A stretch of DNA of 64,000 nt from Candidatus Gastranaerophilales bacterium (GTDB lineage Bacteria; Cyanobacteriota; Vampirovibrionia; Gastranaerophilales; Gastranaerophilaceae), in NCBI GenBank assembly GCA_944325025.1, contig CALUYN010000009.1, positions 1 through 64,000 of the forward strand, in the 5' to 3' direction. The number at the start of each line of letters is the position of its first letter. The stretch's first letter is position 1. A program made the position numbers and the translations under genes. Positions 1-64,000 of the stretch are shown one piece after another. A model generated the notes under the pieces. That model was not told the origin of the DNA. It saw only the letters and a program-made list of their open reading frames with translations, and made no database searches.

Positions 1-370
1 TGTTACTTTACATCCACCTAAATTTAAAATTTTGAAAAATTTTTCAACACTGTCCTGTCCCAAAATTCCTGAACTGTCCCAAAATTCCTGAACTGTGTCT
101 AAATTCCCGCCATTTAAGGTTTTGAGACACTGTCTTGTTTTAGACATTGACGGACAGTAATCGGACTTTTTTGCCAGTTCAGGAATTTCATTTTTAGCGA
201 TTTCCGACTAAAAAAATCAAGATATATTTGAAACACACCCCTATTAGTTCAAAAAAATCAAATTCCTGCAATGTCTGTTCAATGATAATCACGAAATTAA
301 ATTCGGATATTTTGATAAACAGTCACCCAAAAGTCACCAAAAATGTAAAACCTTAAAAAAATTAAAAAAT
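1..370. other. Gene-free, repeat-containing region
   Basis: No convincing coding frame on either strand. The stretch holds short repeats built around AAATTCCTGAACTG: direct copies at 63-76 and 82-95 and an inverted copy at 175-188, plus a related AAATTCCTG near 262. Two AGTCACC heptamers lie at about 323-340. Next to a tRNA gene this could be debris of an integrated element or a regulatory array. No integrase or other element gene is visible, so its function is unknown. Confidence 0.5.
55..108 (+). repeat. Tandem 19-bp repeat, 2.5 copies
   Basis: The 19-mer CTGTCCCAAAATTCCTGAA occurs at 55-73 and again immediately at 74-92. A degenerate partial third copy (CTGTGTCTAAATTCCC) occupies 93-108. 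The unit contains AAATTCCTGAA, which recurs inverted at 175-188. Back-to-back spacing of 19 bp would place protein sites about two helical turns apart, so an operator or iteron-like array is possible. No adjacent replication or regulator gene supports either reading. Confidence 0.7.
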
Positions 371-397
371 AGAGATAAGGCTTAAATCCTTATCTCT
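371..397 (-). terminator. Intrinsic terminator downstream of tRNA-fMet
   Basis: A perfect 10-bp stem (AGAGATAAGG / CCTTATCTCT) with a 7-nt loop is followed by a U-run when read on the minus strand (complement of the A-rich 353-370). It lies 13 nt beyond the CCA end of the tRNA. The plus side also has a T-run (399-406), so it may act in both directions. Confidence 0.8.
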
Positions 398-409
398 ATT
401 TTTTTTACT

Positions 410-486
<77 letters not shown>

Positions 487-543
487 TTAAATATTATTAC
501 ATTTTATTATGTATCGCTGAATTTTAAATTGCAACCTTTTTGT

Positions 544-1122
544 TTAAATATTTTTATCTATATATTTTATTACTTTGCAAGGATTGCCTGCAGCTATACA
601 ATATGATGGAACATCTTTTGTAACCACACTGCCCGCGCCAATTATTGAACCTTCTCCAATAGTTACACCGGGCAATATCGTAGAATCAGAACCTATCCAG
701 ACATTTTTATTAACTATGATTGGTGCCGGATGCATATCAATTCTATGTTTGGGATTTATGTCATGGTTCAATGTCGCAAATGTCACATTATGCCCAATAA
801 AACAATTGTCATCTATTGTAATACCGCCTTGATCCTGAAATCGGCAGCACATATTTATAAAAACATTTTTACCGACTGTAATATTTCTCCCGCAATCCGT
901 ATAAAACGGCGGGAAAAAACGAAAACTTTCATCAACTTGTTTACCTGTTAATTCAGAGAATAATTTGCGCAATTCATCAGGGGTATGATACCTGCTGTTT
1001 ATCTCAAAAGTAATCTTTAATGCACGCTGTGCTAATTCATCAAACATAGGAAGAATTTCTGAACCAACAGTGACAGGTTGCTGTGTTTCCATATAGTCTA
1101 AAAATTTATTTATATCAACCAT
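544..1122 (-). CDS. Sugar O-acetyltransferase, maltose/galactoside acetyltransferase type
   Basis: A 192-aa protein of the Maa/LacA/NodL acyltransferase group, which transfers acetyl from acetyl-CoA to sugar hydroxyls. The N-terminal helical maltose-acetyltransferase region (about 1-60) is followed by left-handed beta-helix hexapeptide repeats (about 75-185), seen as the I-G-E-G-S-I-I-G-A-G-S-V-V pattern. The motif TLNHDI around residue 117 holds the family's catalytic His, and the C-terminal AAGNPCKVI is typical. It stands alone, and the sugar substrate cannot be told from sequence. Confidence 0.85.
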   Translation of the reverse strand: MVDINKFLDYMETQQPVTVGSEILPMFDELAQRALKITFEINSRYHTPDELRKLFSELTGKQVDESFRFFPPFYTDCGRNITVGKNVFINMCCRFQDQGGITIDDNCFIGHNVTFATLNHDINPKHRIDMHPAPIIVNKNVWIGSDSTILPGVTIGEGSIIGAGSVVTKDVPSYCIAAGNPCKVIKYIDKNI

Positions 1123-1338
1123 AATATACCTTAAAATATTTATAATAATTATTTAATACAATAACTAAAATATCAAATACTTTTACTGTATATGACTTAA
1201 TGCTTTTGAGTAATAAATGTCTAGAAATACACTTATACCTTACGTCATGAATAAATTATAATTTACAAATCTTAATAAAAGTCAATAAACAAACAAATAC
1301 TCACAGTATATATTTTTTATATAAACAGGAGAGTATAT

Positions 1339-3240
1339 ATGGAAAATATTCCTGTAAATTTTCGAGAAATACGCTTTAACCGTGATACTAAAGTTAATTA
1401 TAAAGATGGAAACCCGATTATAAATACTATATTTAATAAGTATGATAAAGATAACAGCGGGGATTTCAACGAGCAAGAGTGAAATGAATACCAACAACAG
1501 CTTAAATCTCTTGAAGAAAGAAAAGCGGAAATAGACAAATTAAGACAAAATGCAAACGATGATGTAGTGTCGCATTATAGCCGAAATATTCAACATTTAA
1601 ACAAGAAAATTGAAAAATTAAGAAATGATGAACTTGAACTAATAAAGCAAAATGACTTTGAAAAACTTATTGAATTTGAGCGTACACATAACGTTTCACG
1701 CGAAGGTTATATTAATGAGAGTGAACTTCCGGATGGAGCAAAAAAATATGATATTTCAACTTTTAAAATGGGGATTTATAATGAGCAAAAAGGGTCTTTT
1801 ACAGGCGAATGCTATACAAAAGGGTATTTGAGCGGTTTTGAAAATTTAACTGATGAAGAAAAAAATGAATATTTAAAACTGTTAAATAATACTGTTGATA
1901 CAAATAAGCAGATTAGAAAATTTGAAGAAAGAATTTCTGCATTAAATAAAGAGCTAGATAAGAATTTGGCACTGGAAGATCTTGCCCAAAACGGTATGGT
2001 CGATAAAGTAGGAAATTCTGAATATGAAAACAATGTATATATGCAATATTCTGCAATCAGAAATGAAAGTAATCCGTTTTACGGTCAGATAAAAGAATTA
2101 GAAAGCAAATATACGCAATTAAAACTTAAAGGCAATCCTACTCAGGATGAAACGAGATTGATGGAACAATATAGAATTCAAATCAATCAACTGGAACAGG
2201 CTAGTAAAGATTGGTCAATTTCGGATGCTAACAGAGATATACAAGAAAATAACGGCTTTAGACTGACAAATGTTTCTGAACAAGTTGTGTATAAACATCA
2301 GCAAAATTCTTCCAATAATTCAGAAACCGAAACTCATACTATTACAGATAATCATACAATCGGAGCCATATATAAGGACCAAAACTGGAATTTAAATGCA
2401 AATTTCACAAAAGGTGAAACATACACCCTAAATTCTGATGAAGATACTGTTCATACCTATAATGCTTATTTAGGAGCTAGTTTCGGCCGTGAAAATCTGT
2501 CTGTAACGTCAAACTCAAGCATCAATGCTGATGATAGTTCTATTTATTATAGCCAGAGCCTTGAGGGCAAGTATAAAAATTTGAGTTTACGGGTAGATAA
2601 CAATCTAAATGTAACAAAATTTGAAATGCCTGATGAAAATGGTAATACCACTGAAAACACAGTTAAAACAAATTCAACCAATATAGAACTTTCATATCAG
2701 ACAGGGAAATTCACAAATACTGCTGCGGTTGGATTTGAAGAGGAAGGTACAACGGTTTCAGCAGGTTCCCGTGCAAATTTCGGAATACAGGCAGGCAAGA
2801 GCTTCTTTAACATTAATCCATCATCAAACTTTACTTACAATACCGGAGCTGAAACATATACTGTAAACCCTGCAATTAGTGCAAATTATAGTTTCAATTC
2901 CAAAAACCTTAGAGCTAATGTTATGTTAAATAACAATTTAAGCATAACAGCAGCACCTTCTATGGACACTCAGCTCAATAACAATTTTAATCTCAATGCA
3001 GGTTTAACATATAAGGATTTTTCATTTACCGGCAAATATAATAATTCCTATTCTAAATACAGTACAACAAATACCTTTGGAGCAGAGGCTGCATATAATA
3101 ATAAAAATGCAGGACGTTTTGCCATAGAATATTCTCGCCAAAATTCAAAAAGTGATACTTATTTTACGGGAACTGATCAGGTAATGTTTACGTATTCTGC
3201 ACCGATTGATACTATTACAAATTGGTTCAAGAAAAAATAG
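1339..3240 (+). pseudogene. EF-hand / coiled-coil / beta-rich protein interrupted by in-frame TGA
   Basis: An ATG at 1339 follows a good ribosome binding site (AGGAG at 1327-1331, 7-nt spacing). The frame is open to TAG at 3238-3240 except for one TGA at 1480-1482 (codon 48). The first 47 codons end in a canonical EF-hand loop, DKDNSGDFNEQE, and the TGA follows directly where such proteins usually carry Trp before NEY. Beyond it come a coiled-coil region (to about residue 300) and a long stretch of alternating polar/hydrophobic strands rich in N, S and T that resembles an outer-membrane barrel, although no signal peptide is seen. A GTG at 1567 could start a truncated product. I do not recognise the family. 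Read as a full-length gene with one nonsense change, or a sequence error. Confidence 0.7.
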
Positions 3241-3266
3241 CGATAAGTTCAAAAACCTTATCGCTA
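3238..3266. terminator. Bidirectional intrinsic terminator
   Basis: A 10-bp perfect stem (TAGCGATAAG / CTTATCGCTA) with a 9-nt loop starts inside the stop codon of the upstream gene. T-rich tracts flank both sides. It can serve the plus-strand EF-hand gene and the minus-strand tRNA-Arg. Confidence 0.75.
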
Positions 3267-3281
3267 TTATCTTTTAAACCT

Positions 3282-3355
<74 letters not shown>

Positions 3356-3488
3356 TTAAATAATTTGCAACTTTTATGTTAACAAAAAAAGATTTTTTTT
3401 CAAGTTTTTTAAAAAAAATTTTAAAAACGGCAATATAATTAATGTTTTAAAAATTAAATATGTTATTCTCTTTGTGAGAGGTATAGAT

Positions 3489-3689
3489 ATGGAAAAATTA
3501 ACACACAGAGAAAAAACCGTACTTAAACTTGTGACACAAGGATACGGTTATGCACAAATCAGCAAATTAATTTTTGTCAGCACTCATACAGTAAAAGCAC
3601 ATATTAGCTCTATTATCCGAAAATTAGAAGCAAAAAACAGAGCTAACGCAATTTATATTGCTATTATGCACCACATGCTTGATGAATAA
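3489..3689 (+). CDS. Small LuxR/GerE-type DNA-binding regulator
   Basis: A 66-aa protein that is almost entirely a GerE helix-turn-helix. LTHREKTVLKLVTQGYGYAQ leads into the recognition helix segment VSTHTVKAHISSIIRKLEAK, close to the LuxR consensus. It lacks any receiver or ligand-binding domain, so it would act as a stand-alone DNA-binding protein or as half of a split regulator. The ATG at 3489 is chosen because GAGAGG lies 7 nt upstream; a GTG at 3474 has no such site. It lies just upstream of the amidase gene, whose own promoter begins 15 nt after this stop codon. Confidence 0.85.
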   Translation: MEKLTHREKTVLKLVTQGYGYAQISKLIFVSTHTVKAHISSIIRKLEAKNRANAIYIAIMHHMLDE

Positions 3690-3703
3690 TAAATTGTTAC
3701 AAT

Positions 3704-3732
3704 TTGATAGCTAATCTTACTCGTTATATAAT
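3704..3732 (+). promoter_or_regulatory. Sigma-70-type promoter of the amidase gene
   Basis: TTGATA (3704-3709), a 17-bp spacer and TATAAT (3727-3732) make a near-consensus promoter. The expected transcript start near 3740 excludes TTG 3704 and ATG 3734 as start codons and supports ATG 3752. Confidence 0.75.
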
Positions 3733-3751
3733 AATGAATGAGATTAGATTT

Positions 3752-5605
3752 ATGAAAAAATTATTTATATTATTATCAATACTTATAATTGCTTTTTTTA
3801 CATTTGTCCAACGAGTTTGTGCTGCGGAACTGTACAAATTTACTGATGCAAACTTTGATACATCAAATTCAATTATAGTGCTTTCAGGACAGGATACGCA
3901 GACAGGTAATATCCTTGAGAACATTAAACTTGTTAAAATGCAAAACCCTTCAAGGGTGTATTTTGACATTAATTCATCCATAATAACTTTTCCAAAACAG
4001 GATTGGATGTTCAAAACAGGCCCGATTAAAGAAATTAAAATCAACCAGTTTTCAACATCGCCGGATGTCGTAAGAGTAGTAATGTACTATGAGAACGGAT
4101 TTAACCCTGATAATATCAAATTTTTAAGATTGAAAAATAATATTATTATTAAGTTAAAAGATGATGAAATGTGCGACAATGAGTATTTTCTTAATACATA
4201 CAGAGATGAGCATTCTTCATCTAGCGATTTTTATGAATACATGACAATTTCAATGCCGGTTTCAAAATCAGGTGACAGTATAGTAAACCAAATTCAAGAT
4301 GCTTTTAATGAACAGGCTGAACAACTATTTGAGCGAAAAGAATTAAAACTCAATACAAAGTATTACTTGAACAATATTACTCCAAAACCCAATATGGTGT
4401 TATTAAACGGTTTTGGTTCTGTCACAATTGAAAGACCTATGATTTTGTCAAATCCTACAAGAATTATTTATGATTTGCCAAATACTCTTGTAGATATGAA
4501 AATAAGAAACAAAGAGTACAGGATAAGTGATACTGAAACCGTAAAAATAGGTCAATTTTCAGTTAATAAAGCGCGTATTGTTATAACTACAGATGCTGTA
4601 AAGGATTATATCCCGATTTATTCAAGCGACAACCAATCTTTAATACTTGCAAATTATCAAAAAATAAATAACTCAACTTTGTATAATACATCAAGTAATG
4701 CAATTGCTTATAACAAAGAAAAAATTGATTCTTTAACAGAATCTATGATTTTAAAATTTGATTCTCCTGTAGTACACGGACTTGATAGGTATAATGACAA
4801 AATTATTTTCTATTTGTACAACGTTTCAAAATATAATGATGTAAATTTCAAAACAGCATATAAAGGAACAATTTTTGAAGATGCACATATAGATTTAATG
4901 CCTAAAATCGGTTTAAAATTAACAATTCCTATAGAACAGGATGCAGTAGTTAGTTCATACTTAGGGGCTGACGGCAGAAGTTTAAAAATCAAAATAAAAG
5001 AATCTAAGAAAAAAACAGAAAGCCTTATACCGTCCATAATTTTAAATCCGATTGTTCCGACAGACCATACAACAAAAAAAGTTGTAATCGATGCAGGCCA
5101 CGGCGGTAAAGATGTCGGCGCTATAGGCGGAGGAATTAATGAAAAAGATATAACGCTTGATGTTGCCAAACGTGTGGAAAAACTTCTTAAACAAAAAGGC
5201 TGCAGTGTTGTAATGACAAGAGATGATGACACTTATGTATCATTGCAGGACAGAGTATCAATAAGTGAAAATGCAAATCCGGATATTTTTGTAAGTATCC
5301 ATGTAAATTCAAGCGTAAGACCGGAAATAACCGGAGTTGAAACTCATTACTATCACCAGGAAAGTATAGCGCTTGCCCAAACTGTTCATTCATCACTTGC
5401 AAGTGCCGTACAATCGCCAAATCGCGGTTTGTTTAAATCAAAATTTTATGTTATAAATCATACTACATCGCCTGCGATTTTAGTCGAAATCGGGTTTATC
5501 TCAAACAGCGATGAGAGAAACCAGCTTGTAGGAGAGAAAAGGAAGCAGGCAACAGCAAAAGCAATAGCAGATGGAGTACAAAACTATTTTAAACAATATA
5601 AGTAA
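3752..5605 (+). CDS. amiC: N-acetylmuramoyl-L-alanine amidase (AmiC-type, AMIN + Amidase_3)
   Basis: A secreted zinc amidase that cleaves the lactyl-Ala bond of peptidoglycan, used in cell separation. A signal peptide starts at ATG 3752 (MKKLFILLSILIIAFF, cleavage after CAA). AMIN-like beta regions fill about residues 25-430. The catalytic Amidase_3 domain occupies about the last 180 residues: VVIDAGHGG (zinc His), INEKDITL (zinc Glu), SIHVNSS (zinc His) and VEIGFISN (catalytic Glu). All key residues are present. The gene has its own promoter and overlaps murI by 35 nt, pairing peptidoglycan hydrolysis with precursor supply. Confidence 0.93.
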   Translation: MKKLFILLSILIIAFFTFVQRVCAAELYKFTDANFDTSNSIIVLSGQDTQTGNILENIKLVKMQNPSRVYFDINSSIITFPKQDWMFKTGPIKEIKINQFSTSPDVVRVVMYYENGFNPDNIKFLRLKNNIIIKLKDDEMCDNEYFLNTYRDEHSSSSDFYEYMTISMPVSKSGDSIVNQIQDAFNEQAEQLFERKELKLNTKYYLNNITPKPNMVLLNGFGSVTIERPMILSNPTRIIYDLPNTLVDMKIRNKEYRISDTETVKIGQFSVNKARIVITTDAVKDYIPIYSSDNQSLILANYQKINNSTLYNTSSNAIAYNKEKIDSLTESMILKFDSPVVHGLDRYNDKIIFYLYNVSKYNDVNFKTAYKGTIFEDAHIDLMPKIGLKLTIPIEQDAVVSSYLGADGRSLKIKIKESKKKTESLIPSIILNPIVPTDHTTKKVVIDAGHGGKDVGAIGGGINEKDITLDVAKRVEKLLKQKGCSVVMTRDDDTYVSLQDRVSISENANPDIFVSIHVNSSVRPEITGVETHYYHQESIALAQTVHSSLASAVQSPNRGLFKSKFYVINHTTSPAILVEIGFISNSDERNQLVGEKRKQATAKAIADGVQNYFKQYK

Positions 5606-6386
5606 TAAAAATCCAATAGCATTTTTTGATTCAGGCGTAGGCGGACTTACTGTATTTGAAAAAGTCAAAAAACTTATGCCTGACGAAAATTTCCTGTATT
5701 TCGGGGACACAAAAAATATGCCGTACGGCGAAAAAACAGAAGAACAGTTACTTGAATTTGCTGACAAAATTTTTAAATTTTTTGAAAACAAAAATGCAAA
5801 AGCTGTAGTAATGGCTTGTAACACAACTTCAGCAATAACTTATGAGAAACTGAAAAATAATTACAATTTTAAAATTTATCCTATAATTCAATCGGTCTGT
5901 TCAACTCTTGCCCAAATGCAAGGGGTTAACAGACTAGGCATAATTGCAACTCCTGCAACCATAAATTCACATGCATATTCAAAAGAAATAGCCAAATACA
6001 ACAAAGATATGAAAGTATTTGAACTTTCTGCACCGAATTGGGTCAGAATTGTTGAAGAACACAGAATTACGCAGCCCCAAAGTATTATGCAGGTTGAAGA
6101 AATTCTTGATATTATGCAGGGATTTAAACCGGATAAAATAGTGCTTGCCTGCACACATTATCCGTATTTAATAAGCGTTCTGAAAAAATTTATGCCGGAA
6201 GAAACCTTTTTAGACCCTTCATTATATTTTGCCCGAAATATAAAACAAGATTTAACAACATCAGGATTGCTAAACGACAAATTTGAGTATGAAAAGTTTT
6301 ACGTAAGTTCAAACCCTCAGAACTTTAAAACAGCATCAGAAATGTTTTATAAGCTTAATGAGCTTCCTGAAATTGTCAATCTTTAA
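5571..6386 (+). CDS. murI: Glutamate racemase
   Basis: A 271-aa protein converting L- to D-glutamate for peptidoglycan. IAFFDSGVGGLTVFEKV near the N-terminus, the first catalytic cysteine in VMACNTTSA and the second in LACTHYPYL are all present. The ATG at 5571 lies inside the amidase gene (35-nt overlap, different frame) without a strong ribosome binding site, suggesting translational coupling. The 3' end overlaps the convergent DUF3326 gene by 11 nt. Confidence 0.95.
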   Translation: MEYKTILNNISNKNPIAFFDSGVGGLTVFEKVKKLMPDENFLYFGDTKNMPYGEKTEEQLLEFADKIFKFFENKNAKAVVMACNTTSAITYEKLKNNYNFKIYPIIQSVCSTLAQMQGVNRLGIIATPATINSHAYSKEIAKYNKDMKVFELSAPNWVRIVEEHRITQPQSIMQVEEILDIMQGFKPDKIVLACTHYPYLISVLKKFMPEETFLDPSLYFARNIKQDLTTSGLLNDKFEYEKFYVSSNPQNFKTASEMFYKLNELPEIVNL

Positions 6387-7347
6387 TATACTGCAAACAA
6401 GTTTCATAATCCGGCACTTCAATAATTTTATCACTGATTTTTTCAGGGGTTACATTCAATACCGTAGAGTTTTCTTTTACCGCAAAAACTTTTATTCCGC
6501 GTTTAATACATTCAAAAACAGGAGTGCTGCCAAGAGAATCATAAGGCATAACAAGATAATCCAGATTATTAATGCTTATGCCGCCGGATTTTACAAGCTG
6601 AGGTGCATTGTTCAACCCTAAAAGAATACAAGGCAAAAAAGTCGGTGTAATATATTCAGACGCTGCGCGTCCGTCCACCAAGTCCGGATATATTTGATAA
6701 TCTGCAAAAGCCGGAGAATGAGCACAAGGGACATTTAACTCTTTAGAAATATAATGAGATAAAATAGCTTCAACACCGCCCACAGGGTCAGTACCTTGTC
6801 CGTTAGCATAATCAGGATTATCATCTTGTGGATCCTCAAACAAACACACCAGCGCTAAGGCATTACACCCTTTTTGAAGCAATTTTTGACAAGCTGCTTT
6901 TAATGTATCAATGTTTTTGACTATTCCTGTAGAAATTCCGCTGTCTTCAAGTTTAAATTCAACACCTACATCATCAGATGTTAATTCATAACTCGCGATA
7001 TCAATTCCGTATACAGCTTTTGCAGCGTTAATTGTATTGATATGAACATTCAAAACATCAGAAGTTATTGCACTGTCAAATACAACGCCTATTTTGTTAT
7101 TTTGGGAGGGGATTAAATTGATATTTCCCTTAAAAAATTCATCAAGCGAATATCCTTCCACATAAAGCATGTTATCAGTAATTCCAGAAAAACATCCGGC
7201 ATTTACAACATTTGGATTTACTATAAGTTTCGACTCTTTAGCAAACTCTCTTGCATAAGGGCTTGCATCACCTGCAAAACCGCCGATTGAAGCACCTATG
7301 CCTGTCGGAACAACAAAAGCCCCTAATTTTTCTCCGTTTTCTAACAT
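6376..7347 (-). CDS. DUF3326 family protein
   Basis: About 323 aa, matching by recall the DUF3326 family common in cyanobacteria and plastid lineages; the biochemical function is unknown. Family signatures: VVPTGIGASIGGFAGDA at the N-terminus, NAGCFSG, the acidic segment DPVGGVEAILSHYI, PCAHSPAF, TFLPCILLGLNNAPQ and VKENSTVLNV. The start is set at ATG 7347 because a strong intrinsic terminator lies just upstream (7365-7390). A longer reading would overlap the neighbouring gene by 89 nt. No Shine-Dalgarno is present; TATTAT lies exactly 6 nt before the ATG, suggesting a leaderless mRNA. It ends in TGA. Confidence 0.85.
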   Translation of the reverse strand: MLENGEKLGAFVVPTGIGASIGGFAGDASPYAREFAKESKLIVNPNVVNAGCFSGITDNMLYVEGYSLDEFFKGNINLIPSQNNKIGVVFDSAITSDVLNVHINTINAAKAVYGIDIASYELTSDDVGVEFKLEDSGISTGIVKNIDTLKAACQKLLQKGCNALALVCLFEDPQDDNPDYANGQGTDPVGGVEAILSHYISKELNVPCAHSPAFADYQIYPDLVDGRAASEYITPTFLPCILLGLNNAPQLVKSGGISINNLDYLVMPYDSLGSTPVFECIKRGIKVFAVKENSTVLNVTPEKISDKIIEVPDYETCLQYIKD

Positions 7348-7364
7348 ATATTTATAATACAACA

Positions 7365-7390
7365 AAAAAGCAGTATCAAAACTGCTTTTT
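7365..7390 (-). terminator. Intrinsic terminator after the 7412-7801 gene
   Basis: A 10-bp perfect stem (AAAAAGCAGT / ACTGCTTTTT) with a 6-nt loop and a T-run on the minus strand. It separates the coiled-coil gene from DUF3326 and fixes the DUF3326 start downstream of it. Confidence 0.85.
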
Positions 7391-7411
7391 CTGTCAATAG
7401 TTTTATTAATC

Positions 7412-7801
7412 TTATTGTTGTGCTCCGCCGTATGAAAAGTCGTTTTTAACGTTTGTTTGAAGAAGTTTTGTCCAGGAGCTTTCATAAGTATTGATTTCAT
7501 TCAACTGTGTTTCAAGATTATTTTTTTCAAGCTCTAATTCTTGTTCCCATGAATTTATATTTGCTAATTCAAGTTCATGTTCCTGCTCACAGCGTTCTGT
7601 CAATAATTCATATGTTTCAGGATCATCTTCATAGTATGTGTAATAAATATCATTAATCTGATCATTATATTTTGCCTGATTTTCAGCAGTTTGTTTAGAT
7701 GAATTAAGCATATCCATCATAACAGTTGACAATTTGTCATTAATCATAGATTTCTGCTTTGTGTACAATAACAATGTTTCATGAATATTTGAAATAGCCA
7801 T
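7412..7801 (-). CDS. Small coiled-coil protein, unknown function
   Basis: A 129-aa, highly charged, mostly helical protein with no signal peptide or membrane segment. GAGGCGAGAACG upstream gives a ribosome binding site. The C-terminal half (ELELEKNNLETQLNEI, then a conserved Y-E-S) resembles the C-terminus of the 8718-9227 protein on the other side of clpP (KAKIETQLKMIEQEYESV), so the two are probably paralogues. Function unknown; a structural or scaffold role is only a guess. Confidence 0.7.
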   Translation of the reverse strand: MAISNIHETLLLYTKQKSMINDKLSTVMMDMLNSSKQTAENQAKYNDQINDIYYTYYEDDPETYELLTERCEQEHELELANINSWEQELELEKNNLETQLNEINTYESSWTKLLQTNVKNDFSYGGAQQ

Positions 7802-7983
7802 CGTTCTCGCCTCTCTTCTTTTGTTCTCTTACATATATAAACGTTTTAAACAAACTCCGATTTCAGTAAAGGCTTATTTTGTTACATTTGTTAACAAACG
7901 TCTTATCAACTTATTATAATAATATTTATTATGTATTTATTTATTTTTATACTATAATATAATCATTATATAGGAGAGCAGAT

Positions 7984-8598
7984 ATGGATCAGGAAACTTA
8001 TATGAGAATAATGGGTTATGTCCCTACAGTTATAGAAGCATCATCGAGAGGAGAACGTTCCTTCGATATCTTTTCTAGACTATTGAGAGAAAGAATTATA
8101 TTTTTAGGAACAGAAATTGACGACGATGTTGCAAATTCAATTGTTGCACAGCTTCTTTTATTAGACAGCGAAAACTCAGAAAAAGATATTATGCTTTACA
8201 TAAACAGTCCGGGTGGTGTAATAACAGCAGGTATGGCAATTTATGATACAATGCAGCTCATCAAATCCGATGTTTCAACAATATGTCTCGGAGATGCAGC
8301 ATCAATGGGCGCATTTCTCCTTTGCTCAGGTGCTAAAGGCAAAAGAATGGCACTGCCGAACGCAAGAGTTATGATTCACCAACCGTTAGGCGGAGCAAAA
8401 GGTCAGGCTACCGATATTGAAATTGAAGCAAAAGAAATTTTGAGAATGAAAGATATGTTAATCGAAATTATTGCTAAAAATTCAGGTCAGCCTGTTGAAA
8501 AAGTTAAAGAAGACTGCGAACGCGACCACTTCTTAACAGCACAGCAAGCTTTAGAATACGGGCTTATAGACAAAGTTATTACAAAAAATGAAAAATAA
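7984..8598 (+). CDS. clpP: ATP-dependent Clp protease proteolytic subunit
   Basis: A 204-aa serine peptidase that forms the tetradecameric barrel of Clp proteases. The catalytic triad is visible: Ser in [11 protein letters not shown], His in [10 protein letters not shown], Asp in [12 protein letters not shown]. The residue before AAS is Asp where Gln or Thr is more usual, a small oddity. ATG 7984 follows AGGAG, and an AT-rich promoter region separates it from the divergent coiled-coil gene. A strong terminator follows; no clpX or tig is adjacent. Confidence 0.97.
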
Positions 8599-8628
8599 CA
8601 TTATTAACAATTCTTAACAAAACAGACA

Positions 8629-8660
8629 AAAACATGCAATTCCAAGGAGTTGCATGTTTT
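8629..8660 (+). terminator. Intrinsic terminator of clpP
   Basis: An 11-bp perfect stem (AAAACATGCAA / TTGCATGTTTT) with a 10-nt loop and a T-run lies about 30 nt after the clpP stop. Confidence 0.9.
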
Positions 8661-8717
8661 TATATTAATGTAAGGTTAAAAAAGGTTAGTTATAAAATTT
8701 AGGTAGGAGTAAAGGAA

Positions 8718-9227
8718 ATGTTAATTTTCGCGTATCGAAAATTGCAGCTCATCCATCAACGGAACGATTTACAATATCGTTTAATGGATTTGACCAAAAA
8801 GTTGTCTGATTTGCAGCAATACTCTGCAAATATAGGTGACGGTTCTGTATCCATGAGCGATATGATGAACACTCCGGGTTCAATGTTCGGTCGACAGATG
8901 ATGTACATGCAGTATGCGCATAACGGAGCATTGATGAGTGCGCAGCAAAATATGGCAATGATGCAGCCAATGATTGCAATGCAGATGCAGCAGATGCCAA
9001 ATCCGCAGTATCAGGCAATGTATCAGCAGTGGATATTTAGAAGTTTATACAATCAGGCTCGGGAAAATATAGGCAAGCAGGAAACAAAACTTCTGAATGA
9101 ACAAGAAAAACAAATTCAGGCAGAAAAAGCTAAAATTGAAACCCAGTTAAAAATGATTGAACAAGAATATGAATCTGTCAAACAGGGTGAACAAGATGCT
9201 ATAAAATTATGTAAACCTGAATATTAA
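8718..9227 (+). CDS. Methionine/glutamine-rich coiled-coil protein, unknown function
   Basis: A 169-aa protein. The helical N-terminus (RKLQLIHQRNDLQYRLMDL) leads into a Met/Gln-rich middle (about 60-110, with repeated QM and MQP) and a charged coiled-coil C-terminus. There is no signal peptide. The C-terminal ETQLKMIEQEYES resembles the 7412-7801 protein, so clpP is bracketed by two members of one family on opposite strands. AGGAG precedes the ATG. Function unknown. Confidence 0.75.
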   Translation: MLIFAYRKLQLIHQRNDLQYRLMDLTKKLSDLQQYSANIGDGSVSMSDMMNTPGSMFGRQMMYMQYAHNGALMSAQQNMAMMQPMIAMQMQQMPNPQYQAMYQQWIFRSLYNQARENIGKQETKLLNEQEKQIQAEKAKIETQLKMIEQEYESVKQGEQDAIKLCKPEY

Positions 9228-9270
9228 TAAGGATTTACCCTAAAACATCCTATCCTTGACTAACCTTTTC

Positions 9271-9300
9271 AAGGGGTCTGCTAAACGCGGGCTCCTTTTT
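9271..9300 (+). terminator. Intrinsic terminator after 8718-9227
   Basis: Stem AAGGGGTC / GGCTCCTT (8 bp with G-U pairs), an 11-nt loop, then TTT. It abuts the stop codon of the convergent cyclo-ligase gene. Confidence 0.6.
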
Positions 9301-9811
9301 AACATGAGATAATTTCATCAACTTTACAGTCAAAATCTTCACGCGGCAGCTTATCAACAATGAGCTTTGATGAAATCGGAGTTATTGTTCTAATGTTTCT
9401 ATATTCAGCAAGAAACCTGTCATAAAAACCGCCTCCGTAGCCGAGCCTGTATCCGTCATTATCCACCATAAGAGCAGGTACAAATATTAAATCTAAAATT
9501 TCAGGCGCCACAGGGTTTGAACACGGTTCTTGTATATTAAAATTAGACACTGCAAGCCTATCTCCGCTATTATAAGGACAAACCAAAATATCATCCCCGC
9601 AAACTTTCGGCAGATAAAAATCTTTGTTATCCTCTAAAAGAGGGAGCAGATTTATCTCATATTTTTTCGGATAAAAAAGCATGACATTTTGAGCTGATAA
9701 ATAAGCTTTACTTTCTCTTATCAATTTGACAATATTTGCGCTAACCATAGAAGTGTCAAGCTGCTTTCGTATAAGTTTTGCCTGTGCTCTTAAGTATGTT
9801 TTACTATCCAT
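9299..9811 (-). CDS. 5-formyltetrahydrofolate cyclo-ligase
   Basis: A 170-aa enzyme that uses ATP to convert 5-formyl-THF to methenyl-THF, rescuing folate. The signature GYRLGYGGGFYDRFL is at about residues 121-135, and the N-terminal basic segment LRAQAKLIRKQL is typical. It is divergent from cobO with only 22 bp between start codons. No Shine-Dalgarno is present; TATACT sits 6 nt before its ATG, so the mRNA is probably leaderless. Confidence 0.92.
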   Translation of the reverse strand: MDSKTYLRAQAKLIRKQLDTSMVSANIVKLIRESKAYLSAQNVMLFYPKKYEINLLPLLEDNKDFYLPKVCGDDILVCPYNSGDRLAVSNFNIQEPCSNPVAPEILDLIFVPALMVDNDGYRLGYGGGFYDRFLAEYRNIRTITPISSKLIVDKLPREDFDCKVDEIISC

Positions 9812-9817
9812 AGTTTT

Positions 9818-9827
9818 AGTATATAAT
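9818..9827. promoter_or_regulatory. Overlapping divergent -10 elements, leaderless geometry on both sides
   Basis: The decamer AGTATATAAT contains TATAAT (9822-9827) for cobO and, on the minus strand, TATACT (9823-9818) for the cyclo-ligase gene. Each hexamer is followed by exactly 6 nt and then ATG (9834 forward, 9811 reverse). The two hexamers share 2 bp, so polymerase binding for one gene should exclude the other. Confidence 0.6.
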
Positions 9828-9833
9828 AAAAAT

Positions 9834-10412
9834 ATGAAAGACTTTTGCAGTAACGACTTAATAAATCCTAATTGGGCAAAACATGGCTATATTCAAGTCT
9901 ATACAGGCGACGGCAAAGGTAAAACCACTGCGTCATTGGGACTTGCTATGCGGGCTTTGGGACGCTGTTGGAAAGTCCTTATCATAATGTTTACAAAAGG
10001 CGGGGATGATTACGGGGAATTAATCTCTTTTAGAAATTTATCACCCCAGATTTCCCAAAATCTTACAATAGTGCAGGCAGGATTAGACAGGATTGTTTAT
10101 TCTGATAACAAAAATAAAAATGACGAAGAAGAAATTAAAAAGGGATGGGAGCTTGCCAAAAAAGCTATTAAAAATGATGAATACAACCTTATAATCCTTG
10201 ATGAGGCCAATATTGCAATAGATTTGGGCTTTATTGATGTAGATGAAGTTGTGGAGGTTTTAAAAAACAAACCCGAAGAAATGGAAATTGTTTTAACAGG
10301 AAGAAACGCTAATCAAAAAATCATTGATATAGCGCATCTTGTATCAGAAATTAAACCTGTTAAACATTACTGGGATACAGGCATTGCTGCCCGCAGAGGC
10401 ATTGAATATTAA
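9834..10412 (+). CDS. cobO: Cob(I)yrinic acid a,c-diamide adenosyltransferase (CobO/BtuR type)
   Basis: About 192 aa. It adenosylates corrinoids using ATP. The P-loop GDGKGKTTAS follows IQVYT, then RALGRCWKVLIIMFTKG, the Walker B-like LIILDEANIAIDLGFID, and LTGRNANQKIIDIAHLVSEI, all as in CobA/BtuR. No other cobalamin gene is in the window, so the role may be B12 salvage. ATG 9834 is preferred: TATAAT lies 6 nt upstream and the earlier frame runs into the divergent gene. Confidence 0.92.
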   Translation: MKDFCSNDLINPNWAKHGYIQVYTGDGKGKTTASLGLAMRALGRCWKVLIIMFTKGGDDYGELISFRNLSPQISQNLTIVQAGLDRIVYSDNKNKNDEEEIKKGWELAKKAIKNDEYNLIILDEANIAIDLGFIDVDEVVEVLKNKPEEMEIVLTGRNANQKIIDIAHLVSEIKPVKHYWDTGIAARRGIEY

Positions 10413-10509
10413 AAGCAAAGGCAAAAGATAAGATGGGTTAATTACAGGTTAAAGTTAGAAGTTAAAATGCTAAGAGGCAAAGCTGTTATCAATAATAAAT
10501 TGTTTAATC

Positions 10510-10755
10510 TCAATTTAATATTTCATATAAAGTTGACGCTTCCTGAACGCTTACATTATTCTGCGGAACTTTTAAAACACGCACACAAACTGTTCTGTTT
10601 GCGTATTCAATTTTTATGATATCCCCTTCTTTTATTTGTTTGGAAGGCTTTGCAGAATTGCCGTTAACATAAACTCTGCCCATATCAGAAACTTCATTTG
10701 CAACGGTTCTTCTTTTTATTAATCTTGAAACTTTTAAAAATTTATCTAATCTCAT
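10510..10755 (-). CDS. rqcP: S4-domain RNA-binding protein, RqcP/HslR family
   Basis: An 81-aa stand-alone S4 domain. The start MRLDKFLKVSRLIKRRTVANE closely matches Bacillus RqcP (YabO), which binds stalled 50S-peptidyl-tRNA complexes and assists C-terminal Ala tailing in ribosome quality control. GRVYVNGNSAKPSKQIKEGD completes the S4 fold. It is convergent with cobO and preceded by AGGA close to the ATG. The specific RqcP assignment is by similarity. Confidence 0.85.
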   Translation of the reverse strand: MRLDKFLKVSRLIKRRTVANEVSDMGRVYVNGNSAKPSKQIKEGDIIKIEYANRTVCVRVLKVPQNNVSVQEASTLYEILN

Positions 10756-10803
10756 AATTCCTATATATTATAATTTATGTTATAATTTGTCCAGAGGATA
10801 TAA

Positions 10804-11616
10804 ATGAAAAAGAAAATTTTTTTAAGCTTACTTTTTTGCTTTTTAATTCAATGTACAGTATTTGCAAATAGTATAAAATTTGCTCAAATATCTGATGCAC
10901 ATTTTATAAAAAATGATAAATACAGAGCAGAGGTGCTTGAACAGGCGATTAAAGATATCAATAAAGAAAAAGATATAGAATTCACTGTTTTTTCAGGGGA
11001 TAACATTGATTCGCCGCATGCTGAGTACCTCCCTGAATTTATAAAAATTGCAAATAAACTTGATAAACCTTATTACATAATAATCGGCAATCATGATGTA
11101 TTTAGAAACAATGGTCTGTCAAAAGCCCAATATCTTGAAATAGTTAAAAACAACAACATATTTTACAAATACAAAAAACCAAATTATGTATTTAAGAAAA
11201 ACGGATTTGTTTTTATAGTTGTTGACGGTGCAAAAGAAATTATTCCAGGAACAACAGGGTACTACAAAAAAGAAACTCTTGACTGGCTCGATAAACAGTT
11301 AAGCAAGAATAAAAAGAAACCTGTTGTTATTTTACAACACTTCCCGTTAGTTTCTGAACCGGAAATAAAATCGCATAACGTTTATCAAAAAGAAGAATAT
11401 CTAAATCTTTTGGATAAGTATGACAATGTGATTTCCGTTATAGCAGGCCATCTTCATATGAACAGTGAAGTTATGAGAAATGGTGTTTATCATATCACAA
11501 CTCCAACGCTGCTTTATACACCGCCATTGTATAAGATTATTACAATAACCACAACAAGAGGCTTTTCTCCAATGATTTATACGGAATTAAAAGAAGTAGA
11601 ACTGCCTGAACAATAA
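10804..11616 (+). CDS. Secreted calcineurin-like metallophosphoesterase
   Basis: A 270-aa protein with an N-terminal signal peptide (hydrophobic core FLSLLFCFLIQCTVF, cleavage after FAN). All five metallophosphoesterase motifs are visible: D-x-H in ISDAHF, GDN in SGDNID, GNHD, H in LQHFPL and GHLH near the C-terminus. It is probably a periplasmic or surface phosphodi- or monoesterase; the substrate is not inferable. The ribosome binding site is AGAGG, and TATAAT lies at about 10780. Confidence 0.88.
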   Translation: MKKKIFLSLLFCFLIQCTVFANSIKFAQISDAHFIKNDKYRAEVLEQAIKDINKEKDIEFTVFSGDNIDSPHAEYLPEFIKIANKLDKPYYIIIGNHDVFRNNGLSKAQYLEIVKNNNIFYKYKKPNYVFKKNGFVFIVVDGAKEIIPGTTGYYKKETLDWLDKQLSKNKKKPVVILQHFPLVSEPEIKSHNVYQKEEYLNLLDKYDNVISVIAGHLHMNSEVMRNGVYHITTPTLLYTPPLYKIITITTTRGFSPMIYTELKEVELPEQ

Positions 11617-11688
11617 TGGATTGCTTTTTTTATAAAATAATATTATAATTGATTTAAAACTTGAATATATTAAAGGAAACTAAACATA

Positions 11689-13059
11689 ATGGATGAAACG
11701 GGTAATACAATATTTAATTTGTTTGTAATAGCATTTTTGTTATTTTCAAACGGTTTTTTTGTCGCTTCAGAATTTGCAATGGTAAAGGTTAGAAAAACCC
11801 GCATAGAACAGCTTGTAAATGAGGGAAACTTTAATGCCAAAATTGCTCTTGAAGCTTTAAAAGATTTAGACAAATTTATTGCGGCAGTTCAACTGGGTGT
11901 AACAATTTCAAGTATCGGCTTAGGGTGGGTCGGCGAAGGAACTCTTGCACACATAATTGAACCGCTTTTTGTATTTTTACCCGGAATAAGCAAAAATATT
12001 GCAACTCATACAATGTCAGTATCTATAGCATTTGCTCTTATTACATTTTTCCATGTAGTTTTAGGCGAGCTTATTCCAAAATCAATTGCACTTGAATACA
12101 CAGAAAAAACAGCACTTTGGGTTGCAAGGCCAATGCAGGTTTTAACGTTCATATTTAATCCGTTTATATGGCTTTTAAACGGGTTTGGGAATTTTGTACT
12201 AAAAGCAATGAATATTCCTCATTCTCATAAGGGATCGCTTGTACATTCAACTGAAGAACTTGACATGCTTGTAAATGCGAGTTATGACGGCGGAGTTTTA
12301 AATGAAACAGAAAAAGATATGCTCCATAATGTGTTTAAATTTTCAGACTTAACAGCAAAACAGGTTATGGTACCGAGAACTGATATGGTTTGTATTCCGG
12401 TTGACATGCCGCTAGAAGAGCTTAATAAACTCGCAGCAGAAAACCAGTATACAAGATACCCTGTTTACGAAGAAGATATTGACCATATTATAGGGCTTGT
12501 GCATGTAAAAGATCTTTATTCATTATCAATAAAAGACGAAGTCTGCCCTATATCTAAAATTTTACGCGAAGTACTTCTTGTCCCTGAAACAATTACAATG
12601 GACAATCTGGTTTTAGAATTTAAAAAACGCAAAGGCCAGATGGCAATTGTTGTTGATGAATTCGGAGGAACATCAGGACTTGTTACACTGGAAGATGTTA
12701 TAGAAGAGATATTCGGCGATGTTCAGGATGAGTTTGACGAAGAAGAGGAAGAAGAAAGCGAAATTAAAGAAATCGCTCCAAACACTTATCTTGCAAATGC
12801 GATTACAAGATTGGATGAGTTTGCTGAATTCTTTAACATTGATGAAAAAGAAATTGACGACGAAGATATTGATACAATCGGCGGCCTTGTTGTAAAACAG
12901 CTCGGGCGTCTGGCTGAAGTTAATGACACCGTTAAACTTCATAATTTAACGTTTATTGTAAAAGAAGTAGACGGCGCAAGAATAACAAGGCTTGAAATTA
13001 TAAAAACTGAAGAAGAACAGGAAAATTCAGAAAAAGAAGAAGAAAAAAGCGGACAATAA
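11689..13059 (+). CDS. CNNM/DUF21 and CBS-pair transporter-like protein (hemolysin C family)
   Basis: A 456-aa inner-membrane protein. The N-terminal DUF21/CNNM domain (about 1-195) has several hydrophobic helices, including GNTIFNLFVIAFLLFSNGFF. A CBS pair follows (about 210-340: MVPRTDMVCIPVD, then IVVDEFGGTSGLVTLEDV), then a CorC/HlyC C-terminal domain (about 355-440). The family is linked to Mg/Co efflux and membrane integrity; cytolysis is historical naming. The acidic tail is unusual only in length. Confidence 0.9.
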   Translation: MDETGNTIFNLFVIAFLLFSNGFFVASEFAMVKVRKTRIEQLVNEGNFNAKIALEALKDLDKFIAAVQLGVTISSIGLGWVGEGTLAHIIEPLFVFLPGISKNIATHTMSVSIAFALITFFHVVLGELIPKSIALEYTEKTALWVARPMQVLTFIFNPFIWLLNGFGNFVLKAMNIPHSHKGSLVHSTEELDMLVNASYDGGVLNETEKDMLHNVFKFSDLTAKQVMVPRTDMVCIPVDMPLEELNKLAAENQYTRYPVYEEDIDHIIGLVHVKDLYSLSIKDEVCPISKILREVLLVPETITMDNLVLEFKKRKGQMAIVVDEFGGTSGLVTLEDVIEEIFGDVQDEFDEEEEEESEIKEIAPNTYLANAITRLDEFAEFFNIDEKEIDDEDIDTIGGLVVKQLGRLAEVNDTVKLHNLTFIVKEVDGARITRLEIIKTEEEQENSEKEEEKSGQ

Positions 13060-13193
13060 CAAAATCCTGCTTTAATAACTAGTACACAATCTTTAGAAAT
13101 TCTGAAACATTTCCACCTTTTAAACGATGTTGGAAATCCCTTATTGTATAGAATAGATATATAAACTATTTTGAACAATATTTGGGAATTTTA

Positions 13194-14021
13194 ATGAGCC
13201 AGAGTTTTGATTTTACATCATACAATAATATAAAAAGACTTGCGGAAGATGAACTTGAAACCCTATGGGGTGAATATCTTAAAGATAAATCAAACAAAGC
13301 CGCACGCGATACATTAATTGTTCAATATATCTATCTTATAAGATACGTTGTAGGACGTGTAAAAGTTACTCTGCCATCCACTATTTCAATTGAAGATATC
13401 GCAGGATACGGAGTTGAAGGACTTATTAACGCTATTGAAAGATATTCGCCGCAGAAAAATACACGATTTGAAACTTATGCCCTTATCAGAATAAGAGGCG
13501 CAATATTAGATAAAATAAGATCACAAGACTTTTTACCAAGAAGCGTCAGAAAAAAAATTAAAGATATTAAAAATGCTCAGGAGCATTTGAAACAAGAGCT
13601 CGGCAGAATGCCTACAACTACAGAAGTTGCAAATTATCTTGACATGGAACCTGATAAAGTTACACAGCTTCTTTCTGAAGATACAACAATGACCTCCCTT
13701 TATGATAAAAAAGGGTCAACAGACGACAGTATTGAAATTATTGATACAATAGAAGATACAAACAAATTAAATCCACAGGAACAGGCTGAAGAAAAAAATG
13801 TTAAGCAGGAGCTTGAAAAAGCTCTTCAAAGACTGCCTGAGCGAGAACGCATTATAATGGTTCTTTACTATCAGGAAAACATGACATTAAAAGAAATCGG
13901 CGAAACAATAAGCATGTCAGAATCCAGAGTTTGTCAGCTGCATGCACAGGCTATTATGAAACTTAAAAATATCCTCAGCGAAAACAGAACGACCAGACTG
14001 CGCCAGAGTATTATCGCCTAG
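13194..14021 (+). CDS. fliA: RNA polymerase sigma factor, FliA/WhiG (sigma-28) type
   Basis: A 275-aa group 3 sigma factor with regions 2 (ARDTLIVQYIYLIRYVVGRV, then EDIAGYGVEGLINAIERY and TRFETYALIRIRGAILD), 3 (DFLPRSVRKKIKDI) and 4 (LPERERIIMVLYYQENMTLK). This layout is typical of FliA/WhiG. ATG 13194 has GGGA upstream; a TTG at 13182 is less likely. No flagellar or anti-sigma gene is nearby. The convergent neighbour is an OmpA/MotB-like envelope protein, and the two genes overlap by 11 nt at their 3' ends. Confidence 0.9.
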   Translation: MSQSFDFTSYNNIKRLAEDELETLWGEYLKDKSNKAARDTLIVQYIYLIRYVVGRVKVTLPSTISIEDIAGYGVEGLINAIERYSPQKNTRFETYALIRIRGAILDKIRSQDFLPRSVRKKIKDIKNAQEHLKQELGRMPTTTEVANYLDMEPDKVTQLLSEDTTMTSLYDKKGSTDDSIEIIDTIEDTNKLNPQEQAEEKNVKQELEKALQRLPERERIIMVLYYQENMTLKEIGETISMSESRVCQLHAQAIMKLKNILSENRTTRLRQSIIA

Positions 14022-14607
14022 CTTCATATTCAAGGATTACAAAGTCAATTCTGTTGTTCATTTTATTTGCAGTTTTTTGAGAAGCGGCCAGTCCGGTCGG
14101 AACTCCTTTATCACTGTCATAAGATTTAACACTTCCTCTAAATGGCATATATTGGCCGTATCCTAAAGCAAACAGTCTGTCAGGAGGAATTTTTCCGTAC
14201 TTTATCATATATTGAACAATATTCGTTGAACGCGCAAAAGATATTTCGCAATCGTCATTATACAAAGTGTTTGCTAGATTATTGCCTTCGGTGTGGTTTT
14301 CCACCACACAATAGTTTGAGAGTTCATGCAAAAGCATAATTATTCTATCCAGTATAAATAAAGAACTCTCTTTAATCCTCGCTTCTCCGTCGCTAAAAAA
14401 ATACTTTTCATCAATACTTACAATAAGTCCCCGCGGAACTTTCGTAAAAACTATACCTTCTTTCAAAGGTAAGGCTGTTTTGAAAATAGCTTCCAACTTA
14501 TCAGCTTTGGGCTGATAAGAAACAGCTAAAATATCTTCATCAAAATTTGAAATACCCGTACAAAATATCATTATACAAATTAAAAATATGGTATACAGAT
14601 ATCTCAT
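14011..14607 (-). CDS. OmpA/MotB-like envelope protein
   Basis: About 198 aa. A hydrophobic N-terminus (YLYTIFLICIMIFCTGI) acts as signal or anchor. An OmpA C-terminal-like peptidoglycan-binding fold follows: YFFSDGEARIKESS, then NHTEGN, FARSTNIVQYMIKYGKIPPD, LFALGYGQYMP and NNRIDFVI. ATG 14607 is chosen because GAGG lies 6 nt upstream. It probably tethers the envelope to peptidoglycan. It is not clearly a motor stator, since no MotA is nearby. Confidence 0.8.
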   Translation of the reverse strand: MRYLYTIFLICIMIFCTGISNFDEDILAVSYQPKADKLEAIFKTALPLKEGIVFTKVPRGLIVSIDEKYFFSDGEARIKESSLFILDRIIMLLHELSNYCVVENHTEGNNLANTLYNDDCEISFARSTNIVQYMIKYGKIPPDRLFALGYGQYMPFRGSVKSYDSDKGVPTGLAASQKTANKMNNRIDFVILEYEARR

Positions 14608-14664
14608 ATGGCGCCTCAAAAATATTATTTATTATATTTTCAAGTCGCACATTGTCTGAAAGGG

Positions 14665-15879
14665 TTACGGCTTTAAGACAGATAAAACATACGTATCATT
14701 AAAGTATTTATTTGCACAGGTTAAGATATCCTGTACAGTAACTTTTTTAACCCTCTCTACGGCTTTTGAATGAAAATCAAATCCAAAGCCCATTATCCCG
14801 TAATGAGCAAGCCAGTTTGCCTGCTGCGAATTAGTTTCCGAAATAAAAGCCCATTTTCCAAACAGGTTATTTTTAGCATTTTCTAATTCTTCTTCTGTAA
14901 CCGGGATAGTCTTTATTTTTTCAATTTCTTCCGCAAAACCTTTTAAAGATACTTCGATATTGTTTGGCTCTGTAGCTATATATATTGAAAAATTGGCAGA
15001 AAGTCTAGCAACATCATAAGCACTTCTTACAACATAAGCAAGCCCTTTCTTATCCCTTAATTCTAAAAACAATCTAGATGACAGACCGCTTGCGCCGAGA
15101 ATTATATTCAAAAGAGAAATAGCTGCAAAATCGCTGCTGTCTGCAGTATCTACAATCCAACCTTTTAATATATGAGCCTGATTTAAGTCTTGTTGTATTA
15201 ACTCAACATTTTTTGTTTGTGAAAGAAGCGGTTTTTTCAAATTCGGAAGTTCTTTAATAGACGGAGTTATATCTCCCAATTTTTCATCAACTGCTTTTTT
15301 TACTCTTTCAAAATCCAAATCACCAACAAATGCAGCGACTTTTTTGCTATTTTCAACAATTGCCGCATAAGCATCAATTATATCCTGTTTTTTTAAGTTT
15401 TTAAGATTTTCAAGAATAACAGTATTGGTATAACCGTAATTATGACCTTCATAAATATTTTTGTAATAGCTGTCAATAATTTTTGCACGCGGAGAGTCTA
15501 GCTCTGCTATAATTTCCCCTTCAAGTTTTGTACGTTCTTTTTCAAACTCTTCAAAAGTCGTATTTTTGACGATATCGCTGAATATATCAAGCGCACGTTC
15601 AAAATCTTCATTTAAACAGACAAACTTAAATTTTACATAATCAAGTTTCATTTCTGCAGTAAATTCTATTGCATATTTATCGAGTTCTTCCGAAAGCTGC
15701 TGCGCATTATATTTTTTTGTACCCTGCATAAACAATCTTACCATCAGGGAGTAAACACCCGGTACAGGCAGCGGATTATTCAGTGAAAAATTAAGATAAA
15801 ACGCAACTCTCGGGGTATCAGGATTTCTTTTATAAACAAATTCTATATTATTCTTTAATTCTGAAGTTTTGATATTCAT
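14665..15879 (-). CDS. M16 (insulinase-like) family protein lacking the zinc motif
   Basis: A 404-aa protein with the two-domain M16 layout: N-terminal half with TPRVAFYLNFSLNNPLPVPG, C-terminal half with ILGASGLSSRLFLELRDKKG and AYVVRSAYD. The inverted zinc motif HxxEH expected near residue 45 is replaced by LMVRLFMQGT, so no zinc or catalytic Glu is present. Such proteins usually pair with an active M16 partner; none is in this window. The ribosome binding site AGGAG precedes ATG 15879. Confidence 0.85.
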   Translation of the reverse strand: MNIKTSELKNNIEFVYKRNPDTPRVAFYLNFSLNNPLPVPGVYSLMVRLFMQGTKKYNAQQLSEELDKYAIEFTAEMKLDYVKFKFVCLNEDFERALDIFSDIVKNTTFEEFEKERTKLEGEIIAELDSPRAKIIDSYYKNIYEGHNYGYTNTVILENLKNLKKQDIIDAYAAIVENSKKVAAFVGDLDFERVKKAVDEKLGDITPSIKELPNLKKPLLSQTKNVELIQQDLNQAHILKGWIVDTADSSDFAAISLLNIILGASGLSSRLFLELRDKKGLAYVVRSAYDVARLSANFSIYIATEPNNIEVSLKGFAEEIEKIKTIPVTEEELENAKNNLFGKWAFISETNSQQANWLAHYGIMGFGFDFHSKAVERVKKVTVQDILTCANKYFNDTYVLSVLKP

Positions 15880-15984
15880 ATAACTCTCCTCTTAAGCTGA
15901 ATTTTAGCATAATATCAGAAAAAACACAAATAACATATACTTTAGTATTATTTTTTTGCTATAATACAAACTAAGAGGTAACAG

Positions 15985-16599
15985 ATGAAAAAAGGTATGT
16001 TTATAACATTTGAGGGAGCTGACGGGTGCGGAAAAACAACCCAGATGAAATTATTAGCCGAATATTTAGAGAAAAAAGGGATTGATGTTGTATTAACCCG
16101 TGAACCAGGCGCAAAAGGCCTTGGCGAAAAGGTAAGAGAAATCCTTTTGAATTATGAAGGCCCTGTATCTGACAGATGTGAATCCTTTTTATTCCTCGCT
16201 GACAGGGCTCAAAATATTGATATCATAGTTAATCCTGCCGTAGAAGAAGGCAAAATAGTTTTATGCGACAGACATATTGATTCCACCGTTGCATATCAGG
16301 GTTATGGCAGAGGACTTGATATTGAAAGAATAAACATGCTTAATAACATTGCAACAAACGGCAGAAAGCCAGACCTGACCTTCGTCTTTGATATTGATAT
16401 CGAAACCTCAATGGCAAGAGTCGGCAAAGAAAAAGACAGGATGGAAAGAGCAGGCAAAGATTTTCATAACCGCGTAAGACAAGGTTATTTGGAACTTGCG
16501 AAACAAGAACCGCAAAGAATTAAGGTAATAGACGCAGCAAAATCCATAGAAGAAATCCACGCAGAAGTTATTAAAATTTTTGAAGAATACTGTTTTTAG
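15985..16599 (+). CDS. tmk: Thymidylate kinase
   Basis: A 204-aa kinase converting dTMP to dTDP. The P-loop FEGADGCGKTTQ, the DRH motif in LCDRHIDSTVAYQGYGRG and TREPG are present. AGAGG precedes the ATG, with TATAAT further upstream. It is convergent with prepilin gene A, the stops being 7 nt apart. Confidence 0.96.
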   Translation: MKKGMFITFEGADGCGKTTQMKLLAEYLEKKGIDVVLTREPGAKGLGEKVREILLNYEGPVSDRCESFLFLADRAQNIDIIVNPAVEEGKIVLCDRHIDSTVAYQGYGRGLDIERINMLNNIATNGRKPDLTFVFDIDIETSMARVGKEKDRMERAGKDFHNRVRQGYLELAKQEPQRIKVIDAAKSIEEIHAEVIKIFEEYCF

Positions 16600-16606
16600 A
16601 TACAAA

Positions 16607-17608
16607 TCACCACGGATAATCTTCCTTAATTTCCCAACCGTCAAGTAATATAAAATATCCGCAAGTATAAAAAGTCCCGGATTTACAGTTTTTTAATGCT
16701 GACTGTTTGTTAGATTCATATTTATAAAATTCAAATATTCTTGAAAGCAAGTTGAATGTCATTACAAAAACATCTTTTCCTAATTTATTAGGGCCCTGAA
16801 ATCCATTTATGTCGACAATGAAGTCAGGATTTAAATATTTATCCACACATGTACCATCCGCAACACTTGTTCCTTCTGAACATCCTGAAGTTCCTATTGA
16901 TATACTAATCAATACATTACTTGGCAGCTGAAGAAAATACTTATATGAGTTGGCTCCGGAGGTAAGATTTCCGTCTGTCGGTAATTTCGGCCCATCATAC
17001 TTAATAGCATTTCTGGTTGTATAACCGTAATCTTTTGATACTTTCAAATATGGAACAAAGTATTTTTTTACGAATGTTTCTAATGCTTCTTTTGAAGAAA
17101 AATTACTGTCGCCTGTAGGAGTACCGTATATACCTGCAAGCTCCCAAGTTGTTGAATCTCCATGTTCAGCCTGTGCCATAGTTAGCGCCTGTGATATAAT
17201 TGAATAAGTTTGTTTTAATTTTGTTACCGTTTGTTTCTTTTGATAATTGTTTATCAGTGAAGGTATGGTCATCGCAGCAACAACACCGATTATGCCGAGT
17301 GTGATGAGAACTTCCGCCAAAGTAAATGCAACTCGTTTTTTTAGTGAAGAGTGAAGGGTGAAGCGTGAAGAGCGGATTTCTTCCTTCCCTTCTGTGTGGA
17401 AAAAATTATTGTCATTACGAGCAAACGCAGTTTGCGTAGTAATCTCATTCATATTGCAGCAATCTTGCGATTGCGACGGTCGTTTCACTCCCTCGCAATG
17501 ACAGAATTGAACAGCACCTTCTCCTGTGGGAGGGAAAAGTTTTTCGATACTAGCTTTGCGTCTTTGCCTCTTAGCATCTTTGCATCTAAAAACGAGATTC
17601 TGAAACAA
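16607..17608 (-). CDS. Prepilin-like protein A, long repeat-derived leader; start codon out of frame
   Basis: The conserved part starts at KKRVAFTLAEVLITLGIIGV, a type IV prepilin/pseudopilin signal (Glu at mature position 5, one hydrophobic helix). A globular domain follows, carrying a D-x-N-G-x3-PN-x2-GKDVF motif shared by all five prepilins here and ending in WEIKEDYPW. No Met lies near the cleavage site. The frame is open through about 90 codons of leader translated from dispersed repeats, up to 17701. The real start is probably ATG 17745 (AAGGAG, promoter 17782-17810), but the 10-G run at 17706-17715 puts it out of frame. With 10 G the product is MKRFELMQSFGGGAL then stop; 11 G would give the full protein. 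Confidence 0.8.
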   Translation of the reverse strand: MFQNLVFRCKDAKRQRRKASIEKLFPPTGEGAVQFCHCEGVKRPSQSQDCCNMNEITTQTAFARNDNNFFHTEGKEEIRSSRFTLHSSLKKRVAFTLAEVLITLGIIGVVAAMTIPSLINNYQKKQTVTKLKQTYSIISQALTMAQAEHGDSTTWELAGIYGTPTGDSNFSSKEALETFVKKYFVPYLKVSKDYGYTTRNAIKYDGPKLPTDGNLTSGANSYKYFLQLPSNVLISISIGTSGCSEGTSVADGTCVDKYLNPDFIVDINGFQGPNKLGKDVFVMTFNLLSRIFEFYKYESNKQSALKNCKSGTFYTCGYFILLDGWEIKEDYPW

Positions 17609-17697
17609 GTTCAGAATGACGTAACTAGCTTGACCTCCTGCCTTCTTGACCTCTGGTCTTCTATCTAACTGCCTAACCTCTTTGCCTCCGGCACAGC

Positions 17698-17745
17698 CTA
17701 CAGTGCCCCCCCCCCGAAGCTCTGCATTAATTCAAATCTTTTCAT
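17698..17745 (-). other. Start codon cassette with G10 tract of prepilin gene A
   Basis: ATG 17745, nine codons to TTC, ten G (17706-17715), GCA CTG, then TAG at 17700-17698. The same ATG-to-tract sequence recurs at prepilin gene B (37534-37496). A run of ten G in an AT-rich genome is a strong slippage site. Confidence 0.85.
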
Positions 17746-17781
17746 AATTTTTTACTCCTTGCTATATGTACAACAATTTTT

Positions 17782-17810
17782 ATTATAACATATTTTCACA
17801 AATATCTCAA
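17782..17810 (-). promoter_or_regulatory. Promoter of prepilin gene A
   Basis: TTGAGA (17810-17805), a 17-bp spacer and TATAAT (17787-17782) on the minus strand. It points into the AAGGAG-ATG at 17745, giving a leader of roughly 30 nt. Confidence 0.7.
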
Positions 17811-17878
17811 TGAAATACTTATTAAAATACTAGCAAAAATTTTTTTTACGAGTTTTCTTATAAAAAAAGGAAACTCTT

Positions 17879-18403
17879 ATGTCTGTAAATTCTCCTCAAA
17901 TTGATCCTAATATGTTATATCTCTCACCTTCCGCGTCTAAAAAACGTAAAGTCGGAGCAACAATATTCGGCGGGCTTTTAGGAATGACAGCCTACTATCT
18001 GCCGGTAACTAAAGATGAATTTGTTAGTAAAGCTTTCAAAATTACAAAAAACGAAGCAAATTCACAAATAGCTTCTCTTGCTCAAGCTGTAAAAGAAATA
18101 GAAAAAAATTCGCTTTCTTCTGAAAGTAAAATGACGCTGCAAGAAATGGGAGTTAATCCGAATATAACAGAAATTACAAATAAATGTATGGAAATTGATA
18201 AAAAAGTTTCCGATCCGGATTCTGTAAAAAGTCTAAAAAAATTCTTTAATGACAATTTTAAAAACTTTAAAAAGAACCCGCATTTAATGGATAACAATTG
18301 CGCAGATGCCTTTAAATCTATAAAATGGAACAAATTTAAATGGGGAATGGGTATAGGTGCTGCATTAGGACTTGCATTCAGCCTTATGTCAAGCAGAGAT
18401 TAG
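17879..18403 (+). CDS. Hypothetical protein with two hydrophobic segments
   Basis: A 174-aa protein. Glycine-rich hydrophobic segments lie near residues 26-44 (GATIFGGLLGMTAYYLPV) and 155-170 (GMGIGAALGLAFSLM), flanking a charged helical middle. This resembles the 42512 and 43237 proteins in style. AAGGA lies 8 nt before the ATG. It overlaps the convergent 18384-19010 gene by 20 nt. No recognised family. Confidence 0.7.
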   Translation: MSVNSPQIDPNMLYLSPSASKKRKVGATIFGGLLGMTAYYLPVTKDEFVSKAFKITKNEANSQIASLAQAVKEIEKNSLSSESKMTLQEMGVNPNITEITNKCMEIDKKVSDPDSVKSLKKFFNDNFKNFKKNPHLMDNNCADAFKSIKWNKFKWGMGIGAALGLAFSLMSSRD

Positions 18404-19010
18404 CAGGCTGCCTTACAAAATCTATAACATCAAATCCTTTAAATGTTGAAATCTTTTTTATATTTTCAGGATTTTTAGTATTTTCACGCGCAAGAATTGC
18501 ACCAACTATAGCTTCCAACTGGGACATCGGCATCATATTTGAAGGTAAATCAATCCCATATTCAAACCTTAACATCTGCTGAAGATATTTACAGTCTGCA
18601 GGCGAACGTTCCTTATAACAGGAGTTTAAATGCATGCTCTGACGTGTTAAGTATACTTCAAAACGTGTTATATCAATTCCGTTTTCTGCTAATGATTTAA
18701 AATATTCGCAGCCTCGTGTTGAATATCTTTGAGTCCATCCGTCACGATTTGGCATCAAAGGATTTGTTGAAACAAGCTGATACTGTTTGCCGAAAATTCT
18801 CCACTTGCCGTTAAGCATTGTTCTGTCCCAGACTAATGAAGCACAAATCTTTGAATATTTTAAAGATGAATAATTATCAAAAAAATGCATTACATCATTC
18901 ATCGTATACAGTTTGTCAATATATATCAGATTATTAAAAACATCTATAATTGCAACACCTGTATCAACACTTGATGATGCGGCAAGCGAAAGCCCTATAT
19001 AATAATTCAT
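18384..19010 (-). CDS. Possible RNase H-fold protein (DUF429-like)
   Basis: A 208-aa protein. The start YYIGLSLAASSSVDTGVAII looks like the first strands of an RNase H-like fold, as in DUF429 predicted nucleases, and SQLEAIVGAILARE near the C-terminus fits the last helix. Catalytic acidic residues cannot be assigned confidently. The start lies just after map on the same strand (8-nt gap, GGAG inside the end of map), so it is probably co-transcribed with adk-map. The family assignment is tentative. Confidence 0.55.
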   Translation of the reverse strand: MNYYIGLSLAASSSVDTGVAIIDVFNNLIYIDKLYTMNDVMHFFDNYSSLKYSKICASLVWDRTMLNGKWRIFGKQYQLVSTNPLMPNRDGWTQRYSTRGCEYFKSLAENGIDITRFEVYLTRQSMHLNSCYKERSPADCKYLQQMLRFEYGIDLPSNMMPMSQLEAIVGAILARENTKNPENIKKISTFKGFDVIDFVRQPANLCLT

Positions 19011-19018
19011 GATATTTT

Positions 19019-19771
19019 TTACTCCATCAATTGCGTAATTATAATAGGTTCATCATCGGTTGCAAGAACTGTATGTTCAAAATGAGCAGAAGGCATATTA
19101 TCAGCAGTGCTGACAGTCCACTCATCGTCTGCCACAACTACCTCATCACACCCTAAATTAAGCATAGGTTCTATAGCAATTGCATAACCGGATTTAATCA
19201 ATGTATGATCCCCAACTTTGTAATTAAACAAAAACGGTTCTTCATGCATTTCGTGCCCGACACCGTGACCTCCGTATTGTCTTACAATACCGAGTTTTTC
19301 TCTGACTGCAACAGCTTCAACTGCGCCTGAAATATCATCCAAAACATTTCCCGCTTTCATTTGCGCGATTCCGGCATATAGCGCTTCTTCTGTCGTTTTC
19401 AAAAGCCTTTGGCATTCGTCGCTTATTTTTCCGACAGGATAAGTCCAAGCACCGTCCCCGACCATTCCGGCATAAGTTGCACCGACATCAATGCTTATGA
19501 TATCGCCTTCTTTAACTTTTACATCTTCATGCGGAATGCCGTGAACAACCTGTTCATTAATAGAGGCGCAAATAGAACCCGGAAAACCGTGATAACCTAA
19601 AAACGTCGGAACTGCGCGTTCTTTTCGAATAATATCATGAGCAATACTATCCAATTCTTTTGTGCTTATGCCGGGTTCTATAACTTCTCTCATCTTTTTG
19701 TGAACAAGAGCTACAATATGCCCTGCATGACGCATTCTTTTGATTTCATCACGTGATTTTCGATTTATCAT
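19019..19771 (-). CDS. map: Methionine aminopeptidase, type I
   Basis: A 250-aa metalloprotease that removes N-terminal Met. The ligands are visible: D in SIDVGATYAGMVGDGAW (two Asp), H in GGHGVGHEMHEEP, E in AIEPML and E in HFEHTVL. It lies downstream of adk on the same strand, the usual order in ribosomal-protein clusters, although secY and infA are absent. AGAGG precedes the ATG. Confidence 0.96.
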   Translation of the reverse strand: MINRKSRDEIKRMRHAGHIVALVHKKMREVIEPGISTKELDSIAHDIIRKERAVPTFLGYHGFPGSICASINEQVVHGIPHEDVKVKEGDIISIDVGATYAGMVGDGAWTYPVGKISDECQRLLKTTEEALYAGIAQMKAGNVLDDISGAVEAVAVREKLGIVRQYGGHGVGHEMHEEPFLFNYKVGDHTLIKSGYAIAIEPMLNLGCDEVVVADDEWTVSTADNMPSAHFEHTVLATDDEPIIITQLME

Positions 19772-19900
19772 AAATATAACCTCTTTTTTAGAGAAGTGAA
19801 TAAGTCAAAAAGTTCATAAATTCGCTCCGCTCAAAAATAATTTTGTTTTATTGCTTCTGTTAACGACTTATTTACTAATTAACCTATTTACTTATTCACT

Positions 19901-20560
19901 TTAACTAATTACCTCTAACAATCTTTCCCAAACTTCATCAATTGTACCGTTTGCGTTTATTGATTTTAGAACACCTTTTTTTGTATAGTAATCAATTAAC
20001 GGAGCTGTTTCTTTGTTATAAGTATCAAATCTCGATTGAGCTACTTCTCTTGTGTCGTCTTTACGTTGAGTAAGTTCTGCTCCGTCTTTGTCACAGCGTC
20101 CTTCAACTTTAGGCGGTTTGAATTCAAGGTTGTAAATTTCTCCGCAAACAGGGCAAGAACGGCGGTTAACAATTCTTTCAACAAGAATACTTGTATCAAT
20201 ATCAAAATAAACAGCAATAAATTTTGTATCAATACCGTTGTCGATCTCCGCATTCATTTTTTCAAGCTGTTCAGCCTGTTCAACGCTTCTCGGGAAACCG
20301 TCTAAAATATAACCGTTTTTACAATCATCCTGAGAAAGTCTGTTTTTAATAATTCTTGTAACAAGTTCAACAGGAACAAGCTGCCCTTTGTCAATATAAG
20401 CTTTAGCCTCTTTTCCTGCTTCTGTTTCGTTTTTAATTTCCGCCCTCAATAATGAGCCTGTATCAACATGCGGGAAATTAAGATATTCTGCAAGTTTGTT
20501 TGTTTGAGTACCTTTACCGCAAGCCGGCGGTCCTAAAAAAATCAATTCTTTTTTTGTCAT
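19901..20560 (-). CDS. adk: Adenylate kinase, zinc-type lid
   Basis: A 219-aa kinase interconverting ATP + AMP and 2 ADP. P-loop GPPACGKGTQ, NMP-binding HVDTGSLLR, YILDGFPRSVEQAE. The long-form lid has CPVCGEIYN and GRCDKDGAE, a Cys3-Asp zinc site. AGAGGG precedes the ATG. It is followed by map after a 130-bp gap. Confidence 0.96.
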   Translation of the reverse strand: MTKKELIFLGPPACGKGTQTNKLAEYLNFPHVDTGSLLRAEIKNETEAGKEAKAYIDKGQLVPVELVTRIIKNRLSQDDCKNGYILDGFPRSVEQAEQLEKMNAEIDNGIDTKFIAVYFDIDTSILVERIVNRRSCPVCGEIYNLEFKPPKVEGRCDKDGAELTQRKDDTREVAQSRFDTYNKETAPLIDYYTKKGVLKSINANGTIDEVWERLLEVIS

Positions 20561-20646
20561 AATAAATCCCTCTTTCGTCTAACTTATGAGATTATTGTAT
20601 ACCAAGAACAATTTTAATTCAATTACGTAATCAATATTATGGGAAG

Positions 20647-20930
20647 TGAAACAATCTACAAAGCTACATTGTTGGTACTTTCTTGTACCGACAAGAAAGT
20701 ACCACAAAGAAACTCCCGTCAGTCACTCCGTTCACTAATCAATTGTAATTGCTCAACTCAAGCCGGCTAAACTCGCTCATACGTCATTCTGAACTTGTTT
20801 CAGAATCTTTAAATATTACGCTCAGACAATAGCCGGCTTTGTCATTGTTTCACAAACATTGATTGTTCACTACGTTAAATGCTGGATTATTTTTTCTATT
20901 TTCCGTGCGCCTCGCGCACCGTAAAGAACT
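20647..20930 (+). repeat. Composite dispersed repeat element, copy 1
   Basis: About 285 bp of non-coding DNA between adk and gyrB. It contains the palindrome GGTACTTTCTTG...CAAGAAAGTACC (about 20675-20703), the palindromic module ATTCTGAACTTGTTTCAGAAT (20786-20806, written here as two abutting parts), a CCGGCT pair bracketing that module, and a GCGC-rich hairpin near 20908-20922. The same series of modules recurs in reverse orientation at 56450-56730. No gene is seen. Confidence 0.75.
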
Positions 20931-20976
20931 TAACGCCATATCGCCTTAACGTCTTATCGACTTATTATAATATTGA

Positions 20977-23547
<2,571 letters not shown>

Positions 23548-23697
23548 CTAATTCCCTTGACTATATTGTAACACAAACACATTTTTTTTACGAATTTATG
23601 ACAAAAAGTTAACTTTACACTTATTTATAGCCTGTCAGTGAATTTTAAAAGCGTTGATTTAAGTTAAAGTGCATTTGTAATTTATAAGGAGAAATTT

Positions 23698-23991
23698 ATG
23701 TCTAAAAATTTGATGAAATCTATAGGTAAAATTATTGAGGAAAGCGGCTCAAATAAAATCACAATTTTCACATCGCATTTAAAAATCGACGGCAGTCTTT
23801 TTCAGCCAGAAGGCAAGTGTGAAGAATGCCATGACGATTTTATAACTATTGAAAATGCACTGGTCTGCCGTCTGAATGATTACTGTACATGCGACGATGA
23901 CAACTGTGAATGCAACGACTATGTTTGCTTTAAATATGACTGGCTGAATATTGCAATAGATAAAATCGTTTCTTTCAGTATTGTTCAATAG
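23698..23991 (+). CDS. Cysteine-rich small protein, unknown function
   Basis: A 97-aa protein with eight Cys after residue 40: CEECHDD, then CRLNDYCTCDDDNCECNDYVC. The spacing suggests metal binding but matches no family I know. The N-terminus (IGKIIEESGSNKITIFTSHLKIDG) looks like a small beta domain. AAGGAG precedes the ATG. It is divergent from gyrB and ends at its own terminator. Confidence 0.7.
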   Translation: MSKNLMKSIGKIIEESGSNKITIFTSHLKIDGSLFQPEGKCEECHDDFITIENALVCRLNDYCTCDDDNCECNDYVCFKYDWLNIAIDKIVSFSIVQ

Positions 23992-24023
23992 TACGAAAAC
24001 AAAGCCAGTTTACTCTCACCGAG

Positions 24024-24044
24024 ATTCTGAAACAAGTTCAGAAT
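24024..24044. repeat. 21-bp palindromic repeat
   Basis: ATTCTGAAACAAGTTCAGAA plus a final T, an imperfect palindrome. Close relatives lie at 17597-17617, 20786-20806, 52053-52073, 53070-53090, 53101-53121 and 56568-56588, usually beside GTCA/TGAC. In the gene A leader it is translated. Confidence 0.8.
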
Positions 24045-24105
24045 GACGAAGTTTATGAAAATCATCTGAATTTATTTCATTGGTACAAACTGCATTCAAA
24101 ATAGC

Positions 24106-24136
24106 AAGAGCCGCCCATATAACCGACGGCTCTTTT
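24106..24136. terminator. Shared terminator between convergent genes
   Basis: An 8-bp stem AAGAGCCG / CGGCTCTT with a T-run on the plus side. It lies between the Cys-rich gene (plus) and the HD-GYP gene (minus). Confidence 0.7.
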
Positions 24137-24154
24137 TATATATAAAATAGATGC

Positions 24155-25411
24155 TTAGCGTGAAATTTTCTCTAATGCCTGTACAACTACAGGATCCCAC
24201 TTTTTACCTGCTTCTTCTTTCATAATTTCAAGAGCTTTTTCAACAGGCATTGCCTTTCTGTACGGTCTATCAGATGTCATTGCGCAATACGCATCGGCTG
24301 CTGCAATAATTCTTGAACCAAAAGGAATTGATTGTCCTTTTAAACCTTCAGGCTCTCCTGACCCGTCATATCTTTCTTTTTGATAAGTAATATAAGGAAC
24401 AACTTCTGACAGGAAATTAATATTCATCAAAAGATGAACTCCGACATTTGAATGCTCCTGAATTTTCTTTAACTCTTCCGGTGAAAGCTTGCCCGCAGAT
24501 GTAAACATTTTTTCGGGCAGTGCAATCTTTCCGATATTTTGAAGCAGCCCTGCATAATAAATTAAATCTGTTGTCTTTTCATTCAAACCGAGTTCTTTAC
24601 AAATTTTTCTTGCAAGATTAGCCGTGTTTTGAGAATGCGCAACCTTATATCCGCCTTTTGTATCAACTGCGTTTGCAAGGTTTTGCACAAAACTCTGCTG
24701 ATAATCGCATAAGTCGCCGATAAGTGCAGTCAATTCTGCTCTTATATGCTGTAAATCACCAACATTTGAATGTTCATCCGCTATGAGCCTGTTTGCATCG
24801 TCTATTGTTTTTTGAAGAGTTATTGATGTTGCAAAAAGAACTGCAATGCTTTCAACAAGTTCAATATATTGTTCATTAATTTCTTTTTCAGAATTATTTT
24901 CAATAACAATTACACCGAGAGAATTAATATTACAATGCATAGGAACAGCTATAACATCTTCAAAAACAGTTTCCCGTGTAAGAAAAGCTTTTCCTGCTGC
25001 CGAATTTTCGTCAACCGCATATATTTCAACAGTATCTGAAGTTGTCCCGACAAGCTCGAGCCTGCCGTCTTTTTCCAAATAAATATGGCATGCTTCAACT
25101 TCTAACATTTGTTTTACAGACTCTGCAATTGATGTAAAAATCGCCTGCTTTTCATTGCTGTCAAAACTCAGCACACATAAAGTATTATTCATTGAATATA
25201 TAGAAATTAATTCATTAAGCTGATTAATCAACCCTGATTTTTTATCTTTAACGTTAGATGCAATTTTCTTTGCCAAATCTTCAGAAATAAGATTTTCGGC
25301 AATAAAATCGCCTAAGTTGAGAGCAAAAATTTCTTCAATAGGATCCTTGTCTATCAAATATTCAGACTGGGAAAAAAGTGAAACTCCATTATTTTTCTCT
25401 TCTTTTTTCAT
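24155..25411 (-). CDS. GAF + degenerate HD-GYP domain protein
   Basis: A 418-aa cytoplasmic protein. The middle (about 75-205) reads as a GAF sensor domain (MLEVEACHIYLEKDGRLELV, IAVPMHCNINSLGVIVIEN). The C-terminal 190 aa form an HD-GYP fold (YKVAHSQNTANLARKICKEL). The expected metal-binding HD in LLHDIGK is LLQNIGK here, the HHE step is YQKERYDGSG, and GYP is GEP. Metal ligands for c-di-GMP hydrolysis are therefore largely missing, suggesting a non-catalytic binding or scaffold role. AAGGA precedes the ATG. Confidence 0.85.
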   Translation of the reverse strand: MKKEEKNNGVSLFSQSEYLIDKDPIEEIFALNLGDFIAENLISEDLAKKIASNVKDKKSGLINQLNELISIYSMNNTLCVLSFDSNEKQAIFTSIAESVKQMLEVEACHIYLEKDGRLELVGTTSDTVEIYAVDENSAAGKAFLTRETVFEDVIAVPMHCNINSLGVIVIENNSEKEINEQYIELVESIAVLFATSITLQKTIDDANRLIADEHSNVGDLQHIRAELTALIGDLCDYQQSFVQNLANAVDTKGGYKVAHSQNTANLARKICKELGLNEKTTDLIYYAGLLQNIGKIALPEKMFTSAGKLSPEELKKIQEHSNVGVHLLMNINFLSEVVPYITYQKERYDGSGEPEGLKGQSIPFGSRIIAAADAYCAMTSDRPYRKAMPVEKALEIMKEEAGKKWDPVVVQALEKISR

Positions 25412-25540
25412 TAAAAATTTTCCTTACTATACATGCCTTCAAATTCTTATACGGCACAATTAAGAAAAAACTTTAATGAATTTTACAAAAATTCATACTT
25501 TAGTATGAGAAATTTCATACTTTAGTTAAACATTTGAAAC

Positions 25541-25915
25541 CTAAATCCCAAAGAATTCTTTTAGTATCTTTTCTTGCTGCAAACTTATCTTGATTTGCAG
25601 CGTTTTTCCATTCCCAATATCTATTTCAAATATTTTTACAAAAATACTTCCATACAATTTAAAATTTTTAAATGCTTTATCCAGAAAATATTCTTGTCCA
25701 TTGTCTAAAAAAATTATAAAATTAGAATAAACATATATTCCTATGGATGTCCCGCGAATTGGAACCGTATTCCAACACTTTCTGTTTGAAAAGTACCTTA
25801 TTGGCTTTCCATACTTCTTAATTATTCCGCCATTAGGTTTTGTTGAAATGAACTGGATTGAAACCAAAACAATAAAACAAATAAACGGAACAGCCCAGAG
25901 AATTATATTTTCCAT
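25541..25915 (-). CDS. Hypothetical single-pass membrane protein
   Basis: A 124-aa protein with one N-terminal membrane helix (IILWAVPFICFIVLVSIQFI) and a basic, beta-rich remainder. It starts 3 nt after the FtsL-like gene stop on the same strand with no ribosome binding site, so it is probably translated by coupling. No family recognised. Confidence 0.65.
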   Translation of the reverse strand: MENIILWAVPFICFIVLVSIQFISTKPNGGIIKKYGKPIRYFSNRKCWNTVPIRGTSIGIYVYSNFIIFLDNGQEYFLDKAFKNFKLYGSIFVKIFEIDIGNGKTLQIKISLQQEKILKEFFGI

Positions 25916-25918
25916 AAA

Positions 25919-26386
25919 TTAATAACCAATAGCCCAGTTAAAAGATGCTGTTTTTTGCGGATGGCTATCAACTGCAACCGGAGATGCAACAGCCTGAACT
26001 TCAATTACTTTTGCGGCTTTTTGAAGCATATTGTATTGCATCATTTTGCTATCAACGTTATTAAATGATTTTAATCTGTCAAGCTGATTTTGAAGTTCTG
26101 CATTTTCATCATTAAGAGTAGTAATCTGGCGGCTCAGCTTATTTAAAGTAAGTTCATTAGACATAGAAAAGTAATAGCTGACAAATGCCACAAGCACTGC
26201 AATACCTAATAAAGCGCATAAAGTTTTATTTACTTTTCTAATTGCCATAGCTTTTTGAGAAATCTCCTTCTGGAAATAACCTTCTATAACCTGATTTTCT
26301 TCTGTTATCGGATTATTTACGTATGAATGATTTGAATAACTTTCTTGTACTGATACTTCTAATGTTCTTACTCTAGCTGTATTCAA
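25919..26386 (-). CDS. ftsL: FtsL-like cell division protein
   Basis: A 155-aa protein with a cytoplasmic N-terminus, one membrane helix (KTLCALLGIAVLVAFVSYYF, about 73-92) and a Leu-rich coiled coil (LNKLSRQITTLNDENAELQN). Its position immediately after rsmH is the conserved place of ftsL in division clusters. Sequence conservation of FtsL is weak, so the call rests on topology and synteny. The start appears to be TTG 26386, with GGGG 8-11 nt upstream. The window also has an ftsB-like gene at 33246. Confidence 0.7.
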   Translation of the reverse strand: MNTARVRTLEVSVQESYSNHSYVNNPITEENQVIEGYFQKEISQKAMAIRKVNKTLCALLGIAVLVAFVSYYFSMSNELTLNKLSRQITTLNDENAELQNQLDRLKSFNNVDSKMMQYNMLQKAAKVIEVQAVASPVAVDSHPQKTASFNWAIGY

Positions 26387-26418
26387 GTTTCTACCCCAAC
26401 TGAATTATCTTACTCCCT

Positions 26419-27354
26419 CTAAAGCCTTATACATCTTGCCACTCTTAATTTTGCGCTTCTGGAAGGAGGATTTATTGATATCTCCTCGTCACTCGCCGTA
26501 ATCGGTTTTTTGTTTACTAACTCTAAAATCGGAGGCGGACACTTGCAAATCATCTGAGTTTTATCGCAATGACACCTCTGCGAGTGATATTTGAATAAGT
26601 GTTTCACTAACCTGTCCTCTAAGGAATGAAAACTTATTACACTTATTATAGCACCAAAGTCGAGTAAATCCAACACATCATTCAGAGTATTTTTTACATT
26701 TGTTAACTCATGATTTACTTCTATGCGAATTGCCTGAAAGACACGTGTAGCCGGATGAATTGATGATTTTATATGTGGAGTGCAATTTACGATTAAATCA
26801 GCCAATTGAGTTGTAGTTTCAAGCTTTTTAACCTTTCTTTGCTCAACTATTTTTTTTGCAATTCTTTTTGAAAATCTTTCTTCTCCGTATTCGGAAAAAA
26901 TCCTTACCAAATCCTCTTCACTGTAGGCATTCACCACATCATAAGCTGAAAAATCAGCCTCCTGATTAAATCTCATATCTAAAGGCGCCTCTTTTGAAAA
27001 AGAAAACCCTCTTTCGCCCTTGTTAAACTGATGATAAGATGCCCCAAGGTCAAAAAGCACGCCGCCGGTAATTTTTTCAATCCCGAGATTTTGTAACACT
27101 TTTTTAATATTTGTATAAGAATCTTTCACAATTGTTAAGTTTTTGTAATTTTTAAGGCGTTCTGATGCGGCTTTTATCGCATCATCATCAACGTCAAAAG
27201 CAATCAAACGCCCGTCAGGCTGAATTCTCTGTAAAATCAACTCAGAATGACCGCCGCCGCCTAAGGTACAGTCAACATAAATTTTGCCGGATTGACATTG
27301 AAGTGCGTCAACAGCTTCATACTTCATCACCGTGTAGTGCTTAAATTCTTCCAT
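26419..27354 (-). CDS. rsmH: 16S rRNA (cytosine1402-N4)-methyltransferase
   Basis: A 311-aa AdoMet enzyme (MraW). YVDCTLGGGGHSELIL is the SAM-binding motif, followed by GGVLFDLGASYHQFNKGERG, PLDMRF, ATRVFQAIRIEVNHEL and ISFHSLEDRLVKH. mraZ is missing upstream; a 69-aa unknown gene takes its place. No Shine-Dalgarno is seen: TACAAT lies exactly 6 nt before ATG 27354. Confidence 0.96.
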   Translation of the reverse strand: MEEFKHYTVMKYEAVDALQCQSGKIYVDCTLGGGGHSELILQRIQPDGRLIAFDVDDDAIKAASERLKNYKNLTIVKDSYTNIKKVLQNLGIEKITGGVLFDLGASYHQFNKGERGFSFSKEAPLDMRFNQEADFSAYDVVNAYSEEDLVRIFSEYGEERFSKRIAKKIVEQRKVKKLETTTQLADLIVNCTPHIKSSIHPATRVFQAIRIEVNHELTNVKNTLNDVLDLLDFGAIISVISFHSLEDRLVKHLFKYHSQRCHCDKTQMICKCPPPILELVNKKPITASDEEISINPPSRSAKLRVARCIRL

Positions 27355-27375
27355 AAAAAAATTGTAACATGAAAA

Positions 27376-27585
27376 TTATTCAGCAATCTGGTTTAATCCG
27401 TAATGATCATATATATCAATAAAATTTTCGTATGGTAAACGCTGAACATTAGAACTGTCCTCTTTATCAGAAATATTAATCATCATTCCGCTTTGTTCAA
27501 GAATACGCGGAAATACTGCGTTAAAAAGAACAATCATAAAAATATACTTTCTTATATCATCTGAAGTAATATAAATTTCAACCAT
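27376..27585 (-). CDS. Small hypothetical protein upstream of rsmH
   Basis: A 69-aa protein with no family recognised. The N-terminal half is hydrophobic (YIFMIVLFNAVFPRILEQ), possibly membrane-associated. GAGG lies 7 nt before the ATG. It ends 21 nt before rsmH on the same strand. Confidence 0.6.
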   Translation of the reverse strand: MVEIYITSDDIRKYIFMIVLFNAVFPRILEQSGMMINISDKEDSSNVQRLPYENFIDIYDHYGLNQIAE

Positions 27586-27741
27586 ACATAATCCTCAAGC
27601 CATTAGTAACAATACATATATATTTATTCATACGGCAAAAATTTTGTTTATCTTTAAAAATTAAGGGAAAGATATTACGTTATATTAAAAGATAATAATA
27701 AATATTATTTTATATTTAATATTATTGTTCTGTTTTGATTT

Positions 27742-29538
27742 TCAATTTAAATCAACAAAAAAATGCTTTAATAATGACAGAATATTGTTTTTTACAAGCG
27801 GTTTATAACTTTCGGAAACTTTTCCCGATAAATAGTTTATTACTTTTACAAGATGACGTGCCATATCATCAAATTCCTGTTTTGACAGCGCTTCTCCTTT
27901 AATATATTTAACCAAAATAGAATATAAATAATCTTTATTACATTCAAAGTCTTTTATAATGTTATCTAGCAAAACAATAACAACCATTTTACTCTGATAA
28001 GCAAAATTTGTTTTTGATACTCCATCTTCATGGCTTCTAATAAACGTGAGAACCTCCGGAATTACTGCTAAATCAGAATAATAAGAAAGATCAGCCCAAA
28101 ATTTAAAATCTTCAGCGTGCAGACAATTTTTATTGTATTCAAGATTATTTTCAACAATAACAGACCTTCTAATCATTCCCGAAGGATTTGAAATACACCC
28201 TTTAACGTAACGCGTAAGCAAAGTTACATCCTGCGGATCGATCGGCAGGGCAATTTCTTCTCCTGTATGAAGACGTTTAAAAAATGTACCGAGACCGCCG
28301 ACATCAGGATGTGCTTCCATATAAGCAACTTGTTTTTCCAGGCGGGTCAAACCGCTGTAATCATCAGAATCCAAACGGGCTATATATTTTCCCCTGCAAA
28401 GCTTTAACCCTCTGTTCAAACTCGCAATAATTTTTATGTTCATTTCATTTTCATAATATCTTATTCTTCTGTCCCCGTAAGATAGAATAACATCTTCCGT
28501 ATTATTTGTAGAACCGTCATTTATTATAATGAATTCAAAATCAGTAAAAGTCTGATTTAAAATACTCTCTATAGACTGCCGCAATTCATTTTCGCGCGCA
28601 TTATAAACTGACATAAGGACAGAAACCATCGGTACAACATTTTCATTAAAAGCATGAGCAAGTATTGCTTTTGTATAATTACTTATTCTTTCATGAAGTT
28701 CCAGAGAAATTTTTTCATTTATTTCATCAGTAACCTTAGCTAGGAAATTTTGCAACTGTATATATTCCTCATCTGATAACGAAGAATCTTCTATATATTT
28801 ATTTAGAATTTCTCCCATAATAGTTTTGTCACACTCAAAATCTCTAACCATATTTTCAAGCGCTATATTCATAAGCATTTTATTTTGAAAATTACGGTTT
28901 TTTGCACAAACTCCGTCCTCTGACATTCTGTAATATGTCAAAACATCCGGAAGCATTGCAACTTTTGACAATCTTGAAATATCCGACCACATCTTAAAAT
29001 CTTCAGCATGCAAACAGTTTTTATCATAATAAAGAGCATTTTCATCAAGAACAGATTTTCTTATCATAGCCGAAGAATGCAAAAGACAGCCCGGAATATA
29101 ACGTATACATACATTAAGATCGTTTAAATCAACTATATTCTCCCATTTGAAAGTATTCGGGACGAATTCAAAACATGTTCCTAAAAGTCCGACATCCGGA
29201 TGAGCCTCCATATATTCAAACTGCTTTTCCAAACGTTCAGGGGCACTAAAATCATCAGCATCCAAACGGGCTATATATTTCCCTCTGCTTAAATCTATTC
29301 CCTTATTCAATGTCGCAATAAGCTTTAGGTTTGTTTCATTTTTATAATATCTTATACGCTCATCTTTATAAGAAAGAATAATATTTTCCAATTCTGCTGT
29401 CGAACCGTCGTTTATAATAATAAATTCAAAATCTTTAAAAGTTTGATTTAGAACACCCTCAATTGCCGCCCTTAACTCATAAAGATGTGTATTATATACC
29501 GGCATTAAAACTGAAATTTTTACTAAACCATTTGACAT
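27742..29538 (-). CDS. Tandem family 2 glycosyltransferase (two GT2 domains)
   Basis: A 598-aa protein made of two similar GT-A domains (about 5-290 and 300-590). Each has the nucleotide-sugar motif V-L-M-x-V-Y-N, an LNQTFKDFEFIIINDGST or LNQTFTDFEFIIINDGST segment, and a DxD-type site in IARLDADD or IARLDSDD. Both catalytic sites look intact, so it could add two sugars in turn to a surface glycan. It is an internal duplication. AAGGGG precedes the ATG. No other glycan genes are adjacent. Confidence 0.9.
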   Translation of the reverse strand: MSNGLVKISVLMPVYNTHLYELRAAIEGVLNQTFKDFEFIIINDGSTAELENIILSYKDERIRYYKNETNLKLIATLNKGIDLSRGKYIARLDADDFSAPERLEKQFEYMEAHPDVGLLGTCFEFVPNTFKWENIVDLNDLNVCIRYIPGCLLHSSAMIRKSVLDENALYYDKNCLHAEDFKMWSDISRLSKVAMLPDVLTYYRMSEDGVCAKNRNFQNKMLMNIALENMVRDFECDKTIMGEILNKYIEDSSLSDEEYIQLQNFLAKVTDEINEKISLELHERISNYTKAILAHAFNENVVPMVSVLMSVYNARENELRQSIESILNQTFTDFEFIIINDGSTNNTEDVILSYGDRRIRYYENEMNIKIIASLNRGLKLCRGKYIARLDSDDYSGLTRLEKQVAYMEAHPDVGGLGTFFKRLHTGEEIALPIDPQDVTLLTRYVKGCISNPSGMIRRSVIVENNLEYNKNCLHAEDFKFWADLSYYSDLAVIPEVLTFIRSHEDGVSKTNFAYQSKMVVIVLLDNIIKDFECNKDYLYSILVKYIKGEALSKQEFDDMARHLVKVINYLSGKVSESYKPLVKNNILSLLKHFFVDLN

Positions 29539-29564
29539 AAATTACCCCTTCGTTATTTTTAAAT

Positions 29565-29594
29565 AAAAAGCTCATTTGTAAAAATGAGCTTTTT
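29565..29594 (-). terminator. Terminator of prepilin gene D
   Basis: An 11-bp perfect stem AAAAAGCTCAT / ATGAGCTTTTT with an 8-nt loop, 20 nt past the stop of prepilin gene D and before the GT2 gene. Confidence 0.85.
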
Positions 29595-29613
29595 ATATTA
29601 AAAACAATCATAA

Positions 29614-30473
29614 TTATCTGCAGTATAGATTGTAATATCCGTCAGCACCATAACAAGGATCTCCGTTTGCCTTATAAGGCGATTTACCAATAGAGTCCAT
29701 ATATGCAACAAAGTCATTTAAAGTACAACCACTTTCCTTAGTGCTGCAATCTTTTATTTCATTTATAAGTTCATCTGAAATATCTACTAAAATACCGTTG
29801 GCAAACATATATTTGTACAAATCCTGCTTTGGCGCATTCGGAGTTTTAGCTGTGTTGGTATCAACTACAATGCTTAAAGCAGAAGCACCATTCTGCATAT
29901 CAGACATCACATTCCAACCAAAAGTCATACCATCTGCAGTTGTAAATATATAAGGAATCTGATCCCAACTAAACGAAACATATTGAGTTTTTGACGGTGC
30001 ATTATATTCCTGCGGCAAACGACTCAACATAGCATTATAATTATTGTCACCGAGAAAGGCATCATCTACTATTGAAAAATATTTTTTAAATTCAGATGAA
30101 ACAAAATTAAATAGGTCGGCTTCAGAAGATACTGACCCGCCGCATGAAGCTAAATTCCCGGATAAACATGATATTAACGGAATATCAGAAACTGACGTGA
30201 CTTCATTTTTTGCCATCATCAAATTAAAGCCCTGGGCTAATACACTCTGGCTTTTTTTGTACTGAGCTTCATAAACCTTGTCTTTGTGTTTTGATACCAA
30301 TGGAGGTAAACTTATAGCTGCAACAACACCTACAATAGCAATAGTAACTAAAGTTTCAGCAAGAGTAAACGCCTGACGGCACCCGTATAAAGAAGCTCTT
30401 AATTCCGGCAATAAACTAAAGACGAGCTCAGAGCCCCCCCCCCGACGGGATTCGAATTTTTTAAGTACTTCAT
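29614..30473 (-). CDS. Prepilin-like protein D with G10 tract; start codon out of frame
   Basis: A prepilin signal (QAFTLAETLVTIAIVGVVAA, Glu at position 5) is followed by a globular part with paired Cys and the VVDTNTAKTPNAPKQDLY version of the shared prepilin motif. ATG 30473 has GGAG upstream and a near-consensus promoter (30506-30534). The ATG frame runs MKYLKNSNPVGGGALSSS and stops at TAA 30401-30399, because the G10 run (30434-30443) shifts it. The prepilin frame is open upstream as far as a TTG at 30534, but that TTG is the promoter -35 box. Eleven G would join ATG and prepilin in one frame with a leader of about 35 aa. Confidence 0.8.
30434..30443 (-). other. G10 slippage tract in prepilin gene D
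   Basis: Ten consecutive G on the minus strand, ten codons after ATG 30473. The ATG frame and the prepilin frame differ by one base across it. Confidence 0.85.
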
Positions 30474-30505
30474 AAACTTGCTCCTTTATTATAATCTGTA
30501 TTATT

Positions 30506-30534
30506 ATTTTAACATATATTCGCAGACGTGTCAA
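30506..30534 (-). promoter_or_regulatory. Promoter of prepilin gene D
   Basis: TTGACA (30534-30529), a 17-bp spacer and TAAAAT (30511-30506) on the minus strand. Transcription would begin about 25 nt before ATG 30473, so the upstream TTG cannot be the start codon. Confidence 0.75.
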
Positions 30535-30682
30535 GGTATTGAATTTCGGGATTTAAAAGATAGAATATTATCTTCCCTCAAGTGATTAAGGATGAGGGTA
30601 TGTTTTTTAGACACTCCTTAGTGCCTTATAAACAGCTTTTGCAGCTTTGCCTCTATGTTTCTCTAATTGCCGATAATTAAAA

Positions 30683-30702
30683 CCTTCCCTGATTAGGGAA
30701 GG
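30683..30702 (-). terminator. Terminator of gltX
   Basis: An 8-bp stem CCTTCCCT / AGGGAAGG with a 4-nt loop and a T-run on the minus strand, 30 nt after the gltX stop. The stretch 30541-30680 beyond it holds no gene. Confidence 0.75.
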
Positions 30703-30731
30703 CTTTAATCTTTAAAGGTTCTAATTCTAGG

Positions 30732-32201
30732 CTAAACCGTCTGCTTCATAGCAGCTTTTACTCTGTGGAATGTTTTTTCTTTGCCGATAATTGCAAGTAT
30801 TGCAGTCATATCTGCCCCGCAGAGTCTGCCTGTAACAGCTGCTCTGATAGCCCACATTGTAACTTTCGGTTTTATTCCTTTTTCTTTGTAAAAAGCTCTA
30901 AATGCTTCCAGTTTTTCATGAAGATTTTCTTCTGTCCATTCCCAATCTTTTGCCTGCTCCATGAATGTTTTTAACACATTCTGTGAAACTTCACTGTCAA
31001 GGGTTTCTCTTGCTTTATCATCAATTTCAACATCTTCGCCGAAGAAATACGGAACGGCATCTGTTATATCAGATAAAAGTGTTAACGGTTCATAAGTAAT
31101 CTCAACCATACGCGTATACTGAGCATCTGTTAACTCACTCAAGTCATATTTTGTCAAATATGGTTTTAATCTTTCCTTCAATTCAGGAATAGAGAGCATT
31201 TTGATATAATGACTGTTCATCCAGTTTAATTTGTCGTATTCAAAAATTGAGTTTGATGAAGAAATTTCATTAATCCTGAAATCCTGAGCAATTTCATCCA
31301 AAGATTTGATTTCCTGTCCGTCAGAAGGCGACCAGCCTAACAAAGCTACAAAGTTAATCAAAGCATCTGTCAAATAGCCTTTTTCAACAAACTCTGATAC
31401 CGCTGTTGCGCCGTGGCGTTTTGAAAGTTTGCTTCTGTCCGGCGCCAAAATCATACCAAGATGGCCGAATTTAGGAACTTCTGCACCCAAAGCTTCAAAT
31501 ATCAAAATCTGCTTGAAAGTATTTGAAATATGATCTTCACCTCTTATTACATGCGAAATTTTCATAAGCATATCATCAATTACAACGGCAAAGTTATAAG
31601 TCGGAGTTCCGTTTGATTTCATAATAACAAAATCGCCAAGAAGATTAGTGTCAACATGTAATTCGCCTTTTACCATATCATCAAAAGTTAACATTGAAGA
31701 ATTATGGAAAGCTTTTTGTGCTTTTTCAATATTAAATCTGATTGCAGGTTTTCTGCCCTCTGCTTTTAATTTTGCCTTTTCTTCTTCTGTTAAATTTAAA
31801 CATTTTTTAGTATAAACATAAGGTTTTTTATTTGCAGCGGCTTCTTTTTTTTCTGCCTCAAGTTCTTCTGGCGTGCAGTAGCATTCGTATGCAAACCCTT
31901 TATCCAGAAGAATTTGAGCGTATTTGGGATAAATATCAAACCTTTCAGATTGAGTATACGGGCCGTAAGGGCCGCCAACATCAGGGCCTTCATCCCAATT
32001 CAAGCCTAAAGCCTTTAAACTGTCAAAAATATTGTCAATATATGCCTGGCTTGTACGTTCGGCATCTGTATCTTCAATTCTTAAAATAAATTTTCCGTGA
32101 TTTTTTTTAGCAAACAAATAGTTGAATAAAGCTGTTCTAGCTGTACCGATGTGTAAGTTTCCGCTCGGTGACGGTGCAATTCTGACTCTTACGTCTGTCA
32201 T
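30732..32201 (-). CDS. gltX: Glutamyl-tRNA synthetase
   Basis: A 489-aa class I synthetase. HIGH-like HIGTARTALFNYLF near residue 17, KLSKRHGA as the KMSKS motif, and RIEDTD. The presence of gatB suggests an indirect Gln-tRNA and/or Asn-tRNA route, so GltX may be non-discriminating. AAGGA precedes ATG 32201. Confidence 0.97.
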   Translation of the reverse strand: MTDVRVRIAPSPSGNLHIGTARTALFNYLFAKKNHGKFILRIEDTDAERTSQAYIDNIFDSLKALGLNWDEGPDVGGPYGPYTQSERFDIYPKYAQILLDKGFAYECYCTPEELEAEKKEAAANKKPYVYTKKCLNLTEEEKAKLKAEGRKPAIRFNIEKAQKAFHNSSMLTFDDMVKGELHVDTNLLGDFVIMKSNGTPTYNFAVVIDDMLMKISHVIRGEDHISNTFKQILIFEALGAEVPKFGHLGMILAPDRSKLSKRHGATAVSEFVEKGYLTDALINFVALLGWSPSDGQEIKSLDEIAQDFRINEISSSNSIFEYDKLNWMNSHYIKMLSIPELKERLKPYLTKYDLSELTDAQYTRMVEITYEPLTLLSDITDAVPYFFGEDVEIDDKARETLDSEVSQNVLKTFMEQAKDWEWTEENLHEKLEAFRAFYKEKGIKPKVTMWAIRAAVTGRLCGADMTAILAIIGKEKTFHRVKAAMKQTV

Positions 32202-32323
32202 TTTTTCCTTCTTTCTTATTTATAAATCAGCACAAAAAGGATAACACGAGCAAAATTTGATTTCAAGTTAAATACTTTTTTTAAGGGATTTGACGAATCA
32301 CAGTTTAAGTTTAAAATGTATAT

Positions 32324-33184
32324 ATGAAAAAGGTTTGGCTAATTTTATTTTTATTAACAGTAATTCAATCGCCTGCATTTTCTTTAAATAAGAGGATGGA
32401 GCCGACATCAGGCGGCGAAAATGCCCTGCCGAACATTTTTATATATTCAATTCCTGATGATGAAACAACTCCTGCAAAAAATAAGGAAACGCAAAATATT
32501 AATAATAAAAAAACGGGGAATGAACCCGAAGAAGAAATTACTCTTGATATTAATGATAATTCAACTCTCGGCGCAACAACCTTAAAAGGTTATGCACAAT
32601 ATATTGAAGATGCAGAAGAAATTTACCTGAAAGATGATGATGATAATTTTGTTTTAAATATAAAAGTGCCTCAAAAAATTACAGCCTCGCAAGGTTTAAA
32701 TTTGAGCCGAACCCCAACAAAACAAATTGCAAGATCAAAAGAATGGGAATACAATATTGCACCGAAATCAATCAATGAATCAGAAGCCAGAGGAAATTTT
32801 ACATTCGGAGCTTTATACGGAAATGAAGTTGATAACATCGCAATGCTTGAATCAGAAGCAGGACTTTTTACCCGGTATGAAAAAAGCAGATTTGCTCTGA
32901 GTTCTACATACAAAAAGAATTTAAATACAACATATAATCAGTTTTATGACACTATTTCCATAGCTCCGGAATTTAAATTAAACAATTACATGTCAATTAA
33001 AAACGAATACAAAGCGGATATAACACGCAACAGAAGATCAGGTGCTCTTATATTCTCACTCAACCCGTTCGGTAAAAAAGACGCAGACAGATTAAGGCTT
33101 GAACTCGGCGCAAAACAAACAATATTTGCCGATAATACCGAGCCCAAGACCGAATTCAGTTTTTCAACAAAGTTAAAATTGTAA
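32324..33184 (+). CDS. Secreted barrel-like outer membrane protein, unknown
   Basis: A 286-aa protein with a signal peptide (VWLILFLLTVIQSPAFS). A low-complexity acidic/Asn stretch (about 45-85) leads to a C-terminal half of alternating strands ending FSFSTKLKL with polar/hydrophobic alternation, as in outer-membrane barrels. No family recognised. TTGACG, a 16-bp spacer, TAAAAT, then exactly 6 nt to ATG: no Shine-Dalgarno, hence probably leaderless. Confidence 0.75.
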   Translation: MKKVWLILFLLTVIQSPAFSLNKRMEPTSGGENALPNIFIYSIPDDETTPAKNKETQNINNKKTGNEPEEEITLDINDNSTLGATTLKGYAQYIEDAEEIYLKDDDDNFVLNIKVPQKITASQGLNLSRTPTKQIARSKEWEYNIAPKSINESEARGNFTFGALYGNEVDNIAMLESEAGLFTRYEKSRFALSSTYKKNLNTTYNQFYDTISIAPEFKLNNYMSIKNEYKADITRNRRSGALIFSLNPFGKKDADRLRLELGAKQTIFADNTEPKTEFSFSTKLKL

Positions 33185-33245
33185 ATTTATACAAATTTTG
33201 TTGTTTAAATGCTTTATTTCGTTTATAATTTGTATGTGAGGTTTT

Positions 33246-33644
33246 ATGGCTGAAAATCAAGACCAGACAAATACAGGGGAAGAAATATCTAAACAGGCTT
33301 TAACAAGGTCAAAAGCAAAAACAGGCTTTTACTACTCTTTTTTGACCATTGTTTTGTTATTTTGTCTTATTCAGATAGGTTTTGGCGCAATACTGAATAT
33401 TTCAAAAACAATCTCATATAGAGCCAAAATCTCAACATTATCAAAAATACGGGATAATGCAGAAAATCAAAATCAGGAACTAAAACAGGATATAAAGTTG
33501 TTCTCATCAACCTCAAGCCTTGAAGGAATTGCTAGAAATAACCTGAAAATGGCAGGTGAGGACGAAGTGCTTATATTAATTAATAATAACCAGCCGCAAA
33601 ATCCTGATAAAAAGAAAAAACATAAGAAAAATAAGAAGAAATAA
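33246..33644 (+). CDS. FtsB/DivIC-like septum formation protein
   Basis: A 132-aa protein with a cytoplasmic tail, one membrane helix (FYYSFLTIVLLFCLIQIGFG), a coiled coil, then SLEGIARNNLKMAGEDEVLI, which is the DivIC/FtsB C-terminal motif. A very Lys-rich tail follows. It would bridge division proteins with the FtsL-like product. GAGG precedes the ATG; it lies 14 nt before the TPR gene, so the two are probably an operon. Confidence 0.85.
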   Translation: MAENQDQTNTGEEISKQALTRSKAKTGFYYSFLTIVLLFCLIQIGFGAILNISKTISYRAKISTLSKIRDNAENQNQELKQDIKLFSSTSSLEGIARNNLKMAGEDEVLILINNNQPQNPDKKKKHKKNKKK

Positions 33645-33658
33645 AAACGGAGCATTAA

Positions 33659-35239
33659 ATGCAGAATACCGAAGTTATTGAATATATTAAACAAGCATTT
33701 GAATTAAAATCACAGCAATGCTACAAGCAGGCCATTGAAATGCTTTATAAAGCTCTGGAAATAGAAACAGATAACACAGAAATTCTCTACCAGTTAGGCG
33801 AACTTTACTTTATGCTTAAAAATTTTCAAAGAGCTTCTCACTATCTTGAAAAAGTTTTATCTAAAAATAATACCCACATTGACTCTCTTAGAATTTTAGA
33901 AAAAATTTATTCATACTCTCACGATTCAAAAAATGCTTACCAAACCGCAGAAAAAATATATAATATAACAAAACAAACAGATGACCTGTTAGAATTTATA
34001 AATATTCTTTCAAAAACCGGCAACTTAAAAAAAATTGAAGAACTTGAAAAAGATATACAGCTCAATGATAGAATTTACTACGGAATAGCAAAGGCGCTTT
34101 ACGATTGCGGAGAATCTGCACAGGCAAAAGAAAAACTTGAACAATCTCTCAAACTTAATCCGGAAAATGAAAATTCTCTTGTTCTGTTAGGTAAAATATA
34201 TTTTGATGAAAGTAATTTTGAAAAATCCAAAAGCATATTCAATACTTTTCCCAAAACTACCGAAAATCCGGAAGTATTAAATTATCTTGGCTTATTTGCG
34301 CTTGAAGATTTGCAGTTTGTGGATGCAATAAAATACTTCTCAAAAGCTTCAAACATTGACAAAGAAAACGCAATATATTTTTACAACCTCGGCAATGCAT
34401 ACTTTTATAACGGCTGGTTTGAAGAAGCTTCAAAAGCTTATTTAAAAGCTATATGTATGTCGCCTGATGAAGCAGGTTTTAGATATTCGCTTGCATATCT
34501 TTATTATGAACAAAAAAATCTTGAAAAAGCTCAAAGAGAAATTGATTATATACTTCAAAACAATCCTGAGTACGGGCTTGCGCACGTTTTAAATGCTCTT
34601 TTGAAATATGAACGGAAAGATTTTCTCGGCGCAAAAACAGAGCTCGAAAATAACTTAGAAAACGGAAATGATGACAACTTTACACTTGTGTCACTGGCAA
34701 AAGTTTATACAGAACTTTCCTTGTTTGAAAAAGCTGAAAGTGCTATTAAAAAGGTTATAAATAAAACACCTGAAAGCTTGAACTATCAATGTCAGCTTGC
34801 ACAAGTCTATATTGCAGAAAAAAAATATAATGAAGCTTTAAATGTTTTGAATAAAGTTATAGAAAAAAATGAAAATTATATTGCCGCATATTCACTCGGG
34901 GCAAAAGCCAGTCTTGCAATGAAAGATTTTGAAAAGGTCAAAGACTTTGCACAGCAAATGATTAATCTTGATATGAATTATGCTGAAGGATATTTTTATC
35001 TGGCACTAGTAAGATTTGAAGAAAAAGACTTTGAGGAAGCTATAGAATGCATGAAACGTGCTATTATGTACGATGTAAACAATGCAGAATATTATGCTGA
35101 AATGAGCAGTATTTATAAAGCAAAAGAGGACTATAAAACCGCTCTTGAATATATCAAAGAAGCCGAAAACATATCAGGCAGCACTGAATATAAAATTCTT
35201 TTCAGCGAACTTGCTGCTCTGAACAGAAAAAATAAATAA
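33659..35239 (+). CDS. Tetratricopeptide repeat protein
   Basis: A 526-aa protein made almost entirely of about 14 TPR units, for example IEYIKQAFELKSQQCYKQAI and ALEIETDNTEILYQLGELYF. No signal peptide or enzyme domain. It acts as a protein-protein scaffold; partners unknown. Co-transcription with the FtsB-like gene hints at envelope or division work. GGAG lies 7 nt before the ATG. Confidence 0.9.
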   Translation: MQNTEVIEYIKQAFELKSQQCYKQAIEMLYKALEIETDNTEILYQLGELYFMLKNFQRASHYLEKVLSKNNTHIDSLRILEKIYSYSHDSKNAYQTAEKIYNITKQTDDLLEFINILSKTGNLKKIEELEKDIQLNDRIYYGIAKALYDCGESAQAKEKLEQSLKLNPENENSLVLLGKIYFDESNFEKSKSIFNTFPKTTENPEVLNYLGLFALEDLQFVDAIKYFSKASNIDKENAIYFYNLGNAYFYNGWFEEASKAYLKAICMSPDEAGFRYSLAYLYYEQKNLEKAQREIDYILQNNPEYGLAHVLNALLKYERKDFLGAKTELENNLENGNDDNFTLVSLAKVYTELSLFEKAESAIKKVINKTPESLNYQCQLAQVYIAEKKYNEALNVLNKVIEKNENYIAAYSLGAKASLAMKDFEKVKDFAQQMINLDMNYAEGYFYLALVRFEEKDFEEAIECMKRAIMYDVNNAEYYAEMSSIYKAKEDYKTALEYIKEAENISGSTEYKILFSELAALNRKNK

Positions 35240-35327
35240 TTTGACGACAAACAAAATATAATTATAATATTTAGTAGTTACTACAAATGTAGTTTTAGCA
35301 CAATTTATTTACGGGAGAAGAAGATTA

Positions 35328-36017
35328 GTGGATAGAAAAAGATTAAAAAACGGAATATTTATAGCAGCAATGGTTCTTATATGCCAAATACCTGCATTTT
35401 CTGCTAAAAAAAATGAAGAATTAATTGAAATGCCAAAAACTTATCCGGCGAAATATACAGCAGAGTACATAAAAGAGATTAAGCCTCTTTATAAACCGAC
35501 AGGCAAAGAAGAGCTTATCTACGTCGCACTTGATATGTTAAAAGGAACTAACGGAGAATTTTCACGAAATGCAATTTTGGGAAATAACCTGTCAGGCAGA
35601 CCAGTTAAAATCGAATTCAGAGATTTGGGAACAATAAATCCTGACTACGCAAACTTTGATGCTCTCGGATGGAAAAAGAACAAACAATTATTTATATTTA
35701 TAAATCCGCGTCATAAAGACGCACCGCCTGGGGCACTGGCTGCACTGCTGTCTCACGAAGCACTGCATCAGGATGAGTATAATTCACTTGCCGAAGAAAC
35801 TTATGCCTGGACAATGGAAGCTTCTGTATGGCATGAAATTGTAAAATTATATCCGGAAAGTAATGACGAACTTCACCCGCTCGTTGTAAGAGAAAATACT
35901 TTGAACAAGCTTTTTGAACGCGGCGGATATTCAAACAAATATATAAAAAAGACTGTAATGTCCAACGAAGGTTACAAAGATCTTCCGGCAACTTCTCCCG
36001 GATTTGAGGATTTGTAA
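35328..36017 (+). CDS. Secreted putative zinc metalloprotease (HEALH motif)
   Basis: A 229-aa protein with an N-terminal signal sequence (GIFIAAMVLICQIPAFSA). The motif LLSHEALHQDEYNSLAEE carries HExxH, with Glu residues 9-10 further on that could be the third zinc ligand, as in gluzincins. I do not recognise the family. GTG 35328 follows GGGAGAAG. A strong terminator follows. Confidence 0.7.
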   Translation: MDRKRLKNGIFIAAMVLICQIPAFSAKKNEELIEMPKTYPAKYTAEYIKEIKPLYKPTGKEELIYVALDMLKGTNGEFSRNAILGNNLSGRPVKIEFRDLGTINPDYANFDALGWKKNKQLFIFINPRHKDAPPGALAALLSHEALHQDEYNSLAEETYAWTMEASVWHEIVKLYPESNDELHPLVVRENTLNKLFERGGYSNKYIKKTVMSNEGYKDLPATSPGFEDL

Positions 36018-36031
36018 AAATAAATAGCAAT

Positions 36032-36079
36032 AAAGATGGGCTGTTCTCAACAATTATTAATCAGAAACAGCCCGTCTTT
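36032..36079. terminator. Strong terminator after the HEALH gene
   Basis: A 14-bp stem AAAGATGGGCTGTT / AACAGCCCGTCTTT (one G-U) with a 20-nt loop and T-run. It lies between convergent genes and may serve both. Confidence 0.85.
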
Positions 36080-36093
36080 TAAGTTGTTACAAT

Positions 36094-37374
36094 CTAAGGC
36101 AGACATTCCCAATATGTCTTTGAACTGTCATCAGGGCATATATTTGCTACTGCAAAATATGCACATGATGCTCCGTTTCTTACATTAGTAGAGTTTTTTG
36201 AACAATAAGTTGAATTAGGTTTCATTTCCCAGTGAGAATAATCAGGCGAACCAACCGGGACTAATTTATTTTTGTTAAATGAAAAATAAAAAATATCATG
36301 CCCCAAAGCATTCGGAGCCCTTTTGGGGCCGTTTGTATCTATTACAAGCCAACTGGCAAAACAGTTATAACATCCGCTGATTGCCGAACCGTCTGCAGCA
36401 ATCCTTGTTGGTAATTGGGCACAATTATTCATAGCTCCTTCTTTTTTATTATAATTTTTTATTGCGAATTGGTTCTTTTTATCTTTGTAAAGATCAGTAA
36501 CATCCTCATCAGTAATAACTCTGTATTTACTATATAATTCAGTATAAAATTCCGTATCCCTGTCCCCTGCATTGCTTGTCCAGGCAGAAATCATATCAGG
36601 CTCAATTGAATAAAGCGCCTGCTGTAAAACAGAATAAGCTTTTTTGAATTCAGTTTCTCTAACCTTGTGCTGATATTTAGTCATTAAAGTTGGAATAGTC
36701 ATCGCAGCAACAACCCCGATTATGCCGAGGGTGATGAGAACCTCTGCTAAGGTAAACGCGGATTTCTTTAGTCGATAAGGCGATAAGACGTTAGGACGAT
36801 AAGTCTTTTTAAGTGAAGGGTGAAGAGTGAAACGTGAAGAAAATTTGTCATTACGAGGCAGCGTGCCGCTGCACCCGACACCTGGGTTTTGCATTGCATT
36901 TTCTATGTCATTACAAGGAGAATGCGACGCATTCGACGTAGTAATATCATTCATATTGCAGCTATCTTGCGATTGCGGATCAGTTTCGCTGACCGCAATG
37001 ACGAAAACAGGTGCTAAGTCATTCTGAGCGAAGCGAAGAATCTCATTATCGCCACGATTTTGCGATTGCCACGGTCGTTTCACTCCCTCGCAATGACAGG
37101 GGGAAAATTGACATGAATTGTCTAACATGGCTACGTGCGTAGCACCCTCGCAATGACAGGTTACTCCCTCCCTGATTAGGGAGGGTTGAGGTGGGTAACT
37201 GTCAGAAGAACAGAAGACCGGAGGGCAGGAAGGCAGGCTAGTTTCATTTATAGCTATTTTGGTAAAATTGCAACAATATTTATCACCGATATTAGCTTCG
37301 CTTCTATGCCTCTTGACATCTTTGCATCTAATTAAACCCTCACCCGCAGTTGTAAGTTCACTTTGTTCACACAA
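36094..37374 (-). CDS. Prepilin-like protein B with long repeat-derived leader; two slippage tracts upstream
   Basis: Prepilin signal LKKSAFTLAEVLITLGIIGV, then a globular domain with DTNGPKRPNALGHDIFYFSF and several Cys. The leader frame is open for more than 200 codons of translated repeats (for example CHCEGVKRPWQSQ) up to TTG 37374. The gene-like start is ATG 37534 (AAAGGAG, promoter 37562-37589). Between them lie a G9 run (37496-37504) and an A10 run (37399-37408 on the plus strand as T). With 9 G the ATG frame ends at TAG after 23 codons. Eleven (or 8) G with 11 (or 8) A would fuse start and prepilin. The last about 290 bp of leader are near-identical to gene C. Confidence 0.7.
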   Translation of the reverse strand: MCEQSELTTAGEGLIRCKDVKRHRSEANIGDKYCCNFTKIAINETSLPSCPPVFCSSDSYPPQPSLIREGVTCHCEGATHVAMLDNSCQFSPCHCEGVKRPWQSQNRGDNEILRFAQNDLAPVFVIAVSETDPQSQDSCNMNDITTSNASHSPCNDIENAMQNPGVGCSGTLPRNDKFSSRFTLHPSLKKTYRPNVLSPYRLKKSAFTLAEVLITLGIIGVVAAMTIPTLMTKYQHKVRETEFKKAYSVLQQALYSIEPDMISAWTSNAGDRDTEFYTELYSKYRVITDEDVTDLYKDKKNQFAIKNYNKKEGAMNNCAQLPTRIAADGSAISGCYNCFASWLVIDTNGPKRAPNALGHDIFYFSFNKNKLVPVGSPDYSHWEMKPNSTYCSKNSTNVRNGASCAYFAVANICPDDSSKTYWECLP

Positions 37375-37495
37375 CTGCTCCCTCTCCCAAGATAGAGTTT
37401 TTTTTTTATGATACAGGCTTGACCACCTGCCTTCTTGACCTCTGGCCTTCCATCTAATTGACTAGCTTCTTTGCCTCCGGCGGAGCCTACAGTGC

Positions 37496-37534
37496 CCCCC
37501 CCCCGAAGCTCTGCATTAATTCAAATCTTTTCAT
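37496..37534 (-). other. Start cassette with G9 tract of prepilin gene B
   Basis: ATG 37534, then the same codons as gene A (MKRFELMQSF) and nine G. Downstream CACTGTAGGCT also matches gene A, so the cassette is duplicated at the two loci. Confidence 0.8.
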
Positions 37535-37561
37535 AATTACTCCTTTCTTATCTACATTATA

Positions 37562-37589
37562 AGTATAACATAATTTATACATATATCAA
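37562..37589 (-). promoter_or_regulatory. Promoter of prepilin gene B
   Basis: TTGATA (37589-37584), a 16-bp spacer and TATACT (37567-37562), reading toward ATG 37534. Confidence 0.65.
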
Positions 37590-37649
37590 TAAATAAAAAT
37601 TTTCCCTGCTTTACTACTTATAAAGTATATTGATTATAAAAAATGCTTG

Positions 37650-38897
37650 ATGTTAAATATTCGTATGAAAACACGTCAGGCATTTTTATTTATAGCTTTA
37701 ATTATAACCCTTGTTGGTTTGAACGCTTTTTTTATGTTTACAAACAGGGTTGAAATAAGTGACATGCCTGATATGGTTGATCACAGCCATATTTCTTCTC
37801 AAAAACTTTTTGACAGCAGTTGGAAAATTATCAGGGATAATTATTATGATGCTAATCTTAATGAACAGTCCTGGTCACGTTGGAAAGAGCACTATCACGG
37901 CAAAATCAAAACAGATGAAGACGCAAAAGTTGCAATAGATACAATGCTTGCAAGTCTTGATGACCCGTATTCAAGATACATGTCAAGAAATGAATATCTT
38001 GAACAAAATAATTCCATAAGCTCGAAAATTACAGGTATAGGAGTTAATATAACGTCAATTGCCGGTAAAATCCATATTGTTAACGTTATGGAAGGTACGC
38101 CCGCACAATTTGCTAATCTGCTTCCGAAAGACATAATTATCGCAATTGACGGCAAAGAAGTGCACGGTCTGACGCTGTCAGAAGTAGCAAACCTGGTCAG
38201 AGGCCCCGAAAACAGCTTTGTTAACATTACAATTTTACGAAATAACGACAAACTCGTAAAAAAAGTAATGAGAAAAGAAATTAAAATAAAAACCGTTAAA
38301 AGCTCTGTTATAGATAAAAATATAGGTTATATTCAAATTTCAAGCTTTATCGGCTCAACAACTCCAAACGAATTTCTTGAAGCTCTTGAAAAAACAAAAG
38401 ATACACAGGGGCTTATTATAGACCTTCGCGGCAACACAGGCGGACTGCTTCCGAATGCTGTATTTATTGCCAACCTGTTTATTCCAAAAGGCAATATCGT
38501 AAGTATAGTCGGGCGAAACGGATATAAATATGATATTAATGCACAGGATACAGAATTTTCTATCAAAAAGCCGACAGTAGTACTTGTTGACGGCAATTCC
38601 GCAAGCGCAAGCGAAATATTGTCAGGCGCTTTGAAAGATTATAACAAGGCAAAACTTCTCGGCACAACAACTTACGGTAAAGGCATGGTTCAAAAAATTA
38701 TTCCGATGCCAAACGAAACAGGTCTGAATTTGACTATAGCAAAATATTTAACCCCGAAAGGCACTGATATAAACAAAAAAGGAATTACCCCCGACATTCA
38801 GGTTGAATTCAGCCTGAAAGATGTAAAAACAAATAATGATGCACAGCTTCAGGCCGCAAAAAATGTCCTTTCTAAAATGCTGATAAGTAAGAAGTAA
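37650..38897 (+). CDS. ctpA: C-terminal processing serine protease (CtpA, S41)
   Basis: About 415 aa. An N-terminal membrane anchor (FLFIALIITLVGLNAFF), a PDZ domain (about 125-205, GIGVNITSIAGKIHIVNVME) and an S41 domain follow. The catalytic Ser is in GNSASASEIL and the general-base Lys in TTTYGKGMVQ, with LIIDLRGNTGGLL before them. It acts in the periplasm on C-termini of envelope proteins. ATG 37650 is preferred over TTG 37647; ATG 37665 is another option. No clear Shine-Dalgarno; a TATAAA lies just upstream. Confidence 0.93.
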   Translation: MLNIRMKTRQAFLFIALIITLVGLNAFFMFTNRVEISDMPDMVDHSHISSQKLFDSSWKIIRDNYYDANLNEQSWSRWKEHYHGKIKTDEDAKVAIDTMLASLDDPYSRYMSRNEYLEQNNSISSKITGIGVNITSIAGKIHIVNVMEGTPAQFANLLPKDIIIAIDGKEVHGLTLSEVANLVRGPENSFVNITILRNNDKLVKKVMRKEIKIKTVKSSVIDKNIGYIQISSFIGSTTPNEFLEALEKTKDTQGLIIDLRGNTGGLLPNAVFIANLFIPKGNIVSIVGRNGYKYDINAQDTEFSIKKPTVVLVDGNSASASEILSGALKDYNKAKLLGTTTYGKGMVQKIIPMPNETGLNLTIAKYLTPKGTDINKKGITPDIQVEFSLKDVKTNNDAQLQAAKNVLSKMLISKK

Positions 38898-38901
38898 TTT
38901 A

Positions 38902-39120
38902 TTAAGAAATTAAGGTAAAATAAATTGAAAGCAGCCCTGCAGTCTTTAATATTGCTTTTAAAAGGCCTGTTTTAATTTCTTTATTAGCATGAACAGGAAC
39001 TACAATTCTTGCATCTTCGCCTTCTTTTGCAAAAACATGATGAGAGCCGGCAATTCTAACTAAAACCCAACCATTATTTTAAAGAATTTTACAAAGTTTT
39101 TTCCCGGATATATTTTTCAT
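38902..39120 (-). pseudogene. hicA: HicA-type toxin gene with premature stop
   Basis: The frame from ATG 39120 encodes a 72-codon HicA/YcfA double-stranded RNA-binding-like toxin: ISGKKLCKIL, then NGWVLVRIAGSHHVFAKEG with the catalytic His, then VVPVHANKEIKTGLLKAIL. Codon 14 is TAA (39081-39079), where a Glu or Lys codon would fit (IL-x-NNGW). The ATG overlaps the hicB stop by 4 nt. No later in-frame start is obvious, so the toxin is probably dead. A sequence error is possible. Confidence 0.8.
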
Positions 39121-39305
39121 AATGCCACAGATATTATTTCATCCCCGGAGTCAGGCAAGTCTACTGAAAGCCATGCAGTAATAGCTTCTTTTATATTTTC
39201 CTTAATTTCATCAATAGTTTCGCCCTGCGAATAACATCCTTTCAATGCGGGCACTTCTGCCCAATACCCGTTAGCTTCTTTATGTAAAACAACGTCAAAT
39301 TTCAT
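39117..39305 (-). CDS. hicB: HicB-type antitoxin
   Basis: A 62-aa partial RNase H-like HicB domain: FDVVLHKEANGYWAEVPALK, then GCYSQGETIDEIKENIKEAI. It lacks a C-terminal DNA-binding domain, like short HicB members. It is placed upstream of hicA with an ATGA overlap. Because hicA is broken, it may be an orphan remnant or act on other HicA toxins. Confidence 0.85.
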   Translation of the reverse strand: MKFDVVLHKEANGYWAEVPALKGCYSQGETIDEIKENIKEAITAWLSVDLPDSGDEIISVAL

Positions 39306-39347
39306 ATTTACCTCTTATTCAGAGTATAACAAATTTTTTACAGCTTT

Positions 39348-39575
39348 TCAACCCTCGTATCTTTTGAATATATTCACATCTTTTAAATCATGTTTATTTA
39401 CGACAAGTCCGCATTTTGAGCATGCCAGAATTTCACCGGAACTGTCAACCGGTAAAAAAATATGCTCGCAATAATCAGCCTCATCAGACTGATCCTGCAT
39501 AAAAGGGTCAAAAGAAGCAAGATTTTTTTTCTTTTTCTTTTTAAATAGTTTTACAAAAAGTTCAACCAGATACAT
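39348..39575 (-). CDS. Small zinc-ribbon-like protein, unknown
   Basis: A 75-aa protein with a Lys-rich segment (KKKKKKN) near residue 12, CEHIF and then ACSKCGLVV, which could make one zinc site with the upstream Cys/His. It starts 4 nt after cdd on the same strand, a likely operon. Function unknown. Confidence 0.6.
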   Translation of the reverse strand: MYLVELFVKLFKKKKKKNLASFDPFMQDQSDEADYCEHIFLPVDSSGEILACSKCGLVVNKHDLKDVNIFKRYEG

Positions 39576-39578
39576 TTT

Positions 39579-39962
39579 TTATAAATCAAAACATGCTGGC
39601 AGCAATTCATCCAGAGTATAAACCTTAATTCCGTTTTCTGTCTTTGTTATAACATCAAGTCCGCCATCGGATTTAAACTCATTCAAAACTTGTCTGCAAG
39701 CTCCGCAAGGAGTACAATTTAACTTATTCGGAGAAAATATTGCAATAGCTTTTATCTTTCTTTCCCCGTTTGCAATAGCTGTACCAACAACATTTCTTTC
39801 AGCACAAATTGTCAATCCAAAACTAGAATTTTCAAAATTACACCCGGTATAAGTATTACCGCTTTCGCACAATACACAAGCTCCTACCGGAAACTTTGAA
39901 TAGGGAACATAGGCATTTTGTGATGCTTGTTCAGCTGATTGTATCATCTTCTCATAATCCAT
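39579..39962 (-). CDS. cdd: Cytidine deaminase
   Basis: About 127 aa; deaminates cytidine/deoxycytidine in pyrimidine salvage. The zinc site is visible: CAER (Cys ligand and catalytic Glu) and PCGACRQ. NAYVPYSKFPVGA and GCNFENSSFGLT are family motifs of the small tetrameric type. The start at ATG 39962 aligns best with homologues; ATG 39983 is possible. Neither has a Shine-Dalgarno. Confidence 0.93.
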   Translation of the reverse strand: MDYEKMIQSAEQASQNAYVPYSKFPVGACVLCESGNTYTGCNFENSSFGLTICAERNVVGTAIANGERKIKAIAIFSPNKLNCTPCGACRQVLNEFKSDGGLDVITKTENGIKVYTLDELLPACFDL

Positions 39963-40035
39963 AATATTTGTACTGTAAATCATTTATATAAAATTGTAAT
40001 CCATTAATTATATGAAATTGTGATATAATTTTGTT

Positions 40036-40833
40036 ATGAAACTTGTGATTAAATTTTTAGTTATATGTTCGCTGCTAATATCGTCAGTACAGGCAGTAAC
40101 ATTTGATGTTCTTGTGCTGCCGACGGACTTAGTGAATTCTAAAGAGAATTATTATGGATTTGAGGAAGTATCAGAAATTATAGCAGAAGATATTATAAAT
40201 GATTTCAATTCATCAAACGGTAAAATTCAATCGCCTGAATTGTATGAAGTTCGGAATAAAATGACTCAAGATGCAGCTCTAAAAACATTGATTACAAATA
40301 CATTAAAAAAATATGACAGGGACTCGGTAGATTATAAAGCATTAAAAGAAATCGGCAAAAACTTTTCCTGTAAGTCTGTTCTTCTTGTATCAAGCTCAGT
40401 TATAACTAACAAAAATTCATTAAAACGCGGCTTATGGGAAGTTTTGGAAGTATCAACGGCCTTTAATTTAGAATATCCGTACAGATTGGATACGTCAATG
40501 GTCTTAATTGATACAGTAAATGATATTGTAATGTGGAGCAACCGCTATTCAACAAAAATCGGAACGAATACTAACACTTTTGAAGCAAAAAATTACGCAC
40601 AGGCTAATGAAATTTTAAGCAAAGTAAGACTTTACTCAGAAAAAATTGCAGCAAAGAGTGCTTCTCAGAATATAATTCTGCGTTTTTATCCAAAAACGCT
40701 TAGAACTATTAATAAAGAATTTGATAACTCTGACGGCGGAGCATTAAAATTTGACAGAACAATTCCGCAGCAGCCTGCTAAAAATGAAAGCCCTGATGAA
40801 GAATTTTTTGGGGATATGATTTACGGAATTTAA
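40036..40833 (+). CDS. Secreted hypothetical protein
   Basis: A 265-aa protein with a clear signal peptide (LVIKFLVICSLLISSVQA). The mature start VTFDVLVLPTDLV resembles the N-terminal nucleotide-like fold of TolB-type periplasmic proteins, but this is only a resemblance. TATAAT sits exactly 6 nt before ATG and no Shine-Dalgarno exists. It overlaps the convergent 40830-41123 gene by 4 nt, both stop codons sharing TTAA. Confidence 0.75.
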   Translation: MKLVIKFLVICSLLISSVQAVTFDVLVLPTDLVNSKENYYGFEEVSEIIAEDIINDFNSSNGKIQSPELYEVRNKMTQDAALKTLITNTLKKYDRDSVDYKALKEIGKNFSCKSVLLVSSSVITNKNSLKRGLWEVLEVSTAFNLEYPYRLDTSMVLIDTVNDIVMWSNRYSTKIGTNTNTFEAKNYAQANEILSKVRLYSEKIAAKSASQNIILRFYPKTLRTINKEFDNSDGGALKFDRTIPQQPAKNESPDEEFFGDMIYGI

Positions 40834-41123
40834 CGAAACTGATTATTAACAGGAGCCTGATTTTTATTCGTTGTATTTACAGGATTTTTAAAATTTTGGT
40901 TGTTATTTTGCTGCAGGCTGTCATCAAATTGTTTCTGTGTATTTTGTTTTTGCATATTGTCTTTTTCAGCTCTGTCACCTGATTTTTGTACCATTGGTTT
41001 CATCTCGACCTGCGCAGGAGTTTTCACAGCAACTGATTCTAACTCTTGGAGTCTGTCTTTAGCATCCCAAAAAGCTATAAATGCAACTATAAATATTGAT
41101 AGAAATATTAAAGATTTTTTCAT
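40830..41123 (-). CDS. Membrane-anchored Gln/Asn-rich small protein
   Basis: A 97-aa protein with one N-terminal hydrophobic helix (SLIFLSIFIVAFIAFW) as anchor or signal, then a charged stretch and a low-complexity Q/N-rich tail. No family recognised. Confidence 0.6.
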   Translation of the reverse strand: MKKSLIFLSIFIVAFIAFWDAKDRLQELESVAVKTPAQVEMKPMVQKSGDRAEKDNMQKQNTQKQFDDSLQQNNNQNFKNPVNTTNKNQAPVNNQFR

Positions 41124-41261
41124 GATTTTGTACCTTGTAAATACACTATATCTTGTTCATTCAAAAAATAAATTAAACGGTTATACAAATTTACGGACTT
41201 GCATAAAACAGGTTAAAATGATAAAATATTCTTGTAATACAAATTAAAAGAGGAAATTTTA

Positions 41262-41435
41262 ATGGCGAGATTAATAAGACCAAGTTTGGCAATCAGATGC
41301 GTACAATCAGGATGTAAAACACTGTTTGAAGTAGCAAAAGTGGAAGATGGCAAACAGCAGGAAGTTGTATGCCCCGGCTGCGGGGAACATTATGTTTACC
41401 CAATCTATGATGACGAAGAAGATAAAAATTCATAG
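41262..41435 (+). CDS. Small zinc-ribbon protein
   Basis: A 57-aa protein. IRCVQSGCKTLFEV and VVCPGCGEHYVYP provide four Cys (C-x4-C and C-x2-C), a likely zinc ribbon, then an acidic tail. AGAGG precedes ATG 41262. It ends 10 nt before the radical SAM gene, probably co-transcribed. Function unknown. Confidence 0.75.
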   Translation: MARLIRPSLAIRCVQSGCKTLFEVAKVEDGKQQEVVCPGCGEHYVYPIYDDEEDKNS

Positions 41436-41445
41436 TTTTTAGCTT

Positions 41446-42375
41446 ATGTTTAATAATACAGATAAGCGCTACAATCAATTCAGCGCTCATTTAAAAAATA
41501 AATTCGGCGTTAAGGTTTACAAAATAACACTTGATGCCGGTTTTTCATGTCCGAATAGAGATGGAACAATTTCTTCAGGCGGGTGTATCTTCTGCGATGA
41601 AGGCGGTAGCTTTTCTCAGGCGCATTCCAATCTTCTTTCTATAGAAGAACAGGTTGAAGAAGGCATAAAAACTTTATCAGCGCGCTTTAAGGCGCAAAAA
41701 TTTATGTCCTATTTTCAGGCTTTTTCAAATACCTATAAACCTGTAAACGAGCTTGAAAAAATATACAATTCTGCGCTAAATCATCCTGACATTGTCGGAC
41801 TTTCAATAGGAACAAGGCCTGACTGCATTGATGATGAAAAAATAAAACTCATATCATCATACAAAAAAGATTACTATACATGGGTTGAATACGGCTTACA
41901 GTCAATTCATGATAAAACATTAAAAAGAATAAACCGCGGACATGACTTTGATTGTTTTTTAAGAGCTTATGAAAAAACAAAAGAAGCAGGTATAAATGTT
42001 TGTGTTCATGTAATTTTCGGACTCTGGGAAACACATGACGAAATTATGCAGACTGCACAAAAACTTGCGGAACTTGACGTTGACGGCGTAAAAATCCACA
42101 TGCTCTGCGCACTTAAAAGTACCAGACTGGCACAAATTTATAAACAAGGCGGCATTGATTTTATGGATGAAGATGAATATGTACAGACAGTCTGTGATTT
42201 TTTGGAATATCTGCCTGAAACTACGACTATTCACCGCCTTGCAGGTAACGGTCTGAGCACAGAACTTATTGCTCCGGTCTGGCTCGGCAAAAAATTTGAC
42301 TGCCTGAATAAAATTGATAGAGAATTCATTAAGAGAAATTCATATCAAGGGTGTAAATTTGTTTACAAAAAATAG
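41446..42375 (+). CDS. Radical SAM protein, YhcC/TIGR01212 family
   Basis: A 309-aa protein. The cluster motif is C-x10-C-x2-C: CPNRDGTISSGGCIFC, with the first Cys in FSCPNRDG. GLSIGTRPDCI, VEYGLQSIHDKTLKRINRGH and HVIFGLWET match the YhcC family by recall; the reaction is not established. The small zinc-ribbon gene lies directly upstream. Confidence 0.9.
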   Translation: MFNNTDKRYNQFSAHLKNKFGVKVYKITLDAGFSCPNRDGTISSGGCIFCDEGGSFSQAHSNLLSIEEQVEEGIKTLSARFKAQKFMSYFQAFSNTYKPVNELEKIYNSALNHPDIVGLSIGTRPDCIDDEKIKLISSYKKDYYTWVEYGLQSIHDKTLKRINRGHDFDCFLRAYEKTKEAGINVCVHVIFGLWETHDEIMQTAQKLAELDVDGVKIHMLCALKSTRLAQIYKQGGIDFMDEDEYVQTVCDFLEYLPETTTIHRLAGNGLSTELIAPVWLGKKFDCLNKIDREFIKRNSYQGCKFVYKK

Positions 42376-42511
42376 ATTATATGAGATAATAGTATGGCAA
42401 AATACTGAGCATTTTTTGTAACAATTTATTACAAAAAAGTGCGGATTTCAGCAAAATTATTTTTTCAGCAGTGTTAGGTTATGTGAAAAATTATCTAAAC
42501 GGAGATAAAGT

Positions 42512-43234
42512 ATGTTATCGATACAACCAAAATTTTCTACAAGTTTTAAACCTGCATTCAAATCTAATGAACCAAACGAAGATTATTCATCTATCAGTTT
42601 AAATGATATGGATGAAGATACTTATGAATCAATGAGGGATGATTTACGAGAACAAAAAAGCGATTTTCTAGATTTAGCCAACAATTCTGAATTTAAACTG
42701 CCAAAACCTATAAAAAAAGGGCTTGAAGGCGGAGCTGTTGTAACAACAGGTCTTTTAGGCGGTATGGCCACAGGCTGGGGAGCTAAAAAATCTATACAGG
42801 GATTTTCAAAACTCGCAAAATCAGCGCCGGTAAAAAGCTTTAAACACTATATCAAAGATACAAGAAACTTTATAAAAAATTCATCTGCAACTGTAAAAAA
42901 ACAGTTCTTGGAATCTAATGTTTATAAAAAGCCTGCAAATGCTATCAAAACACAGTATAACAAATTTGCAAAAACAAAAATCGGTTCACCTATAACAAAA
43001 TTCCTTGAAAATGTAAAAGACGGAATAGCAACAATTTATAAAGATATTCGTACAGGTCTAAAACATTTATGGAAAAAAATAAAAGGTGTGAAAAAAGAAT
43101 CTTACGAAAAAGCTGTTGTTAACACAGTCGGTGCATCAGGCGGTATAGCATCAGGCGTTACAGCATTAAAAGAAACTCAAGAAAAAAACAAAGCAGAAAT
43201 GCAAAACTCGGACATTGATTACGGAGAAGAATAG
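42512..43234 (+). CDS. Basic hypothetical protein with Gly-rich hydrophobic segment
   Basis: A 240-aa protein. A Gly-rich hydrophobic segment (GGAVVTTGLLGGMATGWGAK, about 72-91) is followed by a very Lys-rich helical region. No signal peptide or family recognised. GGAG lies 7 nt before the ATG. It is 2 nt from the next gene, whose product has the same style; the two are probably an operon and related. Confidence 0.7.
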   Translation: MLSIQPKFSTSFKPAFKSNEPNEDYSSISLNDMDEDTYESMRDDLREQKSDFLDLANNSEFKLPKPIKKGLEGGAVVTTGLLGGMATGWGAKKSIQGFSKLAKSAPVKSFKHYIKDTRNFIKNSSATVKKQFLESNVYKKPANAIKTQYNKFAKTKIGSPITKFLENVKDGIATIYKDIRTGLKHLWKKIKGVKKESYEKAVVNTVGASGGIASGVTALKETQEKNKAEMQNSDIDYGEE

Positions 43235-43236
43235 TT

Positions 43237-43725
43237 ATGCGCGTTTCTTTTAATGATAAAATAGCATATACCTCAAATCCAGACTCTCACAGTGAAGCCA
43301 AAAAAGATGCTGAAAAAAAAGTTGTCACAGGCGGCGGAGCAGTTGCAGCTGCAACAGCAACTGCAAGAGCCAAAGCTGCAAAATCAGGCTTTGATATGTT
43401 CAGCTCTGCAAAAAAAGTTTCACAAGGAATGAAAGGCGTTAGAGAAACAACAAGAACTGCTGCTAATGTTGCAAAACAAACAAAAGGTCTGTGGGCAAAA
43501 GTTGCGGAAAACGCCAGATGGGCAAAAGATGCAATTTTAAATTGGGGCTCAAAATTTAAAAATATGAAATTTATAAGACCAATTGTAAAAAGTCCGCTGT
43601 TCAAAGGAGCTGCAGGTGCCTTAGGATACGGATTTGGTATCGTAACCCTGATTTCCGGTCTGTCTGATATAACAAAAGTAACTACAGAAGCTGTAGAAGG
43701 CAAGCTTTTACATAACGAAGATTAA
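43237..43725 (+). CDS. Ala/Lys-rich hypothetical protein
   Basis: A 162-aa protein. An Ala-rich stretch (GGGAVAAATATARAKAAK) and a C-terminal hydrophobic segment (GAAGALGYGFGIVTLISGL). The N-terminus VSFNDKIAYTSNPDS resembles short leader-like starts of nearby unknown proteins. It follows the previous gene by 2 nt. No family recognised. Confidence 0.65.
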   Translation: MRVSFNDKIAYTSNPDSHSEAKKDAEKKVVTGGGAVAAATATARAKAAKSGFDMFSSAKKVSQGMKGVRETTRTAANVAKQTKGLWAKVAENARWAKDAILNWGSKFKNMKFIRPIVKSPLFKGAAGALGYGFGIVTLISGLSDITKVTTEAVEGKLLHNED

Positions 43726-43749
43726 CTAACAGGCAATGTTTAAAAATAT

Positions 43750-43783
43750 AAAATCGTGCTAAGCTAAGCTTATGCACGATTTT
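43750..43783 (+). promoter_or_regulatory. Hairpin spanning the folP start codon
   Basis: A 10-bp perfect stem AAAATCGTGC (43750-43759) / GCACGATTTT (43774-43783) with a 14-nt loop. The folP ATG (43772-43774) sits at the loop/stem edge and codons 2-4 are in the stem. GTTTT follows. It may be a weak terminator for the upstream operon or a translation block on read-through mRNA. Confidence 0.55.
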
Positions 43784-44905
43784 GTTTTAAGAGAGCTTAA
43801 AAATACTAATACAGAAGAAGAATTAAACCGCATAGGCTTTGACAAATCTTACGCTTCCAAAGCTGCTGACAAATTTGGATATAAAAACATAAAAATTTAC
43901 GAACTTACCCCTGCTCAGGCCAATATAATCAAACAGACAGCAATATCAGTTGGTGCAGACTGTGCAACCCATAGAGAAGTTATTACAGGTAAAATAGAAA
44001 AATCAGACTGCATATTAGGCGGAAGTATTTCAGAGATAAGAAAAATAGGAGAAAAACTGAAATTTCAACCGTTCGGGTTAAAAGAACTCGGAGAAAAGCT
44101 AGTTCAGATTGCTGCCTGCGATAAAAATGTGCATTGCAAAATAGCCGGTATATTAAACCTTACAACAAACTCTTTTTCTGACGGCGGGATGTATAACGAT
44201 TTTGAAAAAGCAAAAGAGCATATTCTTGAAATGATAGATGATGGTGCCGATATTATTGATATCGGAGCTGAATCAACAAAACCCTATTCACAGCCTGTCA
44301 GTGCAGAAGAACAATTAAAAAAACTTTTGCCGATTATAGATTTTGCAAAAGATAAAATAACGCTTAGCATAGACACACGAAGTGCAATTGTTGCACAGGA
44401 ATGTATAGATGCAGGAGCCAAAATAATAAATGATGTTTCTGGATTTGATTATGATAGTAAAATGCCTGATGTAATTGCTAAATACAATGTTCCTATTATT
44501 ATCCAACATTCAAAAGGAACGCCGGAAAATATGCAGAATTCGCCTAAATACAATGATGTAATTGAAGAGATTTATCTTGCATTAAAAAACAAAATTGATT
44601 TTGCACGTTCAAAAGGAATTCAAAACATAATAATTGACCCCGGCATAGGTTTTGGCAAAACAAGAGAAGATAATTTTGAGATAATAAAAAGAATTGAAGA
44701 ATTTAAAACTCTGGGATATCCGGTTATGCTGGGTATTTCAAGAAAAAGTTTTCTTGATATGGCTGATGACGATAATTTCACAAAAGATATTTATACAACA
44801 GCCCTGAATGCAATAGCAATTGAAAACAATATTGATTATATCCGTGTTCACAATGTAAAAATGCATAAGAAACTCATTTGTTTACTTGAAAATTTCAAAA
44901 AATAG
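43772..44905 (+). CDS. folP: Dihydropteroate synthase with N-terminal extension
   Basis: A 377-aa folate enzyme. The catalytic TIM barrel starts near residue 125: GILNLTTNSFSDGGMY, DIIDIGAESTKPY, DTRSAIVAQECIDAGA, IDPGIGFGKTREDNF and LGISRKSF. The first about 115 residues (YELTPAQANIIKQTAISVGA) form an extra domain known from some longer DHPS proteins. No Shine-Dalgarno; see the hairpin at 43750-43783. Confidence 0.94.
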   Translation: MHDFVLRELKNTNTEEELNRIGFDKSYASKAADKFGYKNIKIYELTPAQANIIKQTAISVGADCATHREVITGKIEKSDCILGGSISEIRKIGEKLKFQPFGLKELGEKLVQIAACDKNVHCKIAGILNLTTNSFSDGGMYNDFEKAKEHILEMIDDGADIIDIGAESTKPYSQPVSAEEQLKKLLPIIDFAKDKITLSIDTRSAIVAQECIDAGAKIINDVSGFDYDSKMPDVIAKYNVPIIIQHSKGTPENMQNSPKYNDVIEEIYLALKNKIDFARSKGIQNIIIDPGIGFGKTREDNFEIIKRIEEFKTLGYPVMLGISRKSFLDMADDDNFTKDIYTTALNAIAIENNIDYIRVHNVKMHKKLICLLENFKK

Positions 44906-44945
44906 GTTATAATAAATATATATATATTATAATTAGGAGTCTGTT

Positions 44946-45713
44946 TTGCGAAAGAATGCATTTAATTTTTCGGAAGTAATGATAACTATTGGAGCAATTG
45001 GAATCGTTGCAGCCCTTACTATGCCGGGAATTGTTGCGCATTACCACCAAAAAGAATATGTCACACAGCTCCAAAGAGCTTTAAGTCAGTTTGAGCAGGC
45101 TATGCAGATTATAATGTTCAGACATGAATGCACTGATATCTTATGTACCGGAGCATTTGACGGCACTGCTTCAGATGCTGAATGGAATAAAAAATTTGAA
45201 AAAGAAATAACAAGATCAATAAAAGTTATAAAAACAGCACAAAATGGGACTGCAATGGAGCCGCAGCTAGATTCAGCACCGTTAAAACCCGAAAAAACAA
45301 AGCTGAGTGTTCAAGCAGATTGGCGTTCAACAGCAGGTTTTAAATTTTTGCCGCCAGATGGTGTACTATACCTTGTAATCCCCAAAAACTGCGAAAGTGT
45401 ACCTTTTCCTGATTTAAGCACAATAAAAAATATTTGTGCTGAAGTTACCATAGATGTAAACAGTATACGCCGCCCAAATCAATACGGCAGAGATATATAC
45501 AAATTCATAGTTGCACAAAACGGTCATTTATACCCGATGTACGGGCGTGATTATTCTAATGCAACAACCGGCAGTGCTTCCGGAAACGGCTACTGGCGTA
45601 CAAATCCTGAATTATGCGCAGGAGAAGGTCTTTTACACCAAGCTCCTAATAATGTCAGCGGGGATGGCTGTGCCGCAAGAATAATGGAAGATGGTTGGAA
45701 AATGACTTATTAA
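44946..45713 (+). CDS. Prepilin-like protein with short normal leader
   Basis: A 255-aa protein starting at TTG 44946 with AGGAG 8 nt upstream. The leader is only about 7 residues (MRKNAFN), then FSEVMITIGAIGIVAALTMP, a prepilin helix with Glu at position 3 rather than 5. The shared motif appears as DVNSIRRPNQYGRDIYKF, with Cys residues and the ending MEDGWKMTY. No G tract and no repeats: the contrast case for genes A-D. Confidence 0.85.
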   Translation: MRKNAFNFSEVMITIGAIGIVAALTMPGIVAHYHQKEYVTQLQRALSQFEQAMQIIMFRHECTDILCTGAFDGTASDAEWNKKFEKEITRSIKVIKTAQNGTAMEPQLDSAPLKPEKTKLSVQADWRSTAGFKFLPPDGVLYLVIPKNCESVPFPDLSTIKNICAEVTIDVNSIRRPNQYGRDIYKFIVAQNGHLYPMYGRDYSNATTGSASGNGYWRTNPELCAGEGLLHQAPNNVSGDGCAARIMEDGWKMTY

Positions 45714-45831
45714 TTTTATCTCTTTACTACAAATCTTTGTTTATGGTAAAATAAAATAGCACTGGGATATCAGGAGCGTAAGGCTCTGAAAAACTGTCCT
45801 TAAAGCTTTAAAATTATAACAAGGAGATAAA

Positions 45832-47274
45832 ATGGAAGATTTAAGAGATAAATACGAAGTTGTTATAGGTTTGGAAGTACACGCACAGCTAAAAACCAAA
45901 TCAAAAATATTTGCACCTGACGGCTGCGAATTCGGTAAAGAACCAAACTCGGAAACAAGCCCTATTACTTTAGGGATGCCGGGAGTTTTGCCTGTATTGA
46001 ATAAAGAAGCCGTTAATATGGGGATTTTAACAGGGCTTGCCTTGAATTGCGAAATTCCTGAACGCTGCAAATTTGACAGAAAACAGTATTTTTATCCAGA
46101 TCTTCCAAAAGGTTATCAGATATCTCAGTATGATGAACCGATTTGTGTAAACGGATACCTTAATGTAAAAGGTAAAAGAATAGGTATCACTCGTGCGCAT
46201 TTGGAAGAAGACGCAGGAAAACTTGTTCACGCAGGGGCTGACGGGCTTGCAGGATCTTCTTATTCGCTTGTTGACCTTAACAGGGCAGGCACTCCGCTTC
46301 TTGAAATCGTATCAGAACCAGATATGAGAAGCTCAGAAGAAGCTAGAAACTATATGGAAGAATTAAGAAATATTGTCCGCTATATAGGCGTTTGCGACGG
46401 CAACCTTGAAGAAGGTTCAATGAGATGCGACGCAAATATCTCTATTATGCCTAAAGGGTCAAAAGAATTCGGCACACGTGCAGAAATCAAAAACGTGAAC
46501 AGTTTTTCAGCCCTTCAAAGAGCTATTGAATATGAAATCGACAGACAAATCGAAATCGTTGAAGAAGGCGGAAAAGTCGTTCAGGAAACAAGATTGTGGG
46601 ATGATAATGCAAGAGAAACCAAATCTATGAGAGGCAAAGAAGATGCCCATGATTACAGATACTTCCCTGAACCTGACTTAATGCCTTTAAAAATATCAAG
46701 AGAATGGGTGGAAGAAATCAGAGCTAAAATGCCCGAACTCCCGCAGGCCAAACGTGAACGCTATATGAGCTTAGGTTTGAGTGAATACGATGCCTCAGTA
46801 ATCGTTGAACAAATGGGCCTTGCACTCTTCTTTGATGAAGTTTTGAAACTGGGCGCTTCTCCTAAAATTGCCGTCAACTTTATTATGGGAGAAATTGCAG
46901 CTTATCTAAAAGAAACAAAACTTGAAATTAATGAAACTAAGTTAACGCCTGAAAATCTTGTTGAATTGATTTCTCTTATTGAAAAAAATACAATTTCAAA
47001 CAACATCGGCAAACAAATTATTGTTGATATGATGAAAGACGGTTCAAAAGCTTCAGAAATCGTTGAAAAAAGAGGTTTAAGCCAGATATCTGATACAGGC
47101 GCAATTAAAGAAATTGCACAAAAAGTCTGCGATGCAAATCCTGATCAGGTAACTGCTTATAAAAACGGAAAAGTTCAGCTTCTAGGCTTCTTTGTCGGAC
47201 AGGTAATGAAAGAAACTAAAGGCAGAGCTAACCCGAAAGCCGTTAACGAAATTTTGAAAGAAATATTAGGTTAA
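45832..47274 (+). CDS. gatB: Asp-tRNA(Asn)/Glu-tRNA(Gln) amidotransferase subunit B
   Basis: A 480-aa kinase/transfer subunit of GatCAB. VVIGLEVHAQLKTKSKIF, YFYPDLPKGYQISQYDEPI, RAHLEEDAGKL, DLNRAGTPLLEIVSEPD and a C-terminal GatB/YqeY domain (GFFVGQVMKETKGRANP). AAGGAG precedes ATG 45832. gatA and gatC are not adjacent. Confidence 0.97.
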   Translation: MEDLRDKYEVVIGLEVHAQLKTKSKIFAPDGCEFGKEPNSETSPITLGMPGVLPVLNKEAVNMGILTGLALNCEIPERCKFDRKQYFYPDLPKGYQISQYDEPICVNGYLNVKGKRIGITRAHLEEDAGKLVHAGADGLAGSSYSLVDLNRAGTPLLEIVSEPDMRSSEEARNYMEELRNIVRYIGVCDGNLEEGSMRCDANISIMPKGSKEFGTRAEIKNVNSFSALQRAIEYEIDRQIEIVEEGGKVVQETRLWDDNARETKSMRGKEDAHDYRYFPEPDLMPLKISREWVEEIRAKMPELPQAKRERYMSLGLSEYDASVIVEQMGLALFFDEVLKLGASPKIAVNFIMGEIAAYLKETKLEINETKLTPENLVELISLIEKNTISNNIGKQIIVDMMKDGSKASEIVEKRGLSQISDTGAIKEIAQKVCDANPDQVTAYKNGKVQLLGFFVGQVMKETKGRANPKAVNEILKEILG

Positions 47275-47281
47275 GTATATT

Positions 47282-48340
47282 ATGTTTTTACAAAACAACA
47301 AACAAACATGTATGGAAACAGAGATATTTGAACAAGCAGAAGTTCTTAAGAATTTGCTTCGCACACATGTTAATGATAACAATTATATTCTTTTTGATAT
47401 TCCTGTAGATATCCAAAAAATCATACTTGTTGCAAGCGGTTCTTCTTACCACTGTGCTCGCTATACAGCTGATTTATTTGGCAATATCGCAGGAATGGAA
47501 GCTCGTGCAATTTATTCAAGCGAATTTCTTTTAAAATCAGCAGTACCGCATGACAATGATATTTTATATGTCTTCATCACACAGTCAGGTGAAACCTCAG
47601 ATACTAATTCCGCATTGAAAAAGGCCAAAGAACTTGGAATGCGCACTCTTGCAATTACAAATAAAAAAGGCTCAACCATCTGGGAAGCTGCGGATTTTAA
47701 AATAGACTGCCACGCAGGTGAAGAAAAAAGTATTGCAGCAACCAAATCCCTGACAGCCCAAATGCTTTGCTGTACACTGCTTGTTTTAAAATATGCCGCA
47801 CATAAGGGTGTTGATATTTCCAATTATATTAACGAACTCAAAACCCTTCCTTCTTTTGTGGAAAAAACTTACCTGCTTCATCCGCAGATAAAAGATATGG
47901 CAAAACAGCTTTCTAAATTTAAGAACATCGTAATCACAGCCGACGGAATATCTTACGCAATCGCAAAAGAAGCTTCGTTAAAAATAAAAGAAACATCATA
48001 TATAAATGTTTATTCAAATATTTTAGGCGAATTTATGCACGGTCATGTTGCGATTTTAAACAACAAACCCGCAATGATTCATATATCCGTGACTGAATTA
48101 ACATACACAGCAATTAAAAACTTGAATAAGATAGAAGAGGATTACAACCCGCCATTATTTGTAATCGGGTATACTAACGAAAAAATAAAAACAAAATTCC
48201 ATATAGACATCACTTGTGAAAGCGAGATTGTAAAGTCGTTCTGCATTGTGGTAATAAGCCAAATTCTAGCGCTAGAAATTGCGCTCTGTCTTGGACGCAA
48301 CGTCGACAAACCGCATGGATTGAATAAGGTTGTACAATAA
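47282..48340 (+). CDS. Double SIS-domain sugar isomerase, GlmS-like without glutaminase
   Basis: A 352-aa protein with two SIS domains. VASGSSYHCARYTADLF and TQSGETSDTNSALKKAK in the first; EASLKIKETSYINVYSNILG with GEFMHGH in the second; DKPHGLNKVVQ at the end matches the GlmS tail DKPxxLxKxV. It lacks the N-terminal glutaminase domain, so it may use ammonia or act as an aldose/ketose isomerase or deaminase (FrlB/AgaS group). It starts 7 nt after gatB. Confidence 0.85.
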   Translation: MFLQNNKQTCMETEIFEQAEVLKNLLRTHVNDNNYILFDIPVDIQKIILVASGSSYHCARYTADLFGNIAGMEARAIYSSEFLLKSAVPHDNDILYVFITQSGETSDTNSALKKAKELGMRTLAITNKKGSTIWEAADFKIDCHAGEEKSIAATKSLTAQMLCCTLLVLKYAAHKGVDISNYINELKTLPSFVEKTYLLHPQIKDMAKQLSKFKNIVITADGISYAIAKEASLKIKETSYINVYSNILGEFMHGHVAILNNKPAMIHISVTELTYTAIKNLNKIEEDYNPPLFVIGYTNEKIKTKFHIDITCESEIVKSFCIVVISQILALEIALCLGRNVDKPHGLNKVVQ

Positions 48341-48365
48341 TTAAAAATATCAAAGGAGGTTCTAA

Positions 48366-49420
48366 ATGATTATAAATAAAGCTAAAAAGTGCCCCCCCCC
48401 CGCAAAGACAGCGTTATAGCAAGCGTTTCCGTCATTGCAGACAGCAAAGCTGATCCGCAATCGCAAAATAGTTGCAATAATGATGAGATTACTAAGTCGA
48501 ATGCTCCGCATTCTCCTTGTAATGACATAGAAAATGCAATGCAAAACCCAGGTGTCGGGTGCAGCGGCACGCTGCCTCGTAATGACAAATTCTCTTCACG
48601 TTTCACTCTTCACTCTTCACTTAAACAGACTTATCGTCCTAACGTCTTATCGTCTTATCGACTAAAGAAATCCGCTTTTACCTTAGCTGAAGTTCTCATC
48701 ACCCTCGGCATTATCGGGGTTGTTGCTGCAATAACTATGCCTGCTTTATTTGCAAAATACCAGAAACAACTAATGGTAAATCAATTGAAAGCCGCTTACT
48801 CAATATTGTATAATGCTCTTAATCTTGCTCAACAAGAATATGGAGATTACAGGTATTGGACATATTATCAGGATGATAAAGGGGTACAGGGCAGCTCATA
48901 TGAGTTTGTAAATACATATCTAAAACCATACATCAAAAATGTTGAGTTATACAATGGAAGCAATAACATAAAAGGTTGTAAAAATATTACATACAGAAAT
49001 ATGGATAGAAGTATCGCCGATTGCTCAAGTGTTAGCGGATTTTGTGAAATTTGCAGCAGCGCACTACCGCTTACTCAAATACATTTAGCAAACGGTATGA
49101 TTATGATTGCCCTTGTAAGACAAAACAAAAATGTTACAACAGGCGAAACCATACCAAAAGCTGAATTTTTTATTGACTCTAATGGGCTCAAAGGCCCAAA
49201 TATCTGGGGCAAAGATATTTTCAGGTTTTCTCTAAGCTATAGCGGCGGTCAATACAGTGCATCTAACTCGGGCAGCAACACGATGAAACTCTGCGGAGGC
49301 GACTGTCACTCACGTGATTTCAATTTGAAAGAACAATGCACAATGACATCAGCCTATGGATGTGCTGAAGTTATAATTGGGGACAGTTGGCAAATAAAAG
49401 ACGATTATCCCTGGAAATAA
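48366..49420 (+). CDS. Prepilin-like protein C with C10 (G10 on opposite strand) tract; start codon out of frame
   Basis: AAAGGAGG lies 6 nt before ATG 48366. Eight codons (MIINKAKK), TGC, then a run of ten C (48392-48401). As written the ATG frame ends at TAG 48418-48420. The adjacent frame is open from the tract for about 90 leader codons of translated repeats to LKKSAFTLAEVLITLGIIGV and the whole prepilin, with DSNGLKGPNIWGKDIFRF and the ending WQIKDDYPWK. One extra C makes a single frame. GTG 48389 is an in-frame alternative start without a ribosome binding site. It lies 25 nt after the SIS gene. Confidence 0.8.
48392..48401 (+). other. C10 slippage tract in prepilin gene C
   Basis: Ten C ten codons after an excellent ribosome binding site and ATG. 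Here the run is C on the coding strand, whereas genes A, B and D have G on the coding strand, yet the length that restores frame is again 11. Confidence 0.85.
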
Positions 49421-49437
49421 GCGCCTTTTAATTAAAT

Positions 49438-50472
49438 CTAGAATTGTTTCAAAAATCTTTCGTCGTTGTTGAAGAAAAGTCTTATGTCATCAATTGCATA
49501 TTTCAGCATTGCAAGACGTTCAACGCCCATTCCGAAAGCAAATCCTGTATAAACATCAGGATCAATTCCTACAACTTCCAGAACATTGGGGTCAACCATG
49601 CCGCAGCCTAGAACTTCTAGCCAGCCTGTGCCAGAACATGTTCTGCATCCCTTTCCTTCACACATAATACATTGAACGTCAACCTCAGCAGACGGTTCCG
49701 TAAACGGGAAAAAACTGCTTCTGAAACGTGTCGGACGGCTTGAACCAAAATAAATTCTGATAAATTCGTTCAAAACGCCTTTTAAATCACCAAATGTTAT
49801 ATCTTTATCGACATAAAGTCCTTCAATTTGGTGGAACAAATTGTTTTTACGTGCGTTTATATTCTCGTTTCTGTAAACTCTGCCTGGAGAAATAACTCTG
49901 ATAGGCGGATTTTTACCTTCCATTGCATGGATTTGCGCACCGGAAGTCTGACTTCTCAAAACAACATTTTTAGCAATTTCAGTGTAGAATGTATCTTGAA
50001 CATCGCGTGCCGGATGATCTTTCGGGACATTCAACGCATCAAAGTTATAATATTCGGTTTCAACCTCCGGAGATTTTTCTTCCGGCACAACAGAAAAACC
50101 TAAACTTTGAAATATTGCAACAATCTCATTTGTAGTCGATGTTAACGGATGAACTTTACCGATTGGCGTAAATTTACCCGGAAGAGTTATATCAATTCTT
50201 TCAGTTAAAAGTTTTTGATTAAGCTCTTTACGATAAAATTCAGCATGCTTTTCCTGTAAAGCATTTTCCAGTTTGCGTGTAATTTCATTAGCGAGCGAAC
50301 CTATAACTCTCTTATCTTCATCAGAAAGATTTTTAAGATTTTTTTTAATCTCATTAAATTCACCTTTACGGCTTAAATATTTTGCTCTTATTTCGTCAAG
50401 TTCTGAAATTGAAGAAGATTTTTCCAAATCTTCTGCTGCACATTTATAAATTTTTTCGAGTTGTTCCTTCAT
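49438..50472 (-). CDS. pheS: Phenylalanyl-tRNA synthetase alpha subunit
   Basis: A 344-aa class II synthetase subunit. The N-terminal coiled coil (to about 90) is followed by motif 2/3 segments: TEYYNFDALNVPKDHPARD, SRPTRFRSSFFPFTEPSAEV and GFAFGMGVERLAMLKY. A Cys-rich insert, CIMCEGKGCRTCSGTGW, could bind zinc and occurs in many PheS. pheT is not adjacent. GGAGGG precedes the ATG. Confidence 0.97.
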   Translation of the reverse strand: MKEQLEKIYKCAAEDLEKSSSISELDEIRAKYLSRKGEFNEIKKNLKNLSDEDKRVIGSLANEITRKLENALQEKHAEFYRKELNQKLLTERIDITLPGKFTPIGKVHPLTSTTNEIVAIFQSLGFSVVPEEKSPEVETEYYNFDALNVPKDHPARDVQDTFYTEIAKNVVLRSQTSGAQIHAMEGKNPPIRVISPGRVYRNENINARKNNLFHQIEGLYVDKDITFGDLKGVLNEFIRIYFGSSRPTRFRSSFFPFTEPSAEVDVQCIMCEGKGCRTCSGTGWLEVLGCGMVDPNVLEVVGIDPDVYTGFAFGMGVERLAMLKYAIDDIRLFFNNDERFLKQF

Positions 50473-50526
50473 ATAATCCCTCCACCGCTTCCGCGGTTCC
50501 CCTCCCTTTACAAGGGAGGCTGTATT

Positions 50527-51144
50527 TTACAGAATTTCGTTATGTTTTTTCTCGTATCCGATTGTTGTCATTGGGCCGTGCCCCGGGAAAACTTTTATAT
50601 TATCATCAAGTTTAAATAATTTGTTTTTTATACTATCAGATAATTTTTCAAAATTGCCGCCCCAGAGATCAGTTCTTCCGACACTATCTCTGAATAAAGT
50701 ATCGCCCGAAAACAAATTATCGTCAACAAGGTAACAAACCCCGCCTTCTGTGTGTCCCGGAGTTGAAATAACTTCAATCTTCATATCACCGGCTTGAATT
50801 ACATCTCCATCATCTACAAATTTTTCATAAACAGATGGCGTAGTTTCAGGCATATTAAACATTCTTGTAAACTCATTTATTTTGTCAGAAAGAGTTAAAT
50901 CATTTTTGTTAATAACAGCCTGAGCATTCAGGGCTTCTTTCAAATCATTCAAGCCCATAATATGGTCAAAATGCCCGTGAGTAAGCAATATATATTTAAC
51001 ATCCGCACCAAGTTCCTTTACAGTATCAAGAATTTCTGGAACCAAGGCAGTAGCGTCAATCAAAACAGCCTGCTTTGTCTTTTCATCAACAAGAAGATAC
51101 ATATTGTTTTCTATAGGTCCTGCAATAAACTGTTTTATAATCAC
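50527..51144 (-). CDS. Metallo-beta-lactamase fold hydrolase, glyoxalase II-like
   Basis: A 205-aa protein with the metal motif THGHFDHIMG, then STPGHTEGG, FSGDTLFRDSVGRTDLWGGN and VFPGHGPMTT. All binding His and Asp are present. It is probably a thioesterase of the GloB-like group. It starts at GTG 51144, overlapping the kdsA stop by 4 nt (GTGA), so translation is coupled with kdsA. Confidence 0.9.
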   Translation of the reverse strand: MIIKQFIAGPIENNMYLLVDEKTKQAVLIDATALVPEILDTVKELGADVKYILLTHGHFDHIMGLNDLKEALNAQAVINKNDLTLSDKINEFTRMFNMPETTPSVYEKFVDDGDVIQAGDMKIEVISTPGHTEGGVCYLVDDNLFSGDTLFRDSVGRTDLWGGNFEKLSDSIKNKLFKLDDNIKVFPGHGPMTTIGYEKKHNEIL

Positions 51145-51962
51145 TTACGCACCAATTTAAAAATTTCATTACATATACTGAACAATTCTTCCGCATCATC
51201 TAATGCAATCATATTTGGGCCATCGCATTTAGCCTTGTCAGGTTCTGGATGAACTTCAAAGAACAAAACATTTGCACCGGCAGCCACAGCAGCTTTAGCA
51301 AGAGTTGGCACAAACCTTCTGTCACCGCCTGAGCATGCACCCTGCAAACCAGGCAGCTGAACACTGTGTGTCGCATCAAAAACAACAGGATATCCGAAAG
51401 TCTGCATTATTGGGATTGCTCTAAAATCAACAACCAGATTGTTATACCCGAAAGAACAACCTCTGTCTGTCAACAAAATCTTGTCATTTCCGCTATCTTC
51501 CACTTTTTTTACAAGAGTACCCATCTGCTCAGGCGCTAAAAACTGACCTTTTTTAATATTTATAATTCTGCCAGTTTTAGCAGCAGCCACAAGTAAATCA
51601 GTCTGTCTGCACAAAAATGCAGGAATTTGCAATATATCAGCAACTTTGCTTACAGGCTCTGCCTGATCAGGCGTATGAATATCCGTAACAATTGGAACAT
51701 CAAACTTTTCTTTAACGGATTTAAGCATCTCAAGTCCTTTTTCAAGCCCCGGACCGCGATAAGAGTTTATCGAAGAACGGTTAGCCTTGTCAAAAGATGA
51801 TTTAAATACGTAGTTTATACCTAGTCTATTTGTAATCTCTTTTAATTTTTGCGCTGTAACATCAAGGATTTCTTGACTTTCAGCAGCACAGGGGCCTGCA
51901 AGAATTGTCAGTTTATCCCCGCCTATTTCAAAATCTCTCAGTCTAATTTTCTTTATTTCCAT
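51141..51962 (-). CDS. kdsA: 3-deoxy-8-phosphooctulonate synthase
   Basis: A 273-aa enzyme making KDO-8-phosphate from arabinose-5-phosphate and PEP, for LPS. LAGPCAAESQE, KSSFDKANRSS, GPGLEKGLEML, TDIHTPDQAEPV, KKGQFLAPEQM, TDRGCSFGYNNLVVDFRA and FDATHSVQLPG are all family motifs. ATG 51962 is the real start; a longer frame upstream is only repeat DNA. No Shine-Dalgarno; TATAAT lies 6 nt upstream (leaderless). It ends in TGA and implies an LPS-bearing outer membrane. Confidence 0.96.
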   Translation of the reverse strand: MEIKKIRLRDFEIGGDKLTILAGPCAAESQEILDVTAQKLKEITNRLGINYVFKSSFDKANRSSINSYRGPGLEKGLEMLKSVKEKFDVPIVTDIHTPDQAEPVSKVADILQIPAFLCRQTDLLVAAAKTGRIINIKKGQFLAPEQMGTLVKKVEDSGNDKILLTDRGCSFGYNNLVVDFRAIPIMQTFGYPVVFDATHSVQLPGLQGACSGGDRRFVPTLAKAAVAAGANVLFFEVHPEPDKAKCDGPNMIALDDAEELFSICNEIFKLVRK

Positions 51963-51968
51963 AACTAA

Positions 51969-51997
51969 ATTATATGTGAAATATAACTGAATTACAA
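51969..51997 (-). promoter_or_regulatory. Leaderless-type promoter of kdsA
   Basis: TTGTAA (51997-51992), a 17-bp spacer, TATAAT (51974-51969), then 6 nt and ATG 51962. Transcription would start at or next to the start codon. Confidence 0.7.
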
Positions 51998-52052
51998 GCG
52001 TATAAATTCGGGACTTATGTAGCAGCTTACATAAATTACCGGTAAAAACGTC

Positions 52053-52073
52053 ATGCTGAACCAGTTTCAGCAT
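52053..52073. repeat. 21-bp palindromic repeat, GCTGAA variant
   Basis: ATGCTGAACC and AGTTTCAGCAT form an imperfect palindrome upstream of kdsA, preceded by GTC. A shorter relative, CCTGAATTTATTTCAGG, follows at 52162-52178. It is related to the palindrome at 24024-24044. Confidence 0.7.
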
Positions 52074-52245
52074 CTCATAGCAGTTAGGCCCTGCCCGCAT
52101 TGGGACATTTTGCACGAAATCAAAGATTTCGGCAAAAGCAGTCAAACGAGTTCAGAGCCTGCCCTGAATTTATTTCAGGCGTGACAGTTTAGATATTGTT
52201 TTGTGTAAACTGCTATATAAGTCCCCAAAAGATATTTCATTGAAT

Positions 52246-52275
52246 AAAAAAGCACCTTATAAAAAGGTGCTTTTT
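52246..52275 (-). terminator. Terminator of the rplK-rplA operon
   Basis: A 12-13 bp stem (AAAAAGCACCTT / AAGGTGCTTTTT) with a 5-nt loop and a T-run on the minus strand, 24 nt after the rplA stop. Confidence 0.9.
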
Positions 52276-52298
52276 CTTTTATTTCTTATGTATTGCAA

Positions 52299-53024
52299 TT
52301 ATGAAATAAGTTCTTTTACTTCTGCAGCAATGTTCTTCGGATCCAATTTAATTCCAGGTCCCATTGTAGTTGAAAGGTAAACTGATTTTACAAATGTACC
52401 TTTTGCAGAAGAAGGTTTTGATCTCAATACTGCATCTGCCAGAGTTGCAAAGTTTTTAAGCAAATCTTCTTCGCTGAATTCGATTTTGCCGACAGGACAG
52501 TGAATCATACCCTGTTTGTCTGCTCTGTATTCAACTTTACCTGCTTTTGCATCTTTAACTGCTTTTGCAATATCCATTGTAACAGTTCCTGTTTTAGGGT
52601 TCGGCATCAAACCTTTAGGCCCTAAAACACGTCCTAATTTACCGAGCATGCCCATACAATCAGGTGTTGCAATCAATGTATCAAAATCAAACCAACCGCC
52701 TGAAATTTTATCAATAATTTCTTCAGCACCTGCGTAATCTGCACCGGCATCTTTAGCTTCAGTAGCTTTAGCACCTTTTGCGATTACACAAACTTTAACT
52801 GTTTTACCCAAACCTGCGGGTAATACAACAGTTGATCTAATTTGCTGATCAGCCTGACGAACGTCAATACCTAATCTCATGTGACATTCTACAGTTTCGT
52901 TAAACTTAGAAACTTCTTTAGAAATTTCTTTTAACTTCTTAATTGTATCAACAGCAGTAGCCGGTTGAACAAAGCCTTCCAACATTTCCTGCATTTTTTT
53001 CTGTTTTTTAGTTAATTTACTCAT
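52299..53024 (-). CDS. rplA: 50S ribosomal protein L1
   Basis: A 241-aa L1. Motifs: [59 protein letters not shown] and [18 protein letters not shown]. It follows rplK after about 120 bp of repeat DNA. rplJ and rplL are not downstream: a terminator and kdsA follow instead. Confidence 0.98.
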
Positions 53025-53069
53025 TATTTTAAATTCCTTTCGTGGTATTAGCGGAAATTATCTGCGATC

Positions 53070-53121
53070 ATGCTAAACCAGTGTCAGCATCTCTTAAAAG
53101 ATCCTGAAATAAATTCAGGAT
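53070..53121. repeat. Two palindromic repeats between rplK and rplA
   Basis: Two related palindromes lie back to back: 53070-53090 (ATGCTAAACC...GTCAGCAT) and 53101-53121 (ATCCTGAAAT...TTCAGGAT). They fill most of the rplA upstream space, where L1-binding mRNA control sites often occur in other bacteria. Confidence 0.7.
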
Positions 53122-53144
53122 GACGGAGATAATCTTCCTTCCAT

Positions 53145-53573
53145 CTAACCTTCTTTAACTGTAACACCCATAGCTCTGCAAGAACCTTTAATCATGTTCA
53201 CAGCAGCTTCCATTGATGTTGCATTCAAGTCATTCATTTTAATCTTAGCAATTTCTTCAAGCTGAGCTTGAGTAATTTCGCCAACTTTATCCTTATTAGG
53301 AACAGCTGAGCCTTTAGGAAGGTTTAAAGCTTTCTTAATAAGTACAGGTGCCGGAGGTGATTTTACGATGAAAGAAAAACTTCTGTCTTCGTAAACATCA
53401 ATAACAACCGGAATAATATATCCTGCTTGAGATTCAGTTTTAGCATTAAACTGCTTACAAAAATCCATGATGTTAACACCGTGCTGACCTAATGCTGGGC
53501 CAACCGGCGGTGACGGATTTGCTTTACCTGCTTCGATTTGAAGCTTGATTTTTCCTACTACTTTTTTTGCCAT
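53145..53573 (-). CDS. rplK: 50S ribosomal protein L11
   Basis: A 142-aa L11. [20 protein letters not shown] and [20 protein letters not shown] are diagnostic, with the rRNA-binding C-terminal half ending in [15 protein letters not shown] 53573 follows AAGGAG; upstream extension is not coding. Confidence 0.98.
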
Positions 53574-53710
53574 TTTGTTCTCCTTTTGTGGTACTAACGG
53601 TCTCCGCGGCTTTTCGGGAGGGTCCTTCCACACTTTTTGTACTAATTATTATAATTTGTTAATTTGCTTGTATTCGTGCTGCGCACGCAGCCATATTTAA
53701 CAACTTTCAA

Positions 53711-54349
53711 TTAAAGTTTGTTAATTTGTTTATATTCTAATTCAACAGGCGTTTCACGGCCGAAGATTGAAACATTTGCACGAAGTTTAGACTTATCAGG
53801 GTAAACTTCGATAATATCTGCGATAAAGTCTGCGAAAGGTCCGGATGTAATTCTAACCTTATCGCCTGCTTTAACGTCAAGTTCAATTTTTTGTTGAGTT
53901 GAAGATGAACGGTTGATAATCTTTTTAATTTCGCTGTCGCGTGCAGGTATCGGTTTTTTAGCGGAACCTACAAATTTTGTGACGCCTGATGTATGTCTTA
54001 CAACATACCAACTGTCTTCATCCATTATCATTTCAACAAGAACATATCCGGGGAATATTTTTTCCTCACGCTCTTGTTTTTTACCGCCTTTCATCTGGGT
54101 AACAGTTTTTTGCGGAACTTCTATTCTGAATATTTTATCGCCCATATTCATATATTCGATACGTTTTTCAAGGTTTACTTTTACTTTATTTTCATACCCT
54201 GAATATGTATGAACAATGTACCAACGTTTTTGATTTTTCTTAGCTTCTTTTTTCTCAGCTTCTGCTTCTTCTTGCTCTTTAGCTTCTAAAGCTTCCTGAG
54301 CTTTATCTTCATTAAGCTGTTCTTCCATTGATTTTTCTTTTTTAGTCAT
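53711..54349 (-). CDS. nusG: Transcription elongation/antitermination factor NusG
   Basis: A 212-aa protein with an acidic N-terminal extension of about 40 residues, then the NGN domain (RWYIVHTYSGYENKVKVNLE, KIFPGYVLVEM, SWYVVRHTSGVTKFVG) and KOW domain (KAGDKVRITSGPFADFIADI). The extension EEQLNEDKAQEALEAKEQEE is longer than usual. AGGTGG precedes ATG 54349. It lies between secE and rplK in the conserved order. Confidence 0.97.
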   Translation of the reverse strand: MTKKEKSMEEQLNEDKAQEALEAKEQEEAEAEKKEAKKNQKRWYIVHTYSGYENKVKVNLEKRIEYMNMGDKIFRIEVPQKTVTQMKGGKKQEREEKIFPGYVLVEMIMDEDSWYVVRHTSGVTKFVGSAKKPIPARDSEIKKIINRSSSTQQKIELDVKAGDKVRITSGPFADFIADIIEVYPDKSKLRANVSIFGRETPVELEYKQINKL

Positions 54350-54377
54350 AAGCCACCTTTATGTTTTGTAAACCGGA

Positions 54378-54602
54378 CTATTTGATTAATCCAAGCAAAC
54401 CTTTAAAAATTACATCCATCAAATATACTGCAACAGTGAAAACAAACACGATAGCAATAACAAAGACCGTTTCTGTAACGACCTGACGTTTTTCAGGCCA
54501 ACTTATTTTACCCCATTCGGTTCTTACGCCTCTGAAGTATGTTTTTACGGAATTTGTTGTACTTTCTAACCATGCAGGTGTTGAATTTTCTGAACCTATC
54601 AT
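54378..54602 (-). CDS. secE: Preprotein translocase subunit SecE
   Basis: A 74-aa single-span SecE. TEWGKISWPEKRQVVTET is the conserved amphipathic motif, followed by one membrane helix (FVIAIVFVFTVAVYLMDVIF). AAGGA precedes the ATG. It precedes nusG. Confidence 0.96.
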   Translation of the reverse strand: MIGSENSTPAWLESTTNSVKTYFRGVRTEWGKISWPEKRQVVTETVFVIAIVFVFTVAVYLMDVIFKGLLGLIK

Positions 54603-54631
54603 ATTTTTTGTTTCCTTATAACTTTATAAAT

Positions 54632-54704
54632 CGCGCCCTGAAGGACTCGAACCCTCGACATCCGGTTTTGGAGACCGACGTTCTACCAACTGAACTAAGG
54701 ACGC
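54632..54704 (-). tRNA. tRNA-Trp (CCA anticodon)
   Basis: A 73-nt cloverleaf with the loop CTCCAAA, anticodon CCA, acceptor GCGTCCT/AGGGCGC and discriminator G. It lies between rpmG and secE, the usual place. The CCA tail is not encoded. A CCA anticodon reads TGG only, so it gives no support for routine reading of TGA. Confidence 0.95.
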
Positions 54705-54707
54705 ATT

Positions 54708-54793
54708 TTAGATGCTAAGATGAATAGATGCAAAGACGCAAAGCTGTTTTAAGGTAAAAAACTTCGCTTCTTTGCCTCTTAGCTTCTTTGCAT
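54708..54793. repeat. Inverted copies of the GATGCAAAGA/GCAAAGCT repeat
   Basis: Between tRNA-Trp and rpmG, GATGCAAAGACGCAAAGCT is followed by its approximate inverse, TTCTTTGCCTCTTAGCTTC and TTTGCATCT, forming a large imperfect hairpin. The same module is translated in the leaders of prepilin genes A (about 17563-17590) and B (about 37297-37330). Confidence 0.65.
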
Positions 54794-54961
54794 CTACTTA
54801 GTTTCCTTGTGGTTGGTGTGTTTTTTGCAAGTCGGGCAGTATTTGCTCAACTCAAGTCTTTCTTTAATATTCTTTTTGTTTTTAGTTGTTGTGTAGTTTC
54901 TTTCTTTGCAGTCTTCACAAGCAAGAACTACCATTCTGTCGTTTTTTCCTTTGATACCCAT
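54794..54961 (-). CDS. rpmG: 50S ribosomal protein L33
   Basis: A 55-aa L33: [48 protein letters not shown]. It has the zinc-binding form with two CxxC pairs (CEDC, CPTC). GGAAATAAAACA precedes ATG 54961. It heads the rpmG-tRNA-secE-nusG series. Confidence 0.95.
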
Positions 54962-55037
54962 TGTTTTATTTCCTTTTCAATTAATTAAATTTTAATTTAT
55001 AAGAGCACGTTTGCTCCTTTTATTTGACCTTTAAAAA

Positions 55038-55061
55038 AGAATGTGATATCACTCACATTCT
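55038..55061 (-). terminator. Hairpin upstream of rpmG
   Basis: A 9-bp perfect stem AGAATGTGA / TCACATTCT with a 6-nt loop and T6 on the minus strand. With the hairpin at 55149-55174 it insulates the rpmG operon from upstream genes. Confidence 0.7.
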
Positions 55062-55148
55062 AATTAAATCGGCTTATATTTACATAATAAAACAAACAAA
55101 ATAAATTGCAAACGTTTTGTAAACAAACAATAAGCTAATATAATAAAA

Positions 55149-55174
55149 ACAACCGGCTAATAACAACCGGCTGT
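55149..55174 (-). terminator. Terminator of the 55192-55806 gene
   Basis: An 8-bp stem (ACAGCCGG / CCGGTTGT, one G-U) with a 10-nt loop and T5 on the minus strand, 18 nt after the stop. Confidence 0.75.
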
Positions 55175-55191
55175 TTTTATAATTTTTAATT

Positions 55192-55806
55192 TTAATTTAT
55201 TGTAAAATCGGAAGAACTTGCTGAAACTCTTTCTGATGAATAAGGCGACGGCATATCATAGCCTCTAAAAGATTCTGAACGGAGTTTTTCCATATAAACC
55301 TGACCGTTTTTAACAATCTGCTGCTGTTGGGTCAAATTCTTTTCAAGATTAGTCAAAACCTGTTCTGCATAGAGTTCAGCACCTTCTTTAGTTTTCATAG
55401 CATCTTCTGTTGCCTGTGCTCTGATATTATCAGCCTCTTCAAGCGCTTTGCGTTTAATTTCTTCACACTCTTCCTGAACCTGAGTTCTAATTCTAATACC
55501 TTCACGTTCAAGCGCCTTGATAAAATCAGCTTCTGACAATTTTCTGTCAGCTTCCATCTGGGCATCTTTAACAATTTTTTCAGCTTTTTGCTGAGCTTCA
55601 AGCTGCAATTCATCTCTGCGTCTTAAAAATGCTCTGGCTTCTTGAACTTCTACCGGTAAAGAAGCATAAATTCTATCTATTAATGTTTCAATTTCCTTGG
55701 TTTTTACTACGGTAAATTTTCTCGGAACAATCGGAAAACCTTCCTCCAAAGAAATCTCTAACATTTTTAATAAGTCATATACACCATTTTGCTGCATTGT
55801 AGTCAC
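55192..55806 (-). CDS. DivIVA-like coiled-coil protein
   Basis: A 204-aa protein. A short N-terminal segment with FPIVPRKFTVVKTKEIETLI leads to a long coiled coil (about 60-175) rich in A, E, K and Q (EAQQKAEKIVKDAQMEADRK) and a Ser-rich tail. The layout resembles DivIVA/Cdv3-type division or polarity proteins of cyanobacteria. Assignment by architecture only. GTG 55806 follows AAGG. It shares the strand with coaD. Confidence 0.6.
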   Translation of the reverse strand: MTTMQQNGVYDLLKMLEISLEEGFPIVPRKFTVVKTKEIETLIDRIYASLPVEVQEARAFLRRRDELQLEAQQKAEKIVKDAQMEADRKLSEADFIKALEREGIRIRTQVQEECEEIKRKALEEADNIRAQATEDAMKTKEGAELYAEQVLTNLEKNLTQQQQIVKNGQVYMEKLRSESFRGYDMPSPYSSERVSASSSDFTIN

Positions 55807-55890
55807 ACATATACCTTTCTTAAATATAATTATATTCTACATAAGCGTATTTTAATTGTCAAATACTTTATCATTACACAGCTAAATATT

Positions 55891-56370
55891 TTAACATTTA
55901 TAATTATTTTTTAAATAATCGTTAACCGGTTCAGGAACAAATTTTGAAATATCGCCTGAATTCAGAAAAATTTCTTTGATAGTGCTAGATGAAATAAAGT
56001 TATATTTCGGTTTTGTTGTTAAAAATACGGTTTTAACTTCATCTGCTAAAGCACTGTTTGCCTGAGAAAGCTGCATTTCGTATTCAAAATCTGATACCGC
56101 GCGCAAACCTCTTATTAAAACTGTTGCACTTTTTTGACGGGCATAATTAATAGTTAAGCCTTCAAAAAAATCCACTTCAACATTAGGCAAATCTTTAACA
56201 CTCTGTCTGATAAGTTCAACTCTAACATCAACCGGCAAAAAACCGTGTTTTTCAGAATTTCTTGCAACTGCAATAATAACCTTATCAAAAATTCCTGCTG
56301 CCGTTTTCAATATATCAAGATGTCCTTTTGTTATGGGGTCAAAACTCCCCGGATAAATAGCTATTTTCAT
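55891..56370 (-). CDS. coaD: Phosphopantetheine adenylyltransferase
   Basis: A 159-aa nucleotidyltransferase in CoA synthesis. AIYPGSFDPITKGHLDIL carries the HxGH-type motif; VLIRGLRAVSDFEYEMQ and the ISSSTIKE motif follow. ATG 56370 has AAGGA upstream. A longer start at 56400 is unlikely. Confidence 0.96.
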   Translation of the reverse strand: MKIAIYPGSFDPITKGHLDILKTAAGIFDKVIIAVARNSEKHGFLPVDVRVELIRQSVKDLPNVEVDFFEGLTINYARQKSATVLIRGLRAVSDFEYEMQLSQANSALADEVKTVFLTTKPKYNFISSSTIKEIFLNSGDISKFVPEPVNDYLKNNYKC

Positions 56371-56449
56371 ATATATTCCTTTTTCTTTATTATAAAACAA
56401 ACATGAGAAATATTATTGGAAGTGAATAAGTAAATAGGTGAATAAGTCT

Positions 56450-56730
56450 TTAAGGTGCGCGAAGCGCACGAAAAATAAAAAAATAATCCGGCATTTAACG
56501 TAGTGAACAATCAATGTTTGCGAAACAACAACAAAGCCGGCTATTGTCTGAGCGTAAAATTAATTAGACCCTGAAACAAGTTCAGGGTGACTTATAAGCG
56601 AGTTTAGCCGGCTTGAGTTGAGCAATTACAATTGATTTGTGAACGGAGTGACTGCCGGGAGCTTCTTTGCGGTACTTTCTTGTCGGTACAAGAAAGTACC
56701 AACAAGGTAGCTTTAGTAGATTGTTTCGCT
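56450..56730 (-). repeat. Composite dispersed repeat element, copy 2 (inverted)
   Basis: The same module series as 20647-20930 but reversed: a GCGCACG hairpin, CGTAGTGAACAATCAATG, CCGGCT pair, palindrome 56568-56588, CCGGCTTGAG, then GGTACTTTCTTG...CAAGAAAGTACC. No gene is seen in 56401-57024 except two terminator-like hairpins at its end. Confidence 0.75.
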
Positions 56731-56921
56731 TCCGATAATATTTATAATGTAAAGTTTTATTACAATATATACAATATTACGCAATTATATACTTCTGAAA
56801 TACTTTATTAATATGTAAGAAATAAATAAATTGCAAAAGCAATAATTAATAAATTTTCACACTACCTACTACACTTTCTACCTACTAACCTTTTACACGA
56901 GAAATCACTAAAAATTTTAAA

Positions 56922-56942
56922 AGCTTCTAAAATTTAGAAGCT
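56922..56942 (+). terminator. Terminator-like hairpin in gene-free region
   Basis: AGCTTCTAAA and TTTAGAAGCT form a tight hairpin followed by CTTTTTAT on the plus strand. No plus-strand gene precedes it. It could end an unannotated small RNA from 56750-56920, but I see no promoter strong enough to claim one. Confidence 0.5.
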
Positions 56943-56963
56943 CTTTTTATTTGTAATTGCATT

Positions 56964-56992
56964 AAAAAAGCTCCCTTATAGGGAGCTTTTTT
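56964..56992 (-). terminator. Terminator of the 57025-57231 gene
   Basis: A 12-bp stem AAAAAAGCTCCC / GGGAGCTTTTTT with a 5-nt loop, 33 nt after the stop of the winged-helix gene. Confidence 0.9.
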
Positions 56993-57024
56993 AAAATGTC
57001 TTTTACGTAAGTTACTTACATTAA

Positions 57025-57231
57025 CTATTTAAGTCTTACGCTTACTGAAGTTCCTTTTTTAGAAATTTCAACTTTGTCTTCTCTAGCTAACCAACCAAGA
57101 CCTAAATCTGCAAAGTTTCCTTTAAGGTCTAATTCTTTTTTCATTTTAGAGAATGAAGATTCTCCATTATTGTTCAAATAGTTGTAGATTTGACCTGCTG
57201 ATTGTCCGATTTGTTCTTGTAATTCTTGCAT
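57025..57231 (-). CDS. Small winged-helix protein (DUF2582-like)
   Basis: A 68-aa protein. IGQSAGQIYNYLNNNGESSF, MKKELDLKG, LGLGWLAREDKVEISKKG fit the DUF2582 winged helix, a possible DNA-binding regulator. ATG 57231 follows GGAGG. It is a monocistronic gene with its own terminator. Confidence 0.8.
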   Translation of the reverse strand: MQELQEQIGQSAGQIYNYLNNNGESSFSKMKKELDLKGNFADLGLGWLAREDKVEISKKGTSVSVRLK

Positions 57232-57385
57232 ACTAACCTCCATGCGTTTACTTTTTTTATAACTTACATCTCCGTTTATGCTTATATAATAGTAGAATGT
57301 TCAAAAAAATGCAATAGTTCGTTAGGATGAGGACAAAATAATTTTTTTATTGTTCATGCTACAATTATTTTTATAAGGAGTATGA

Positions 57386-60300
57386 ATGTTAATTTCTGGC
57401 GATATATCTACGAATAAGACTGATTTGCTCGTAAAAAGTTATGCTGAGCTTCTCAATTCCGGCATAAATTCTTCTAGCATTTTGGTGTTGGTTCAGAATT
57501 CAAATCTTAAACAAAACTTCATAAATAAAACTCTGGAATTATTAAACGTTAACTCCATCGAAAAATTAAATGTACATTCATTCTTTTCTCTTGTTTATAA
57601 CACAATCAGCGATAACTGGGCGTTTGTTGAAAATATAAACCCGTTTGACAACCCGACAATTCTGCCTAACATGGCAGGTCTTGAAGTTTCGCAGTTTATT
57701 TTAAAAGATATATTAAAAGAAATTCCTTTTAAGGGGTACAATTCAAAAAAATCACTTCTGCATCAGATTTTTAGAAGATATTCTCTCATTGTTCAAAATA
57801 ATTTGACGGATGAAGAAGTTGAATGGCGCTCAAGAGTCTTAGGAGAAAGTTTTGCTGAAGATGCTAAAAAAACTCTGAAAAAACTGCTTTCAAAAACACT
57901 TGCTCTCAGAGATTTTGATTATTTACGGCAGACTCTTGTTTTCAATTATATTTATAAAAATACCGATTACTTTAAAAAGATTGAATATCTTATAGTGGAT
58001 GACGGAGATGAAATTACACCTGTATGTTTTGATTTTATAAAGAATTTAGCTCCTCAGCTTAAAGATGTTTTTATTGCGTTTGATGAAAAGGGTGCGAGCA
58101 GATCCGGATATTTAAGCGCAGATAAAACTGCTGTCTGGAAATTTGAAGAGTTATTTGAACAAAAATCTGAAAAATTAAAATCTCAGAACAAACTTTTATC
58201 AGATGCTGAAATATTATTTTCAAATATCACAGAAGAAAAAACAAACACACTTGAGAATTTTTCACTGCAATCGCCTTCAAAAAGGGCTTCTATGATTGAA
58301 AATGCCATAAGTACAGTTAAAAATCTTCTCTCTAAAAATGTAAAACCGTCTGATATTGCAATAGTCACGCCAATTGTAGATGAAATGCTTAAATTTTCTT
58401 TGAAAGAAAATCTTAATAATAATCTATTATTTCTTTCCGGCAGCGAAAAACTTGTCCAAAACAGACTTGTAAAATCTGTACTTACAATACTTAAACTCAA
58501 CAGCTCAATGAAAGTTTCAGAATTTGAGCTGCGCGTTGTGCTATCGGAATTTTTAGGCATTCCAATCAAATACTGTAAAGATATTCTGGAAAACTTTGAG
58601 ATGAACTCAGAGTTAATTCCGTTTGAATTTACTTTAGATGAATACACTGAAAAATACAACAAATTCAAAAATCTGATAGAAAGTTTAAAATTAAACAATT
58701 CCAAATTATCAGAAAAAGTTTACGATATTTTTAATGAACTTGCCGAATTTTATTATGTAAATCCGGCAGAACTGAACAAATTTAATTTCTTCATAAAACA
58801 ACTTCAAGATTTTGAAAACGTCCTTGGCAAAGATTTTGAAAACAGGCAGGAAGAAATAATAAATCAGATAGAAAATTCAATTATTGCTGAAAACCCTTAT
58901 TCAACTCTTGAAATCTCCGACAATGATATTGTAATTTCCACCCCCCAAAAAATTATCGACAATCAGATAAGAACAAAATATCAATTCTGGCTTGATATTT
59001 CAAGCGATGAATGGATTAAAAGCGACACCGGGCCTTTATATAACGCTTGGGTATTTCAGCGCGGCTGGGCAAAAGATGAATATACAATTGATGATAATAT
59101 TCAGCTTTCCAAAGATAAAACAGCAAGAATTTTAAGGAAACTAACTCTTTGTGCCTCAGAGCATATTTATACATATTCAAGCCTGTTTGATGGAAACGGA
59201 ATTGAAAATTTCGGCGGAATTGAGGAATATATTAAAGTTAATGCGCTTGCAAATCAAGCTCGTAATGAGGCAGAGTCTTTTAAGATAATTCCGCGTGATG
59301 ATCAAAAACCTGTACTTGAATACGAGCACGGTCAAATGGCGATTTCTGCGGTGCCCGGTGCCGGCAAAACAACAATTTTGCTTGCTCTGATTTTAAAGCT
59401 TCTTGATAAAGGCGTAAATCCTGAAAATATTTTCGTAATGACTTATATGGAGTCTGCGGCCAGAAACTTCCGCGACAGAATTAAAAATATCAGGCAAAAT
59501 TCCTCGCAAATTCCAAATATCAGCACAATACACGGGCTTGCTCTGAGAATTTTAAAAGAAAACGGGAATTTTGAAAGGCTCGGGCTTTCTTCTGATTTTG
59601 AAATCTGTGACGACACGCAGCGGACAAGAATAATACGGGAAATTTCAACAAAACTCAAATTAAAGAAAACCGAAACAGATGAGTTTGACAGAGGAATTTC
59701 GGTATTTAAAATTGGTGACGGGCAATTTACAAATTCAATGGATAAAAAGCTTGAAAAATTTCAAATATTTTTTGAAGAATATCAAAGAATTTTAAAAGAA
59801 TCCAATTTAATTGATTACGATGATATGCTTACATCATCTGTCAAACTGCTTGAAGAAAATGCAGATATCCGCGCATATTATCAAGAAATCTGCCATTATA
59901 TTATCGAAGACGAGGCACAGGACTCATCATCTATTCAGCAAAAATTAATCAATCTGTTAAGCGGCAAGCATAAAAACTTAATACGCTGCGGCGATATAAA
60001 TCAGGCAATTACGACGACTTTTTCAAATGCTGATGTTGAAGGTTTCAGAAAATTTATTAAGGGAAGTAATGCTGTAAGTATGGACTGTTCGCAGCGATGT
60101 ACAAAAGATGTCTGGACACTTGCAAACAATCTTGTAATATGGGCACAAACTCATCCGGAAACTAAAAATGCATTCTATGAAATATTTATGCATCCGGTAG
60201 AAGGGAAAAACCCGCTGTCTGAAAAAGCTCTTCATTCAGTAATTTTTGAAAAGCCACTACAAGAAAGAAACTATATATTAAAAGAAATTAAAGCTGCTTT

Positions 60301-61249
60301 AAGCAAAGATCCTGAATGTACTATCGGCATACTTTTAAGAAACAATTATCAAGTAGCACAGTGGCTTAATTTTATTAATAACAGCGGCTTAAAAACTATT
60401 ACCAGAAGCGAATCTCTTGAACAGAAATCAATTTTTAAAACAATTTTTGCAATAATGCAGATGATCATACATCCATTTGATAATAATGTTATTGCCGATA
60501 ATTACGAAATACTTGCCGAAATGGGATTTTATAAACAGCGTATGGGGCTTGAAATAAGAAGTTTTGAAAAACCGTTTATACAAATGAACTGTGATGATAT
60601 TGAAAATACCTATCTGGCACAGTTTTACTGGGATTTAACGTATTGGCTTTCATTTCCTCACCTTACAGTTGATGAGCTTGCAATCAAAATAGGCTTGCAT
60701 TACTTTTCATCAGAAATAGAAAAATCAAATGTTTACCTTATATCAACCCTTATAAAACGGCTGAGCATGAGCTATAAAGAATTTCCAACATTAGTTGAAC
60801 GGCTCGGAGAACTTGCAAAGAAGCCTTCATTAAGCGGGTTCAAATTTTTCTCCGAAGAAGAAGAAAGCAGCAAGGAATATATAGCAGGAAAAGTTCAGGT
60901 TATGACAATGCATAAATCAAAAGGGGACGAATTTGATTATGTATTTATTCCTGAGATGAGCGAGAAAAATTTAACCATTGACTTTGAACAAATTAAGCTT
61001 AAAAATTCCGATTTTATGGAAAATCTTAAACGTTTAAATCCTGATTACAAACCTAAAACAGAATTTGATATGAAGCAGGAATTAGTTTCAGAAAATTTAA
61101 GGCTTCTCTATGTTGCAATTACAAGGGCTAAAAAGTATCTTTACTTTACAACAAGCCGCAAGGTAAAATCATTTGAAAAAATTGTCGAACAGGAACCAAG
61201 CCTGATATTTACTGATATTCTGGATTGTACGGAGGTATGCAATGAATAG
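57386..61249 (+). CDS. Large UvrD/AddA-family helicase with N-terminal degenerate helicase half
   Basis: A 1287-aa protein. Residues about 1-610 look like a helicase core without a good Walker A (GDISTNKTDLLVKSYAELL), with LNVHSFFSLVY and YLIVDDGDEITPVCFDF, as in AddB's inactive half. Residues about 640-1280 form a full UvrD-type helicase: ISAVPGAGKTTILL (Walker A), STIHGLALRIL, YIIEDEAQDSSSIQQ (Walker B), RCGDINQAI, VMTMHKSKGDEFDYVFIPE and LLYVAITRAKKYLYF. It overlaps by 8 nt with the nuclease gene. Likely DNA end processing or repair. ATG 57386 follows AAGGAG. Confidence 0.85.
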   Translation: MLISGDISTNKTDLLVKSYAELLNSGINSSSILVLVQNSNLKQNFINKTLELLNVNSIEKLNVHSFFSLVYNTISDNWAFVENINPFDNPTILPNMAGLEVSQFILKDILKEIPFKGYNSKKSLLHQIFRRYSLIVQNNLTDEEVEWRSRVLGESFAEDAKKTLKKLLSKTLALRDFDYLRQTLVFNYIYKNTDYFKKIEYLIVDDGDEITPVCFDFIKNLAPQLKDVFIAFDEKGASRSGYLSADKTAVWKFEELFEQKSEKLKSQNKLLSDAEILFSNITEEKTNTLENFSLQSPSKRASMIENAISTVKNLLSKNVKPSDIAIVTPIVDEMLKFSLKENLNNNLLFLSGSEKLVQNRLVKSVLTILKLNSSMKVSEFELRVVLSEFLGIPIKYCKDILENFEMNSELIPFEFTLDEYTEKYNKFKNLIESLKLNNSKLSEKVYDIFNELAEFYYVNPAELNKFNFFIKQLQDFENVLGKDFENRQEEIINQIENSIIAENPYSTLEISDNDIVISTPQKIIDNQIRTKYQFWLDISSDEWIKSDTGPLYNAWVFQRGWAKDEYTIDDNIQLSKDKTARILRKLTLCASEHIYTYSSLFDGNGIENFGGIEEYIKVNALANQARNEAESFKIIPRDDQKPVLEYEHGQMAISAVPGAGKTTILLALILKLLDKGVNPENIFVMTYMESAARNFRDRIKNIRQNSSQIPNISTIHGLALRILKENGNFERLGLSSDFEICDDTQRTRIIREISTKLKLKKTETDEFDRGISVFKIGDGQFTNSMDKKLEKFQIFFEEYQRILKESNLIDYDDMLTSSVKLLEENADIRAYYQEICHYIIEDEAQDSSSIQQKLINLLSGKHKNLIRCGDINQAITTTFSNADVEGFRKFIKGSNAVSMDCSQRCTKDVWTLANNLVIWAQTHPETKNAFYEIFMHPVEGKNPLSEKALHSVIFEKPLQERNYILKEIKAALSKDPECTIGILLRNNYQVAQWLNFINNSGLKTITRSESLEQKSIFKTIFAIMQMIIHPFDNNVIADNYEILAEMGFYKQRMGLEIRSFEKPFIQMNCDDIENTYLAQFYWDLTYWLSFPHLTVDELAIKIGLHYFSSEIEKSNVYLISTLIKRLSMSYKEFPTLVERLGELAKKPSLSGFKFFSEEEESSKEYIAGKVQVMTMHKSKGDEFDYVFIPEMSEKNLTIDFEQIKLKNSDFMENLKRLNPDYKPKTEFDMKQELVSENLRLLYVAITRAKKYLYFTTSRKVKSFEKIVEQEPSLIFTDILDCTEVCNE

Positions 61250-61874
61250 TTTTTCTCCGAATATGCTTAAAACTTTTGCTTCTTGCCCGCAAAAATATTA
61301 TTTTAAATATATTTTAAAAATTTCTATGCCTCAAAAAAGCAGCTTATATGAAAAAGGGAAAAAAGTTCACGCGCTAGCAAACTACTATTTGAGGGGAGAT
61401 AATATCGATAAATTCGAAAAAACATTAAACAGCGAAGAACTACAAATTTGGCAAACATTAAAAAATAACGAATTTTTCAAAAAAACTTATGTTGCGTCAG
61501 AATACAATCTCTCATGCAAAACCGGTGATTACTGGATCGGGGGGCGTTTAGACGCTTTAATGAAAAATGAAAATAATTATTACATTCTTGATTACAAAAC
61601 AGGTTCAACCCCTAAAAATCCAGAATATGATTTCCAAACAATGGTATATCTTTTATGCGCTTCAAAAATGTATGGCAATAATCTAAAATTTGTTTATATA
61701 GACTTAAAAAATAATCAAAATTGTGTAATTGATTTTACACCAGAAAAAGAAAGGGAATATAACAAAAAGATAATTGAAATTTGTGACAAAATAACACAGG
61801 CTCAATTCCCTGAAGAAATTAAACATTCAAAAATGTGCGAATATTGTGAATATCAAAAAATTTGTATCTGTTAG
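61242..61874 (+). CDS. PD-(D/E)xK nuclease with 4Fe-4S-type cysteines (Cas4/AddB-C-like)
   Basis: A 210-aa protein. FASCPQKYYFKYILK, then GRLDALM and YILDYKTGS carry the PD-(D/E)xK residues (Asp, Asp, Lys). CEYCEYQKICIC plus the N-terminal Cys could bind an iron-sulfur cluster, as in AddB and Cas4. It overlaps the helicase gene by 8 nt with GGAGG just before, so the pair is co-translated. No cas genes or CRISPR arrays are in the window, favouring a recombination/repair role. Confidence 0.88.
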   Translation: MNSFSPNMLKTFASCPQKYYFKYILKISMPQKSSLYEKGKKVHALANYYLRGDNIDKFEKTLNSEELQIWQTLKNNEFFKKTYVASEYNLSCKTGDYWIGGRLDALMKNENNYYILDYKTGSTPKNPEYDFQTMVYLLCASKMYGNNLKFVYIDLKNNQNCVIDFTPEKEREYNKKIIEICDKITQAQFPEEIKHSKMCEYCEYQKICIC

Positions 61875-61890
61875 ATTAGTTTATTTTTAA

Positions 61891-62070
61891 TTAAGCACTT
61901 CTTCTCATTAAATCAGATAATTTTACTTCTTTTTCTACCTTCTTAATTTTCTTTACAGTCTGTTTTTTCTCACTCTCATCACTTTTAAATTGAGATAAAC
62001 CAATCTTTATATTTGAATTCTGATCACTTATCATAAAAATATCTTTGAAAAATGCAATTAATTCTTTCAT
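61891..62070 (-). CDS. Small Lys-rich protein, unknown
   Basis: A 59-aa protein from ATG 62070 with CAGGAGAAAATTT upstream. The N-terminus MKELIAFFKDIFMIS is amphipathic; the rest is Lys-rich (KKIKKVEKEVKLSDLMRR). Convergent with the nuclease gene. No family recognised. Confidence 0.6.
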   Translation of the reverse strand: MKELIAFFKDIFMISDQNSNIKIGLSQFKSDESEKKQTVKKIKKVEKEVKLSDLMRRSA

Positions 62071-62196
62071 AAATTTTCTCCTGAAAATATTATAACCTTC
62101 TGTATTATATTTATATCATTCATTAAACCTATTTTCAACTCAAAAATCATTGTATTTTATGTTATATTATTGATATAAGAGCGTTAGGTGCACAAT

Positions 62197-62907
62197 TTGA
62201 AAACTAATATTACACAAATTTTGAACGATAAACATAATCAAGATTTTAATACAGCTTTAGATATATATGAAAATGAATATTCACATAACGATTTGATTTC
62301 ATTTTTAAAAAATGGCACTGTTGCACAAAAACAAGCTGCGGCACTAAAACTTGACACCGTAAAAACGAAAGAAGAAGCCGAAATTTTTATGTCAAACTTG
62401 ACTGGCTGCGACGGGAAAATCAGAGAAGCTGTATCTTTCAGACTGAAAGAATTTATTCCGCAAAATCCTGATTTTTATACAGAGTTTCAAGACACAATCC
62501 TTGCTGCTCTGATAGATATAAACGGAAATATTTGCAGAAATATGTTATGTGCAATTCATCCCCTTAAAAAGTATCCTGAATTTTATGTTGATTTTTCAAG
62601 TAAGCTAGTCGAAAATACAAAGCCTATTATAGAAAAAGTCAACAAGTTTGATATCCAGGACGGAAAATATAAAATTAATAAAGAAGTTTTTAAACTTTAC
62701 TGGTATCTTGAAACTATTTACGAATTTTCAGAACTTATTGATATAAATTCTCTAAAAACAATTATTTCTAAAACGAAAAACATTCCCGATTATACAATCC
62801 GCGAAAAAACAGCAAAAATTCTTTCAAAAATCCAGAATGATAAAGATTTATTAACAATTAAACAAGAATTAAAAAAAGACCAAAACTATTATGTCAGGCG
62901 GTATTAA
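62197..62907 (+). CDS. HEAT-like repeat protein, unknown
   Basis: About 236 aa, helical, with repeat-like segments (IREAVSFRLKEFIPQNPDFY, IREKTAKILSKIQND) that suggest HEAT/ARM-type scaffolding. No signal or catalytic motif. TTG 62197 has AGGTG 6 nt upstream; GTG 62188 is an alternative. Confidence 0.65.
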   Translation: MKTNITQILNDKHNQDFNTALDIYENEYSHNDLISFLKNGTVAQKQAAALKLDTVKTKEEAEIFMSNLTGCDGKIREAVSFRLKEFIPQNPDFYTEFQDTILAALIDINGNICRNMLCAIHPLKKYPEFYVDFSSKLVENTKPIIEKVNKFDIQDGKYKINKEVFKLYWYLETIYEFSELIDINSLKTIISKTKNIPDYTIREKTAKILSKIQNDKDLLTIKQELKKDQNYYVRRY

Positions 62908-63036
62908 TACTCTTTATATTAACTTTTGTTAAGAAGTTTATAACAAATATATACACTTTACGCAATTTTTAATTAATAATTTCCTTTATATATATACAAA
63001 GGGGAATTACAAAGGGATAACAAAAAGGAGAACATT

Positions 63037-63225
63037 ATGGCAAGAGTTTTAATATCAATGCCGGAAAGATTTTTAGACGAAATAGACAAAGTAGCAGGGA
63101 ATGAAAATCGTACACGTTCAGAATTAATCAGAGAAGCATTAAGAACCTATATGTATAGAAATCAAATAAGAAATTCTCAAAAAGCTACAAAAAATGCAGA
63201 AATTTTAGACGCACTGCTTGGTTAA
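63037..63225 (+). CDS. Ribbon-helix-helix (CopG-type) transcriptional regulator
   Basis: A 62-aa protein: ARVLISMPERFLDEIDKVAG gives the DNA-contacting beta strand and helix 1; NRTRSELIREALRTYMYR gives helix 2. AAAGGAG precedes the ATG. A second, shorter gene with a similar helix follows at 63250. No toxin homologue is recognised, so a toxin-antitoxin reading is unproven. Confidence 0.88.
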   Translation: MARVLISMPERFLDEIDKVAGNENRTRSELIREALRTYMYRNQIRNSQKATKNAEILDALLG

Positions 63226-63249
63226 AAATTTTAAAAAGGGGAAAATAAA

Positions 63250-63411
63250 ATGGAAAATACAGAATACATTATGTCATCACTTGATGAATACTTTCAAATT
63301 TTAGACAAAGAAAACAAAAAACGCTCTGAACTTGTTGCAAAATCTCTGGTAAAATATTTACAGCAAACTAAAGAAAAATCAAAATTTCAATCACTTCAAA
63401 TCGCTAAATAA
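63250..63411 (+). CDS. Small protein with RHH-like helix, downstream partner
   Basis: A 53-aa protein. ENKKRSELVAKSLVKYLQQ resembles helix 2 of the preceding ribbon-helix-helix protein (ENRTRSELIREALRTYM). AGGGG lies upstream. The 24-nt spacing suggests one transcript. It may be a second antitoxin-like subunit or a divergent paralogue. Confidence 0.65.
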   Translation: MENTEYIMSSLDEYFQILDKENKKRSELVAKSLVKYLQQTKEKSKFQSLQIAK

Positions 63412-63480
63412 AAAGTCAAGGTCATAGATTATTTTGGGAAAAGGGAAAAATTTTTAGGGGAAAAATCAATTTAAAATGTA

Positions 63481-63506
63481 AACGGCTTACAAAATTGTAA
63501 GCCGTT
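63481..63506 (+). terminator. Terminator of the RHH gene pair
   Basis: A 10-bp stem AACGGCTTAC / GTAAGCCGTT, a 6-nt loop and T-run on the plus strand, about 70 nt after the 63411 stop. Confidence 0.85.
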
Positions 63507-63521
63507 TTTGTAATAAATGTA

Positions 63522-63551
63522 AAAAGAGCTATGAAAAATCATAGCTCTTTT
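63522..63551 (-). terminator. Terminator of tuf
   Basis: A 12-bp stem AAAAGAGCTATG / CATAGCTCTTTT with a 6-nt loop, 24 nt past the tuf stop on the minus strand. Confidence 0.9.
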
Positions 63552-63575
63552 AAATATTTATTGTGTTAACTGAAA

Positions 63576-64000
63576 TTATTCAATAATTTTGTCAACAACA
63601 CCGGCACCAACTGTGTGGCCGCCTTCTCTGATAGCAAATCTCATACCTTCTTCGATAGCTACAGGAGCGATAAGTTCAACTTCCATTACAACGTTGTCGC
63701 CAGGCATAACCATTTGACCGTCGAATTTGATTGAACCAGTTACGTCAGTTGTTCTGATGTAGAACTGAGGTCTGTAACCAGGGAAGAACGGTGTATGACG
63801 TCCACCTTCTTCTTTTGTCAAAACGTAAACGTTTGCAGTGAATTTAGTGTGCGGGTGAATTGTACCAGGTTTAGCAAGTACTTGACCGCGCTGAATATCA
63901 GTTTTGTCGATACCACGAAGCAATGCACCAATGTTATCACCTGCTTGACCTTGGTCAAGAGATTTTCTGAACATTTCAACACCGGTAACAGTTGTTTTCT
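63576..64000 (-). CDS. tuf: Elongation factor Tu, C-terminal part (runs off the window)
   Basis: The last about 140 codons of EF-Tu: [61 protein letters not shown] and [11 protein letters not shown] are diagnostic of domains 2 and 3, ending in AGVVDKIIE. The gene continues beyond 64000; the internal Met at 63974 is not the start. EF-Tu delivers aminoacyl-tRNA to the ribosome. It is separated from secE-nusG by the helicase region. Confidence 0.97.

Follow-up and report, generated by a model that had tools for sequence, protein, structure and literature searches.

Prepilin genes behind G/C tracts in a Gastranaerophilales bacterium: a probable default-off phase-variation system

Introduction

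In one stretch of a Candidatus Gastranaerophilales genome, four prepilin genes have a start codon that is out of frame with the prepilin as assembled, and in each a run of ten G or C stands between the two. How could such genes yield pilin, and what might the run be doing there? The host belongs to an uncultured gut lineage related to cyanobacteria. We found no report of phase variation in Gastranaerophilales in the open-licence literature, where papers on Melainabacteria pilins and Gastranaerophilales pili also include none on phase variation by title. Here we describe the four loci within the window (the whole 64,000-nt stretch of DNA analyzed), follow their layout through related genomes, and weigh the explanations for it.

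Results

The window contains exactly four G/C runs of at least 7, all of them C10 on the plus strand (17706-17715, 30434-30443, 37495-37504, and 48392-48401). On both strands together C9 has eight overlapping matches, which are these four runs, against a mean of 0.02 in 100 dinucleotide shuffles of the window. Each run lies in a prepilin gene behind a ribosome binding site (SD) and an ATG, at ATG-to-run distances of 30 nt in genes A, D, and B and 26 nt in gene C, and TATAAT-like boxes read by eye upstream are candidate promoters. The initial annotation had described this layout at four prepilin genes, with every ATG out of frame and with frame restored by a run of 11 (or 8) in genes A, C, and D, and direct reading of the sequence confirms each of these points. 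It had also given the gene B run as 9, which is wrong (the run is 10), and its statement that such runs are otherwise absent stands within the window only, since the genome (G000) has 57 G/C runs of at least 8.

Gene A (minus strand) begins with the ribosome binding site AAGGAG, read directly at 17755 to 17760, followed by an ATG with ten codons (MKRFELMQSF; 17716 to 17745), the sense-G10 tract (17706 to 17715), and a TAG stop codon (17698 to 17700) that ends the written frame after 15 codons; the run is in frame 2, one base short of the length that joins ATG to prepilin (ON). Its leader (17327 to 17705), made mostly of dispersed repeats, is open in the prepilin frame up to the prepilin body (16607 to 17326; FTLAEVLITLGIIGVV...), which is predicted to form a long N-terminal helix and a beta domain. 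Gene D, also on the minus strand, has AAGGAG (read directly; 30481 to 30486), an ATG with ten codons (MKYLKNSNPV; 30444 to 30473), a sense-G10 tract in frame 2 (30434 to 30443), a short leader (30370 to 30433), and the prepilin body (29614 to 30369; FTLAETLVTIAIVGVV...). Gene C lies on the plus strand, with the directly read ribosome binding site AAAGGAGG (48352 to 48359), the ATG and 26 nt ahead of the run (48366 to 48391), a sense-C10 tract in frame 2 (48392 to 48401; as at the other three loci, G is on the minus strand), a leader that shares sequence with that of gene B and is open in the prepilin frame (48402 to 48676), and the prepilin body (48677 to 49420). Gene B (minus strand) has the same start, with AAGGAG (read directly; 37540 to 37545), an ATG with ten codons whose peptide is identical to that of gene A (37505 to 37534), and a sense-G10 tract (37495 to 37504). 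Its leader (36757 to 37494), which includes a sense A10 run (37398-37407), is broken: a stop closes the prepilin frame 43 nt past the run start, so no run length joins the ATG to the prepilin body (36094 to 36756), and gene B as assembled is not a working member. A tract-free prepilin at 44946 to 45713 (plus strand), cited as a contrast from the start, was upheld as such, with an SD and a TTG start 5 codons before FNFSEVMITIG.

In the genome search, the N-terminal cleavage/methylation motif PF07963 is over cut-off at all four loci; bodies trimmed to begin at FTLAE fall below the PF07963 cut-off (gene C not listed), and only that of gene C reaches the TIGR02532 cut-off. The genome has one place over cut-off for prepilin peptidase (PF01478) and four places for PF00437, the T2SSE family of pilus-type ATPases, three of them over cut-off. 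The residue before the F of the FTLAEV helix is usually Gly in prepilins and is Ala in all four window genes. An AlphaFold2 model of the gene A body places a helix at residues 3 to 55 followed by strands (mean pLDDT of 87, but 56 to 63 over the first 20 residues), and a PDB fold search with this model gave no match at E 0.001 or better. The Rfam scan of the window at gathering thresholds returned three tRNAs and nothing else.

The 1.76-Mb genome of the window has 53 G/C runs of at least 9, versus 0.4 expected. The highest per-genome count is 151 (G004), and in G007, which has 77 such runs in total, a prepilin lies within 1.5 kb of all 75 that were fetched. Looking for the tract-leader-prepilin layout in related genomes, a check proposed in the initial annotation, we find that it recurs in other species: of 241 genomes from the order, 92 contain the pattern SD-ATG-CG9 (reversed control, 0 to 3 per strand), and 22 of the 50 genera sampled retain the layout. 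Three genomes of the same genus have few tracts or none (G022, 128 prepilins and 4 runs of at least 9; G013, 16 prepilins and 1 run; G024, 23 prepilins and 0 runs), which counts against phase variation. Tract-free prepilins with a nearby start in relatives had been named beforehand as evidence against the switch, and in part they exist, as 7 of 10 sampled prepilins of G022 have an SD-preceded start 4 to 10 codons before the motif; we read this as a difference between lineages. Among the listed viral stretches matching SD-ATG-CG9, in none of 120 is a prepilin motif preceded by a run within 1.5 kb, and therefore no population variants came from these.

In five genomes of the genus, 166 prepilins have a run no more than 1.5 kb away; four of these prepilins were set aside for N or a contig edge. 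The prepilin frame is open from run to prepilin in 158 of the 162 assessable cases (gene B and three others are not open), versus 16 and 7 for the other two frames, and for leaders of at least 60 nt it is open in 97 of 101, versus 0 and 1. Because the G007, G010, and most G001, G004, and G000 stretches were chosen around runs (12 stretches around other prepilins were added for G000), the share of prepilins with a tract describes these stretches and not whole genomes. The ATG before each run was chosen by ribosome-site strength and closeness, with frame ignored. By register, the ON length is 11 (or 8) in 148 of 158 loci, across all three phases of the part before the run (88, 44, and 16) and in 98 of 108 flank clusters. 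At 141 loci the run is assembled as 10. Of all 158, 135 are one base short of ON (frame 2), 13 are ON, and 10 are in the third frame; seven prepilins are ON at a run length of 10, and ON lies one base below the mode (register 0) at a single locus. A run lacking a single base for ON is thus the usual state, and the switch is no even on/off coin. The written frame is stopped within 4 codons in 136 of 158 loci, versus 24 of 158 for the other closed frame, and comprises exactly 15 codons in 44 of the 135 frame-2 loci. Only 14 of 158 loci offer an SD-preceded start downstream of the run and ahead of the motif, within a distance of 30 codons.

The rule also holds in four genomes of another genus, shifted one base down, with a mode of 9, ON at 10, and the -1 offset in 22 of 28 loci. 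In a second set from seven further genomes (59 tract-prepilins, 55 used), selected by a pattern requiring a sense G-run of at least 9, leaders are not open to the run in 4 of 59, and the early-stop contrast is weaker (49/55 versus 24/55); both observations count against phase variation. Assembled lengths in the main set also include 8, 9, 11, 12, and 13. More than one run length occurs within 11 flank clusters (at least 75% identity), between paralogs of one genome and never at the same locus twice; one such family in G188 has runs of 9, 10, 10, 11, and 12, with the 24 nt upstream identical for the runs of 9, 11, and 12.

A further 42 runs of at least 9 have no motif-detected prepilin (the motif search misses variants such as YTLAEIVIV), and the 18 with open frames on both sides were scored. 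Genes with such non-prepilin tracts include glycosyltransferases and, at G000 C4:75662, a gene with 582 and 417 codons open on either side of the tract. In these same assemblies, a run of 10 is the in-frame state for 11 of the 18, and a further 2, assembled with n = 11, would be in frame if they had 10. ON at 11 characterizes 148 of 158 prepilins versus 5 of 18 non-prepilins (P = 4.6e-10; one run of 12 is counted among the five).

Within a contig segment the G-runs share a single strand, which holds for 194 of 195 tracts (sole exception, G000 C2:124208); for this count the split point of four contigs (G007 C1 and C2, G010 C1, and G004 C52) was picked once the strands had been seen, and G000 contigs were left unsplit. 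Of genes on the G-run strand, 112 of 112 have a sense G-run, and of those on the other strand 42 of 42 have a sense C-run (154 of the 158 loci). Local skew alone puts 174 of 206 tracts on the G-richer strand. Composition skew was rejected as a full account of the polarity, since the G/C ratio of 1.15 on the G-run strand becomes only about 4 at the tenth power, too little for 194 of 195. Loss of MutS was likewise rejected as an explanation for slippage: 37 of 40 genomes searched have mutS1 over cut-off, including G000, where slippage would therefore not be raised by its loss, a point against phase variation.

Discussion

Taken on sequence, the tracts are probably slipped-strand phase-variation switches that keep a pilin repertoire off by default, each switch being carried by a removable leader. 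Multi-locus pilin phase variation with a disposable leader was already the proposal of the initial annotation, and it fits the layout, the register, and the recurrence in relatives; two points extend or depart from it, in that the switch is no even coin (135 of 158 loci are one base short and 13 are ON) and gene B as assembled is not a working member. The switch would be the G/C tract about ten codons into the prepilin gene. With the tract at its common length (10 here), translation would start at the ATG, read through the tract, and stop about two codons on, and OFF cells would make no pilin. A replication slip of +1 G/C (to 11) or -2 (to 8) would join the ATG to leader and prepilin, and tract lengths would switch in this way within a population. 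Prepilin peptidase would then cut off everything ahead of the FTLAEV helix, a cleavage that presumably takes place, and because all of it is removed the leader would be free to carry the tract and collect repeats. The register would be tuned to place ON one base above the usual length, perhaps by selection. Given the dozens of loci in a genome, a cell would make only a small and shifting part of its pilin repertoire, which has a putative surface role.

Programmed recoding, in which slippage of RNA polymerase or of the ribosome on the tract (by an extra base or a -1 frameshift) keeps 10-base genes steadily expressed with DNA unchanged, is the strongest alternative, though an unlikely one. It would account for the -1 offset kept at most loci, and in another genus at another run length, and for the early stop in the written frame. 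The same rule (n = 10, frame 2) nevertheless holds for sense G (94/113) and sense C (40/45) despite their differing codons, some loci are ON or in the third frame, and non-prepilin run genes are mostly in frame at 10. The RNA-sequence constraint by which recoding would be recognized is not seen: whether the mRNA has G or C tracks the chromosome strand, which is not expected of an RNA-level mechanism and argues for slippage of DNA. It is very improbable that real runs are all 11, and ON, with one base dropped by assemblies. Homopolymers are error prone and the offset nearly always equals one missing base, but these assemblies have 10 as the in-frame length for most of the non-prepilin tract genes scored, so the offset is not systematic miscounting; prepilins that are ON at 10, the other run lengths assembled, and a short state of 9 in another genus also speak against it. 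Still less probable is attenuation, in which the short written frame would encode a leader peptide controlling transcription and the leader frame is irrelevant. Changes of repeat number in a short leader peptide control expression of the Streptococcus gallolyticus Pil1 pilus (PMC3894217), and short early-stopped peptides are common here; those repeats are GCAGA units acting by transcription attenuation, whereas ours are single-base runs in a frame continuous with the pilin, and attenuation needs no leader open in that frame up to the run. Least probable of all, the genes could be mostly pseudogenes with decayed 5' ends, as the few closed leaders in both sets would suggest, but the bodies are open, the register is conserved across flank clusters far beyond chance, and the layout is maintained across genera.

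Homopolymer tracts are known to control pili through Neisseria pilC and Bordetella fim, where one or a few loci, an accessory protein gene or promoters, carry the tract; by contrast, phase variation here would act on a prepilin repertoire, each member with its own tract and removable leader. The closer likeness is to the Campylobacter jejuni phasome, with intragenic G/C tracts of about 8 to 12, an AT-rich genome, frame-dependent ON/OFF states, and surface-related genes. The median number of tracts in a C. jejuni genome is 20 (PMC6321876); they lie between +87 and +2,572 of their genes, and the in-frame lengths are mixed (9 in 12 genes, 10 in 6, 8 in 3, 11 in 3, and 10 or 11 in capA, with 3 bracketed loci uncounted; Table 1 of PMC4965091), whereas the genomes here have up to 151 runs of at least 9 (G004), mostly at prepilin gene starts, in nearly one register with ON one above the mode and with strict strand polarity. 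Two features of the tracts count against phase variation. C. jejuni slippage rates from PMC8224891 give a stationary distribution with 43% at the mode, and the tracts (141 of 158 at 10) are more uniform than such rates alone predict; ON nearly always one above the mode is not needed by a purely random switch. Homopolymers at 5' ends have also been described as gene-inactivation sites (PMC2831843); these resemble our runs in position and in their very short OFF product, but are poly(A)/poly(T), while ours are G/C and at their usual length put the gene out of frame. The open-licence phase-variation literature surveyed offered no match for either the fixed register or the strict strand polarity.

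We advance a fuller version of the phase-variation reading more tentatively, as a serious possibility that we stop just short of expecting to hold. Dozens to about a hundred prepilins per genome would enter a lottery with an evolved default: the G-tract, polarized by replication strand, would have an equilibrium length that leaves most of them a single base below ON, and few would be on, at random, in each cell, while tract genes of the glycosyltransferase type would be on by default. G would be confined to one replication strand, so that genes on the opposite strand evolved C-runs, and polarity would be part of what drives or limits slippage.

Gene callers may annotate these pilins as truncated or with false starts, because their true start codon and the prepilin are in different frames as assembled. 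Register and polarity are testable rules, and they might allow slippage bias to be read from sequence alone. If the phase-variation reading is true, this uncultured gut lineage would have a set of simple-repeat switches several times denser than that of C. jejuni, acting on pilins singly.

Tract-prepilin genes in the window

The four prepilin genes singled out in the initial annotation, A (16607-17745, minus strand), B (36094-37534, minus), C (48366-49420, plus), and D (29614-30473, minus), all show the arrangement described there: an ATG preceded by a strong ribosome binding site, a G/C run beginning 26 to 30 nt downstream, and a prepilin motif 64 to 738 nt from the run. The window contains exactly four G/C runs of at least 7, each C10 on the plus strand (C9/G9 matches expected by chance, 0.02 per shuffle), and the gene B run, previously read as 9, is 10. 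In A, C, and D, a run of either 11 or 8 joins the ATG to the prepilin, as had been proposed; in B no run length connects them, because a stop closes the prepilin frame 43 nt from the start of the run. Within the gene B leader (the stretch between run and motif) lies the window's longest A/T run (T10 at 37398-37407, A10 in the gene B sense), either a second slippery site or decay. The prepilin at 44946, put forward as a slip-free contrast, indeed lacks a tract and has an SD-preceded TTG start 5 codons ahead of the motif. In the predicted structure of the gene A body, an N-terminal helix of 53 residues is followed by a beta domain (mean pLDDT of 87, with lower values in the first 20 residues), and a long N-terminal helix with a beta domain is the architecture of type IV pilins; no solved structure matched this model at an E value of 0.001 or better.

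Tracts across the genome, genus, and order

The draft genome carrying the window on its contig C9 (G000, 1.76 Mb) has 57 runs of at least 8, 53 of them of at least 9 versus 0.4 expected from composition, and a run lies at most 1.5 kb upstream of 36 of the 50 prepilin motifs in its analyzed stretches. The same layout was anticipated in related genomes and recurs there: a run precedes the prepilin at 14 of 20 loci related to gene A (by title, 17 from Candidatus Gastranaerophilales metagenome-assembled genomes and 3 from "uncultured bacterium"), and a contig end close upstream cuts five of the six loci without a visible run. Over the genus's 25 genomes, run number tracks the count of PF07963 matches (Spearman correlation of 0.72, or 0.89 with G022 excluded), and 15 genomes of other families have 0 to 6 runs of at least 9 each. 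Within the order, 92 of 241 genomes, from 22 of 50 genera, carry an SD-ATG-CG9 pattern (reversed control, 0 to 3 per strand); outside the family, 2 of 22 genomes have it, with one occurrence each. G022, of the same genus, has 128 PF07963 matches yet 4 runs of at least 9; among 10 of its prepilins sampled (L193-L202), one has a tract (n = 12, n being run length) and seven start 4 to 10 codons before the motif, marking a lineage where the switch was either lost or never present.

Open frames and leaders

Frames were compared in 162 tract-prepilins free of N or contig edges, from stretches of five genomes of one genus (G000, G001, G004, G007, and G010). Read back from the prepilin, its frame stays open as far as the run in 158, compared with 16 and 7 for the two other frames; for leaders of at least 60 nt, it is open in 97 of 101 and the others in 0 and 1. 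Between run and motif, an SD-preceded start within 30 codons occurs in just 14 of the 158; such a start is present in 19 of 25 tractless prepilins (9 of 14 in G000).

Leaders reach 280 codons in G000 and have medians of 9.5 to 30 codons in four sister genomes. The 32 G000 leaders of at least 60 nt have a median of 99% of bases similar to other places in that genome's analyzed DNA (28 with a match); for 34 prepilin bodies (a 300-nt stretch each) the median is 0% (15 with a match). The leaders of A, B, and C (17327-17705, 36757-37494, and 48402-48676) are dispersed repeats with translations such as QNPGVGCSGTLPRNDK and YVILNLFQNL, and those of A and C are open in the prepilin frame. The leader, earlier interpreted as a disposable carrier, acts like a tolerated insert separating switch from pilin. 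It is expected to be removed by prepilin peptidase, whose gene is present in the genome, with the caveat for cleavage that Ala precedes F in each of the genes A to D.

Register and run length

Run length is 10 in 141 of the 158 tract-prepilins (9 in 7, 11 in 6, 12 in 2, 8 in 1, and 13 in 1), and 148 have a register that places ATG and prepilin in one frame (ON) at 11 or 8; with similar flanks collapsed, the same register is found in 98 of 108 clusters. The pre-run parts of the 148 occupy all three phases (88, 44, and 16), and therefore shifts upstream of the run are offset by shifts downstream of it. As assembled, 135 lack one base for ON (n = 10 in 134, n = 13 in the remaining one), 13 are ON, and 10 are in the third frame. 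Of the 113 runs that are G in the sense strand, 94 are at n = 10 and one short, as are 40 of the 45 that are C. In the one-short frame, 136 of 158 reach a stop in 4 codons or fewer (median, 2), versus 24 of 158 (median, 8.5) for the other closed frame, a contrast repeated in a second set from genomes of other genera (49 of 55 versus 24 of 55).

In another genus (G073, G126, G181, and G200), n is 9 at 23 of 28 loci and the register gives ON at 10 at 27; 22 loci are one short and 5 are ON (four with n = 10, one with n = 9), leaving a single locus in the third frame. A third genus (G055 and G188) has the 11 register at 21 of 22 loci, with 3 of 10 ON in G055 and 3 of 12 in G188, and in a fourth (G136) 4 of 5 usable loci are one short and 3 leaders are not open. 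Lengths are mixed inside 11 flank clusters (identity of at least 75%), which compare paralogues in consensus assemblies rather than one locus over time. One flank family in G188 has n = 9, 10, 10, 11, and 12, all 103 nt from the prepilin, with the 24 nt upstream identical for 9, 11, and 12. In a family of large prepilins (FTLAEMMVV, 442 to 674 residues from the motif; G000 C14:14961, C16:1691, C16:20392, C19:13746, and C32:10827; L178 and L182), six have a tract, and four of these are assembled in the ON state, three of them via a different register.

Explanations for the shared register

Undercalling of runs in the assemblies is rejected, since non-prepilin runs in the same genomes are mostly in frame at 10. 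Of 42 such runs in the five genomes, the 18 with open frames on both sides were scored: for 11 the length of 10 is in frame, for 2 more (n = 11) it would be, and for 5 the ON length is 11 (n = 10 in four, n = 12 in one), compared with an ON length of 11 in 148 of 158 prepilins (Fisher P = 4.6e-10). By eye, two of those five look prepilin-like (G000 C1:4172, a start module, and G001 C1:121468, with YTLAEIVIV).

Recoding would also account, in part, for an ON length one above the mode. An RNA-acting mechanism should keep the RNA letter constant, whereas here that letter is set by the chromosome strand, and this is our main reason for preferring DNA slippage. The G-run lies on one and the same strand for 194 of 195 tracts in 31 contig segments with at least two tracts (four contigs, none from G000, were split after the data were seen). 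Tract-prepilins on that strand all have sense G (112 of 112) and those on the opposite strand all have sense C (42 of 42), a count that omits 4 of the 158 in single-tract segments; in the window, A, B, and D (minus strand) have G10 and C (plus strand) has C10. Composition alone would give a polarity of only about 4:1. The G-run strand is G-richer overall (ratio, 1.15), G-richness is expected on leading strands, and we infer that the G-run strand is a replication strand.

Slippage alone fails to explain why ON so rarely lies one below the mode (1 of 158) and instead sits one above it, a pattern consistent with a selected default-off state. The Campylobacter rates taken from PMC8224891 show insertion bias at 8 to 9 and deletion bias at 10 to 11, and the stationary distribution that we computed from them has its mode at 9, holding 43%. 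Our run lengths are more uniform than those rates alone suggest, for which majority consensus in mixed populations may be the explanation. In-frame lengths in Table 1 of PMC4965091 are mixed for C. jejuni. The tracts resemble Campylobacter poly-G phase variation in mode of working and differ from it in number, target, position, register, and polarity. In anatomy and length differences they belong to slipped-strand phase variation, for which reversible switching is predicted.

Tracts in other genes

Among seven non-prepilin tract genes scanned against Pfam, glycosyltransferase family 2 scored over the cutoff in two and just below in one; others were assigned to TupA-like ATP-grasp and DUF1796, and two had no match. 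Genes resembling this glycosyltransferase family with runs of 10 to 11 are G000 C17:8537 and C24:18769, both in frame at 10, and G010 C1:360420 (n = 11, out of frame); a second run, G000 C24:19059, lies in another frame just upstream of C24:18769. At G000 C4:75662, a long ORF has an in-frame G10 midway, flanked by 582 and 417 open codons, and an HECGH motif is visible by eye in its second part. The SD-ATG-CG9 pattern also matches at least 120 IMG/VR viral stretches (L253-L372), with no prepilin after the run among the matches listed. Phage genes carrying such runs could be phase-variable, and the glycosyltransferase-type tract genes may be default-on counterparts of the default-off pilins.
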